Assembly (NCBI GenBank): GCA_017469355.1
Contig: JAFUGM010000003.1
Coordinates: forward strand, 1-44,619
From: Solobacterium sp.
Lineage (GTDB): Bacteria > Bacillota_I > Bacilli_A > Erysipelotrichales > Erysipelotrichaceae
Length of the DNA: 44,619 nt
Direction of reading: 5' to 3'
Shown piece by piece: positions 1 to 44,619 of the stretch. Numbering within the stretch: the first letter of the stretch is position 1; the number at the start of each line of letters is the position of its first letter. Below the pieces are notes generated by a model, which was not told the origin of the DNA, ran no database searches, and was given only the letters and a program-made list of their open reading frames with translations. The position numbers and the translations under genes were made by a program.

Positions 1-65
1 ACTACCTGGGTCTTTCCGTCTTCTGTAATATTTCTGCCAATCACTTCAGCTTTCTTTGGTTTCAT
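1..65 (-). CDS. Start of an unidentified protein, cut by the window edge
   Basis: Only the first 21 codons are inside the window. They begin at the ATG complementary to positions 63-65 and read MKPKKAEVIGRNITEDGKTQ before running off the left edge. The gene lies 46 bases downstream of the tandem-GNAT gene on the same strand. A TATAAT hexamer (complement of 92-97) sits in that gap, so it may have its own promoter, although I see no good -35 element. There is too little sequence to assign a family. Confidence 0.45.
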   Translation of the reverse strand, partial: MKPKKAEVIGRNITEDGKTQV

Positions 66-111
66 AATGTTCTTATCCGTTTCTTACAAGCATTATAGCG
101 AGACATATAAC

Positions 112-1101
112 TCATTTCGAGTCATCTACCTGAAAGGTGATACGCATCTGATGCCAGCGCTCATTGCCATGGGTGGATTCTTCACTGATTCCTTCATCAA
201 GAAGCCCAAACCTGGTGTAATACGGAACCAGATCATCAAGGCAGGTAAGCACCACACCTGCTCTTCCTTCCCTCTTTGCGTCTTTGATCATCTGTTTTAA
301 CAGGAGGCCCGCATACCCATGGTTTCGATATTCCGGTACCGTCCCAACCCCGAAAATCATCTGCCACTTCCCGGATTCTTCATGCATGGTCGCATGATGA
401 TACATGTCATCGAGAAGATCCCGCTCATTGGTTGTCATTCCATTGACATAGGAAGCGATCTCTCCATCCTTCAACAGTAATTTGAAATGATTCGGATAAA
501 TGGTAAGCCTTTCTTTTAACGATGTCTTATCTGCCGCAAGATGCGGTGGGAAACAACGCTCTTCCGCAATTGCCATTGCGTCAAGATCATCTATTGTGCC
601 TGTTCGTATCACTTCGGATAAGTCCTTGAGATATAACACATCACACGCAAAGTGCCCTGTGTTGCCAAGGGGATGATCGATTCTACGAAATCCATATCCT
701 TCATAGAACTTCTGCGCCGCAATCATATTCTCAAAGGTTTCAAGATAGCACCTGCCATATCGTTCCTGCCCATAGGCCAATGCCTCATGAATCAACTGAT
801 GGGCAATTCCAGTACCACGTGCCTCTGGAAGGCAGTACATTTTCTGTAATTCGCAAAGGTCTCCTTCCATCGGTCCAATTCCTACGCCGCCAACGATCGT
901 TCCATTCTGTTCTGCGACCCAATACGCACTTCCTTCTGCTTGATAAAACTCATAGAAACATGAAAGATTCGGGTCTTCCCATGCGGTTCCTTCATGGTCT
1001 CCTCCGAATTCTTTCAGGCAATAGCGGATCAGATACTCCACCTGCGCATTATCCTGGGGTTCAATTTCCCGGATGACCACCGGGCAGTCCTGGTTCTTCA
1101 T
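112..1101 (-). CDS. Tandem GNAT-domain N-acetyltransferase
   Basis: A 329-residue protein made of two GNAT folds in series. The acetyl-CoA-binding motif A is visible in both halves: EARGTG near residues 93-98 and EYRNHGYAG near 257-265. The N-terminal half has a typical GNAT ending (AAQKFYEGYGF, about 128-138). The second half ends with YYTRFGLL. GNAT enzymes move an acetyl group from acetyl-CoA to an amine; the acceptor here is unknown. The start codon overlaps the rqcP stop by four bases, so the two are translationally coupled at the end of the pth-mfd-rqcP operon. In some two-domain GNATs only one half is active, and I cannot tell which applies here. Confidence 0.85.
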   Translation of the reverse strand: MKNQDCPVVIREIEPQDNAQVEYLIRYCLKEFGGDHEGTAWEDPNLSCFYEFYQAEGSAYWVAEQNGTIVGGVGIGPMEGDLCELQKMYCLPEARGTGIAHQLIHEALAYGQERYGRCYLETFENMIAAQKFYEGYGFRRIDHPLGNTGHFACDVLYLKDLSEVIRTGTIDDLDAMAIAEERCFPPHLAADKTSLKERLTIYPNHFKLLLKDGEIASYVNGMTTNERDLLDDMYHHATMHEESGKWQMIFGVGTVPEYRNHGYAGLLLKQMIKDAKREGRAGVVLTCLDDLVPYYTRFGLLDEGISEESTHGNERWHQMRITFQVDDSK

Positions 1102-1370
1102 AGTAATGCTTGTGTTTCAATATACTCTTCGTTCAATACTTCATACATGTCTGCCGCATCCTGTTTCTTTTTCACTTCTTCCACCGAATTTACCCGTACG
1201 GTAAGTTTCCGGCTTCCAAAGCGGACTGCGACTTCGTCTCCAACTTTCACTTCATGAGAAGGCTTTACTGCTTTCCCGTTGATTTCCACCCGTTCATTCT
1301 TTGCGAGCTCCTGAGAAATGGTTCTGCGCTTCAGAATACGGGATACTTTCAGCCATTTATCGATCCGCAT
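1098..1370 (-). CDS. rqcP: RqcP (YabO-like) S4-domain ribosome quality-control protein
   Basis: A 90-residue S4 RNA-binding protein that starts MRIDKWLKVSRILKRRT, with the alpha-L motif and the ending KKKQDAADMYEVL typical of Bacillota RqcP/YabO. In Bacillus, RqcP works with RqcH on stalled 50S subunits to add C-terminal alanine tails to blocked nascent chains. Its start overlaps the mfd 3' end by 14 bases and its stop overlaps the GNAT start, so it sits in the middle of a tight operon. The position next to mfd and pth matches the Bacillus order. The heat-shock protein Hsp15 has the same fold, but length and context favour RqcP. Confidence 0.9.
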   Translation of the reverse strand: MRIDKWLKVSRILKRRTISQELAKNERVEINGKAVKPSHEVKVGDEVAVRFGSRKLTVRVNSVEEVKKKQDAADMYEVLNEEYIETQALL

Positions 1371-4300
1371 CTTTGACGGCCTCCTTTGATCTGATGATCA
1401 GTTCAATCACAGTTTTTAATGACTGCGCACTCTTGGGAAGAGACGCAATGATACACATGTTGGTATATCGAAGTTCAATATCTTTACTGATCTCTGAAAA
1501 CAGCTTAAACAGCTTTACCCCATCCAGGGTCTGCGAGAACTCCTTCGAAAAGGTCACCGTATGCATACCTCGTAGTTCTTTATAAGACGCTACCGAAGGG
1601 TCATTTACCAGAATATCGAGCTTTCGTTTTTCAAACAACGTGTCCACTTCTGCCGGAAGCTTTCCATACTGGTCACTGACTTCCGTCTTATACACTTCCA
1701 GTTCCGCAAATGAATTCAAACCATCAATCTTCTGATACATGGAAATCTTGTCATAGTCGTCCGGCGCAAATTCCTTTGGAATATATCCATTGCCTGAAAC
1801 TAACGCATGACGCCGCTCTTCTGGCTGCTCTACTTCATGGCCTTTCGAACGTTCGATTGCCTGTTCCAGCATCTCGATATACATATCGATACCGACGGTA
1901 TCGATGAAGCCGGACTGTTCCGGCCCCAACAGGTCACCAGCACCACGGATGGTAAGATCACGCATTGCGATCTTATAGCCGCTGCCAAGCCTTGCGAATT
2001 CCTTGACTGCCTGAAGCCGCTTGGATGCGGTTTCGCTTAACTGCCGTCTTGGCGGAACCAGAAGATATGCATACGCTACCCGATCACTTCTTCCAACCCG
2101 TCCTTTAATCTGATAAATCTGCGCCAGACCGAAATTCTGCGCATCTTCAATCAGAATCGTATTCGCATTGGGGATATCAATACCATTTTCAATAATTGTG
2201 GTACATACCAGCACATTCAGTTCTTTCTGATTGAACTGATACATCACATCTTCGATGGATTCCCGATCCATCTGCCCATGAACGATGCCAACCCTTGCGT
2301 CCTTGATATAGGACTGTAATGTGCGGGCAGTGTTGTAGATTCGATCAATTGAATTACAGAGATAGAACACCTGTCCATCCCGGGCCAGTTCCTTTTCAAT
2401 CGCCCCGGTAATCAGGCCACGATTCATTTCCGCTACGTAGATCTGAACTCCATAACGGTTAGCAGGAGGGGTATCCAGTTGGGACAGTGACCGTATTCCA
2501 ACCAGAGACATCTGTAATGTACGGGGAATCGGGGTTGCGCTGAGCGTCAACACATCGATCGTATTCTTATATTCCTTGATCTTTTCCTTATGTTCTACGC
2601 CAAAGCGTTGTTCTTCATCCACGACCAGTAATCCAAGATCCTTGAATTCCACATCCTTGGAAAGGATGCGATGCGTTCCAATCAGGATATCCACCGTACC
2701 ATCCTTTGTCTCCTTCAGGGTCTGCTTTACCTTTGCGGGAGTCACAAAGCGATCCAGAACACGAATCGTGAAAGGATACCCTTCAAACCGTCCACAGAAT
2801 GTATGGAAATGCTGTTCCGCAAGAATCGTTGTCGGGCAGAGCACCGCAACCTGCTTATTCTCCGCAGCCGCCTTGAATGCGGCACGGATCGCAATCTCCG
2901 TCTTTCCAAATCCGACATCCCCACAGACCAGCCGATCCATCGGTTTCGTGCTTTCCATATCCCGTTTGACATCGCTGACCGCCTTTTCCTGATCCGGTGT
3001 CAGTTCATACGCAAATTCATGTTCGAACTGTTTCTGCAGTTCGCTGTCCGGCTGGAATGCATGGCCAATGTTATCTTCTCTTGTCGCATACAGTTTCACA
3101 AGACGATCTGCCAGATCGCTGATGTTCTCTTCAAGTTTCTTCCTGGTTTTTTCCCATTCTCCTGACCCAAGCTTGTTTAACTTCGGTACGACACCTTCCC
3201 GGGAAACAAACTTTCGAACAAGACGAAACTGTTCCAGTGGAACTAAGAGTTCCGCGTTGCCTTTATAAACAACACGCAGGAAGTCGCGCATCGTTCCCTG
3301 TACTTCCCGGGTTTCAATTCCTACATACTGACCAACCCCATGATTGGCATGAACGACATAGTCTCCCGGCTCCAGTTCGTCATATCCGTGAATCACTTCT
3401 GCACTGCGGAATTTCTTTTCATACCGACCGACATGATGGTGAATTTCAAAGAGTTCCCGATCGGTAACGACGGTAAGGCCAGCTTCCTGTAACACAAACC
3501 CTTCCGGGAAGTCCGACAACATGACGTTAAAGCCCGGTTCGATCGCTTCTTCTCCGTCTACCAGACGATAAATGATCTTTTCATCCACACAGGCGCTTAA
3601 CACTTTCTGCATCTGTGATTCATGAATGCAGAACAATACCCGTGACTCCTGATGAAGTAAGCGGAGTTTAATGTTTAATGGTTCATTGGGAAGATGTAAT
3701 TCCGTGATTCCGGAAATGTTGTCATATAGCGGATCTTCATTCACCCGTTTACATCCCCTTCCAACCCGGGCATAGTCATGGAATACCGCAAAGCGGGGAA
3801 GCAGTTTCTTTTCCTGAGCCATTTCCTGAAGATAGGAAAGCGTCTCATCATTTAGCCGTTTTACCGATTCCTGTATCAAGGAATCATCGCCTGTTACGAT
3901 GAGCGGATGATTCATGTATTCAACGATGGAGGAAGTGTGCTTAAGCAATGCGTAATATGGATATAAGCCCGGCTCACTGAGGGAGTGGTCCACAAGATCC
4001 AATGCGGTCTCCACATTGGATTCCAGTATCAGATCTCCTTCCTCTTCAAGAATCCGTTTGGCTTCCTTTCTCAGTTCCTTCTTATCTTCTTCCGAAAAGA
4101 GAATGTCACTTGCCGGGACAATTGTCACTTCATTGACCGGCACGACTGTCTTCTGACTTGCGGCGTCAAAGAAACGGATACTGTCGACTTCATTGTCAAA
4201 GAATTCAATTCGAATCGGCTGTTCATAGTTGATGGAATAGACATCTACAATTCCTCCGCGTGAGGCAAAGGAGAGTGGGGAGTCAATATGTGAAGCTTCA

Positions 4301-4791
4301 TAGTAGCCGCCTGCCCGCAGTTTCCGCTTGAGGTCTTCCATCTCCAGCACATCATTCACCTTTACGGTAATGCATGCCTCACGGAATATCTCCGGAGAAG
4401 GAAGCTGGCGCAGAAAGCCACTGGGACAGGTGATGATTACCTGATCCGGATTCTTCAATAAGGACGCTAATGTCTCCACCTTGGATGCGGTCATCTCGGG
4501 GCTTGCGGCGATCGCTTCTACCCGAAGGGATTCATCCGCGCCGAAAAGCGCGCATTGTGTTTCACCCAGGAGGGTCGACAGGCGTTCATAGAGCCTCTGC
4601 GCGCTGTATAAGCTGTGTTTGACAACGAGAATCGGACGGGGGTGATTACGGTAAGATGCGGCGATCACCAGTGCTTCCTCAATCAGTGAGGTTAAGGGAA
4701 GCGGTCCTTTTTCGCTGTTCAGTTTCTGTACTGCGGGATTTGTCTGTAACTCTTCCTGCAGCCGAATTGGGAAGTTTTCTCTGTTTTCCAA
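1357..4791 (-). CDS. mfd: Transcription-repair coupling factor Mfd
   Basis: A 1144-residue Mfd, close to the usual length of about 1150-1180. It removes RNA polymerase stalled at DNA lesions and recruits UvrA. The order is: N-terminal UvrB-like module (about 1-350), RNA-polymerase-interacting CarD-like domain (about 470-560, around HANHGVGQYVGIE), RecG-like translocase with Walker A GDVGFGKTE (about 622-630), DEEQ box (about 723) and TLSATPIPRTL, then helicase motif VI (QIKGRVGRSD) and the C-terminal TRCF domain. The start codon is TTG, two bases after the pth stop, with AGAGGA upstream. This suggests translational coupling to pth. Confidence 0.97.
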   Translation of the reverse strand: MENRENFPIRLQEELQTNPAVQKLNSEKGPLPLTSLIEEALVIAASYRNHPRPILVVKHSLYSAQRLYERLSTLLGETQCALFGADESLRVEAIAASPEMTASKVETLASLLKNPDQVIITCPSGFLRQLPSPEIFREACITVKVNDVLEMEDLKRKLRAGGYYEASHIDSPLSFASRGGIVDVYSINYEQPIRIEFFDNEVDSIRFFDAASQKTVVPVNEVTIVPASDILFSEEDKKELRKEAKRILEEEGDLILESNVETALDLVDHSLSEPGLYPYYALLKHTSSIVEYMNHPLIVTGDDSLIQESVKRLNDETLSYLQEMAQEKKLLPRFAVFHDYARVGRGCKRVNEDPLYDNISGITELHLPNEPLNIKLRLLHQESRVLFCIHESQMQKVLSACVDEKIIYRLVDGEEAIEPGFNVMLSDFPEGFVLQEAGLTVVTDRELFEIHHHVGRYEKKFRSAEVIHGYDELEPGDYVVHANHGVGQYVGIETREVQGTMRDFLRVVYKGNAELLVPLEQFRLVRKFVSREGVVPKLNKLGSGEWEKTRKKLEENISDLADRLVKLYATREDNIGHAFQPDSELQKQFEHEFAYELTPDQEKAVSDVKRDMESTKPMDRLVCGDVGFGKTEIAIRAAFKAAAENKQVAVLCPTTILAEQHFHTFCGRFEGYPFTIRVLDRFVTPAKVKQTLKETKDGTVDILIGTHRILSKDVEFKDLGLLVVDEEQRFGVEHKEKIKEYKNTIDVLTLSATPIPRTLQMSLVGIRSLSQLDTPPANRYGVQIYVAEMNRGLITGAIEKELARDGQVFYLCNSIDRIYNTARTLQSYIKDARVGIVHGQMDRESIEDVMYQFNQKELNVLVCTTIIENGIDIPNANTILIEDAQNFGLAQIYQIKGRVGRSDRVAYAYLLVPPRRQLSETASKRLQAVKEFARLGSGYKIAMRDLTIRGAGDLLGPEQSGFIDTVGIDMYIEMLEQAIERSKGHEVEQPEERRHALVSGNGYIPKEFAPDDYDKISMYQKIDGLNSFAELEVYKTEVSDQYGKLPAEVDTLFEKRKLDILVNDPSVASYKELRGMHTVTFSKEFSQTLDGVKLFKLFSEISKDIELRYTNMCIIASLPKSAQSLKTVIELIIRSKEAVKDADR

Positions 4792-4793
4792 TT

Positions 4794-5387
4794 CTACTGT
4801 TCCTCTTTCTCCGTTTTAACTTTCCGGTTATACCCGGACATCACTTTATCCATGGGTTCTTTCACCCAGGCTTTTGCGGCTTTTGCGGCAGTATCGATAC
4901 TGGTTTCAAACTCTGCCTGTTCCGCTTTGGGAACCGGAGAGAGCACCCAGTCGGGCACTTCATCATGTTTACCTTTACGGCTATGACCGACCCCAATACG
5001 AATCCGTGCGATCGCATCGGTCCCAAGACAGGAAATGATATGTTTCATTCCTTTCTGCCCACCAGAACTTCCCTTGGGGCGAATCCGAACGGAACCTACA
5101 GGCAGGTCCATATCATCATGAATGACCAGAATATCTTCCGGTTCGATGTGATAGTAATCCACTGCGGCACGTACCGCTGTTCCAGACAGATTCATGAAGG
5201 TTAACGGCTTCATGAGCAGTACCTTTTCTCCGTGCAGGAATGTCGTTGCGATTAAGGCCTGAAATTTACTGGTGTTAATGGATATGCCGAGCTGATCCGC
5301 CAATCGATCTACCGCCATATATCCGCTGTTATGCCTGGTCTTTTCATAGTCCTTTCCTGGATTTCCAAGACCGACAATCAATTTCAT
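4794..5387 (-). CDS. pth: Peptidyl-tRNA hydrolase
   Basis: A 197-residue Pth that cleaves the ester bond of peptidyl-tRNAs dropped from ribosomes. It shows the family N-terminus VGLGNPGKDYEKTRHNSGY with catalytic His19 and Asn9, the loop HDDMDLPVG containing the conserved Asp, and the glycine-rich GSSGGQKG segment. The ATG overlaps the stop of the upstream membrane-anchored gene by four bases, and mfd follows after two bases. The pth-mfd order matches Bacillus, but no fin gene lies between them. Length is normal for the family. Confidence 0.97.
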   Translation of the reverse strand: MKLIVGLGNPGKDYEKTRHNSGYMAVDRLADQLGISINTSKFQALIATTFLHGEKVLLMKPLTFMNLSGTAVRAAVDYYHIEPEDILVIHDDMDLPVGSVRIRPKGSSGGQKGMKHIISCLGTDAIARIRIGVGHSRKGKHDEVPDWVLSPVPKAEQAEFETSIDTAAKAAKAWVKEPMDKVMSGYNRKVKTEKEEQ

Positions 5388-6190
5388 TCCGTTTCCTCTT
5401 CTTTCGTCTCTTCTTCCGTTACTGCTTCCTCTTCTTCGTCTGTTTCGCTTTCTTCTACCGGTAATGAAATGCCAAGCTCACTCAGCCACCGCTTTCCAAG
5501 ACGCGTATTCGTACCGAAGTCCTTCAGATCCTGAATGCAGTTATCGTATTCTTCGGTATTTCCTTCTTCCTGATACAGCACCGCAAGAATCGCTTCTTCA
5601 CAGTGTTTATACAGACCAATCAGCTGTTTGGAATACTTGAATCCTCCATAGTCCCCTTCCAGAAGAGATGTGATGAATGTCTTCCCGGAATCTTCCGTAC
5701 GGGAATAGAACTTCCGGTTTTCTTCATAAATTCTCCGCAATAACGTGAACTTATTCGTATCCGCATATGCGCTCAGTTTTTCATCCAGCAGCTCCCGTAA
5801 GCCATCTGCCTTACGGTAATATAACCGGTTGGGAATCGCGCAGTACAGATAGAAGAAGCTGTCTTCATTGGGGTCATATCCCTTATTCTTTCCATCCGGA
5901 TTCAGTAACAGATCGATATTCAGTGCTTCCAGATGTTCCTTGAATTCCGCATCTCTTGCGTAGAAGGTGTCACCCCATAACCGAAGCACACTGACCTTCT
6001 GTACATATTCCGCATCCTTCTGTTCTGCGATAAACGCATCCGCCTGTTCAAAGAAAGTATCCCTCTCATCAATCTGATCCAGGATCGCCAGCATCGCCCG
6101 GTTCAGTTTTCCCCGTGCCGACAGTTTGAATACCCGATAGAACATGTAGACCGAGATAGCCATTAATACAACATTGATCAATAAATTCAT
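5384..6190 (-). CDS. Membrane-anchored protein with acidic C-terminal tail, family unknown
   Basis: A 268-residue protein I do not recognise. Residues 2-20 are one hydrophobic segment (LLINVVLMAISVYMFYRVF) with no Cys or cleavage site, so it is probably a signal anchor. The rest is charged, predicted mainly helical and rich in Tyr, Leu and Glu. It could be TPR-like, but I see no clear repeat. The last 25 residues are almost all Glu, Asp and Thr. The start has a good AGGAG eight bases upstream. Its stop overlaps the pth start, so it is the first gene of the pth-mfd-rqcP operon. The acidic tail probably faces the cytoplasm. Confidence 0.75.
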   Translation of the reverse strand: MNLLINVVLMAISVYMFYRVFKLSARGKLNRAMLAILDQIDERDTFFEQADAFIAEQKDAEYVQKVSVLRLWGDTFYARDAEFKEHLEALNIDLLLNPDGKNKGYDPNEDSFFYLYCAIPNRLYYRKADGLRELLDEKLSAYADTNKFTLLRRIYEENRKFYSRTEDSGKTFITSLLEGDYGGFKYSKQLIGLYKHCEEAILAVLYQEEGNTEEYDNCIQDLKDFGTNTRLGKRWLSELGISLPVEESETDEEEEAVTEEETKEEETE

Positions 6191-6232
6191 ATGCGTGCTC
6201 CTGATGACCTATATTATAGCTCCGCATCGAGA

Positions 6233-7744
6233 TTAATCCCGATGAAAGAGATCTCTTGTATATACCTTTTCCTTCACATCATCGAGAACCGGATCATACC
6301 GGTTGGCGATGATACTGTCACTCTGTGCCTTGAACTTCTTGATATCATTTACAACCTTACTTCCGAAGAAGGTTGAGCCATGTTTCAAAGTCGGTTCATA
6401 GATGATCACGGTCGCCCCTTTGGCTTTAATCCGCTTCATGACACCCTGAATGGAAGATTGGCGGAAGTTATCGGAATTGGCCTTCATCGTCAATCGATAT
6501 ACCCCGACAACTGTTTCCTTTTCACGGTTATGATTGAACGCATTATCTTCCGAATAGTTGTAATATTCCGCCTTCTTCAGTACCCGGTCCGCTATGAAAT
6601 CCTTCCGTGTACGGTTACTGTCCACAATCGCATGAATCAGATTCTCTGGAACATCCTGGTAATTCGCAAGCAGCTGTTTGGTATCTTTTGGAAGACAATA
6701 TCCGCCATACCCAAAGGAAGGATTGTTATAGAAGTCTCCGACCCGAGGATCGAGACACACTCCCTTGATGATGGATACCGTATCCAGTCCTTTGACTTCC
6801 GCATACGTGTCCAGCTCATTGAAATAGGAGACCCGTAAGGCAAGATAGGTATTCACAAACAGTTTGACTGCCTCTGCTTCTGTACATCCCATAAACAGAG
6901 TTTCTATGTCCGCTTTCAATGCGCCCTGTTTTAATAATCCCGCAAAAAGCTCAGCTTTGGCTCTTGTGGAAGGTTCACATCCCACAATAATGCGGGAAGG
7001 ATACAGGTTATCATACAGCGCTTTGGATTCCCGCAGGAATTCCGGGGAAAACAGGATGTTTTCGTTATGGAACTTCTCCCGTACCTGACGGGTATATCCA
7101 ACCGGAATCGTACTCTTAATGACAATAAGTGGTGGATCACTTCGCTCTGCCGTACAATCCATTACCGTCTGAATCACTGTTTCTACCGCAGAACAGTCAA
7201 AGAAATTCTGTGTCGGATCATAATTGGTCGGCGCCGCTACGATCACGATCTCCGCATCCGCATAGGCTGCCTTACCATCGGTTACCGCATGTAAGTTCAG
7301 TGTCCGAGCACCTTCCTTCGCCTCACGAAAATACTGTTCAATATACGCATCCTGGATTGGGGATTCCAGACGATTGACTTTCTCCACCTTTTCTTCCAGC
7401 ACATCTACCGCAGTCACTTCATTGTTTCCTGCTAACAGCACCGCAAGAGAAAGACCGACATAACCGATACCCGCAACCGCAATACGGCAGGAAGGAAGTT
7501 CATCGGTTATCTTCTTTCCTTCGTCTGTAAAAAGATCCGCCGGTTCAAACCCGAGTGCTTCGCCCAATACCTCCAGCTGTTCAATGGAAGGAAGGTATTC
7601 CCCGCCTTCCAGCTTACTTAACATGGACCGATGTATTCCAGTTGTCTGAGACAGTGCACTCTGTGTCAGTTTTAATTGTTTCCGCTGTTTTATGACCGTT
7701 TCTGCCAGCAGTTCTCTGTTCAATCGCTTCATACGCCACCTCAT
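6233..7744 (-). CDS. Nucleotide-sugar (UDP-glucose-type) 6-dehydrogenase with fused N-terminal XRE HTH domain
   Basis: 503 residues. Residues 12-72 form an XRE/Cro-type helix-turn-helix ([20 protein letters not shown], then [15 protein letters not shown]). From residue 87 to the end it is a UDP-glucose/GDP-mannose dehydrogenase: Rossmann motif [13 protein letters not shown] (89-101), FSPEFLRES, and the catalytic Cys350 in [10 protein letters not shown]. The enzyme half alone is about 415 residues, a normal length, so this is a true fusion and not a truncation. Such enzymes oxidise UDP-glucose, or a related sugar nucleotide, to the uronate using two NAD+. There are two possible starts: ATG at 7744 (AGGTG upstream) or ATG at 7732 (AGGTGG very close). 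Repeats upstream at 7793-7860 may be its own operator. Confidence 0.9.
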
Positions 7745-7792
7745 TGTTTCACCTATCAGGATACACTTCTATTCAGAAAATGACACGGATAT

Positions 7793-7860
7793 GTAACAAA
7801 ATTATGATATTTTTCGTTTAATTCGGTCTAATTGTTACTTAATTTGTTATTTTAGATAAC
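7793..7860. promoter_or_regulatory. AT-rich upstream region with GTAAC/GTTAC inverted repeats; candidate autoregulatory operator
   Basis: Upstream of the HTH-dehydrogenase gene, GTAACAA (7793-7799) faces TTGTTAC (7832-7838), and GTTAT-N5-ATAAC (7846-7860) forms a second palindrome. The neighbouring gene encodes an HTH domain, so self-binding is a reasonable guess. I could not place a convincing -35/-10 pair. Confidence 0.3.
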
Positions 7861-7872
7861 ACCCATTATAAA

Positions 7873-7901
7873 AGCTACCAGAACATACAATTCCGGTAGC
7901 T
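7873..7901 (-). terminator. Rho-independent terminator of the OYE reductase operon
   Basis: AGCTACC (7873-7879) pairs with GGTAGCT (7895-7901), with three more inner pairs. On the minus strand the hairpin is followed by TTTTATAA. It lies 34 bases past the stop of the OYE-type gene and marks the left end of the catabolic island. Confidence 0.8.
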
Positions 7902-7934
7902 CTATCCTTATTAATATAATTAATATAGCGTTGA

Positions 7935-9881
7935 TCAGAGTGCTTCTGCGACCAGCTGCGCATTCATGATCGCATCGGTAATCCGATGCGGCTGCTTTGC
8001 GTCACCGATAACTTCAAACGGAATTCCCTTTGCGGTAAGAAGTTCACTGAGTGATGGATCCGGACGGAATCCAACAGCCGCAATCAGAGTATCCACGCCC
8101 TGAATGGTTTCCAGTTCTCCATTGAACCGATACGTCACATAGTCTTCTCCGACTTCTGTCACTTCTGCGTTTCTCAGAATCCGGCAACCCTTATTCAGTA
8201 ACCGTTCCATCATCAAGGTTCTCTGATAGGTCTTATCATCCGCTGCCACATGATCCATCATTTCGATGATTGTCACGCGTTTTGCGCTGGGGTTGTCATC
8301 GTTGCGGGGATGAATCAGGAACTCTGCTGTTTCGCAGCCTACCGAGCCACCTCCCACAATCACGATATTTCTTCCTGTTGGAACCTTTCCATCCAGCACA
8401 TCTACTGCCGCCAGGGCATGTTCACCAAGGAAGCGCGGACGTACGGGGCGGGCACCATTTGCCAGAACAACCTGGTCAAAGGAGTGCGCGTCAAGATAAG
8501 CTTCATTGACTTCGGTATCTGTTTCTATGGTTACCCCTGCTTCCTTAACCGCATAGATTAAGGACTTCACACCAAGCAGAAGATCTTCCTTTCCATTTGG
8601 AACGGCGGCAGTATGCATGTTTCCACCAAGAGAGTGCTTCGCTTCCGCCAGCGTTACTACGTGGCCTCTTTGCGCAAGAACAGCCGCCGCATGGAGACCA
8701 GAAGGTCCACCGCCAACCACAAGAATCTTCTTTGGACTCTCTGTCGCCACCAGCGGTACGGTTTCTCTTGCGGTCACCGGATTCAATGCGCAGTGAATCA
8801 CTGGTCCGGTTACACGGCCGATACAATCCGTGCATCCCATGCAGTAACGGATCGCTTCGGTTCTTCCCTCTTTCGCCTTATTTGGGAATTGTGGATCTGT
8901 GAGTAACGCTCGGCCAATATATACAACATCCGCCCGCTTCTGCTTCAGCACCAGTTCCGCAATCCACGGTTCATTGATTCGGCCAACGACACCATAGGGA
9001 ATAGTGATGGCTTCTCTCATCCGCTTTGCGATATCGCTGTGCACCGCTTTGGGGGAACCGGATGGCGGTGTGGTAATCCAGAAGGTTTCTGTCGTTCCAC
9101 GGGAGAAATGAATAAAGTTGGCACCTGCTTCTTCTACCTGAGAAGCGATATACATGCCTTCAATCAGAGATTCTCCGCCATACTCGAGCTCTTCCAGAGA
9201 TAGACGGGTAAAGATCGCAAAGTCCTCTCCGCATAATTCCCGAATTCGGCGAATGACCGTTAACAGGAATTTCAGACGAGCATCGGTACTTCCGCCATAT
9301 TCATCTACCCGTTTATTGGATAGCGGAGAAAGGAACGAACCGATCAGACCATGACGATGGCAGGCATGAACCTCTACGCCATCCAGTCCCGCTTTCTTTG
9401 CGCGTAAGGCTGCCTGGGCAAACTCTTCAATGGTTGTTTCGATCACATCGATTGGCATTTCATTTGGCACAATTCCCGCTAACCATCCAGTACGGATCGC
9501 AATCGGGGAAGCTGCCCAGGGAATCATTCCATCGTTGTCTTTTGGAAGACAGGCTGGGCCGCCATGGAGTAATTGAACCACCGCCTTACAGTCATAGGAG
9601 TGAATGGTATCCGCGAGTTTCTTTACCATCGGGATCTGAGAATCATCATATAAGCCAAGATTCGTTAATCCCCGGTAATGAGATTTCTCGGTAATCATGG
9701 CACCTTCTACCGTAATTAAGCCAACGCCGCCAGCAGCTCTAGCCGCATAGTAGGCAATCGCCTCCTCTGTCATTCGATTCTGTGTATCGCAGAGATTGGT
9801 TGTCATCGGCGGCATGAAGATTCGATTCTTCACAGTCATTGATCCGATGGTGATGGGGGTGAATAATTCCTTAAATTCCAT
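7935..9881 (-). CDS. OYE-family NADH:flavin oxidoreductase / enoate-reductase-like, FMN + 4Fe-4S + FAD
   Basis: 648 residues with the three-part build of 2,4-dienoyl-CoA reductase, BaiCD/BaiH and 2-enoate reductase. Residues 1-340 are an OYE TIM barrel (FTPITIGSMTVKNRI; active-site stretch VEVHACHRHGLIGSFLSPLS at 170-187). A Cys cluster follows at 347, 350, 353 and 364. Then come FAD/NAD(P) Rossmann folds (KKILVVGGGPSGLHAA at about 384-399, NIVIVGGGSVGCE near 495). These enzymes reduce electron-poor C=C bonds with NAD(P)H. I chose the ATG at 9881 because AGAGG lies seven bases upstream; an earlier in-frame ATG (9914) would overlap the thioesterase. The Cys spacing C-x2-C-x2-C is one residue shorter than the usual C-x2-C-x3-C. 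Confidence 0.93.
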   Translation of the reverse strand: MEFKELFTPITIGSMTVKNRIFMPPMTTNLCDTQNRMTEEAIAYYAARAAGGVGLITVEGAMITEKSHYRGLTNLGLYDDSQIPMVKKLADTIHSYDCKAVVQLLHGGPACLPKDNDGMIPWAASPIAIRTGWLAGIVPNEMPIDVIETTIEEFAQAALRAKKAGLDGVEVHACHRHGLIGSFLSPLSNKRVDEYGGSTDARLKFLLTVIRRIRELCGEDFAIFTRLSLEELEYGGESLIEGMYIASQVEEAGANFIHFSRGTTETFWITTPPSGSPKAVHSDIAKRMREAITIPYGVVGRINEPWIAELVLKQKRADVVYIGRALLTDPQFPNKAKEGRTEAIRYCMGCTDCIGRVTGPVIHCALNPVTARETVPLVATESPKKILVVGGGPSGLHAAAVLAQRGHVVTLAEAKHSLGGNMHTAAVPNGKEDLLLGVKSLIYAVKEAGVTIETDTEVNEAYLDAHSFDQVVLANGARPVRPRFLGEHALAAVDVLDGKVPTGRNIVIVGGGSVGCETAEFLIHPRNDDNPSAKRVTIIEMMDHVAADDKTYQRTLMMERLLNKGCRILRNAEVTEVGEDYVTYRFNGELETIQGVDTLIAAVGFRPDPSLSELLTAKGIPFEVIGDAKQPHRITDAIMNAQLVAEAL

Positions 9882-9891
9882 AAACATCCTC

Positions 9892-10305
9892 TTATAAATA
9901 ATCAATCGGTTCATTCAGAAACATGAATGAAAACACACCATAGCTGAGCAGGTTGTCGTCCTGATCCTTTACATCTACTGCCACAACCGCAAGCCGTTTT
10001 CCATGTTTGATCTCTTTTGCGTAAGCATACAGTTTCGTACAGTTGAGACCGGGATTGAGAAAGTGAAAGTCACTGTTCGTCGTGGTGGCCTTGATTCCAT
10101 ACCCGGCACATACCGAACCTGCCGCAGTGTCTGCCAGTGTATAGAGACATCCCCCGGCAACCGAGTGAATCTGATTGCGTACCTTGTCGGTGACTTCCAG
10201 TTCGCATACCGCGTATCCTTCTCCAATATCTGTCGCTACCACGCCGACAAGATTCCGGAAGCTTCCGGATTCATTTCTTGCTTTAATGAGTCGTTGATAA
10301 TCCAT
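9892..10305 (-). CDS. PaaI-like hotdog-fold thioesterase
   Basis: 137 residues with the hotdog signature HSVAGGCLYTLADTAAGS (47-64), in which the Gly-Gly and Asp align with the PaaI/YdiI active site, followed by TTTNSDFHFLNPG. PaaI-type enzymes hydrolyse acyl-CoA or aryl-CoA thioesters, often to release CoA from dead-end intermediates. Here it lies one base from the upstream PH-like gene and ten bases before the OYE-type reductase. The likely role is releasing an acid from its CoA ester at the end of the island's pathway, or recycling CoA; the substrate is unknown. Confidence 0.85.
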   Translation of the reverse strand: MDYQRLIKARNESGSFRNLVGVVATDIGEGYAVCELEVTDKVRNQIHSVAGGCLYTLADTAAGSVCAGYGIKATTTNSDFHFLNPGLNCTKLYAYAKEIKHGKRLAVVAVDVKDQDDNLLSYGVFSFMFLNEPIDYL

Positions 10306-10306
10306 G

Positions 10307-10636
10307 TTATTTCTTCATCTGTCGTTCTACGAGCTGTTTCATCTTTTCCGCCATTGGCACATAACCAGGGCGTGTCAGCCATACTCTTGCCTTACGCCCG
10401 TCCTTCAGTTTGAAATCAAGATAGCCCCGCATCATATCCGGTTCCTTGAGAATCACTTCTTCAATCTCATTGACTTTGAAGTACTGAGGTCCTCTGGTAA
10501 CCCATTGATATGGGGTATCAAACCAGCCGGCACGGCGGATATATACCTGATGGGAGTGATTCAGGTATACCGTTCCGTTCTTTGCGCGGAATTTATATTC
10601 CACGTTGTTGAAATTAAACTCTTTCGCACTATTCAT
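10307..10636 (-). CDS. Small protein, possibly PH-like fold, function unknown
   Basis: 109 residues, no signal peptide or membrane segment. The pattern of short strands ending in an amphipathic helix (YFKVNEIEEVILKEP, then GYLDFKLKDGRKARVWL, then a final Lys/Gln-rich helix) resembles small bacterial PH-like domains, but this is a fold-level impression and not a family match. It sits between a terminator-like hairpin and the thioesterase gene, one base before the latter. The ATG at 10636 begins nine bases after the hairpin stem and has no Shine-Dalgarno. It may therefore be translated poorly, or only from read-through transcripts with the hairpin unfolded. Confidence 0.6.
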   Translation of the reverse strand: MNSAKEFNFNNVEYKFRAKNGTVYLNHSHQVYIRRAGWFDTPYQWVTRGPQYFKVNEIEEVILKEPDMMRGYLDFKLKDGRKARVWLTRPGYVPMAEKMKQLVERQMKK

Positions 10637-10645
10637 ACATTAAAG

Positions 10646-10669
10646 AAGGGCGCCCGTAGCAGCGCCCTT
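10646..10669 (-). terminator. Terminator or attenuator between transporter and downstream genes
   Basis: AAGGGCG (10646-10652) pairs with CGCCCTT (10663-10669), plus one inner pair. On the minus strand the stem is followed by CTTTAATG, a short U-rich tail. It lies 11 bases after the transporter stop. It probably lowers expression of the PH-like, thioesterase and OYE genes relative to the upstream operon. Confidence 0.65.
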
Positions 10670-10680
10670 GAGATCCTTTC

Positions 10681-11973
10681 TTACATCGGCCAGAAGATCG
10701 GAGTCAGCACTGCAAGTGCAATCGCTGAAATGATATTCGGGATAATGTTTACGACCGTATAGTCCTTGAATCGATAACCACCCATCATGGTCATGGTAAT
10801 CGGAGACGCACCAACCGGTGTGGAGAACGGCATGTTCGCACCCCAGATGACACAGAGGATTAACGGATAAGCGCTGAATCCTACAGTAGCCGCAACAGCT
10901 GCAGCGATCGGAGTCATGATCAGAGCGGTTCCGATGTTTGTCATGATGTTGGTCATGATTGCGCAGAGAACAGTGAATACGATGAGGTATACAACCGGAG
11001 AAGCGTTGCCAAGAACTCTTACGATCCAGTTAGCTACCATTTCTGCTGTCCCTGCGTTCTTGACACCAGCTGCGAATCCAACGCCGCCGGCGATCAGGAA
11101 GAAGACGTTCCAGTCAGTGGTTTCAACTGCACGCTTGAAGGAAATGGAGTTGGTCATGATCGCAAGGCACATACCCATCATTCCGACCACTGCCAGGTTC
11201 CAGTCCGCAAGTGTGAGACCGATACATACAACCAGGATGATTGCCGGGATCCAGCCCTTGAAGTTCTTCGGATCGAATTCCTTTAATGCGCTGGAGTTGA
11301 GATCCTTCATTCCTTCCGGTTCTTCGAAATCGAATGTCTTAACCATGATGTTATATCCGAAGAAGTAGTACCAGACGATGAAGATCAGCGGTACGATAAC
11401 GCCCGGGATTGCGAGGTCCCACATCTTCATATCGAAGCCCATTTCAGGAAGCAGAGCTGCGATGGAAAGCTGTGTGGTGGAACCGATCATGGAAGCGCCG
11501 CCTCCGCAGACACCAGCGATACCCATCGGCATCAGGAAGTTACGAACCTTGAACTTTCCTCCGGAAGACTGGCAGATCGCGATTGCCAGATACATACCGA
11601 TAACGACACAGGATGTGTTGTTCAGGAATGCGGAGAGCACTGCGACCAGTGTGAACAGCAGAACGATGGTTCCGCGCTCATCCAGTTTGACAACGGAGAG
11701 AAGCTTCTTGCCAAGGAACGCAGCGCAGCCGGTTTCCGCAAGTGCAGTACCGACAACCGCAATACCAAGGCAGAACAGTGTGACAGTGTTCGAGAATCCA
11801 CTTGTGAATTCCGAAGTGCTGATGAATCCGCACAGAACCATCACGATACCACATGCGACTGCGGTAATACCGGATTTAAATACTTCTGTAGCGAAGAGAA
11901 TCAGTGTGACAATCAGTATGATGAGACATACTACTGCCGAATATGGTGCTAAAAGCTCGCCGAAAATTGCCAT
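10681..11973 (-). CDS. SLC13/DASS-type anion permease (paralogue 1)
   Basis: 430 residues, almost entirely hydrophobic, with about 11-12 membrane segments. Two related halves carry the SNT-type motifs of the DASS/ion-transporter superfamily: LNNTSCVV near 117-124, and MTNIGTAL followed by STPVGASP in the C-terminal half. Family members take up dicarboxylates, sulfate or related anions, usually with Na+. AGGGAGGA lies before the ATG. It is 12 bases after the enolase-superfamily gene and is followed by a hairpin. A second permease of the same class lies at 19145-20431, so the island may import two substrates, or a substrate and counter-ion. The substrate is not deducible. Confidence 0.85.
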   Translation of the reverse strand: MAIFGELLAPYSAVVCLIILIVTLILFATEVFKSGITAVACGIVMVLCGFISTSEFTSGFSNTVTLFCLGIAVVGTALAETGCAAFLGKKLLSVVKLDERGTIVLLFTLVAVLSAFLNNTSCVVIGMYLAIAICQSSGGKFKVRNFLMPMGIAGVCGGGASMIGSTTQLSIAALLPEMGFDMKMWDLAIPGVIVPLIFIVWYYFFGYNIMVKTFDFEEPEGMKDLNSSALKEFDPKNFKGWIPAIILVVCIGLTLADWNLAVVGMMGMCLAIMTNSISFKRAVETTDWNVFFLIAGGVGFAAGVKNAGTAEMVANWIVRVLGNASPVVYLIVFTVLCAIMTNIMTNIGTALIMTPIAAAVAATVGFSAYPLILCVIWGANMPFSTPVGASPITMTMMGGYRFKDYTVVNIIPNIISAIALAVLTPIFWPM

Positions 11974-11985
11974 AAGTCCTCCCTT

Positions 11986-13092
11986 TTATTTTTCGACTCG
12001 GTATTCCTCGATGACATCCCAGTTCACCTCTACGCCAATGCCTGGTTTGTTCGGGAAATACATATATCCATCCTCAATTTTTAACGGTTCCTTCAGCAGC
12101 GATTTCGGATACATTCCTTTCTTGAAGTATGCGATTTCGCACGGAAGGCTGATCTGCTTGCTGGAAACAGCGAAGGTAAGACATGCGGCACAGCCAAGAT
12201 CTGTTTCTGCCTGTGTAGAGATCTGTGTCTGCATGTGATTAACTTCGGCCAGATGAACCAGCTTTTTAGATAAGGTGTAACCTGTACGCGGAATCTTGAT
12301 CGCCAGACGCTTGATTGCCCCTAACTGCATCTGACGGTAGGTATCCGGAACAGTAAATGTACTTTCATCGGAAAGTAACGGAATGAGCGGATAACGCTCG
12401 GTGAACTCCTTACGGGTCACGTCATTCCATGCGGGAACCGGTTCTTCAATCGCGTTGACGATACCGGAGAGATGCGCACCGACATACATCAGCTGCTCTC
12501 TGGTATAGAGCTGGTTCGGATCGAGATAGATCTCAAAGTCATCCGGAGCGATCTCACGGATTTCCTTTGCCAGTTCAACGTCTTCCTTGAAGTGTCCGGC
12601 CTTCAGCTTGATTCCCTTGTATCCCTCGGAGATGATCCGTTTGGTTTCCTCCATGATCTGATCATGCGGGAACCAGGAACCTCCCGATACCCAGCAGAGC
12701 GGTACTTTTTCGCGGTACACGCCGCCAAGCAGATATGCGGAAGGAACGCCGAGCAGCTTACCGTTGAGGTCATGAACCGCAACGTCTACCGTTCCCTTTG
12801 CGACAAAGTTGAACGGAGTCTCACTCATCCGCTCCCAGAGCAGTTCGGTATTGAAGGAGTCAATTCCGATAATGCGCGGAATGATCGCTTCCCGAAGTGC
12901 CTGAAGAATGGATTCCTGGGTTTCACCATAGATACCCGTACGGGGAACTGCTTCACCGATTCCATATGTGCCGTCTTCCGCAATCACCTTGATCAGGGTG
13001 TGCTTGGCAACGGAAATCTGTCCGTTTGCCCAATGGGTTTCATATGTCTGCGGTATCGCAATGGGAATCAGTTCAATATCCTTGATCTTCAT
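11986..13092 (-). CDS. Enolase-superfamily enzyme, muconate-lactonizing/mandelate-racemase type
   Basis: 368 residues: an N-terminal capping domain, then a TIM barrel. The catalytic pair KLK (Lys162 and Lys164) is on barrel strand 2. Metal ligands are Asp191 (YLDPN), Glu216 (IEEP) and Asp242 (LSDES). Lys266 (AIKIPR) lies across the active site on strand 6, which places it in the MLE subgroup (muconate cycloisomerase, o-succinylbenzoate synthase, dipeptide epimerase). These enzymes take a proton alpha to a carboxylate and stabilise a Mg-enolate. In this operon a cycloisomerase, racemase or dehydratase step on a carboxylic acid is plausible. It is five bases after alpha/beta-hydrolase 1 and lacks a close Shine-Dalgarno, so it may depend on coupling. 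Confidence 0.9.
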   Translation of the reverse strand: MKIKDIELIPIAIPQTYETHWANGQISVAKHTLIKVIAEDGTYGIGEAVPRTGIYGETQESILQALREAIIPRIIGIDSFNTELLWERMSETPFNFVAKGTVDVAVHDLNGKLLGVPSAYLLGGVYREKVPLCWVSGGSWFPHDQIMEETKRIISEGYKGIKLKAGHFKEDVELAKEIREIAPDDFEIYLDPNQLYTREQLMYVGAHLSGIVNAIEEPVPAWNDVTRKEFTERYPLIPLLSDESTFTVPDTYRQMQLGAIKRLAIKIPRTGYTLSKKLVHLAEVNHMQTQISTQAETDLGCAACLTFAVSSKQISLPCEIAYFKKGMYPKSLLKEPLKIEDGYMYFPNKPGIGVEVNWDVIEEYRVEK

Positions 13093-13097
13093 AAGAC

Positions 13098-13922
13098 TCA
13101 GGCATTTGCCTCATTGAGGAAGTTGTCGATGAGTTCACCGACAATCTCCGGTGCTTCTACAGCGATGAAATGACCATAGCCTTCTACCTTCTTCCACTCG
13201 AGTTTCGGGCAGTTGACCATTCCCTTGATCGCGGTTTCGTAATAATGATCAGGAACGTTCCAGTCATCGGTTCCGCGGATCAGAAGAGACGGACATGTGA
13301 TCTTATCGAGATCACCAGTTACGTCATAGTTGTTATAGAGGGAGAGGTCGCACTTCTTTGTGCGGCCGATTTCCTGGCATACGCCCCACATGATGTGATC
13401 ATGTGCTTCTTTCGGCGCATAGCGACCGATCAGGCTTTCCGAAAAATCCCAGTGGGAGTGCTGGCAGGAAACATACGGGTTATCCAGAAGGTCAACCGTT
13501 GTTCCATAGCTTGTCTGCATCGCCAGAATCTGCGGGCTTCCCTGCATGGAGACCATCGCACGAACCGGATAGTTTTCCGCCAGGTAGTACACCATGTTTC
13601 CGGCAACGGAACATCCGACAACAATCGGATCTTCAATGCCGAGAGCCTGAATGAATGCCCAGGTGAATTCACCATATTCTTCCTTGGTCTTGATTCCGGT
13701 TAAGCCCGGCAGCGGCCAGGATTTTCCATGCGCCGGCATATCGAATGCGACGACGGTATACTTGTCAGCGAAGTATTCCATGAGTCCATGGTACTGACGT
13801 CCTTCACGGCCAGCGGTATGGAGACATACCAGTGTTCCATGAGGATTCTTGGGTCCGTTATTTGTTTCGTAGTAAGTCTTGATGCCTTTGACATCAATAT
13901 AGGTTCCGGTAATGTTAGCCAT
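13098..13922 (-). CDS. Alpha/beta-hydrolase 1, intact Ser-Asp-His triad
   Basis: 274 residues, alpha/beta-hydrolase fold without signal peptide. The nucleophile elbow is GCSVAG with Ser105. The acid is Asp219 or Asp220 in RGTDDW, and the base is His251 in GYGHF. Strand 3 ends in LHTAGREGRQYHG instead of the common HGGP oxyanion loop. It is a clear paralogue of the protein at 14354-15163: both have ETNNGP near residue 20, DMPxHGKSWPL near 60-70, SLIG, EIGR and RGxDDW. The two flank the SCP2-like gene, an arrangement that suggests a heteromeric pair. Likely chemistry is hydrolysis of an ester, thioester, lactone or C-C bond. Confidence 0.9.
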   Translation of the reverse strand: MANITGTYIDVKGIKTYYETNNGPKNPHGTLVCLHTAGREGRQYHGLMEYFADKYTVVAFDMPAHGKSWPLPGLTGIKTKEEYGEFTWAFIQALGIEDPIVVGCSVAGNMVYYLAENYPVRAMVSMQGSPQILAMQTSYGTTVDLLDNPYVSCQHSHWDFSESLIGRYAPKEAHDHIMWGVCQEIGRTKKCDLSLYNNYDVTGDLDKITCPSLLIRGTDDWNVPDHYYETAIKGMVNCPKLEWKKVEGYGHFIAVEAPEIVGELIDNFLNEANA

Positions 13923-13931
13923 AGGTTCCTC

Positions 13932-14324
13932 CTAGTCGCAGAACGCCTTAGCAGTAAGACGTGCAACCTGCGCGATGACAGCGTTGTTCTGACGGTTTGC
14001 CAGAGCGCTTCCAAGATTGGTGAACGGACGATCGCAATGCTTGACGGAAGTAGCCAGCTGGAAGTTGCGGTGTTCGAAGAACGCATTCCACTGTTCCGCA
14101 TCGCCGCTGATTCCGACGTTGTATCCGTTGGAAGGCTGACCGATGAATACATCAATCATCTTTCCCTTGTAGAAGAACATGTTGAATGGAACGTTATCCA
14201 TGATGAAGGTCATGTCGCCGGTGAAAAAACGGCCATCCCAGTAGTTGAGGAATTCGTCTGCTTCCGGACCGTTGATCAGTTCCTGAAGCGCCTTGAATTT
14301 CTGAAGCTTTTCTTCATTCGTCAT
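13932..14324 (-). CDS. Small SCP2-like (sterol-carrier-protein-type) protein, tentative
   Basis: 130 residues with no membrane segment. After an N-terminal helical part, the segment MTFIMDNVPFNMFFY, then YNVGISGDAEQWNAFF, then a helix resembles the beta-sheet and GDAE-W turn of SCP2-like lipid-binding domains. Conservation looks weak, so another small alpha+beta fold (NTF2-like, for example) is possible. Such domains hold hydrophobic ligands or acyl-CoAs. The gene lies between the two hydrolase paralogues (9 and 29 bases away) with a good AAGGAG. It may present a hydrophobic substrate to them, or be the separate SCP2 half of an SCPx system, since the thiolase further up the operon is of SCPx type. 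Confidence 0.6.
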   Translation of the reverse strand: MTNEEKLQKFKALQELINGPEADEFLNYWDGRFFTGDMTFIMDNVPFNMFFYKGKMIDVFIGQPSNGYNVGISGDAEQWNAFFEHRNFQLATSVKHCDRPFTNLGSALANRQNNAVIAQVARLTAKAFCD

Positions 14325-14353
14325 AGTTTTCTCCTTTTTGACTTTCTGTTCTG

Positions 14354-15163
14354 TTATGCTTCGGCATCCTTTAAGAATTTGAGGATGACATTAGAGATCA
14401 GTTCCGGATCTTCCTGCGGATTGTAATGTGAGATTCCGGGAAGCACCTGATATTCCAGATGGCTGGAATTGGAGAGACGCTCCAGGACGGGTTTGTGCAT
14501 TTCTTCGCTTTCCGACCAGTCGTCTGCGCCCCGGATCACAAGTGCCGGACAGGTAATCTTTTTCATGTCTTCTCTTACGTCAAAGCCGTTATAGACACCG
14601 CCGTAGTCTGCGCGCTTGACCCGGCCGATCTCTGTCATGACTCCCCATAAGATGAAATCTCTGTTCTCTTTGGAAACATTGGAGCCGATTAATGAATCTG
14701 TAAAATCGATGTGTGTATGTTGAACACTGGCATAGGGGTGATCGAGATTATCGATAACTGCCTGAGAGACAAACGGAGAGTAGTCGGTACCCGCCATTGA
14801 TACAATCGCCCGTACCGGATAATGCTGGGCAAGGTAGAAACATACGTTTCCGCCAAGTGCACATCCGATACAGATAGGGTTCTCAATGTTCAGTTCCTTG
14901 AATACATCGATGATGAATTCACAGTAACTGGTTGGTGTATCGAGACACTTCAGTCCCTCCAGCGGCCACGACTTCCCGTGACCAGGCATATCAAATGCGA
15001 TCACTTCCAGCTTGTCTTCCAGTGCGTCCATCATTCCGTGAAACTGTCTGGTTTCTCTTCCGGCAGACCCGAAGCAGCACATGACGCCTTCTTCTCTTGG
15101 CCCGTTATTTGTTTCAACGAAGATGGTGACACCGTTGACACTTACGTAACGTGATGTGATCAT
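14354..15163 (-). CDS. Alpha/beta-hydrolase-fold protein 2, nucleophile Ser replaced by Ala
   Basis: 269 residues, paralogue of the protein at 13098-13922 over its whole length. The elbow reads GCALGG, so Ala102 occupies the nucleophile position (codon GCA), while the acid (Asp214/215 in RGADDW) and His246 (GISHY) are kept. The fold is intact and there is no frameshift, so this looks like selected change and not decay. Options are a non-catalytic partner of hydrolase 1, or a Ser-independent reaction using the His-Asp pair; cofactor-free dioxygenases and some lyases of this fold work without a Ser nucleophile. AAGGAGGG lies before the ATG. It is 22 bases after a CoA-transferase gene. Confidence 0.88.
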   Translation of the reverse strand: MITSRYVSVNGVTIFVETNNGPREEGVMCCFGSAGRETRQFHGMMDALEDKLEVIAFDMPGHGKSWPLEGLKCLDTPTSYCEFIIDVFKELNIENPICIGCALGGNVCFYLAQHYPVRAIVSMAGTDYSPFVSQAVIDNLDHPYASVQHTHIDFTDSLIGSNVSKENRDFILWGVMTEIGRVKRADYGGVYNGFDVREDMKKITCPALVIRGADDWSESEEMHKPVLERLSNSSHLEYQVLPGISHYNPQEDPELISNVILKFLKDAEA

Positions 15164-15185
15164 TTGACCCTCCTTTTATGCGTTG

Positions 15186-16373
15186 TCAGATAATTTCCTG
15201 ATCTTTGAGTTCCTGAATCTGTTCTGCGCTGAAGCCGAACACCTCGGAATATACTTCGTCGTTATGTTCGCCAAGATGCGGTGCCGGGCGCTTGATTTCC
15301 GGCATGGTCTCGGACATCTTCACTGCAGAGTTGGTAAACCGCATGGTTCCGGATTCTTCATCTTCAATTTCCGGAAACATGTTTCTGTAAACGGAGAACT
15401 GCTCATCCGCCACAACCTGATCCAGGCTGTAGATCGGTGCGCAGGCAAAGCCGGACGGAAGCAGCTCTTCCATGATCTCGGATGTAGTCTTCGTAGTGGT
15501 CCAGGCTTCTACGATCTTATCCAGCGATTCGCGGTTCTTTACGCGGAGCGGATTGGTCGCATAGAGCGGATCATTCACCAGTTCCGGACGGCCCATCTTT
15601 TCACAGAGGATTCCCCAGAACTTCGGCGCGGAACCGTTGATGACCATATAGCCATCGGCGGTATGATATCCTCCGCCAGGAGCGGAAGAGGTGTAAGCGT
15701 TACCATTCTTGGTCGGAACTTTACCGGTGGTGAGATATACCTGCATCATGGATGCTTCTGCGGTAATACAGCCATCCACAAGCGAGATATCAATCTTCTG
15801 ACCTTCACCGGTTTTGTCTCTGTGACGTAATGCCGCAAGGACACCAATGACAAGATTCAATCCACCCATGACATCGCCGAAGGAAGCACCGCAGCGTACG
15901 GGATCATCCTGCGGCCAGCCGGTGATACTCATAGCGCCGCTCCATGCCTGAGACATGGTGTCATAGCCTGCACGATACTTATACGGACCAGTCGCACCGA
16001 ATCCGGAAATGGATCCGTAAATGATGCCAGGGTTAACCTTCTTGAGGTCTTCATAGCCAAGACCGAATTTTTCCATCGTTCCCGGACGGAAGTTCTCGAT
16101 CACGACATCGGCGTTCTTTACCATCTCCAGGAAGACATCCTTCCCCTTCTTGAGGTTCAGTGTGATGCCGCGCTTAGAGCGGTTGAAGTTCTTGTAGTAA
16201 TAACTGACGCCATTCTTCTGTGGAGCGAAGTTACGGCTGTCATCTCCGGTTCCCGGATTTTCAATCTTAATTACGTCCGCGCCCATATCTCCAAGCAGAG
16301 CTCCGGCAGAGGGAGCTGCCAGAACTCTTCCGAGATCCAGTACACGGATACCTTCCAATGCACCTGTAGTCAT
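15186..16373 (-). CDS. Family III CoA-transferase (CaiB/BaiF/Frc type), copy 1
   Basis: 395 residues from the ATG at 16373, preferred over an ATG at 16394 that overlaps the thiolase and has no Shine-Dalgarno; GAAAGGA lies before the chosen start. The family N-terminus is GIRVLDLGRVLAAPSAG (8-24), followed by FNRSKRGITLNL (63-74) and the catalytic Asp138 in AGYDTMSQ, which forms the aspartyl-CoA anhydride. These enzymes swap CoA between carboxylates without ATP. It probably activates the imported acid or moves CoA from product to new substrate. The second copy at 20658 has a closely similar active site but lies on the other strand. Confidence 0.92.
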   Translation of the reverse strand: MTTGALEGIRVLDLGRVLAAPSAGALLGDMGADVIKIENPGTGDDSRNFAPQKNGVSYYYKNFNRSKRGITLNLKKGKDVFLEMVKNADVVIENFRPGTMEKFGLGYEDLKKVNPGIIYGSISGFGATGPYKYRAGYDTMSQAWSGAMSITGWPQDDPVRCGASFGDVMGGLNLVIGVLAALRHRDKTGEGQKIDISLVDGCITAEASMMQVYLTTGKVPTKNGNAYTSSAPGGGYHTADGYMVINGSAPKFWGILCEKMGRPELVNDPLYATNPLRVKNRESLDKIVEAWTTTKTTSEIMEELLPSGFACAPIYSLDQVVADEQFSVYRNMFPEIEDEESGTMRFTNSAVKMSETMPEIKRPAPHLGEHNDEVYSEVFGFSAEQIQELKDQEII

Positions 16374-16380
16374 GAATTTC

Positions 16381-17586
16381 TTATCCTTTCTCATTTCCCA
16401 GAATCAGACATGCGGCGATCTGAGGGGGACCACCGAAGGTCTGGGAAAGTCCGATATGCACATCCTCCAGCTGACGCTCCGGGTTATCTACCTTGTGCTG
16501 CAGCTGTTTGTAGATTTCATATGTCATGCGGATTCCACTGGCTCCGACCGGATGACCGAAGCACTTTAGACCGCCGTCCACATTGACAGGTAATCCGCCT
16601 GTCCGCTCAAAGAATCCGTCGTTGATGTCCTTGATGGCTTCACCGCGCTTGGAGAACCCGAAGTCTTCATAGATTGCCATTTCGGTAATGGAGAAGCAGT
16701 CATGTACTTCTGCCAGATCAATCTGTTCGCGAGGATTGGTGATGCCAGCCATGTCATATGCCATCGCAGCGCAGTTGCGCAGTGCTTCAAAGCTGGACCA
16801 ATCGAATTCACGCGGACGATAGTGCGGCGTGATCATGTCGGTCGCACAACCGAAGCCCTTGATGTAAATCGGATCTTCACGGTAGTTCTTCGCAAGATCT
16901 GCACGGGTGATGATTGCGCATGCCGCACCATCCGAAGTTCCGCAGCAGTCAAACAGACCTAACGGGGATGCGATCATCGGCGCTGCCATTACCTGTTCCA
17001 TCGTGAGACGGTTATGGAAATGCGCCTTCGGGCTTAAGGAGCCGTTGTAATGATTCTTGATATCGATCTTCGCAAGCGCGGTCTTGATATCGTCATAGGA
17101 GTAACCGTACTTCTTGCCATAAGCTTCTGCGATCAAAGCGAAGGAACCTGGCGCATCACGTCTTGCCTCACGAACCGGATCCAGACCACGGCCGATACCC
17201 ATACCGGCATAGCCTTTGTCCTTGAGCTTTTCGGCACCGATGGCCATGGCGATATCACACATTCCGCTGGAAACTGCGAGAATCGCATTGATGAGAGCGA
17301 TATGTCCAGAGGTACACCAGTTCTCATTGCGAGTTACCGGAATGCCATGAAGCTTTAATGCGTCAGTTACCGGAGTACCGGAACAGTTGTTGGGAGCGTT
17401 GGTATTTGCGAAGTAGCAGACTTCCACATCTGAAGCCTGAATGCCTGCGTCATCAAACGCTTCAAATGCCGCATCGATAATCAGATCGGAAAGACCGGTG
17501 TCCCAGCGCTCTCCGAATTTTGTACAGCCCATTCCGATGATGGCTACTTCATCCCGGATCTGCTTGTTCTTAAAGTACTTTTTCAT
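16381..17586 (-). CDS. SCPx-type thiolase / acyl-CoA acetyltransferase-like
   Basis: 401 residues of the thiolase superfamily, SCP2-thiolase branch. Nucleophile Cys91 is in NWCTSGH. The HD box is EVHDCFS (His295), and the general base is His345 in CFGHPVGASG. The protein starts VAIIGMGCTKFGERW, typical of lipid-transfer-protein thiolases, which in bacteria often act with a separate OB-fold DUF35 partner. That partner is fused to the adjacent gene (17587-19026), which ends exactly where this one begins. Expected chemistry is Claisen-type C-C cleavage or acyl transfer. The retained Cys argues against a pure Ltp2-style retro-aldolase. The C-terminal FGGPPQ replaces the usual second-Cys region, as in other SCPx members. 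Confidence 0.92.
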   Translation of the reverse strand: MKKYFKNKQIRDEVAIIGMGCTKFGERWDTGLSDLIIDAAFEAFDDAGIQASDVEVCYFANTNAPNNCSGTPVTDALKLHGIPVTRNENWCTSGHIALINAILAVSSGMCDIAMAIGAEKLKDKGYAGMGIGRGLDPVREARRDAPGSFALIAEAYGKKYGYSYDDIKTALAKIDIKNHYNGSLSPKAHFHNRLTMEQVMAAPMIASPLGLFDCCGTSDGAACAIITRADLAKNYREDPIYIKGFGCATDMITPHYRPREFDWSSFEALRNCAAMAYDMAGITNPREQIDLAEVHDCFSITEMAIYEDFGFSKRGEAIKDINDGFFERTGGLPVNVDGGLKCFGHPVGASGIRMTYEIYKQLQHKVDNPERQLEDVHIGLSQTFGGPPQIAACLILGNEKG

Positions 17587-19026
17587 TTATCGCACCTCTC
17601 TTCTTACCGGACGAACCTTCCAGAAATAGTTCGGGAAGTTGCCGAGGTCGTGGAAGTGACGGAATGTGAATTCCACATCCATGTCCACTTTGACTTCCTC
17701 ACGTACGAAGTCTGTCATGAGGGTATAGATATGAGCGCCATTGGATACTTCCGCAACTGCCTGAATGATGACGGGGTCATCACTCTGACCTGCGAATTCA
17801 TCGATTGAGAAGGTGTAGAGCTTTCCAACTTCTTCCTGCGCACTGAACTCTTCGTACTCATCCTTGCTTCCGCAGCAGTCGCATACCCGGTTAATCGGGA
17901 AGAGTGCAGCACCGCACTTCTTACAGACACTGCCATGGAGGCGGAGGTTGATGCGCTGTTCTCTCCAGGTCTGTGCCCAGGAGGGCTCCAGCTTGTATGG
18001 TGCACCCGGCTCTGCCTTGGCAATTCCTCTCCAGGAAAGGAATCTTGCGTAGCTGTCGAGCGGTGCCCGGGTTTCCAGATAATGCGCGATCTGCGGTGCC
18101 GGCCGCTTCGCATATCCCGGTAATACCGTCAATACGATTGCGGAGGCTCCGCTTCCGTAATCCACAACCAGGATCTTCTGTCCGATCTCAGCGTTTTCTA
18201 ACGCATTGACAAGTCCAAGAAGTGCCTGTGCACTGCCGCTGTCACCTACGGTGTCAGTTAATGTTGTGGAGAGCTGCGTCTCTTCGAATCCATTCTTGAG
18301 AAGGAGTTTCTTAACGAGTTTGGGATTGCCCTGAGAAACCAGAACAACCTTTGCGAAATCTGCGGCGGTATAACCATCCTTGAGAACCTTCTTTAAGATC
18401 AGTCCAACTTCACGGAGGTAACCTTCTTCATCGCAGAACCGCTTTTCCGCATGACGGGTGTACTTTTCATCCGCCGGGCGCCAGTAGTCATTGATTTCTT
18501 CATTGATGAATGCGGTGTAATCCACCGAAGCGAGGAGTTCATCTTCACTTCCTTCCGCAAGTACAACCGCAGCCGCCGCGTCACCGAAGCTTGCCTCCTG
18601 GGCAGACTTAGGGAAGCCATTGCGGGTTTCTGCGGCAGTAACTAATGCGTTCTTTGAAGTCCCTGCCTTTACCGCGTCTAACGCAATGCGCAGTGCGTTT
18701 GTGCCGGAACGGGTGCCGCTTGTCACATCTGCGGTGAATACTTTTTCATCGAGCAGATCGCAGGCGACGGAGATTAATGCGGAGTTCTGTTTTTCCGCAT
18801 AGGGTGCAGTCGTTGTCGCAAAATACAGCGCGTCAATATCAGAACGGCTGACGGTGCGGAAACAGCCAAGTGCTGCTTCTACTGCCATGGTGATGGAGTC
18901 TTCGTCAACGTCGGCGACACTCTTTTCACCTCTGGCTCCTTTTCCACCCCAGGCCTTACTGATGTCTGCCTTGGGAAGATACCGGTACGGAAGATACGCA
19001 CCTGTAGATTTGATACCAAATGTCAT
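17587..19026 (-). CDS. HMG-CoA-synthase-like protein fused to DUF35 OB-fold; catalytic Cys absent
   Basis: 479 residues. Residues 1-305 have the HMG-CoA synthase/KAS III layout (IKSTGAYLPYRYLP; FGDAAAAVVLA near 147; GDSGSAQALLGL near 261). The nucleophile region reads TRSGTNAL, so Thr105 stands where HMGS has Cys, and the catalytic His is Gln232 (SQGNP). Residues 355-470 are a DUF35 domain: rubredoxin-like zinc site with Cys368, 371, 382 and 385, then the OB fold. It abuts the thiolase gene with no gap. Archaeal thiolase/DUF35/HMGS complexes and, from memory, PhlA and PhlB of the PhlACB C-acyltransferase have the same parts. A structural or substrate-channel role beside the thiolase is the best guess. 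Confidence 0.9.
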   Translation of the reverse strand: MTFGIKSTGAYLPYRYLPKADISKAWGGKGARGEKSVADVDEDSITMAVEAALGCFRTVSRSDIDALYFATTTAPYAEKQNSALISVACDLLDEKVFTADVTSGTRSGTNALRIALDAVKAGTSKNALVTAAETRNGFPKSAQEASFGDAAAAVVLAEGSEDELLASVDYTAFINEEINDYWRPADEKYTRHAEKRFCDEEGYLREVGLILKKVLKDGYTAADFAKVVLVSQGNPKLVKKLLLKNGFEETQLSTTLTDTVGDSGSAQALLGLVNALENAEIGQKILVVDYGSGASAIVLTVLPGYAKRPAPQIAHYLETRAPLDSYARFLSWRGIAKAEPGAPYKLEPSWAQTWREQRINLRLHGSVCKKCGAALFPINRVCDCCGSKDEYEEFSAQEEVGKLYTFSIDEFAGQSDDPVIIQAVAEVSNGAHIYTLMTDFVREEVKVDMDVEFTFRHFHDLGNFPNYFWKVRPVRREVR

Positions 19027-19089
19027 TCGATTTTCCTTTCTTTTCTGATTTTCTGTTTACGACTTCATACTAGCTAACCGGCAATCCCA

Positions 19090-19114
19090 CTTTCCTCCCA
19101 CAAACAGAGGAAAG
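19090..19114. promoter_or_regulatory. Inverted repeat CTTTCCTC-N9-GAGGAAAG, candidate operator
   Basis: A perfect 8-bp inverted repeat in the 118-base gap between transporter 2 and the HMGS-like gene. The minus-strand sequence after it has no U run, so it is a poor terminator. A TAGTAT hexamer lies downstream toward the HMGS-like gene, with the repeat near the -35 position. Related half-sites occur at 20446-20473 and 20522-20542. Confidence 0.4.
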
Positions 19115-19144
19115 GGCTTACACAGTTTTTCTATGTTCTTTGAA

Positions 19145-20431
19145 TCAGAAGCCGATGATGAAACGAAGTGAGCACAGTGCTACGAGCACAACGTACGCAA
19201 CGATATTGAAGGGACCACCGATTTTCTGATAGTCCTTGAAGGAATAGCCTTCCGCAAGCGTCATTGCGTAGGAAGCTACACCGAGCGGTGTTGCGTAACC
19301 ACACATGACGAAGCAGGTGACCATGTATATAAATAAGGTAGGGTTCAATCCCATCTGCTGTGCCAGCGGGATGAAGATCGGAGTTAACAGAGAAATGGTT
19401 GCGGTATGAGAGAGCAGGTTGGACATGATTGCACACATGAGACCAAACACCGCTACAACAATCACGACAGAAGCATTTGTGCCGATGAGATTAACAAGAC
19501 CATTTGTGACATAGGCTGCAGCACCAGAAGCGTTCAGACCCTTCGCAACACCAAGTGTCGCTCCGACAACAACCAGGGAATTCCATCCCATCTTTTCGAA
19601 TGCAGTTTTTGCGGAGAGGCAGCCAGTTACGATGCACGCAAGACCTGCAAGAGTTGCTATGGTACCGGAAGACCAGATTCCGGAAAGGAACAGGCCTACC
19701 ATGACGACGAGAATAACGAAGCAGGTATACATCTTGGGATTACGTACCTCTTCCTCTTCTCCAGCCTTTTTCATCTCTGCGATATAGTCGGGCTCATCCG
19801 GCATATAGGCAACGCTCTTTACCAGTGGTTTGTATGCGATGAATGCGAACCATACCGCAAGCAGAATTAAAAGCGGGAATCCAGTCAGTCCGAGTTCGAA
19901 GAACGTAAAGGTACGAAGTCCTTCCTGTTCCAACATGGACTGGGATACCAGCTGAGGTGTGGATCCTACTAATGTACAGGCACCGCCTACCATAGTGGAA
20001 ATGCCCACCGGCATGACGATATGTTTCGCCTTGATTTTTCCGTCTGAAGCTGCGGCTACCGAACGAATCAGCGGCAGAAACATCGCCATAACGGAAGAGT
20101 TGCTTGTGAATGCGGAGAGAATACCCGCCACCATAATGAGAACGAAAATCATTTTCCTCTCATTAAAGCCAACTGCTTTGATAATCTTCTTACCGATGAA
20201 CTGTGCCGCTCCGGTCTGAAACATTGCTTCACCGACAATCATCGTTCCGGCAATCATAAATACCGTATCGTTGGAGAATCCCGAGAATACGGTGGATTTA
20301 TCAATAATTCCCGTCACAAAGAATGCCAGACATCCAAGCAGTGCAGTTACCCACAGCGGATAGACTTCGCTGACAAATCCAACAATCATAAGAAGAATGA
20401 TGACGAAGGATATTGCGATCTGTAATGTCAT
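19145..20431 (-). CDS. SLC13/DASS-type anion permease (paralogue 2)
   Basis: 428 residues with about 11-12 membrane segments, starting MTLQIAISFVIILLMIVGFV. SNT-type motifs are LSAFTSNSSVMAMFLPL near 109-125 and MSNLLSHTATISLLTP in the second half, with HTAT in place of the usual SNT. The loop after the N-terminal half carries an acidic, Glu-rich stretch (KKAGEEEEVRNPK). It is the first gene of the minus-strand island operon, with GAAAGGAAGGAAG before the ATG. The candidate -10 TAGAAT (complement of 20462-20467) is inside an inverted repeat. Likely role is sodium-coupled uptake of a carboxylate used by the pathway. Confidence 0.85.
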   Translation of the reverse strand: MTLQIAISFVIILLMIVGFVSEVYPLWVTALLGCLAFFVTGIIDKSTVFSGFSNDTVFMIAGTMIVGEAMFQTGAAQFIGKKIIKAVGFNERKMIFVLIMVAGILSAFTSNSSVMAMFLPLIRSVAAASDGKIKAKHIVMPVGISTMVGGACTLVGSTPQLVSQSMLEQEGLRTFTFFELGLTGFPLLILLAVWFAFIAYKPLVKSVAYMPDEPDYIAEMKKAGEEEEVRNPKMYTCFVILVVMVGLFLSGIWSSGTIATLAGLACIVTGCLSAKTAFEKMGWNSLVVVGATLGVAKGLNASGAAAYVTNGLVNLIGTNASVVIVVAVFGLMCAIMSNLLSHTATISLLTPIFIPLAQQMGLNPTLFIYMVTCFVMCGYATPLGVASYAMTLAEGYSFKDYQKIGGPFNIVAYVVLVALCSLRFIIGF

Positions 20432-20445
20432 AATCTGCTTCCTTC

Positions 20446-20542
20446 CTTTCCTGACCTGGTCATTCTAGGAAAGAAGCACCCCTGTCATCATCCTGTCGAA
20501 CTGCAGTATCTCTGCGTTGTTTTTCCTGTTTTTCTAGGAAAG
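20446..20542. promoter_or_regulatory. Divergent control region with two AGGAAAG inverted repeats
   Basis: The 226-base gap between transporter 2 (minus) and CoA-transferase 2 (plus) holds two inverted repeats: CTTTCCT (20446-20452) with AGGAAAG (20467-20473), and TTTCCT (20522-20527) with AGGAAAG (20536-20542). TTCTAGGAAAG occurs in direct orientation in both. The first overlaps the likely -10 (TAGAAT, minus strand), so a bound regulator could block it. The left half-site also serves as part of the transporter Shine-Dalgarno, which weakens the argument. The PucR protein encoded nearby is a candidate binder. Confidence 0.4.
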
Positions 20543-20657
20543 ATACACAGAAAACACCCAGACTTCCTTTTTCATTGAAAAATACTCGCAGTTTCTTCCA
20601 ACTTTTATCGGATGATTCCAGGTGTCTGTTTTTTGTACCTTATACGTGGAGGACATT

Positions 20658-21860
20658 ATGTACGACGCGTTAACAGATGGTTCTGCTTTACAGGGACTGA
20701 AAGTGCTTGATCTCGGGCAGATGATTGCCGGTCCGTTCTGCGCTGCCATCATGGCAGATATGGGAGCGGATGTGATTAAAGTAGAGTCTCCTTCCGGGGA
20801 CCTTTCCCGCAATTCCCTTCCTAAAGTGAATGGGGAAAGCACCTATTATGCCAATTTCAACCGTTCCAAACGTGGGATTACGTTAAATCTCAAAAGCGAA
20901 CAGGGAAAAGAGGCATTACGGAAACTGATCACCACTGCAGATGTGCTGATCGAAAACTTCCGCCCCGGAGTGATGGAACGGCTGGGCTTCTCCTATGAAG
21001 AATGTACAAAGCTGAATCCATCATTAATATATGCGTCTGTTTCCGGATTCGGTCAGAAAGGTGACTATGCGTCCCTTGCGTGCTTCGATCCGATTGCCCA
21101 GGCAATGAGTGGTCTGATGAGTGTTACCGGACCGATCGGCGGACCGAATATCCGCTGTGGTGCCTCCATAGGCGACATTATGGCTGGCCAGAATGCATTG
21201 ATCGCAATTCTTGCGGCACTGCATTACCGTTCGCTTACCGGAGAAGGTCAATACATCGATATTGCTTTGACGGATGCCTGTATTGTGGCGCTGTCTTCCT
21301 TGAATGCGGTATACAACACCACCGGCCGGGTTCCCGGCCCCCATGGTAACTCCTTCGACGCCACTGCTCCTGGCAACACTTACCGCACCAAAGATGGAGT
21401 CATCTCCATCTCGGCTGGACAGGTACGGGAGTGGCCGAAGTTTGTCAAAGTCCTTCACCATGAAGAATGGCTGGATGACCCGCGCTTCTCTGTTGTAGAA
21501 AAACGGGTTGAAAACCGCGATCTTCTCGATCACCTGATTGAGGAGACCACCCTGCAGTACACAACCTCGGATCTGATTGATCAGCTGCGGGCAGTCGGTC
21601 TGCCCTGTGCACCAATCAACTCCATCGAAGATGTGGCGAATGACCCTCACTTCCGCGATGAGAGAAAGATGTTTGTGGATATCGATCATCCGGTCATCGG
21701 AAAAGTCCGAATTACCAATCAGGGCATCAAGATGACCAAAACGAACCCGTATGTGCGCTCTTCTTCGCCTGTACTTTCCCAGGATACCGATGCGGTTCTT
21801 TCCGAACTCGGATACTCTGCGGAAGAGATTCAGGACATGCGTACAAACGGAGCTGTCTGA
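20658..21860 (+). CDS. Family III CoA-transferase (CaiB/BaiF/Frc type), copy 2
   Basis: 400 residues from the ATG at 20658, which has GGAGG five bases upstream; earlier in-frame starts lack one. The N-terminus is GLKVLDLGQMIAGPFCA (13-29), then FNRSKRGITLNL (67-78) and the catalytic Asp144 in CFDPIAQ. It is a close relative of the copy at 15186-16373 but is transcribed alone, away from the main operon, and stops at two strong hairpins. Having two CoA-transferases suggests two acids to activate, or separate activation and CoA-recycling steps. Confidence 0.93.
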   Translation: MYDALTDGSALQGLKVLDLGQMIAGPFCAAIMADMGADVIKVESPSGDLSRNSLPKVNGESTYYANFNRSKRGITLNLKSEQGKEALRKLITTADVLIENFRPGVMERLGFSYEECTKLNPSLIYASVSGFGQKGDYASLACFDPIAQAMSGLMSVTGPIGGPNIRCGASIGDIMAGQNALIAILAALHYRSLTGEGQYIDIALTDACIVALSSLNAVYNTTGRVPGPHGNSFDATAPGNTYRTKDGVISISAGQVREWPKFVKVLHHEEWLDDPRFSVVEKRVENRDLLDHLIEETTLQYTTSDLIDQLRAVGLPCAPINSIEDVANDPHFRDERKMFVDIDHPVIGKVRITNQGIKMTKTNPYVRSSSPVLSQDTDAVLSELGYSAEEIQDMRTNGAV

Positions 21861-21871
21861 GTAAATCCCGG

Positions 21872-21928
21872 ATACCTGCGGAAGTTCCTATTCTCAAAAT
21901 CCTTTTTGTTCTCCTCTTCCGCAGGTAT
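21872..21928 (+). terminator. 13-bp inverted repeat with 31-base loop after CoA-transferase 2
   Basis: ATACCTGCGGAAG (21872-21884) is perfectly complementary to CTTCCGCAGGTAT (21916-21928). The loop is long and the U run after it is poor, so it may not terminate on its own. It could protect the mRNA 3' end or bind a protein. Confidence 0.45.
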
Positions 21929-21945
21929 TCTATGCCAAACCCCAC

Positions 21946-21985
21946 AAAAAAATCTGTTGTCCTATCCTCCTCAACAGATTTTTTT
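21946..21985. terminator. Bidirectional rho-independent terminator between CoA-transferase 2 and pucR
   Basis: A7TCTGTTG (21946-21959) pairs with CAACAGAT7 (21972-21985) around a 12-base loop. A and T runs on both sides allow termination of both convergent genes. Confidence 0.85.
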
Positions 21986-21993
21986 GTTTGTAA

Positions 21994-23580
21994 TTACTCT
22001 TCTGCCTGATCTGCGGTATACAGCAGATAAACCATATACAACATCATCCGATCCTTTGTCTCAAAGTAGTTATATCCAGTCAGTATTTCAATCTTCTGAA
22101 GACGGTAACGAAGCGTAGAGATGTGGATAAACAGATCCTTGGCCACCGAATCAAGCGTTGGCGCATAGAAACAATGAACCATGGTATCCCACAGCGTCAT
22201 GTCATACTTTTTGTCATACTCCTTGATCGGATTGATGATTTCCCGAAAGAGAATGGAGCTGGTGCTGGTATGTAAGGCATGAGACAGAAGTCCGATCTCC
22301 AGATAATCCGTATAGAAATAACAGCTCTGTTCCGGATTCATCATTGCGCCATAATGAATGGCTTTCTTTGCCTGGGAATAGCAGTCAGAAATCTGATGGA
22401 ATTTGGATACAATCAGAGAAACACCAAACTGGAACGAAACAGATACAGAATCACTTACCTGCGCACACGCCTTTTCGATCAGTTCCTTCATCTGGGTGTT
22501 GGTTACCTTCTGCAGTTCCGATACCAGAACGATGAAGAGGTCTCCCTGCTCAAAGGCGATGGCAGAGGTGATATACCGTTTAAAGATGTTCTGAACCACC
22601 TGTCCCCGCACAGCCTTTTTCTCTGCAGAAGTCTGCTTGAGCAGAATTAATGCATGTTTATCATTCGGCACAAAGCCAAACAGCTTGAGCCGATCAATCG
22701 TCAACATCTCATTGACGTTATCGGAAAACAGGATATCATCGAGAATCGCCGATACCAGTTCCCGCTTTGCCTTATCCTCTATGACATGTTCAAACAACAT
22801 GATACTGATGGTTCTGGACATGGATTGAACCATGTTGTAAGAGAATGGATCCGGGCCTTCTGTAAAGCAGACATAGATATATCCATTCACTTCCTTCTGG
22901 TTCCCGCATGGTACCAGCAGCTCTTTTCCCTTTTCCCAACAGGCAAGTTCGGGATCCTTGCGAATCTGTCTGCGGTATTCTTCTACCGCCTGGGTTACTT
23001 CTTCCTTCCCCCGACGCATTTCCGGAAGATTGCTTTCGACAATAATATTCAGTTCCGCATCTGCTAAACAACAATAACATTCTGCCTTTGAGGTAAATGC
23101 GTGAAATACTTCTTCCATCGATCCCCCGCGGAACAGGATGTCCTGCAGTTCTCCCTCAAAATCAATGGTTTTCTGCGTTAACAGAAACTGATCATCCGCA
23201 ATATAGGAAAGTGAGGACGAGAGAATCTCCCGGAAATAGGTTTCCTTGTCTACCGTAAGAATCGGTACCCGATACCGTTCTCCGACCGCAATGATATCTG
23301 GATTGATGTGGTCCACATAGCGTCCAAGCTTAATCGCAATCGCCGCCACATTGGCCCGGCAGAGATCCTCCACTACTTCCAGCACCTTCGCCTCATCTTT
23401 GTGATAGGCAGAAAGCGTTGTAAGAATCATCGTTTTGGAGTCCAGCGTATCGATGTGAAAATCCGGTGTTTCCATGACGGTAAGGTAAAGCACTTCATTG
23501 TCCATCCCGCGCTCAGAAACAACACCCACATGATTCTGGTAAATCGGTAATGATAAAAGGTCTTTTACAGTAATTGCCAT
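21994..23580 (-). CDS. PucR-family transcriptional regulator
   Basis: 528 residues. The N-terminal PucR domain (about 1-125) starts MAITVKDLLSLPIYQ. A central GGDEF-like/CdaR region follows, and the C-terminus carries the PucR-type HTH (LDSVAKDLFIHISTLRYRLQ, about 485-504, then KIEILTG). Family members such as PucR and CdaR control purine, sugar-acid or aromatic catabolism genes in response to a metabolite. It is encoded at the right edge of the island, convergent with CoA-transferase 2, so it is the likely local regulator. AGGGTGG precedes the ATG. Upstream, TCCTA-N6-TAGGA (23666-23681) resembles the AGGA half-sites in the island's promoters. Confidence 0.92.
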   Translation of the reverse strand: MAITVKDLLSLPIYQNHVGVVSERGMDNEVLYLTVMETPDFHIDTLDSKTMILTTLSAYHKDEAKVLEVVEDLCRANVAAIAIKLGRYVDHINPDIIAVGERYRVPILTVDKETYFREILSSSLSYIADDQFLLTQKTIDFEGELQDILFRGGSMEEVFHAFTSKAECYCCLADAELNIIVESNLPEMRRGKEEVTQAVEEYRRQIRKDPELACWEKGKELLVPCGNQKEVNGYIYVCFTEGPDPFSYNMVQSMSRTISIMLFEHVIEDKAKRELVSAILDDILFSDNVNEMLTIDRLKLFGFVPNDKHALILLKQTSAEKKAVRGQVVQNIFKRYITSAIAFEQGDLFIVLVSELQKVTNTQMKELIEKACAQVSDSVSVSFQFGVSLIVSKFHQISDCYSQAKKAIHYGAMMNPEQSCYFYTDYLEIGLLSHALHTSTSSILFREIINPIKEYDKKYDMTLWDTMVHCFYAPTLDSVAKDLFIHISTLRYRLQKIEILTGYNYFETKDRMMLYMVYLLYTADQAEE

Positions 23581-23815
23581 AACAAACCACCCTAACTGAA
23601 TTCATTTTATTTGGACATGACGCCTGCTCGCTGTCCTGCATATCTATGAAAATCATCATAGTCTCTCCTATAAAAGTAGGAACAGCTACAGTTTGTGTAT
23701 TCTGTTAATCATATGTATATTTGGGCAACCAATTGGTAATAATTCACTGAATGTAAATTATTTCAGTAATTTCTGTAAATATTTGAAATTATTTCAAAAT
23801 TTCTTACATTTTTTC

Positions 23816-23844
23816 TTGAATTCAAACTTATTCCCTTCTAGAAT
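23816..23844 (+). promoter_or_regulatory. Promoter of the asparagine synthetase T-box transcript
   Basis: TTGAAT (23816-23821), 17-base spacer, TAGAAT (23839-23844). Transcription would start near 23851, just before T-box stem I. The 230 bases between pucR and this point are AT-rich with short palindromes and no gene. Confidence 0.7.
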
Positions 23845-23854
23845 ACAGGGTATA

Positions 23855-24115
23855 AAGAAAGCGATGCGGAAGAAAAGTACTCCGGACTGGCCGAATACAG
23901 AGAGCGGGCGATGGTGAAAGCCCCGCAGAAGCACCCGGATGAAGAACCCTTCCAAGCCCAAACCGAACACGATAATGTAAGTAGGGGCGGCGTGAAAACG
24001 GCACGTTATCCCCGTTGAGACTTGTCTGAGTCTTTTGAGAAGCAATTCAGGTGGCACCACGAAGCGGCCGCATTCGTCCTGATCCTATGATCAGTGCGGT
24101 CCGTACAGGAGGTGT
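23855..24115 (+). promoter_or_regulatory. T-box leader, asparagine-specific, possibly translational
   Basis: Stem I spans about 23870-23955 with GGAAG/CTTCC at its base, the AGTA loop element, and the AG-rich bulge CAGAGAGCGGG. The specifier loop holds AAC (23945-23947), an Asn codon. The T-box AGGTGGCACCAC is at 24049-24060; its UGGC would pair with a GCCA tRNA end, as in tRNA-Asn. The antiterminator forms from CAGG/CCTG and ACGAA/TTCGT. The competing hairpin (24066-24102) has no U run. Instead TCCTG (24077-24081) is complementary to CAGGA (24106-24110) of the Shine-Dalgarno. Confidence 0.88.
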
Positions 24116-24121
24116 CATTTT

Positions 24122-25702
24122 ATGTGTTCTATCTATTTTGTGATGGGAGATTCTGTTCCCGAAGAAGTTCTGAAGAAATGCTTTGAAAAAACCAAGTCCC
24201 GTGGTCCGGACATGAGCTGCTTCCTTAAGATTCCCTGTGGATATATGGGGTTCCATCGTCTTGCGATCATGGGATTGGATGAAATGGGGATGCAGCCATT
24301 TCAGATGGGAAAGGATTATGTGATATGCAATGGAGAACTGTATGGGTTCCGCCCGCTGCGGGAACGGCTTGCACAACATTATGAATTCAAGAGTACCTCG
24401 GATTGTGAAATCATCCTTCCTCTGTATTACGAATATGGCACTGATCTCTTTAAAACCCTGGATGCGGAATTTGCGATGGTAATCTATGACGGTACTCATG
24501 ACAGTGTCATTGCCGCAAGAGACCCGATTGGTATCCGTCCGTTGTATTACGGATATCTTCCAGATGGAAAGATTGCCTTTGCCAGTGAACCGATAAATCT
24601 GATTGATACCTGTGAAACGGTTCTCCCCTTCCCTCCAGGACATTATTGGAAGGATGGTGAGTTTGACTGCTATGCGGACCCTTCTCATGTTGACCAGTTC
24701 ACCATGCAGGAAGAAGCACATGTTACCGCAAAGCTGCGCCGGTTATTAATTGATGGAGTAAAGAAGCGTCTTGACGCAGATGCTCCCATCGGCTTCCTTC
24801 TTTCCGGAGGTCTTGATTCTTCCTTAGTTTGTGCCATTGCGCAGTCTTTAACCGATCATCCGATCCGCACCTTTGCGATCGGAATGGATGTAGACGCCAT
24901 TGACTTACATTACGCAAGAACCGCAGCGGAATATATTGGCAGTGATCATACAGAAGTCATCATTTCAAAACAGGATGTAATTGATGCGTTGCCAACTGTA
25001 GTTGAACTGCTTGGCACCTGGGACATCACAACCATCCGTGCTTCCATAGGAATGTATCTGGTATGTAAGTACATCCACGAACATACCGATGTACGTGTAC
25101 TTCTCACAGGGGAAATCTCCGATGAACTGTTTGGATATAAATATACCGACTTTGCGCCAAACGCTGCCGAGTTTCAAAAGGAAGCGGAGAAGCGTATTCA
25201 TGAACTTCATGTATATGATGTTCTGCGGGCAGACCGCTGTATTTCCTACAACTCTCTTGAGGCTAGAGTTCCCTTTGGTGATCTGAAGTTTGTCCGCTAT
25301 GCGATGAGTCTCGATCCGGAACTGAAGATGAACACCCATGATATGGGAAAATATCTGATCCGCAAGGCCTTTGCGGAGAATCATATTCTTCCCGAATCCA
25401 TTCTCTGGCGGCAGAAGGCTGCCTTCTCCGACGCCGTCGGTCATTCTCTGGTAGATGATTTAAAAGCCTATGCGGAAACGAAGTATACCGATGAAGAATT
25501 TAAGGAACGGTGTTCCTCTTATACCTACTGTCCTCCCTTCACAAAAGAAAGCCTTCTCTACCGGGAACTCTTTGAATCCTGCTACCCTCATCAGGCTGCG
25601 ATGATTCCAGATTTCTGGATGCCGAACAAGACCTGGCCAGGATGTGATGTGGATGATCCCTCTGCCCGTGTACTTTCCAACTATGGGGAAAGTGGAATAT
25701 GA
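24122..25702 (+). CDS. asnB: Asparagine synthetase (glutamine-hydrolysing)
   Basis: 526 residues. The N-terminal class II glutaminase has catalytic Cys2 (MCSIYFV), SRGPD and CNGELYG (69-75). The C-terminal synthetase domain has the ATP-binding PP-loop FLLSGGLDSS (225-234) and TGEISDELFGY. It converts aspartate, glutamine and ATP to asparagine. The Asn-type T-box upstream supports this assignment strongly. MCSI instead of the usual MCGI is a small variation. AGGAGG lies nine bases before the ATG. It is followed by the rpmH promoter and is on the plus strand, opposite to its left-hand neighbours. Confidence 0.96.
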   Translation: MCSIYFVMGDSVPEEVLKKCFEKTKSRGPDMSCFLKIPCGYMGFHRLAIMGLDEMGMQPFQMGKDYVICNGELYGFRPLRERLAQHYEFKSTSDCEIILPLYYEYGTDLFKTLDAEFAMVIYDGTHDSVIAARDPIGIRPLYYGYLPDGKIAFASEPINLIDTCETVLPFPPGHYWKDGEFDCYADPSHVDQFTMQEEAHVTAKLRRLLIDGVKKRLDADAPIGFLLSGGLDSSLVCAIAQSLTDHPIRTFAIGMDVDAIDLHYARTAAEYIGSDHTEVIISKQDVIDALPTVVELLGTWDITTIRASIGMYLVCKYIHEHTDVRVLLTGEISDELFGYKYTDFAPNAAEFQKEAEKRIHELHVYDVLRADRCISYNSLEARVPFGDLKFVRYAMSLDPELKMNTHDMGKYLIRKAFAENHILPESILWRQKAAFSDAVGHSLVDDLKAYAETKYTDEEFKERCSSYTYCPPFTKESLLYRELFESCYPHQAAMIPDFWMPNKTWPGCDVDDPSARVLSNYGESGI

Positions 25703-25726
25703 TTTCCTATACACAAAATATTCGCA

Positions 25727-25755
25727 TTGACAAGCCTTGACAGCGCACGTATTAT
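25727..25755 (+). promoter_or_regulatory. Strong sigma-A-type promoter of rpmH
   Basis: Perfect TTGACA (25727-25732), 17-base spacer, TATTAT (25750-25755), about 40 bases before the rpmH start. A second TTGACA at 25737 has a spacer too short to work with this -10. Confidence 0.88.
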
Positions 25756-25793
25756 AAATAAGCGATTGTTCAAATATGACGGAGGTGGCATGA

Positions 25794-25928
25794 ATGAAAC
25801 GAACATACCAGCCTAGCAAGAGAAAAAACAAGACGACTCATGGCTTCAGAGCTCGTATGAGCACAGTCGGCGGTCGTAAGGTTCTGGCTAGACGCCGGGC
25901 TAAGGGAAGAAAGGTTCTCTCTGCTTAA
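25794..25928 (+). CDS. rpmH: 50S ribosomal protein L34
   Basis: A 44-residue basic protein that starts [18 protein letters not shown] and ends [12 protein letters not shown], the standard bacterial L34. The ATG at 25794 is in frame; the ATG four bases earlier is in another frame. GGAGGTGG lies just upstream. It is preceded by a near-consensus promoter and followed after two bases by a hairpin, so some transcripts end here while the rest continue into rnpA. L34 is one of the last proteins on the 50S subunit and is normally encoded next to oriC. Confidence 0.98.
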
Positions 25929-25930
25929 TT

Positions 25931-25955
25931 AAAACCACCGTTAGGTGGTTTTTTT
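25931..25955 (+). terminator. Terminator between rpmH and rnpA
   Basis: AAAACCACC (25931-25939), GTTA loop, GGTGGTTTT (25944-25952), then more T to 25955. It ends nine bases before the rnpA ATG and its 3' arm holds the only GGTGG near that start. It can therefore limit both transcription and translation of rnpA relative to rpmH. Confidence 0.88.
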
Positions 25956-25964
25956 CAATCAATT

Positions 25965-26306
25965 ATGAAAAAGATCAACCGGGTAAGAAAATCTCAGGAG
26001 TTTCAGAAACTGATTCATATGGGAACCAAATACGCCAATGGCTCCTTTGTTTTATACGTGCGTCCAAAGCAGGAAGCACAGGCCAGAATCGGTATCACTC
26101 TGCCAGGAAAGATCGGCCATGCGGTGGAACGCAATAAAATCAAACGTCAGACCCGTATGATGTGTGAAGAACTTGTGGATTTTAATTCCTGTGAATTTGA
26201 TGCGATTATTATCGTTCGTTTCCGCTATAAGGAGCTCTCCTATTCTGACAACAAAAAGAACTTGGAAAAACTCCTGTGTAAGGCTACAATGTTAAAGCGT
26301 ATATAA
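25965..26306 (+). CDS. rnpA: Ribonuclease P protein component
   Basis: 113 residues, normal for RnpA. It starts MKKINRVRKSQEFQKL and has the RNR-type signature AVERNKIKRQTRMM (about 53-66) that contacts the catalytic RNA. It assists M1 RNA in cutting the 5' leader from pre-tRNA. There is no Shine-Dalgarno at normal distance; the nearest GGTGG is in the terminator stem 16 bases before the ATG. It is followed by yidC after 17 bases. Confidence 0.96.
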   Translation: MKKINRVRKSQEFQKLIHMGTKYANGSFVLYVRPKQEAQARIGITLPGKIGHAVERNKIKRQTRMMCEELVDFNSCEFDAIIIVRFRYKELSYSDNKKNLEKLLCKATMLKRI

Positions 26307-26323
26307 ATAAGGAGAAGGAATTG

Positions 26324-27220
26324 ATGAAACAGTATTCCCCGATGAAGAAGATTCTCCTGATTGGCTCACTCGTCGCTTCGGCAGTGATTCTGACAGGATG
26401 TACGATTCCTACAGATCCGGAAACACATGAGATTATTCAGATTACAAACAGCACAACGTTCTCTGAAATCATGGGTTCCGAAAGCTGGTTCAGCGCCATT
26501 CTTGTATGGCCTTTAGCACAGGTATTAAACAAACTGGCTCCAGTAATCGGTGTCGTTGGTGCGATTGCGTTAGTTACCATTGTGGTAAACGGAATTCTGA
26601 TGGTTTTCACCCTGAAGTCCACCGTCGCTACCCAGCAGATGCAGTTACTGCAGCCGGAAATGGATAAGATCCAGCGGAAGTATGAAGGTAAGGATGACGA
26701 AGCTTCCAAGATGAAGCAGGCAACGGAAATGCAGGCACTGTACAAGAAGTACAATGTCAATCCGTTCAGTATGATTCTGATCACCTTCCTGCAGTTCCCG
26801 ATCATTATCGCAATGTATCAGTCCGTACAGCGTTCCACTGCGATCCGTACCGGAACATTCATGGGTCTCTCGCTTGATCAGACCATCTTGAATGGTCTGC
26901 GCAACGGACAGTGGGGCTACCTGATCATCTTCGTTGTTATGGGTATCTGCCAGTTCTTCTCCATGATGCTGCCACAGATGCTTGCGAAGAAGAAAGCGGA
27001 ACAGGAAGCGGCGAAACATCACCGCAAGCCGGAAACTGCACAGAACTCTCAGCAGAAGATCATGCAGTACTATATGATGGCAATGATCCTGGTATTCGGT
27101 CTTATGTGGCCGGCTGCCATGTCGGTATATTGGGCAATTTACTCTCTTGTTACGATTCTGAAAACATTGCTTGTGCAGAAGATCATTGAAAAGCAGCAGA
27201 AAGAAGGTGCGAAGAAATGA
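26324..27220 (+). CDS. yidC: Membrane protein insertase YidC/SpoIIIJ (lipoprotein form)
   Basis: 298 residues from the ATG at 26324 (a TTG three bases earlier is possible); GGAGAAGG is upstream. The N-terminus is a lipoprotein signal peptide with lipobox LTGC (lipidated Cys near 26), as in Gram-positive YidC. The 60KD_IMP core has about five membrane segments, with the charged cytoplasmic hairpin EMDKIQRKYEGKDDEASKMK near 112-131 and LITFLQFPIIIAMYQSV around 154-170. The C-terminus is Lys/Gln-rich. It inserts membrane proteins with or without SecYEG. The jag start overlaps its stop by four bases. Confidence 0.96.
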   Translation: MKQYSPMKKILLIGSLVASAVILTGCTIPTDPETHEIIQITNSTTFSEIMGSESWFSAILVWPLAQVLNKLAPVIGVVGAIALVTIVVNGILMVFTLKSTVATQQMQLLQPEMDKIQRKYEGKDDEASKMKQATEMQALYKKYNVNPFSMILITFLQFPIIIAMYQSVQRSTAIRTGTFMGLSLDQTILNGLRNGQWGYLIIFVVMGICQFFSMMLPQMLAKKKAEQEAAKHHRKPETAQNSQQKIMQYYMMAMILVFGLMWPAAMSVYWAIYSLVTILKTLLVQKIIEKQQKEGAKK

Positions 27221-27894
27221 AAAACTACACTGGCAAAACACTGGAAGAAGCCATTCAGGCTGCAGCAGAAGACAAGCAGGTAACTCCGGAAGAGATCACC
27301 TACTTTGTAACAGAGGAGAAGAAGGGCCTTCTAGGTCTTGGTTCCTCAGTATCCATTGATGCTTACTGTCTCGATGATGTAAAGGAATTCCTGTTTGATT
27401 ATCTCGGTAATTTCTTTATGGGAATTGACTGTGATCTTGAAGCAGCGATTGAAGAAAAGAACGGTGGATTCATTGTGAATCTCAATGCTGACAACAACGC
27501 GGTATTAATCGGTAAGATGGGTAAGACACTCGCTTCCCTGAATACGGTAGTACGCGGTGCAGTAAACGCAGAGTTCAAGAAGCGTATTGATGTCATGGTT
27601 GATGTCAATCACTACAAGGATGAGCGTTACCGTAAGCTCACCTCTATGGCAAGACGTATTGCCAAGCAGGTTCAGCGCTCTCACGTAGACGCAGAGCTCG
27701 ACCCGATGCCTAATGATGAACGTAAAGTGATTCATAAGGCACTCAACGGCTGGCATAACATCAAGACAGAATCCTATGGCGAAGGCTTCGGCCGTCATGT
27801 ATGTATTAAATACATTCCGGATGAAGACGTCGCTGAGGATACCGTTGAAGAAGAACCTGTTTCCGAACCTGAAGTCGAAGAAGTCACAGAATAA
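27217..27894 (+). CDS. khpB: RNA-binding protein Jag/KhpB (Jag_N, KH, R3H)
   Basis: 225 residues. The Jag_N domain (1-50) includes KKGLLGLGSS. The KH domain (about 65-140) has LIGKMGKTLASLN as its GxxG loop. The R3H domain (about 140-208) has NDERKVIHKAL. The C-terminus is an acidic tail of about 20 residues. KhpB pairs with KhpA and binds mRNAs linked to cell-wall growth and division. The ATG overlaps the yidC stop (ATGA). A strong terminator follows. In most Bacillota mnmE, mnmG, rsmG or parAB come next; none is present here. Confidence 0.95.
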   Translation: MKNYTGKTLEEAIQAAAEDKQVTPEEITYFVTEEKKGLLGLGSSVSIDAYCLDDVKEFLFDYLGNFFMGIDCDLEAAIEEKNGGFIVNLNADNNAVLIGKMGKTLASLNTVVRGAVNAEFKKRIDVMVDVNHYKDERYRKLTSMARRIAKQVQRSHVDAELDPMPNDERKVIHKALNGWHNIKTESYGEGFGRHVCIKYIPDEDVAEDTVEEEPVSEPEVEEVTE

Positions 27895-27903
27895 TCAACC
27901 TAT

Positions 27904-27935
27904 ACAACCATGGAAGTTCCGTGGTTGTTTTTTTT
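27904..27935 (+). terminator. Terminator of the rpmH-jag operon
   Basis: ACAACCA (27904-27910) pairs with TGGTTGT (27922-27928), with inner GG/CC, followed by a run of T to 27935. It separates this operon from the convergent DUF218 gene. Confidence 0.9.
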
Positions 27936-27961
27936 ATACTTCCATCATCAGTTCTGATCGT

Positions 27962-28675
27962 TTAAATTTGTTTTCTGATGCGCGCTAAAAGAAAGGAAAC
28001 ACTTTCACTTAACAGCTGCTCTCCATAGTAAAACGGAATCGATTCCGCCGGGATACCGAACGGTTCAGGGTAATCCAGATGTTCTGCGATTTTTACTGAT
28101 CGAAATACGTGATAACTGCTTGTGACAATTCCGACATGAGTCGTTTTCTCTCCAATCAATGATCTGGAATTTTTCAGATTCTCATAGGTAGAAACCGATG
28201 TTTCTTCCATTTGAATCTGTGTTTCCTTTACACCAAGTTTTACTAACGCAGTTCTGATAGCGTATGCTTCAGATTCTGATTCATCCTTCCCTTGTCCGCC
28301 GCTTGCGATGATCTGTACTTCAGGATGACTTTGATAATACTTCCATGCGAAACGAACCCGTTGATTTAATGCCCGGGAAGGAACCTTACAACCAAGAACG
28401 ATAAGTACTTCTGCCATTTTCTGCGATTGAGTTGAAGCAGTATGGATCTGAATCGACATCCAGCTAAGAAAAGTAATTCCAATACACATGATTCCTGCCC
28501 AGAATATCTGACCTGCTAATGAAAGCTTAGAAACAAGGATTGGAATACTCATGATTCCAAGAAGCGGAAGCCATAACAGACGCCTTAAATTAATTCCGTC
28601 CATAAGAAACAGAATCACAACATAAGCTGCTGTGATTCCGGTAAAAATAATACTGAGAATGCGAATCCATCCCAT
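27962..28675 (-). CDS. DUF218 (YdcF/ElyC/SanA-like) membrane protein
   Basis: 237 residues. Three or four hydrophobic segments fill residues 5-80. They are followed by the DUF218 domain: VLIVLGCKVPSRALNQRVRFA (about 91-111), IIASGGQGKDESESEA, EETSVSTYENLKNS, and VTSSYHVFRSV. Proteins of this family are membrane-bound, often linked to cell-envelope integrity or polysaccharide handling, but their enzymatic activity is not settled. It starts three bases after the stop of the aldose epimerase upstream, so the two form an operon. It converges with jag. Confidence 0.88.
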   Translation of the reverse strand: MGWIRILSIIFTGITAAYVVILFLMDGINLRRLLWLPLLGIMSIPILVSKLSLAGQIFWAGIMCIGITFLSWMSIQIHTASTQSQKMAEVLIVLGCKVPSRALNQRVRFAWKYYQSHPEVQIIASGGQGKDESESEAYAIRTALVKLGVKETQIQMEETSVSTYENLKNSRSLIGEKTTHVGIVTSSYHVFRSVKIAEHLDYPEPFGIPAESIPFYYGEQLLSESVSFLLARIRKQI

Positions 28676-28678
28676 GAA

Positions 28679-29686
28679 CTACCTGCTGGAAACAGAAAGA
28701 CGAATAATCTGAACGGATGTCTCTCCCTGCTTCACAACCGGCTTTACAACACCTTCATAGTTGATTCCATTCGGAATAAACTCCGGTTCAAAACATACAG
28801 AGGAATGCGGACGGTAGGTAATACCTCCCTTTCCAACTGGCCCATCCAGGAAGTTTGCGGTATATACATGCATGCCAGGAAGATTAGATTCAACGGTTAA
28901 TACTACCTTCTCTCCTTCACATACCGCAAAGGTACGGAGACCTTTCCCATTCACTGCCCAGTGATGATCAAATCCACGATTCTGAACAATCTGAGGTTCC
29001 TCACTGTTAATATCCTGTCCAAGCGCCTTTGGTGTACGGAAATCGAATACCGTTCCTTCTACCGGTTTTAACGGTAGTACAGCTACGCCATCCGATGCGT
29101 CTTCCGCATAAGAATCCGCAGGAATGGTAACGATATGATTGAGAATATCGCCTGTTCCATTCAGGTTGTAATAATTATGATTTGTCATCGCAAAGACCGT
29201 ATCGTGATCAACTGCGGTGCCTTCTGCTTTCATCTCTACCCCGTGTTCTGTGAGTGTATAAGTTACCGTCACATCGAGTGTTCCAGGATATCCCATTTCT
29301 CCATCGCTTGATATACGATGAAATTTAACTGCGTTATCTGTAATTTCCGTTTCATACTTTACACGATCAAATCCAAGAGTTCCGCCATGAAGATTGTTTT
29401 CTCCATCATTTGCCTCGATATGATATTCCGTTCCATTCAGCGTGAATTTCGCGCCTTTTGTGCGATTTGCGGTACGACCAATAAAACCTCCGATATGGGC
29501 ATCCTGTTTGATATAATCACTGACATTCTCAAATCCAAGAAGAATATCGATTCCACTCTGTTTATCCACCAGAGAAACCATCGCAGCCCCAAAGTCCGTA
29601 ACGGAAACACTGACTGCGTCATTCTCTATCGTATAAAGAAAAAACTCTTCTCCTGCTTCATTTAATCCAAATGATCTGACTGTCAT
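28679..29686 (-). CDS. galM: Aldose 1-epimerase (galactose mutarotase)
   Basis: 335 residues from the ATG at 29686 (GAGAGGAAG upstream; an ATG at 29713 has none). The GalM fold shows FGAAMVSL, GGFIGRTANRTKGAKF, NLHGGTLGFDRV and the catalytic His in FAMTNHNYYNLNG. The base Glu is in SSVCFEPEF, and DHHW lies near 252. It interconverts alpha and beta anomers of galactose, glucose or similar sugars. No other sugar genes adjoin it, apart from the epimerase/DUF218 pair. It points away from oriC, co-directional with leftward replication. Confidence 0.94.
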   Translation of the reverse strand: MTVRSFGLNEAGEEFFLYTIENDAVSVSVTDFGAAMVSLVDKQSGIDILLGFENVSDYIKQDAHIGGFIGRTANRTKGAKFTLNGTEYHIEANDGENNLHGGTLGFDRVKYETEITDNAVKFHRISSDGEMGYPGTLDVTVTYTLTEHGVEMKAEGTAVDHDTVFAMTNHNYYNLNGTGDILNHIVTIPADSYAEDASDGVAVLPLKPVEGTVFDFRTPKALGQDINSEEPQIVQNRGFDHHWAVNGKGLRTFAVCEGEKVVLTVESNLPGMHVYTANFLDGPVGKGGITYRPHSSVCFEPEFIPNGINYEGVVKPVVKQGETSVQIIRLSVSSR

Positions 29687-29759
29687 ATTATTTCTTCCTC
29701 TCTTCCTGTTCATTATCGCAAAGAAACATGATTTCGGGGAGAAGTCTTTTCTATTTCTT

Positions 29760-30150
29760 ATGAGGAATAACGATTGGTATACCTGTGTTAATAACTGTTG
29801 AAAATTATTTCATGTCAAATTGTAAATAATAGAGTTTTCCACCGGATATTCACATCGTTATTTGTTGAGTTTTCCACAATTGTGGAAAACTGTGAGTTTC
29901 CTCAAAAATGGCTCTATTATGCGGTTTTTCGCTGTTGAAAACTCCTCTGGTTTTACCTTTGTTCAAAAATTTATCAACAGTTTTCGCAGTTTCAAACACC
30001 GTTGATAACTTTTCCACATTTTTATCCACATATAAATTTGTGGAAAACGGTGGAAAACTATAAAAAATGTGATGTTTCCACAGGTTTTTAAATTTCTTAA
30101 TTGTGGATAAAAAAATTACCCACAATTTTCCTGTGGATTTTCACTTTTTA
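29760..30150. other. oriC: DnaA-box cluster upstream of dnaA
   Basis: The 507 bases between galM and dnaA hold no gene and are very AT-rich. Perfect DnaA boxes: TTATCCACA (30022-30030) and, reversed, TGTGGATAA (30102-30110). Near boxes: TTTTCCACA (29870, 30010), TGTGGAAAA (29881, 30039), TTATCAACA (29971), GTTTCCACA (30074) and TGTGGATTT (30132). The pair at 29870-29889 is a back-to-back palindrome. AT-rich stretches around 29790-29840 and 30055-30120 could be the unwinding element. One more near box lies at 31646 in the dnaA-dnaN gap. Confidence 0.9.
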
Positions 30151-30193
30151 CAGTCATAAAATTGGAGTACACGCTCTTAGGGAAACAAGGATT

Positions 30194-31570
30194 ATGACAA
30201 ACTCAAAGGACCAATATCTGGCAGAAGTCTGGAGCCGGATTCTTGAATATCTGATGAATAACGGTAAACTTGACCCCACATTGATGGAGACGTTTTATCG
30301 TCCTTCCTATCTCGAGGAATTAACCTCCACAAAGGCAGTTGTCGTTACTCATAATATCATCGCCAGACAGATTATGATTCAAAATACGGATATGATATCC
30401 GCAGCGCTCGTTGATCTCCATTACGCGGACACAATGATTCCGGTGGAATTCATTCAGGAAAGTGATCTTGAACAGCTTCTTAAAACAAAGAACATCAATC
30501 CGGTGGATATGATGGATGAAGAATTTGAATCCATGCCGATAAATCCGGATTATACCTTCGATAACTTCGTTGTCGGAGACTGCAATCGGGAAAGCAGAGA
30601 AGCTGCGCTTGCCTGTGCAGTTAATCCTGGTAAGTATTTCAATCCATTGTTCATCTTTGGAAATTCAGGCCTTGGAAAAACACATTTACTGATGTCCATT
30701 GGTAACTATGTGAAGAAAAATTATCCGGATAAGAATGTTTATTATATTGAGTCATTAAAATTTGTGGATAAAGTTGTTAAAGCAATCCAGAACAATAAGA
30801 TTGACGCATTCAAACAGTATATGTGTTCCATGGATCTGTTGCTGGTGGATGATATTCAGTTCCTTGCGGGAAAGGAAAAGAGTCATGAGATTTTCTTTTC
30901 CATCTATAACGAACTGGTGAATAATCATAAGCAGATCTGTATTGTCTCCGATCGGCAGCCTAAGGAAATCAAAGGATTGGAAGAACGTCTGATTACCCGC
31001 TTTGCGAGCGGCTTATCCGTAGGTATTGATTCCCCTGAATTTGAAACTTCCAAAGCCATTCTTCAGATGAAAATCAAAAACAGCGGAAATGATATTGATG
31101 AAGTAGAAGATGAAGGTCTGACTTATATCGCATCCAATTTTTCAGGAAATGTACGAGATCTTGAAGGTGCGTGGAATCGCGTTCTCTTTTATGCGATTAT
31201 GGATCAGCCAAATGACAGTGTCATTCGATTTGAAACGATTGTTCGAGCGCTGCGTAACCAGGCAGTCATCTCTGATAAAACCGGATTATCCCCAAATAAG
31301 ATCATCAAGACGGTTGCGGAATACTATAACTTGAACCGCCAACAGATTACCGGAAAAAATCGAACGAAAATCATATCCAATGCCCGACATATTTCGATTT
31401 ATCTCTGCCGTAAGCTTCTGGATCTTTCTTATTCAAGAATTGGAGATGAATTCGGCGGCCGAGATCATACCACTGTGATTTCTGCCTGCGCAAAAGTGGA
31501 AAAACAGATTCAATCCGATCGATCCATGTCTGCCGCAGTCAATGAGATTGAAAAACTTCTCTCCGCCTGA
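30194..31570 (+). CDS. dnaA: Chromosomal replication initiator protein DnaA
   Basis: 458 residues from the ATG at 30194 (CAAGGATT upstream), preferred over in-frame codons inside oriC. Domain I is at about 1-85, followed by a short linker. The AAA+ domain III has Walker A FGNSGLGKTH (about 155-164) and Walker B LLLVDDIQFLAGKE. Domain IV carries the DNA-binding signature GGRDHTTVISA near the C-terminus. It binds the DnaA boxes just upstream, opens the origin, and very likely represses its own gene through them. dnaN follows after 145 bases. Confidence 0.98.
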   Translation: MTNSKDQYLAEVWSRILEYLMNNGKLDPTLMETFYRPSYLEELTSTKAVVVTHNIIARQIMIQNTDMISAALVDLHYADTMIPVEFIQESDLEQLLKTKNINPVDMMDEEFESMPINPDYTFDNFVVGDCNRESREAALACAVNPGKYFNPLFIFGNSGLGKTHLLMSIGNYVKKNYPDKNVYYIESLKFVDKVVKAIQNNKIDAFKQYMCSMDLLLVDDIQFLAGKEKSHEIFFSIYNELVNNHKQICIVSDRQPKEIKGLEERLITRFASGLSVGIDSPEFETSKAILQMKIKNSGNDIDEVEDEGLTYIASNFSGNVRDLEGAWNRVLFYAIMDQPNDSVIRFETIVRALRNQAVISDKTGLSPNKIIKTVAEYYNLNRQQITGKNRTKIISNARHISIYLCRKLLDLSYSRIGDEFGGRDHTTVISACAKVEKQIQSDRSMSAAVNEIEKLLSA

Positions 31571-31715
31571 TTTTCCACCGCTTTCTCCTTTTATCCAACA
31601 TAGTGGAATGTTAAAATAACTGCGTGATTAAAGGAAATCTGAAACTTTTCCACAGTTTCCACCGTCCTAATAATCATAAAACTGTCTTAATTACATACAC
31701 ACCAGGGAGGTGTCC

Positions 31716-32843
31716 ATGAATTTCAAAGTAAACAAACAGGTCTTCTACAATGCGCTGACTATCGCGTCCCGCGCAATTTCATCTAATTCACCAGTTCCGA
31801 TTCTTGTCGGAATCAAACTGGAAGTAGAACAGAATCTTCTTCGTATCACATCCAGTGACGCGAATCTCTCCATTGTTCAGACATTAACGAATGAACAGAA
31901 TGAAGAACTCAAGCTCTCAGTCATTGATGAAGGTACGATTATCATCGATTCCCGTTATCTTCTCGATATTGTTAAGAAGATTGACAGTGAAGAAATCTCC
32001 ATCGAGATCATTGATGGAACATTGACACACTTCTCTGGTGAGAAGGCAGAATTCCGTATTAACGGATATCGTCCTTCGGATTATCCCAATATTGATTTTT
32101 CTGAACCGGCAGTTCGATTTACACTCTCTTATGATGTATTAAACAGCGTCATTTCCGGTACCGCCTTCGCCGCATCCCCTAAGGAAACCCGTCCGGTTCT
32201 TACCGGGGTAAATATGCGGGAAGAAAATGGAGCGCTGGTTTGTACCGCAACAGACAGCTTCCGTCTTGCGCGTAAGACTATTCCTCTTTCCACCGATAAC
32301 TTCTGTGTTACGGTACCCGCAAAGAGCCTGAACGAAGCGAAGAATATCTTCACTGGATCTGAATCCATCAGTATTTCACTGAATGAAAAGAAGATTCAGT
32401 TCCGTAACGGAACCATTGTTCTTCAATCCACACTTCTGGAGGGAAACTTCCCGGAAACAGAACGTCTGATTCCGAGTACGTTTAACGATACGATGATTAT
32501 CAACCGCAGAGCTCTGATCTCCGCCATTGACCGTTCCTCCTTCATTAAAACGGATAATATGACCATTATCCGGATGGAAATGAATGCGGCAGACGATATT
32601 CTTGTCTCCTGTAAATCGCAGGAAATCGGTGAATATAACGAATCTCTCACCGCAATCAGCTATGATGGCTATCCTCTCGATATCAGTTTTTCGGGAAATT
32701 ACCTGGCAGATGCCTTGAAGGCATTGTCGAGTGAAAATGTGAAACTTCAGTTTACCGAAGTCATGAAACCGTTCATTATCACCAATGAAACCGGTGATGA
32801 TTCTCTGCTTCAGCTGGTGCTTCCGGTACGGACATATAACTGA
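31716..32843 (+). CDS. dnaN: DNA polymerase III beta subunit (sliding clamp)
   Basis: 375 residues in three clamp domains, starting MNFKVNKQVFYNALTIASRA. The ATG at 31716 has GGGAGG five bases upstream; the GTG at 31710 overlaps that site and is rejected. Landmarks are EFRINGYRPSDYPNI (about 108-122), the SGTAFAASPKETRPVLTGV stretch of domain 2, and the C-terminal LVLPVRTYN. The clamp tethers polymerase to DNA. A terminator follows, so the S4/recF/gyr genes rely at least partly on their own promoter. Confidence 0.98.
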   Translation: MNFKVNKQVFYNALTIASRAISSNSPVPILVGIKLEVEQNLLRITSSDANLSIVQTLTNEQNEELKLSVIDEGTIIIDSRYLLDIVKKIDSEEISIEIIDGTLTHFSGEKAEFRINGYRPSDYPNIDFSEPAVRFTLSYDVLNSVISGTAFAASPKETRPVLTGVNMREENGALVCTATDSFRLARKTIPLSTDNFCVTVPAKSLNEAKNIFTGSESISISLNEKKIQFRNGTIVLQSTLLEGNFPETERLIPSTFNDTMIINRRALISAIDRSSFIKTDNMTIIRMEMNAADDILVSCKSQEIGEYNESLTAISYDGYPLDISFSGNYLADALKALSSENVKLQFTEVMKPFIITNETGDDSLLQLVLPVRTYN

Positions 32844-32867
32844 TAAAAATTATACGAAAAACAAGCG

Positions 32868-32900
32868 AAAAAACAGGTCGAAAAACAGGCCTGTTTTTTT
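32868..32900 (+). terminator. Terminator after dnaN
   Basis: AAAAAACAGG (32868-32877) pairs with CCTGTTTTTTT (32890-32900) around a 12-base loop, ending in a T run. A second ACAGG inside the loop offers an alternative, shorter hairpin. Confidence 0.8.
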
Positions 32901-32942
32901 ATGTCAAAAAGGCCCTGAAACCCCCAATTTATGCGGGTTTTA

Positions 32943-32951
32943 TGGTATAAT
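32943..32951 (+). promoter_or_regulatory. Extended -10 promoter for the S4-recF-gyrB-gyrA genes
   Basis: TGGTATAAT is an extended -10 with perfect TATAAT (32946-32951). No good -35 is present 17 bases upstream, which is common for extended -10 promoters. It lies between the dnaN terminator and the GTG start of the S4 protein. Confidence 0.6.
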
Positions 32952-32991
32952 TTACAGGGTTTTGAAACCGGAAAAAAACGAGGAAAAATCA

Positions 32992-33188
32992 GTGACGAAA
33001 ATCAGTACGGAATTCATACGTTTGGAACAGTTTCTGAAGCTTTGTAATGAGTGCTCCACAGGGGGTCAGGCAAAGCAGATGATTTCGGCCGGTCTGGTTC
33101 TTGTTAATGAAGAAACTGAGTTACGCCGGGGAAGAAAACTGGTGGTTGGTGATACGGTCACCATCGAAGGCAGAAATTACGAGGTTGA

Positions 33189-33192
<4 letters not shown>
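32992..33192 (+). CDS. yaaA: YaaA-type small S4-domain RNA-binding protein
   Basis: 66 residues from a GTG at 32992, with GAGG about nine bases upstream. It begins VTKISTEFIRLEQFLKL and contains GGQAKQMISAGLVLVNEE and RRGRKLVVGDTV, the full S4 fold of the protein always found between dnaN and recF in Bacillota. It probably binds rRNA; its exact function is not known. Its stop overlaps the recF ATG by four bases. Upstream in-frame ATGs lie in dnaN and would bridge the terminator, so they are rejected. Confidence 0.92.
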
Positions 33193-36243
<3,051 letters not shown>

Positions 36244-36254
36244 GGAGGGTCATC

Positions 36255-38762
36255 ATGGCAAAAGAAGAATTTATGGAATTTGATGAGTCAGAATTTGACC
36301 CGGGAAATATTACAGAAACAGAATTATCCAAGGAAATCCGACGGGACTTCCTGGATTATTCCATGTCCGTTATTGTTGCGCGTGCACTTCCGGATGTAAG
36401 AGATGGTCTTAAACCGGTTCAGCGCAGAATTCTGTACTCCATGAATGAAATGAACAACGGGCCGGACAAGCCATATAAGAAGTGTGCTCGTATTGTCGGT
36501 GATACCATGGGTAAATATCATCCTCATGGCGACTCTTCCATTTATGGTGCGCTTGTATATATGGCACAGCCATGGAATATGCGGGCATGTCTCGTTGATG
36601 GACACGGAAACTTCGGTTCGATGGATGGAGATGGCGCAGCTGCGATGCGTTATACCGAAGCTCGAATGTCAAAGATTGCGGTAGAAATGTTGAGAGAACT
36701 CGACAAGGATACCGTAGATATGCAGGATAACTACGATGGGGAAGAAAAAGAACCAACCGTTCTCCCTTCCCGCTTCCCGAACCTTCTCGTTAACGGATCC
36801 AGTGGTATCGCAGTAGGTATGGCAACTAACGTTGCGCCGCATAACCTCGGAGAAGTCATTGATGGTATCTTTGCGATCATGGATAATCCAGAGATCACTG
36901 CCGCGGATCTCATGAATTACATTAAGGGCCCCGATTTTCCAACCGGTGCGTATATTCTTGGGCGCGGTGGAATCCGTAAGGCATTTGAGACCGGCCGCGG
37001 CACGGTGATCATGCGTGCGAAAACACGCATTGAAGACATGCCCAATGGCAAGTCCAGAATTGTTGTTTATGAAATTCCATACATGGTGAATAAAGCATCC
37101 ATGGTGGAACGGATTGCCAATCTTGCGCGGGATAAACAGATCGAAGGAATTACCGATCTTCGTGATGAATCCAACATGAATGGAATTCGCATTGTTATGG
37201 AACTGCGGAAAGATGTTCAGCCGGAAGTGCTGTTAAACCAGCTGTACCGGATGACACCGCTGCAGTCCAACTTTGCGGTAAATAACGTTGTATTGATCAA
37301 AGGCGCTCCGAAACAGGCAGGAATCAAGGAAATCCTGCAGGAGTATGTGGAGTTCCAGGAAGAAGTCATCGTCCGCCGAACACAGTTCGACTTAAAGAAG
37401 GCAGAAGATCGTGCACATATTCTGGAAGGCTTACGGATTGCGGTTGATAACCTTGATGAAATTCTTCATACCATTCGTGATTCCAGAGATGCCAATGAGG
37501 CCATGCCAAGACTGATGGAAGGATTTGGGCTGGATGAGATTCAGGCTAAAGCCATCCTCGACATGCAGTTTAGAAGACTGACCGGTCTTGAACGGGAAAA
37601 GATTGAGAATGAATATCAGGACCTTCTGGTCAAGATCGCAGATCTCAAGGATATTCTTGCGAATCATTCCCGTGTTGAACAGATTCTCAAGGATGAACTT
37701 GCGGTGATTCGCTCCAAATATGGCGATGAGCGCCGTTCAGAAATCATTGACGCTCCGACAGATATGGAAGATGAAGATCTGATTCCAGTTGAAGATGTCA
37801 TTATTACCCTTTCCGAAAATGGATATATCAAACGGATTCCCCGTTCTACCTATAAAGTACAGAACCGCGGTGGCCGTGGTATTAAGGGTATGACATTGAA
37901 CGAAGACGATGTCATTGATCAGTTTGTGGGAATGTCCACCCATGACTTTGTCTTATTCTTTACCAACAAAGGCCGTGTATTCCGCCTTCGTGGATTCAAT
38001 ATTCCCGAATACGGTCGCACTTCCAAGGGAATTCCGGTTGTTAATCTTCTCAAGCTTGAGAAGGAAGAAAAAGTTCGTGCCATCGTTCCATATTCCAAGG
38101 AAGATACCGCAAAAGGACTCTTCTTCGCGACGCGTAAGGGCTTAGTCAAGCGCGTTGGCATTCAGGAATTCGAAAACATTCGAACCAACGGTAAGATTGC
38201 GATCACCCTGCGTGAAAATGATGAACTTGCGTTTGTCAAAGCTACCAATGGAGAAGCGAATATCATTCTTGCGTGCACGAACGGAAAATCTGTCCGTTTC
38301 CTGGAATCTGAGATTCGTCCACTCAGCCGTATGGCATCTGGTGTTAAGGGAATGAACGTAGATGGCGGTGAGATTATCGGTATGGCAACTTCGGAAGAAG
38401 GAGAAAACCTGCTTACCGTTACAGAAAACGGGTTTGGTAAGATTTCTTCCCTCAGCGAATATCGTCTGACAAGCCGTGGTACCAAGGGTGTCAAGGCCAT
38501 GAATGTGACAGAGCGCACCGGAAACCTTGTCTGCCTCAAAGCAGTAAATGGTACGGAAGACTGTATGATTATGACGGATGATGGAATCATCATTCGAATC
38601 TCCCTGTCTCAGGTACGTCATCTTGGACGTGATTCCCAGGGAGTTAAGGTCATTCGTACCTCAGAAAATTCCAAAGTATCCACAGTCGCTATCGTTGACC
38701 CGGATTCAGAGGAAACCGAACAACCTGCAGAGACAGCTGTGCAGGGAGAAGCCGGCCAGTAA
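36255..38762 (+). CDS. gyrA: DNA gyrase subunit A
   Basis: 835 residues. The N-terminal breakage-reunion domain has DYSMSVIVARALPDVRDGLKPVQ. The quinolone-region sequence is YHPHGDSSIYGALVYMAQPW with Ser at the usual resistance position, and the active-site Tyr is in AAAMRYTEARM near residue 131. The C-terminal beta-pinwheel carries a GyrA box, QNRGGRGIKG (about 535-544), a slight variant of the canonical QRRGGKG. It ends in an acidic tail. It is 11 bases after gyrB with AAGGAGG. A terminator follows. Confidence 0.97.
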   Translation: MAKEEFMEFDESEFDPGNITETELSKEIRRDFLDYSMSVIVARALPDVRDGLKPVQRRILYSMNEMNNGPDKPYKKCARIVGDTMGKYHPHGDSSIYGALVYMAQPWNMRACLVDGHGNFGSMDGDGAAAMRYTEARMSKIAVEMLRELDKDTVDMQDNYDGEEKEPTVLPSRFPNLLVNGSSGIAVGMATNVAPHNLGEVIDGIFAIMDNPEITAADLMNYIKGPDFPTGAYILGRGGIRKAFETGRGTVIMRAKTRIEDMPNGKSRIVVYEIPYMVNKASMVERIANLARDKQIEGITDLRDESNMNGIRIVMELRKDVQPEVLLNQLYRMTPLQSNFAVNNVVLIKGAPKQAGIKEILQEYVEFQEEVIVRRTQFDLKKAEDRAHILEGLRIAVDNLDEILHTIRDSRDANEAMPRLMEGFGLDEIQAKAILDMQFRRLTGLEREKIENEYQDLLVKIADLKDILANHSRVEQILKDELAVIRSKYGDERRSEIIDAPTDMEDEDLIPVEDVIITLSENGYIKRIPRSTYKVQNRGGRGIKGMTLNEDDVIDQFVGMSTHDFVLFFTNKGRVFRLRGFNIPEYGRTSKGIPVVNLLKLEKEEKVRAIVPYSKEDTAKGLFFATRKGLVKRVGIQEFENIRTNGKIAITLRENDELAFVKATNGEANIILACTNGKSVRFLESEIRPLSRMASGVKGMNVDGGEIIGMATSEEGENLLTVTENGFGKISSLSEYRLTSRGTKGVKAMNVTERTGNLVCLKAVNGTEDCMIMTDDGIIIRISLSQVRHLGRDSQGVKVIRTSENSKVSTVAIVDPDSEETEQPAETAVQGEAGQ

Positions 38763-38781
38763 GTTGTTCAATACATTAATG

Positions 38782-38807
38782 AAAAGCACCAGCGAAACGG
38801 TGCTTTT
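38782..38807 (+). terminator. Terminator of gyrA
   Basis: AAAAGCACC (38782-38790) pairs with GGTGCTTTT (38799-38807) around AGCGAAAC, followed by CTTC. Confidence 0.85.
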
Positions 38808-38934
38808 CTTCTGGATTCATCGTGTAATCATGACAAAGGACAAATATTCTCCCATTTATTCGTTCTTTGTATTCCAGAAGTAAAGAGACCAACGTAACCT
38901 GCTCTTTACAAAAAAATCATATGATAACAAAAAT

Positions 38935-38987
38935 AAAAGCACAATTTATTTCATTCAAAACTTTGAAATAAAACAATTTGTGCTTTT
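38935..38987 (-). terminator. Long terminator hairpin of the deoC-deoR operon
   Basis: AAAAGCACAA (38935-38944) pairs with TTGTGCTTTT (38978-38987), and TTTATTTCA (38945-38953) with TGAAATAAA (38964-38972). On the minus strand it is followed by TATTTTTG. The rest of the 278-base gap between gyrA and the DeoR gene is AT-rich with no gene seen. Confidence 0.85.
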
Positions 38988-39040
38988 AAACAAAATAAAT
39001 ATCTTTGGATTTGCTTTAAAACAAAAATATATTATGAAGG

Positions 39041-39796
39041 TTATTCACACTCAATGACCCGGACTCCATTCAGCTTTTCCTGGTATTCTTCCGGAATCCG
39101 ATCGCAGATAAACGCATCGAACTCTGTGAATTTCGCATACTGATACGGACTTGGAATCTGGAACTTTGTATGGTCTGCCACGAGAAGATTGATTTCACTA
39201 TGGGACATAATATACTTTTCTTCTTCCAGGTCTTCATAGACCGGGGATGCTGGACCATCTGTATTCTTACATCCGCTCATGCCAAGAATGGAGAGGTCAA
39301 AGTGAACCCCATGAATGGAACGCAATAGATCTCCGGATTGTATTCTTCGGCCTGTATGGTCCAGAGTGCCGCCCAGCATAATAATCTTATGTGTTGTCGG
39401 AATCAGTGCTTCTGCGATATCCAGAGAGGAAGTAAAGACCGTCAGATCTTTTCTTAATACCAACATCCGACACAGATGAATGACGGTGGAAGACGAGGAA
39501 ATGTACAATACCATGCCATCCTTCACAAATGGAAATACTGCTTCAGAGATTTCCCGCTTTAAATTCGGGTTTTCCTGAATTCGAATTTCCATCGGAGCCT
39601 GTGTATCCGTTGTTCTTAGTAACGCGCTGCCATGGCGGCGGAACAGGAATCCTCTTCGCTCTAAGAAGTCGAGATCGGTTCGGATGGTTTCCGGTGTGAC
39701 ATTCAGCTGTGCCGCAAGATCATTAACCTTCATCTCCTCATTGCGGATCAGAAGATATTTGATCTGTTCCCGTCGTGTTTCCCGGTTGTCTTTCAT
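39041..39796 (-). CDS. DeoR/GlpR-family transcriptional regulator
   Basis: 251 residues from the ATG at 39796. The N-terminal DeoR HTH is RREQIKYLLIRNEEMKVNDL, then LNVTPETIRTDLDFLERRGFL (about 7-50). The C-terminal sugar-phosphate sensor domain has LYISSSSTVIHLCRML, VFTSSLDIAEAL and ILGGTLD-type stretches, with an ending like other GlpR proteins. It starts seven bases after the deoC stop with no clear Shine-Dalgarno, so it is probably translated by coupling. Likely it represses the deoC promoter and is released by a sugar phosphate such as deoxyribose-5-phosphate. Confidence 0.92.
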   Translation of the reverse strand: MKDNRETRREQIKYLLIRNEEMKVNDLAAQLNVTPETIRTDLDFLERRGFLFRRHGSALLRTTDTQAPMEIRIQENPNLKREISEAVFPFVKDGMVLYISSSSTVIHLCRMLVLRKDLTVFTSSLDIAEALIPTTHKIIMLGGTLDHTGRRIQSGDLLRSIHGVHFDLSILGMSGCKNTDGPASPVYEDLEEEKYIMSHSEINLLVADHTKFQIPSPYQYAKFTEFDAFICDRIPEEYQEKLNGVRVIECE

Positions 39797-39803
39797 AGAT
39801 AGT

Positions 39804-40514
39804 TTATTTCTTGAGATCCAGTACGACCGGAACGGACTTATAACCAATACCCATCCGATCAATTCCCATATCGATAAGTTTCAGGAAATGCTCTCTTGTA
39901 CGAATACAACCAGAACCCTTGATCTTCGCACGCCCCTGATTCTGATCCATAATCAGCTGAATCACTTCTTCGGTAGCACCTTTCGCTTCCCATCCGGTCA
40001 GAAACCCGGTGGAGGTTTTAATATAATCCGCTCCTGCGGCGATAATACATTCACAGCCCTGGCGAATCTGTTCTTCATTCAGGCAGTCTGTCTCAAGAAT
40101 GACTTTCAGTTCATGACCAGTCTCATGCGCCGCATCTGCGCACGCTTTGAGATCTGCGGTGACTTCGTCATACTTGCCGGAACGTAATAAACCGAATTTA
40201 GCGACAATATCAATCTCTCCGATCACATCGGATTTTGCGACCTGACGAATCTGCTCGACACGACTTTCAGTAGAACTTCCGCCAAACGGGAAATCCGTTA
40301 CAGGGCACAGCTTTGTCTCTGTGCCTCTGACATAGGGTTCGCATAAAGGAATATAAACCGGATTGATACAGATGGTAGCGCAGCCAAGTGCAGCACCGTC
40401 TTTGGTAAGCTCGATCACTTCTTCTTCGGTGAACTCTGGCTTCAGTACAGAATAATCGATATACTTCGCAAGCTCCTGTACGCTCATTTCTGCGGCTTTT
40501 TTCTCGGGTGTCAT
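39804..40514 (-). CDS. deoC: Deoxyribose-phosphate aldolase
   Basis: 236 residues. DeoC landmarks: YIDYSVLKPEFTEEEV near the start, VTDFPFGGSS, KVILETDCL, the Schiff-base Lys in DYIKTSTGF (about 169-177) and KGSGCIRTREHF near the end. It splits 2-deoxyribose-5-phosphate into acetaldehyde and glyceraldehyde-3-phosphate, feeding nucleoside carbon into glycolysis. AGGAGG lies before the ATG, and a good promoter lies upstream. The usual partners (deoB, nucleoside phosphorylase, transporter) are not adjacent. Confidence 0.95.
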   Translation of the reverse strand: MTPEKKAAEMSVQELAKYIDYSVLKPEFTEEEVIELTKDGAALGCATICINPVYIPLCEPYVRGTETKLCPVTDFPFGGSSTESRVEQIRQVAKSDVIGEIDIVAKFGLLRSGKYDEVTADLKACADAAHETGHELKVILETDCLNEEQIRQGCECIIAAGADYIKTSTGFLTGWEAKGATEEVIQLIMDQNQGRAKIKGSGCIRTREHFLKLIDMGIDRMGIGYKSVPVVLDLKK

Positions 40515-40540
40515 AATATCCTCCTGATTTCTATGTTTTC

Positions 40541-40569
40541 AGTATGAATTACCATAGGTGATTTTTCAA
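40541..40569 (-). promoter_or_regulatory. Promoter of the deoC-deoR operon
   Basis: Minus strand TTGAAA (complement of 40564-40569), 17-base spacer, CATACT (complement of 40541-40546). It starts about 35 bases before the deoC ATG. Confidence 0.65.
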
Positions 40570-40602
40570 ATCTCATATGGGTTCTAATAATGATCGAATG
40601 GA

Positions 40603-41544
40603 TCAAAACAAAGATACCTGTTTGATTGCCTTTCGATAAGATTTTGGATTTGAAACAACAAGCTCATCCTCTGGATGAACATGACCTATCAATAATGATG
40701 AGTTCGGGTCATGCGCCTTCCGGTTTTCCAATGCCTTCTGAAAGTCACTTGTCGCATAACAATACCGGCATCCATTTACGCAGGTATCATAGGCACCGAT
40801 CGCCCGCTGGTCCACGCATTGACAACCGGTTCCCGGGCGCTGGTTATGTAATGGAATTCCGGAAAGATTCAGATCATTTGCCTGATTCAGAAGCTCAGTT
40901 GTAGTACAACCGCTGCGCTTGATGCCCCAGGCAGTGAAGTTTCTGGATTCTCCGCATGTCTGCAACTCAATATGACATGCATGTGCAGTACGGCTGAACG
41001 CATCCAGCAGCTGCCCCTCCTCTTCTTCACTTACCGGACGAAGATCAGGAAAGGTACGTGAGAGTTTCTGATACATGCGTACAAAACTGAATACGCAGCG
41101 ATGCGCATAGGGAGCGATTTCTTCACACATGCGTGAAAAAGTTTCAATGTGAGAGTCGACGGTATATGGTCCATAAATCAATACCGGATCATAGCGCCAG
41201 GTCAGCCGCTTCCGCCCAACGATTTCAGACAGTGCTTTTAATGTCTCTATCGAAAGGTTGATATCCGGCACATTCGGTTCAAGATCCGTGCCATAGGCAG
41301 TAATGGTGTAATGACAGTAGATCGGATACTGTTTCATCAGCCCGGGAAGGTACGGGAGAATTGGTTCATAGTTTTTTGAACAGAATAGAATTGTATCAAC
41401 GGTATCGGGATTGATCGGATAGCGGTTCACACGCTTATGATAAAAAGGATTACGTACATCCACGTAACCCTCTTCGAGTCGCTTTAATAACCACGGCGTA
41501 TAATACTGAACAATATCGGTACGCTCTCCGCAGGATAGAATCAT
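40603..41544 (-). CDS. DUF1848-family protein
   Basis: 313 residues from the ATG at 41544, beginning MILSCGERTDIVQYYTPWLL as DUF1848 proteins do, with VRNPFYHKRVNRYPI, DTILFCSKNYEPILPYL and YTITAYGTDLEP. The C-terminus has clustered Cys: TGCQCVDQ, then CVNGCRYCYA, a CX3CX2C motif like that of radical-SAM proteins, although the fold order is different. The function of the family is not known. There is no Shine-Dalgarno before the ATG, and a TATAAT ends seven bases before it, so the message may be leaderless. Confidence 0.88.
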   Translation of the reverse strand: MILSCGERTDIVQYYTPWLLKRLEEGYVDVRNPFYHKRVNRYPINPDTVDTILFCSKNYEPILPYLPGLMKQYPIYCHYTITAYGTDLEPNVPDINLSIETLKALSEIVGRKRLTWRYDPVLIYGPYTVDSHIETFSRMCEEIAPYAHRCVFSFVRMYQKLSRTFPDLRPVSEEEEGQLLDAFSRTAHACHIELQTCGESRNFTAWGIKRSGCTTTELLNQANDLNLSGIPLHNQRPGTGCQCVDQRAIGAYDTCVNGCRYCYATSDFQKALENRKAHDPNSSLLIGHVHPEDELVVSNPKSYRKAIKQVSLF

Positions 41545-41550
41545 ACCGCT

Positions 41551-41578
41551 ATTATATCGATTATTTTGTTTTTGTCTT
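41551..41578 (-). promoter_or_regulatory. Candidate promoter for a leaderless DUF1848 mRNA
   Basis: Minus-strand AAGACA (complement of 41573-41578), 16-base spacer, perfect TATAAT (complement of 41551-41556), then AGCGGT and the ATG. A start at +7 from the -10 falls on the A of the ATG. The -35 matches only four of six bases. Confidence 0.45.
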
Positions 41579-41791
41579 GCGAGAAGCTTTGCGTTCTGCC
41601 TTGACCCGTTCCATATCTGCTTCAATCAGCGAAGTGATATAGCCTTTAATACTTTCCTGTTTTTCCAGCCAGGCGATGATCTTCTTTTCGCTGTCTCTTC
41701 CGTAACGAATCGAGAAGGAACGATAGTTTTCCCGATTATAAGCATTGTTATATTCCAGTTTTCTCTGATATGCATTTACTTTTTTAGGCAT
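41561..41791 (-). CDS. Small basic protein, ribbon-helix-helix-like
   Basis: 76 residues from the ATG at 41791, with AAGGAG nine bases upstream. YRSFSIRYGRD could be the RHH strand, followed by helices KKIIAWLEKQ and IKGYITSLIEADM, then a Lys/Arg-rich tail (KASRKTKTK). This pattern is seen in small DNA-binding proteins and antitoxin-like proteins of Bacillota. No toxin gene adjoins it. An inverted repeat over its promoter (41836-41860) would suit autoregulation. Confidence 0.7.
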   Translation of the reverse strand: MPKKVNAYQRKLEYNNAYNRENYRSFSIRYGRDSEKKIIAWLEKQESIKGYITSLIEADMERVKAERKASRKTKTK

Positions 41792-41831
41792 CGTAATATT
41801 CTCCTTACTTTTACTATCTTTATACAAAAGG

Positions 41832-41860
41832 AGTATAGCACAAAAATAGGGTTCGTGCTA
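41832..41860 (-). promoter_or_regulatory. Extended -10 promoter with inverted repeat before the RHH-like gene
   Basis: Minus strand TGCTATACT is an extended -10 (TATACT is the complement of 41832-41837). TAGCAC (41836-41841) and GTGCTA (41855-41860) form a 6-bp inverted repeat just upstream. It could be an operator for the RHH-like protein or a weak terminator of the lipoprotein gene. Confidence 0.4.
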
Positions 41861-41884
41861 CACTTCTGCGGTTTTGTTAAGTTT

Positions 41885-42811
41885 TTAGTAAGCGGAAGGA
41901 AGACGGTATCCCTGCTCGGTTCGTTCCAGTGTAAGGCGCTTAATATCCGGCTGTACTTCACCGATACTGCGAGATAACATATCAAGATAAATCACGTTAT
42001 CAACTTCTTCTGCCGCAATGATGTAATGCGGGTCATAGGCAGAGGAACTTTCCTGATGGGCCAGGTCTCCTTTTGCGCAGTAAACCTTGCCATCTGCTTC
42101 CTTAAACATTGGTGTTTCACTGTAGAACATACTGAAGTAGAAGTTTTCTTCAAGGAAGGAATGTGTAAAGATCGATTCCGCAATGGCACGAATGTCATCG
42201 AGGGAGTGAATCTCATAACTTCCCATGGAGGTCACTTCGTAATAACCTTCAAACGGCCCTTCTTCTCCTAATGAAAGATCAAGACCATAGAGCCAGTTCA
42301 ATACATCCTGTTCCTGCGCAAGAAGTGATGTGATCGCAGTACGATATTCCGCATAGTCCGGATTATCATAAGTGACAAGATCTGGGTCAATCTGGAATAA
42401 CACCCTTCCATTGAACCAGAATGAGTTTCCGGTTGCCTCATAGATGAGGAAGACAATCTTATAATCTTCTTCAACCATATAACTGCCCGCATAGACCACA
42501 TTGGTAGATTCCAGGTAGTCCGGTTCCTCTGAGAGATCCTTTAATGACGAAATCTCCGGCAGAGAAGTTACTTCTAATGGAAGCGGATGGAGCTGCGTAT
42601 TCAGATATTCTTCAATCTCAGGGATACGATTAATGTTGTAATCATTAATACAGCCCTGAATCATGGCAAGTTCTTTTTCTTCATCTGTACGGGTATCTTC
42701 TTCCACCACTGGCCCATATTCTTCCGGATGCGCTTCGGAGGAACTGCTCGTTCCTGCACATCCTGTCAGTAATAATGTGGTGCAGAGTGCGATTGCGATT
42801 GAGTTTTTCAA
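41885..42811 (-). CDS. Lipoprotein of unknown function
   Basis: 308 residues from a TTG at 42811 with AGGGGAG eight bases upstream. The ATG at 42835 lies before the inferred transcription start and is rejected. The signal peptide KNSIAIALCTTLLLTGC ends in a lipobox with Cys18, followed by a Ser-rich and acidic linker. The mature part (about 50-308) is rich in Glu, Asp and Tyr with no family I recognise. It contains a loosely repeated pattern of extended strands, so it may be a binding or chaperone-like surface protein. It should be anchored to the outer face of the membrane. Confidence 0.82.
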   Translation of the reverse strand: MKNSIAIALCTTLLLTGCAGTSSSSEAHPEEYGPVVEEDTRTDEEKELAMIQGCINDYNINRIPEIEEYLNTQLHPLPLEVTSLPEISSLKDLSEEPDYLESTNVVYAGSYMVEEDYKIVFLIYEATGNSFWFNGRVLFQIDPDLVTYDNPDYAEYRTAITSLLAQEQDVLNWLYGLDLSLGEEGPFEGYYEVTSMGSYEIHSLDDIRAIAESIFTHSFLEENFYFSMFYSETPMFKEADGKVYCAKGDLAHQESSSAYDPHYIIAAEEVDNVIYLDMLSRSIGEVQPDIKRLTLERTEQGYRLPSAY

Positions 42812-42833
42812 GGTAGTTTCTCCCCTTTGAGTC

Positions 42834-42862
42834 ATACTAGCACAGGCATTTCTTCTTGACAA
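42834..42862 (-). promoter_or_regulatory. Promoter of the lipoprotein gene, overlapping the serS promoter
   Basis: Minus strand TTGTCA (complement of 42857-42862), 17-base spacer, TAGTAT (complement of 42834-42839). Its -35 shares bases with the plus-strand TTGACA of serS, so the two divergent promoters compete for the same DNA. Confidence 0.7.
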
Positions 42863-42885
42863 ACCGAAGAGCCCAATGCTTAAAT
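42856..42885 (+). promoter_or_regulatory. Promoter of the serS T-box transcript
   Basis: TTGACA (42856-42861), 18-base spacer, TTAAAT (42880-42885), directly before T-box stem I. Confidence 0.65.
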
Positions 42886-42889
42886 GACT

Positions 42890-43114
42890 GAAGTACGAAG
42901 ATGGGGAAAAGTACGCATGGATCCGCTTCAGAAAGGCTGTGGGTGATGAAAATGGCTGCGGGAAATGAGGAACGTCCGCCCCGGAGTAGAAGCTAATCCC
43001 TTCCGGCACCGACCGTTATCCGGGAATGAGTGGTCTGGTTGTTTCACGTGAAACAATTCTGGCAAGCAGGGTGGCACCGCGATACATCATCGTCCCTTCG
43101 GGAGGATGTTTTTT
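42890..43114 (+). promoter_or_regulatory. T-box leader of serS (serine-specific)
   Basis: Stem I spans about 42895-42985 with the AGTA loop element at 42910-42913 and TCC (Ser) at 42975-42977 in the specifier position. The T-box AGGGTGGCACCGCG is at 43068-43081; UGGC fits the G-CCA end of tRNA-Ser. The antiterminator uses GCGAT/ATCGT and GGG/CCC. The competing terminator, 43088-43108 (CATCGTCCC/GGGAGGATG), is followed by six T. This is the classic transcriptional form. The palindrome between stem I and the T-box is also a parS site. Confidence 0.93.
43040..43055. other. parS centromere site (ParB/Spo0J binding)
   Basis: TGTTTCACGTGAAACA, an exact match to the 16-bp consensus parS palindrome; the palindrome extends to 18 bp (43039-43056). 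It lies about 13 kb from oriC, as expected for parS. It is inside the transcribed serS leader, in the stem III position. Confidence 0.92.
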
Positions 43115-43131
43115 ATTTTCAGGAGGATATC

Positions 43132-44436
43132 ATGATTGACATTAAACTGATTCGAGACAATCCAGACGTCGTAAAAGAGAACATTCGCAAGAAATTCCAG
43201 GATGAAAAGCTGGTGCTTGTGGATGAAGTGCGTGACCTGGACAAGACATTCCGAGATGCGAAAACACGAGCAGATGCGCTACGTGGTGACCGTAATCGCA
43301 TTTCCAAGGAAATTGGCAAGCTGTTTGGCCAGGGCTTAAAGGAAGAAGCAGAGGCCGCAAAACAGAAAGTTCGTGATCTGGAGTCGGAACTCCAGGCGCT
43401 GGAAGAAAAAGAAGTTGAGCTGGAAGCAGAGATTCGCCAGCGGATGATGTTAATACCGAATATCATTGACCCTTCCGTTCCGATTGGAAAAGATGACAGT
43501 GAAAACGTAGAAATCGAGAAATTTGGGGAGCCGGTCGTGCCGGACTATGAAATCCCCTATCATACCGATATTCTCAATGCACTGGATGGATTGGACCTCG
43601 ACAGTGCCAGAACAACCTCTGGAAACGGATTCTATTATCTGATGGGTGATGTCGCACGGCTTCATTCGTCCATCCTTGCGTATGCGAGAGACTTCATGAT
43701 TAACCGTGGCTTCACCTACTTCATTCCTCCGTTTATGATTCACGGAAATGTCGTAAATGGCGTCATGAGCTTCGCAGAAATGCAGAATATGATGTATAAG
43801 ATCGAAGGTGAAGACCTCTATCTGATCGGAACCTCCGAACATTCCATGATCGGTCGCTTCATGGGTAAGGTGCTTCCCCAGGAGAATCTCCCCTACACTT
43901 TGACATCATACAGCCCCTGCTTCCGTAAGGAAGTCGGTGCCCATGGCATTGAAGAACGCGGTTTATATCGGGTTCATCAGTTCGAAAAGCAGGAAATGGT
44001 TGTTGTATGTGAGCCGGAAGACTCCCCATACTGGTATGAACAGCTCTGGAAGAACAGCGTTGACTTCTTCCGTTCCCTGGACATCCCTGTGCGCACACTG
44101 GAGTGCTGCTCGGGAGATCTCGCAGATCTGAAGGTCAAGAGCTGTGATGTTGAGGCGTGGTCACCACGTCAGAAGAAATATTTCGAGGTGGGCAGCTGCT
44201 CAAATCTCGGGGATGCGCAGGCACGCCGTCTCGGAATTCGAATTAAAGGTCAAAAAGGAAACTACTTCGCCCATACCTTGAACAATACGGTTGTGGCTCC
44301 GCCGAGAATGTTGATCGCATTCTTCGAAAACAATCTTGAGGCAGATGGTTCCGTACGAATTCCTGAACCGCTGCGTCCATATATGGGTGGACAGGAAAAA
44401 CTGGTCCCAGCAGAGAAGAAAAAGAACGCAATTTAA
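43132..44436 (+). CDS. serS: Seryl-tRNA synthetase
   Basis: 434 residues from the ATG at 43132 (AGGAGG upstream); the longer in-frame reading would run through the T-box. The N-terminal antiparallel coiled coil (about 28-100) binds the long variable arm of tRNA-Ser. The class II core has motif 2 SPCFRKEVGAHG (about 259-270), GLYRVHQFEK, and motif 3 LNNTVVAPPRMLIAFFEN (about 383-400). Length is normal. A terminator follows at 44440. Its place after gyrA matches the Bacillus order, apart from the inserted minus-strand block. Confidence 0.98.
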   Translation: MIDIKLIRDNPDVVKENIRKKFQDEKLVLVDEVRDLDKTFRDAKTRADALRGDRNRISKEIGKLFGQGLKEEAEAAKQKVRDLESELQALEEKEVELEAEIRQRMMLIPNIIDPSVPIGKDDSENVEIEKFGEPVVPDYEIPYHTDILNALDGLDLDSARTTSGNGFYYLMGDVARLHSSILAYARDFMINRGFTYFIPPFMIHGNVVNGVMSFAEMQNMMYKIEGEDLYLIGTSEHSMIGRFMGKVLPQENLPYTLTSYSPCFRKEVGAHGIEERGLYRVHQFEKQEMVVVCEPEDSPYWYEQLWKNSVDFFRSLDIPVRTLECCSGDLADLKVKSCDVEAWSPRQKKYFEVGSCSNLGDAQARRLGIRIKGQKGNYFAHTLNNTVVAPPRMLIAFFENNLEADGSVRIPEPLRPYMGGQEKLVPAEKKKNAI

Positions 44437-44439
44437 AGG

Positions 44440-44463
44440 AAAACCGGCAGAAATGCCGGTTTT
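44440..44463 (+). terminator. Terminator of serS
   Basis: AAAACCGGCA (44440-44449), GAAA loop, TGCCGGTTTT (44454-44463). A strong 10-bp stem ending in T. Confidence 0.9.
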
Positions 44464-44486
44464 ACCGTTATAATCTCTGAAAGAAG

Positions 44487-44619
44487 GTGCGCCAGTTCGG
44501 CGTCAGTAATATAACAGGGTGAAACTCCCTGTCCGGTAAAGTCGTAGCGGACAGCCGGTACTCAGTCTTGGAGCCAGAGCCGTGAGGTGAGGTTTAAGCG
44601 TAGACAGAGAAGCACACGG
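44487..44619 (+). mobile_element. Probable 5' end of a group II intron (domain I), cut by the window edge
   Basis: The sequence begins GTGCGCC, fitting the group II 5' consensus GUGYG. It continues with short hairpins (ACAGGG-TGAAACTC-CCTGT near 44513, CCGG...CCGG) and the run GAGCCGTGAGGTGAGG, then AAGCGTAGACAGAGAAGC, of the kind seen in bacterial group II domain I. It starts 23 bases after a terminator stem; class C introns favour sites behind terminators, usually closer. The intron-encoded protein would lie beyond the window. An FMN or cobalamin riboswitch was considered and fits less well. Confidence 0.55.

Follow-up and report, generated by a model that had tools for sequence, protein, structure and literature searches.

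Organization of the island

The run of metabolic genes between positions 7935 and 23580 raises the question of which compound its enzymes act upon and by what chemistry. Within the window (the whole 44,619 nt stretch analysed, in which no tRNA gene was found) this island comprises 14 genes, 13 of them non-regulatory and one encoding a PucR regulator (Table 1), as proposed in an earlier sequence-only reading. The families assigned in that reading were also borne out, namely DASS/CitMHS and CoA-transferase III (two members each), OYE/FadH type, MLE, thiolase and PaaI/4HBT; the HMGS-like protein fused to DUF35 had not been named in it. All genes from 20431 down to 7935 lie on the same strand, separated by short gaps or overlapping, and clear terminators consisting of a hairpin and T-run were present after the DASS_b and OYE genes and, in bidirectional form, between CoAT_a and PucR, consistent with the suggested arrangement in compact operons ending at terminators and with presumed operon transcription along the island. 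An overall terminator scan of the sequence gave a chance-level result (19 versus 15.5 ± 4.1). The most likely starts are 9881 for the OYE gene and 20658 for CoAT_a, corrections of this kind being based on a ribosome-binding site or orthologue alignment. The component parts belong to known enzyme families, but the literature searched (most subscription journals lying outside it) yielded no account of a pathway with precisely these genes, in agreement with the earlier claim.

Table 1. Positions of genes and control elements in the island and at its borders.
Feature	Position	Strand	Basis
PucR-type regulator (PucR + GGDEF_2 + HTH_30), 528 aa	21994..23580	-	
Bidirectional terminator between CoAT_a and PucR	21946..21985	.	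sequence
Family III CoA-transferase a (CoAT_a), 400 aa from ATG after GGAGG	20658..21860	+	
Divergent control region	20432..20657	.	
DASS/SLC13-type anion symporter a (DASS_a)	19145..20431	-	
HMG-CoA-synthase-like (HMGS-like) domain fused to DUF35 zinc-ribbon/OB domain, 479 aa; core gene	17587..19026	-	
Thiolase (archaeal ACAT / SCP2-thiolase type); core gene	16381..17586	-	
Family III CoA-transferase b (CoAT_b); core gene	15186..16394	-	
Alpha/beta hydrolase 1 (abh1)	14354..15163	-	
130-aa protein, predicted SCP2 (sterol carrier protein 2) fold, no Pfam match; core gene	13932..14324	-	
Alpha/beta hydrolase 2 (abh2); core gene	13098..13922	-	
Muconate-lactonizing-enzyme (MLE) subgroup member	11986..13092	-	
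DASS/SLC13-type anion symporter b (DASS_b)	10681..11973	-	
Terminator after DASS_b, 9 bp stem, 6 G-C	10646..10669	-	
DUF4429 protein, 109 aa	10307..10636	-	
PaaI-like hotdog thioesterase	9892..10305	-	
OYE/FadH/BaiCD-type flavin enoate reductase, 648 aa	7935..9881	-	
Terminator after OYE gene	7868..7901	-	

Conservation and genomic position

A search for the same gene set in other genomes, the check that had been proposed, recovered the full complement of 14 genes in L001 and L002, two further MAGs from the Erysipelotrichaceae, and the core in L003–L006, whilst in L007/L021 the core was split over two contigs. This conservation far exceeds chance. Gene order was conserved in Erysipelotrichaceae, and the core in Lachnospiraceae and other Clostridia, with differing flanks throughout. 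In gut Clostridia the core consists of PucR, the thiolase, the HMGS-like/DUF35 fusion, one family III CoA-transferase, the SCP2-fold protein and one alpha/beta hydrolase, a set that constitutes a testable unit. The OYE, MLE and abh1 genes were restricted to the Erysipelotrichaceae version, and the Clostridial versions carried genes for fumarase I alpha/beta, LeuC/LeuD, PrpD, PrpF, DASS, TAXI-TRAP and NhaC. The fumarase-, LeuCD- and PrpD/PrpF-type partners and the TRAP/DASS transporters suggest a small dicarboxylic acid as substrate, and nothing favoured the previously suggested cyclic or phenolic compound over such an acid.

The island had also been described as lying next to oriC, and the presence of dnaA at 30101 and of DnaA boxes at 30022 and 30102 indeed places oriC nearby. 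This position is nevertheless without meaning for the pathway, since four congeners have a gap of 1–3 kb and no island at the corresponding site and other carriers of island genes have different flanks, with no oriC-proximal position in common. The oriC-proximal placement is a lineage-specific insertion, and the island was apparently acquired. No direct repeats flanking the island as transposition scars were found.

The thiolase and its degenerate HMGS-like partner

Thiolase residues Cys91, His295 and His345 were invariant among the 26 homologues compared. In the HMGS-like domain the catalytic Cys site is occupied by Thr105 (Cys was gone in 26/26 homologues), the catalytic Glu aligns with Thr and the His site is also lost. 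The DUF35 part matched 6esq_E at 352–473 as well as zf-ChsH2, and has the ribbon cysteines CKKC..CDCC. The same three components make up the archaeal-type ACAT/HMGCS/DUF35 complex, to which the thiolase (E 4e-60, Cys kept), the HMGS-like part (E 4e-31) and DUF35 (E 2e-10) were all similar; the thiolase Cys/His residues and the DUF35 zinc ribbon/OB domain of that complex are present in the island, whereas the HMGCS Cys, Glu and His are not, and the island HMGS-like part is fused to DUF35. Since this part lacks all three catalytic residues and is so fused, HMG-CoA synthesis is not expected, and a role in mevalonate formation was rejected on the loss of these residues. As the thiolase retains its nucleophilic Cys together with the two His residues, it is unlikely to act in a retro-aldol reaction like thiolase relatives of the Ltp2/Sal type.

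Among 14 distant Bacillota_A loci encoding the pseudo-HMGS/thiolase pair, acyl-CoA dehydrogenase was found within about 9 kb of it in 11 and a hydroxyacyl-CoA or SDR dehydrogenase within the same distance in 13, often together with a crotonase or MaoC hydratase, a CoA ligase or a CoA-transferase; the pair also occurs with similar genes on catabolic plasmids. This association with beta-oxidation-type genes supports a role for the pair in terminal thiolysis. In the gut branch, acid-isomerising, hydrating or reducing front ends take the place of such partners. A family III CoA-transferase and a DUF35-linked thiolase are likewise shared with operons for anaerobic, CoA-dependent degradation, among them the benzylsuccinate bbs genes (BbsB versus the island thiolase, 6e-39; Bbs CoA-transferase match, 1.5e-53). 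Genes for an acyl-CoA dehydrogenase, a hydratase and a dehydrogenase belong to the bbs operons, whereas the island has none of these. The pair is widespread and tends to be annotated as HMG-CoA synthase or acetyl-CoA acetyltransferase, with a risk of wrong mevalonate calls; it would gain a function if the model below is correct.

CoA-transferases, hydrolases and the SCP2-fold protein

Both CoA-transferases matched PF02515 over the full profile, placing them in family III, and have the catalytic Asp (Asp144 in CoAT_a, Asp145 in CoAT_b). The nearest solved structures were BAIF-type 4ed9 and SUGCT 9br6 for CoAT_a, and YfdE 4hl6 and SUGCT 9br6 for CoAT_b; dicarboxylate enzymes are the closest relatives of both. 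The MLE protein has the subgroup residues K162, K164, D191, E216/E217, D242 and K266. Hydrolase abh2 keeps Ser105, Asp219/220 and His251, and in abh1 the nucleophilic Ser is replaced by Ala102, with Ala present in 3/3 orthologues. For the 130-aa protein, sequence searches were uninformative, with no Pfam SCP2 match in eight orthologues, and fold comparison alone helped: the best eight Foldseek matches of its AlphaFold model (pLDDT 85) were all SCP2-type (probability 0.91–1.00, E 0.002–0.1, TM 0.47–0.61), giving a predicted SCP2-like fold. This core gene adjoins abh2.

Proposed pathway and alternative readings

The reading we favour, with a probability of roughly 0.6, is that the island was gained by horizontal transfer and serves, under the control of PucR, to break down a small organic acid, probably a dicarboxylic one, with thiolysis as the last step. 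The acid, unsaturated or hydroxylated, would enter through the two SLC13/DASS symporters, and three enzymes would turn it into a beta-keto acid: the MLE-type protein, the OYE-type reductase and abh2, a serine hydrolase. CoA would be loaded from another acyl-CoA by the two family III CoA-transferases, and the thiolase, putatively complexed with its catalytically dead HMGS-like/DUF35 partner, would cleave the beta-ketoacyl-CoA thiolytically, releasing acetyl-CoA together with a shorter acyl-CoA. The latter could serve as CoA donor in the following cycle or be passed to the crt/hbd/bcd pathway of the host. The SCP2-fold protein and Ser-less abh1 are probably, at a guess, substrate-binding or partner subunits, and trapped CoA might be recycled by the PaaI thioesterase. 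The order of reactions, substrate class, complex formation and catabolic direction given here are those that we infer. If correct, the model adds to gut bacteria a transferable route for using a small organic acid that probably comes from the diet or the host.

Points in favour of this explanation are the conserved order and core, the pair near beta-oxidation genes, the status of catalytic residues, the kinship of the CoA-transferases, the Clostridial partner genes and the conserved PucR. Against it stand the limitation of OYE, MLE and abh1 to Erysipelotrichaceae, the biosynthetic function of PhlACB, the nearest complex of known structure to contain a dead HMGS-like subunit, and the lack of a substrate-specific marker gene. 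The earlier idea of a CoA-dependent catabolic module survives as regards genes that travel together, the setting of the thiolase pair, dicarboxylate-like CoA-transferases and accompanying transport and regulation genes, but not as regards its oriC position or a general beta-oxidation gap. A bolder version, which we think unlikely, is an undescribed type of anaerobic pathway in gut Firmicutes in which a beta-keto diacid would be made without beta-oxidation (by lactone/diacid isomerisation, reduction and hydrolysis), loaded by family III CoA transfer and cleaved by a dead-HMGS-scaffolded thiolase; the SCP2-fold/hydrolase pair would then be a novel and indispensable part.

More specifically, the favoured explanation could take the form of an anaerobic counterpart to the lower beta-ketoadipate pathway (CatB, PcaD, PcaIJ, PcaF), an idea we likewise judge unlikely. 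With that pathway the island shares an MLE family member, an alpha/beta hydrolase, CoA-transferase and thiolase. MLE would convert a muconate-like diacid to its lactone and back, abh2 would open an enol-lactone to a 3-oxo-diacid, and CoA transfer would give a 3-oxoacyl-CoA to be split by the thiolase complex into a succinyl-CoA-like product and acetyl-CoA. The dicarboxylate kinship of the CoA-transferases fits this scheme, as do best matches of MLE to a muconate cycloisomerase model and to 3dg3 and of both hydrolases to PcaDC/PcaD-type NCBIfam models, and the occurrence of the enol-lactonase 2xua among the structural matches of abh2. However, the scores fall well short of the curated cut-offs (151.8 versus 334.95 bits for MLE; 49–56 versus 255.85 bits for TIGR02427, so that neither hydrolase qualifies as PcaD), and the fold search with abh2 gave generic alpha/beta hydrolases that fitted equally well. 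Moreover, the island encodes no muconolactone isomerase and no relatives of PcaIJ (family I, unlike the island enzymes) or PcaF (the island thiolase being of another family), the Clostridial versions have no MLE, and the host is anaerobic.

Acyl-CoA dehydrogenase, enoyl-CoA hydratase and hydroxyacyl-CoA dehydrogenase genes are absent from the island, which is not a classical beta-oxidation operon, but the earlier statement that they are missing holds only locally because a complete thl-crt-hbd-bcd-etfBA cluster lies elsewhere in the host genome (G000:C4 1313–7294). Ordinary short-chain acyl-CoA catabolism, with the island providing uptake, CoA loading and thiolase and the genomic crt/hbd/bcd/etf genes providing beta-oxidation in trans, would accommodate this cluster and the neighbourhoods of the distant thiolase pairs. 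We place it below the beta-ketoadipate analogue and regard it as improbable, as beta-oxidation genes were nearby in 0/7 close loci, the host cluster already includes a thiolase, and no task would remain for MLE, OYE, the SCP2-like protein or the two hydrolases.

PhlACB of Pseudomonas (PDB 5M3K) has an active Cys on its thiolase-type subunit and a degenerate HMGS-like subunit, PhlA, lacking Cys and Glu, with Gly115 where Cys is expected (PMC6392133). The island pair shares both features and the three-component architecture, and a biosynthetic C-acyltransferase island making a small acylated product can be envisaged. PhlACB, however, has a separate PhlB, catalyses aromatic C-acylation without added CoA and occurs in a biosynthetic context; the island has no type III polyketide synthase (phlD) neighbour, other polyketide synthase or obvious export gene among its genes, has two uptake-type symporters and two CoA-transferases, and encodes a thiolase much nearer archaeal ACAT (4e-60) than PhlC (8e-22), with distant relatives in degradation-type operons, making this reading very improbable. 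Least credible is an island for transforming steroids, bile acids or flavonoids, suggested by the BaiCD-type OYE, inclusion of BaiF in family III, the SCP2-like carrier fold and gut hosts, given that OYE is outside the core and scored 462.5 bits against its best NCBIfam model, BaiCD, far below the equivalog cut-off of 825, and that the transporters, like the partner genes in Clostridia, suit small polar acids.

Control region and regulator

The divergent control region contains repeats of CTTTCCTAGA (minus strand) at 20533–20542 and 20464–20473. A candidate operator motif, TAGAAAAACAGGAAAA, near 20521–20537 is common to L001 and similar in L003, and scored 125 compared with at most 111 among shuffles (15 resamplings); its purine richness and the close relationship between two of the sequences make it a lead only. 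The regulator itself has both the PucR N-domain and HTH_30, placing it in the PucR family, and orthologues are present in the L001, L002, L003, L005 and L006 regions.

Island layout and distribution

Within the host genome (2.69 Mb, 92 contigs) the window is contig C79, and 14 genes were counted within the island. These encode a PucR regulator, CoA-transferase III a, DASS symporter a, an HMGS-like/DUF35 fusion protein, a thiolase, CoA-transferase III b, the alpha/beta hydrolase abh1, a 130-aa protein, a second such hydrolase (abh2), an MLE-type enzyme, DASS symporter b, a DUF4429 protein, a PaaI-type thioesterase and an OYE/FadH-type reductase. Close spacing of 12 genes, from which CoA-transferase a is divergent, and terminator hairpins at three sites (3' of DASS symporter b, 3' of the OYE gene and in the CoA-transferase a/PucR interval) are in line with the compact operons with terminators described in the sequence-only reading. 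A purine-rich motif, TAGAAAAACAGGAAAA, shared with upstream regions of loci L001 and L003 (top total 125 versus at most 111 in shuffles), is a possible candidate PucR operator.

Coordinates of features in the window and of the host butyryl-CoA-type cluster
Feature	Position	Strand
u268-rnpA interval	6190-25965	
Helix-turn-helix/UDP-glucose 6-dehydrogenase ORF	6233-7744	
Island	7935-23580	
12-gene run	20431 to 7935	minus
abh1	14354-15163	
Motif-bearing region	20432-20657	
thl-crt-hbd-bcd-etfB-etfA (L031, G000:C4)	1313-7294	

The nearest relatives of the island occur in an Erysipelotrichaceae MAG (sheep duodenum) and a Solobacterium MAG. When the gene set was sought in other genomes, as that reading had proposed, all 14 genes were present in L001 and L002 (Erysipelotrichaceae MAG loci). 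In L002 CoA-transferase a is co-oriented with the remaining genes and PucR lies at the opposite end, yet the genes are still together, and linkage thus outlasts rearrangement. A core of HMGS-like/DUF35, thiolase, CoA-transferase b, 130-aa protein and abh2 was found in Clostridia (L003 from chicken, L004, L005, L006, and L007 with L021) at mostly 61-82% identity, with PucR present wherever the locus is long enough. Non-core genes of these loci encode enzymes (fumarase I alpha/beta, LeuC/LeuD, MmgE/PrpD, PrpF, 2-hydroxyacid dehydrogenase and a third hydrolase) as well as TAXI-TRAP, NhaC and AbrB-like proteins. The island unit is rare, with one other carrier among 146 genomes of the family, none beyond its own genome in a class sample of 296, and one carrier, its own, among 391 Clostridia; in a wider search of the order the HMGS-like gene also turned up, at 72% identity, in another member of the same genus.

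The thiolase pair

The thiolase matched archaeal ACAT best (6esq_A, 4e-60), followed by other archaeal-type thiolases, BbsB and PhlC, and the HMGS-like part was nearest to archaeal HMGCS (4e-31) and PhlA. A comparison of 26 homologues, drawn from gut bacteria, other Bacillota_A and catabolic plasmids, showed thiolase Cys91, His295 and His345 to be invariant, whilst the HMGS-like part lacks the HMG-CoA synthase residues Cys, Glu and His, its Cys site being Cys in 0/26. PhlA of the Pseudomonas acyltransferase shows equivalent residue loss, the active Cys likewise residing in a thiolase-type partner, PhlC (PMC6392133). The window clade forms a monophyletic group with support of 100/100, and its branch is long (length 1.17).

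Neighbours of the pair in 14 distant Bacillota_A loci (33-39% identity) include an acyl-CoA dehydrogenase (11/14) and a hydroxyacyl-CoA or SDR dehydrogenase (13/14), and often crotonase or MaoC hydratase and CoA ligase or CoA-transferase; plasmid relatives have comparable settings (e.g. Novosphingobium ES2-1, Variovorax SRS16, Rhodococcus DK17). These contexts make the final, thiolytic step of CoA-dependent degradation the best reading of the pair. The earlier claim that beta-oxidation enzymes are missing held for the window-type branch, where acyl-CoA dehydrogenase and other such partners were absent from 7/7 loci, but not for the host, whose contig C4 carries a complete cluster of butyryl-CoA pathway type.

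Five distant clusters (L073, L074, L075, L077, L084) combine acyl-CoA dehydrogenase, hbd, pseudo-HMGS, thiolase and crt with a ~318-aa and a ~293-aa gene, which in L073 both match Pfam CoA_trans; some also contain a sigma-54 regulator and OYE. A possible parallel to the CoA_trans pair is offered by the ring-cleaving hydrolases of IpdAB type.

Other proteins and the proposed pathway

The catalytic Asp is retained in both CoA-transferases, which are nearest to dicarboxylate enzymes (SUGCT, YfdE), and the MLE-type enzyme carries the KxK residues of its subgroup. The OYE-type enzyme, related to FadH/BaiCD, scores under every specific cut-off. An AlphaFold model of the 130-aa protein has an SCP2 fold (pLDDT 85); sequence-level evidence for SCP2 was sought and none found. 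Ser, Asp and His are all present in abh2, and in abh1 Ala replaces the nucleophilic Ser in 3/3 orthologues (window, L001, L002) with Asp and His kept; abh1 may be a pseudoenzyme partner of abh2.

A scheme of import, CoA loading and thiolysis is reasonably supported; the middle steps and substrate we infer. Front ends vary around the fixed core, either MLE and OYE or fumarase/aconitase/PrpD types, which suggests that different starting acids are funnelled into one common type of beta-keto acid. The most specific version, a beta-ketoadipate-like scheme, is possible, although individual scores fall below family cut-offs.

Genomic position

In four congeners mfd-pth-u268 and rnpA-yidC-jag are separated by ~1-3 kb; in the window the interval is ~19.8 kb and accommodates the island as well as asnB and a UDP-glucose dehydrogenase gene. 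Together with different flanking genes in L001 and L002 and a G+C content of 49.3% versus 46.9% and 44.4% in the flanks, this makes acquisition of the island most likely, and the placing next to oriC mentioned in the sequence-only reading is therefore incidental. In the UDP-glucose 6-dehydrogenase ORF a Cro/CI-type helix-turn-helix domain (residues 19-71, E 1.8e-9) precedes the dehydrogenase part in a single continuous frame, an unusual fusion.
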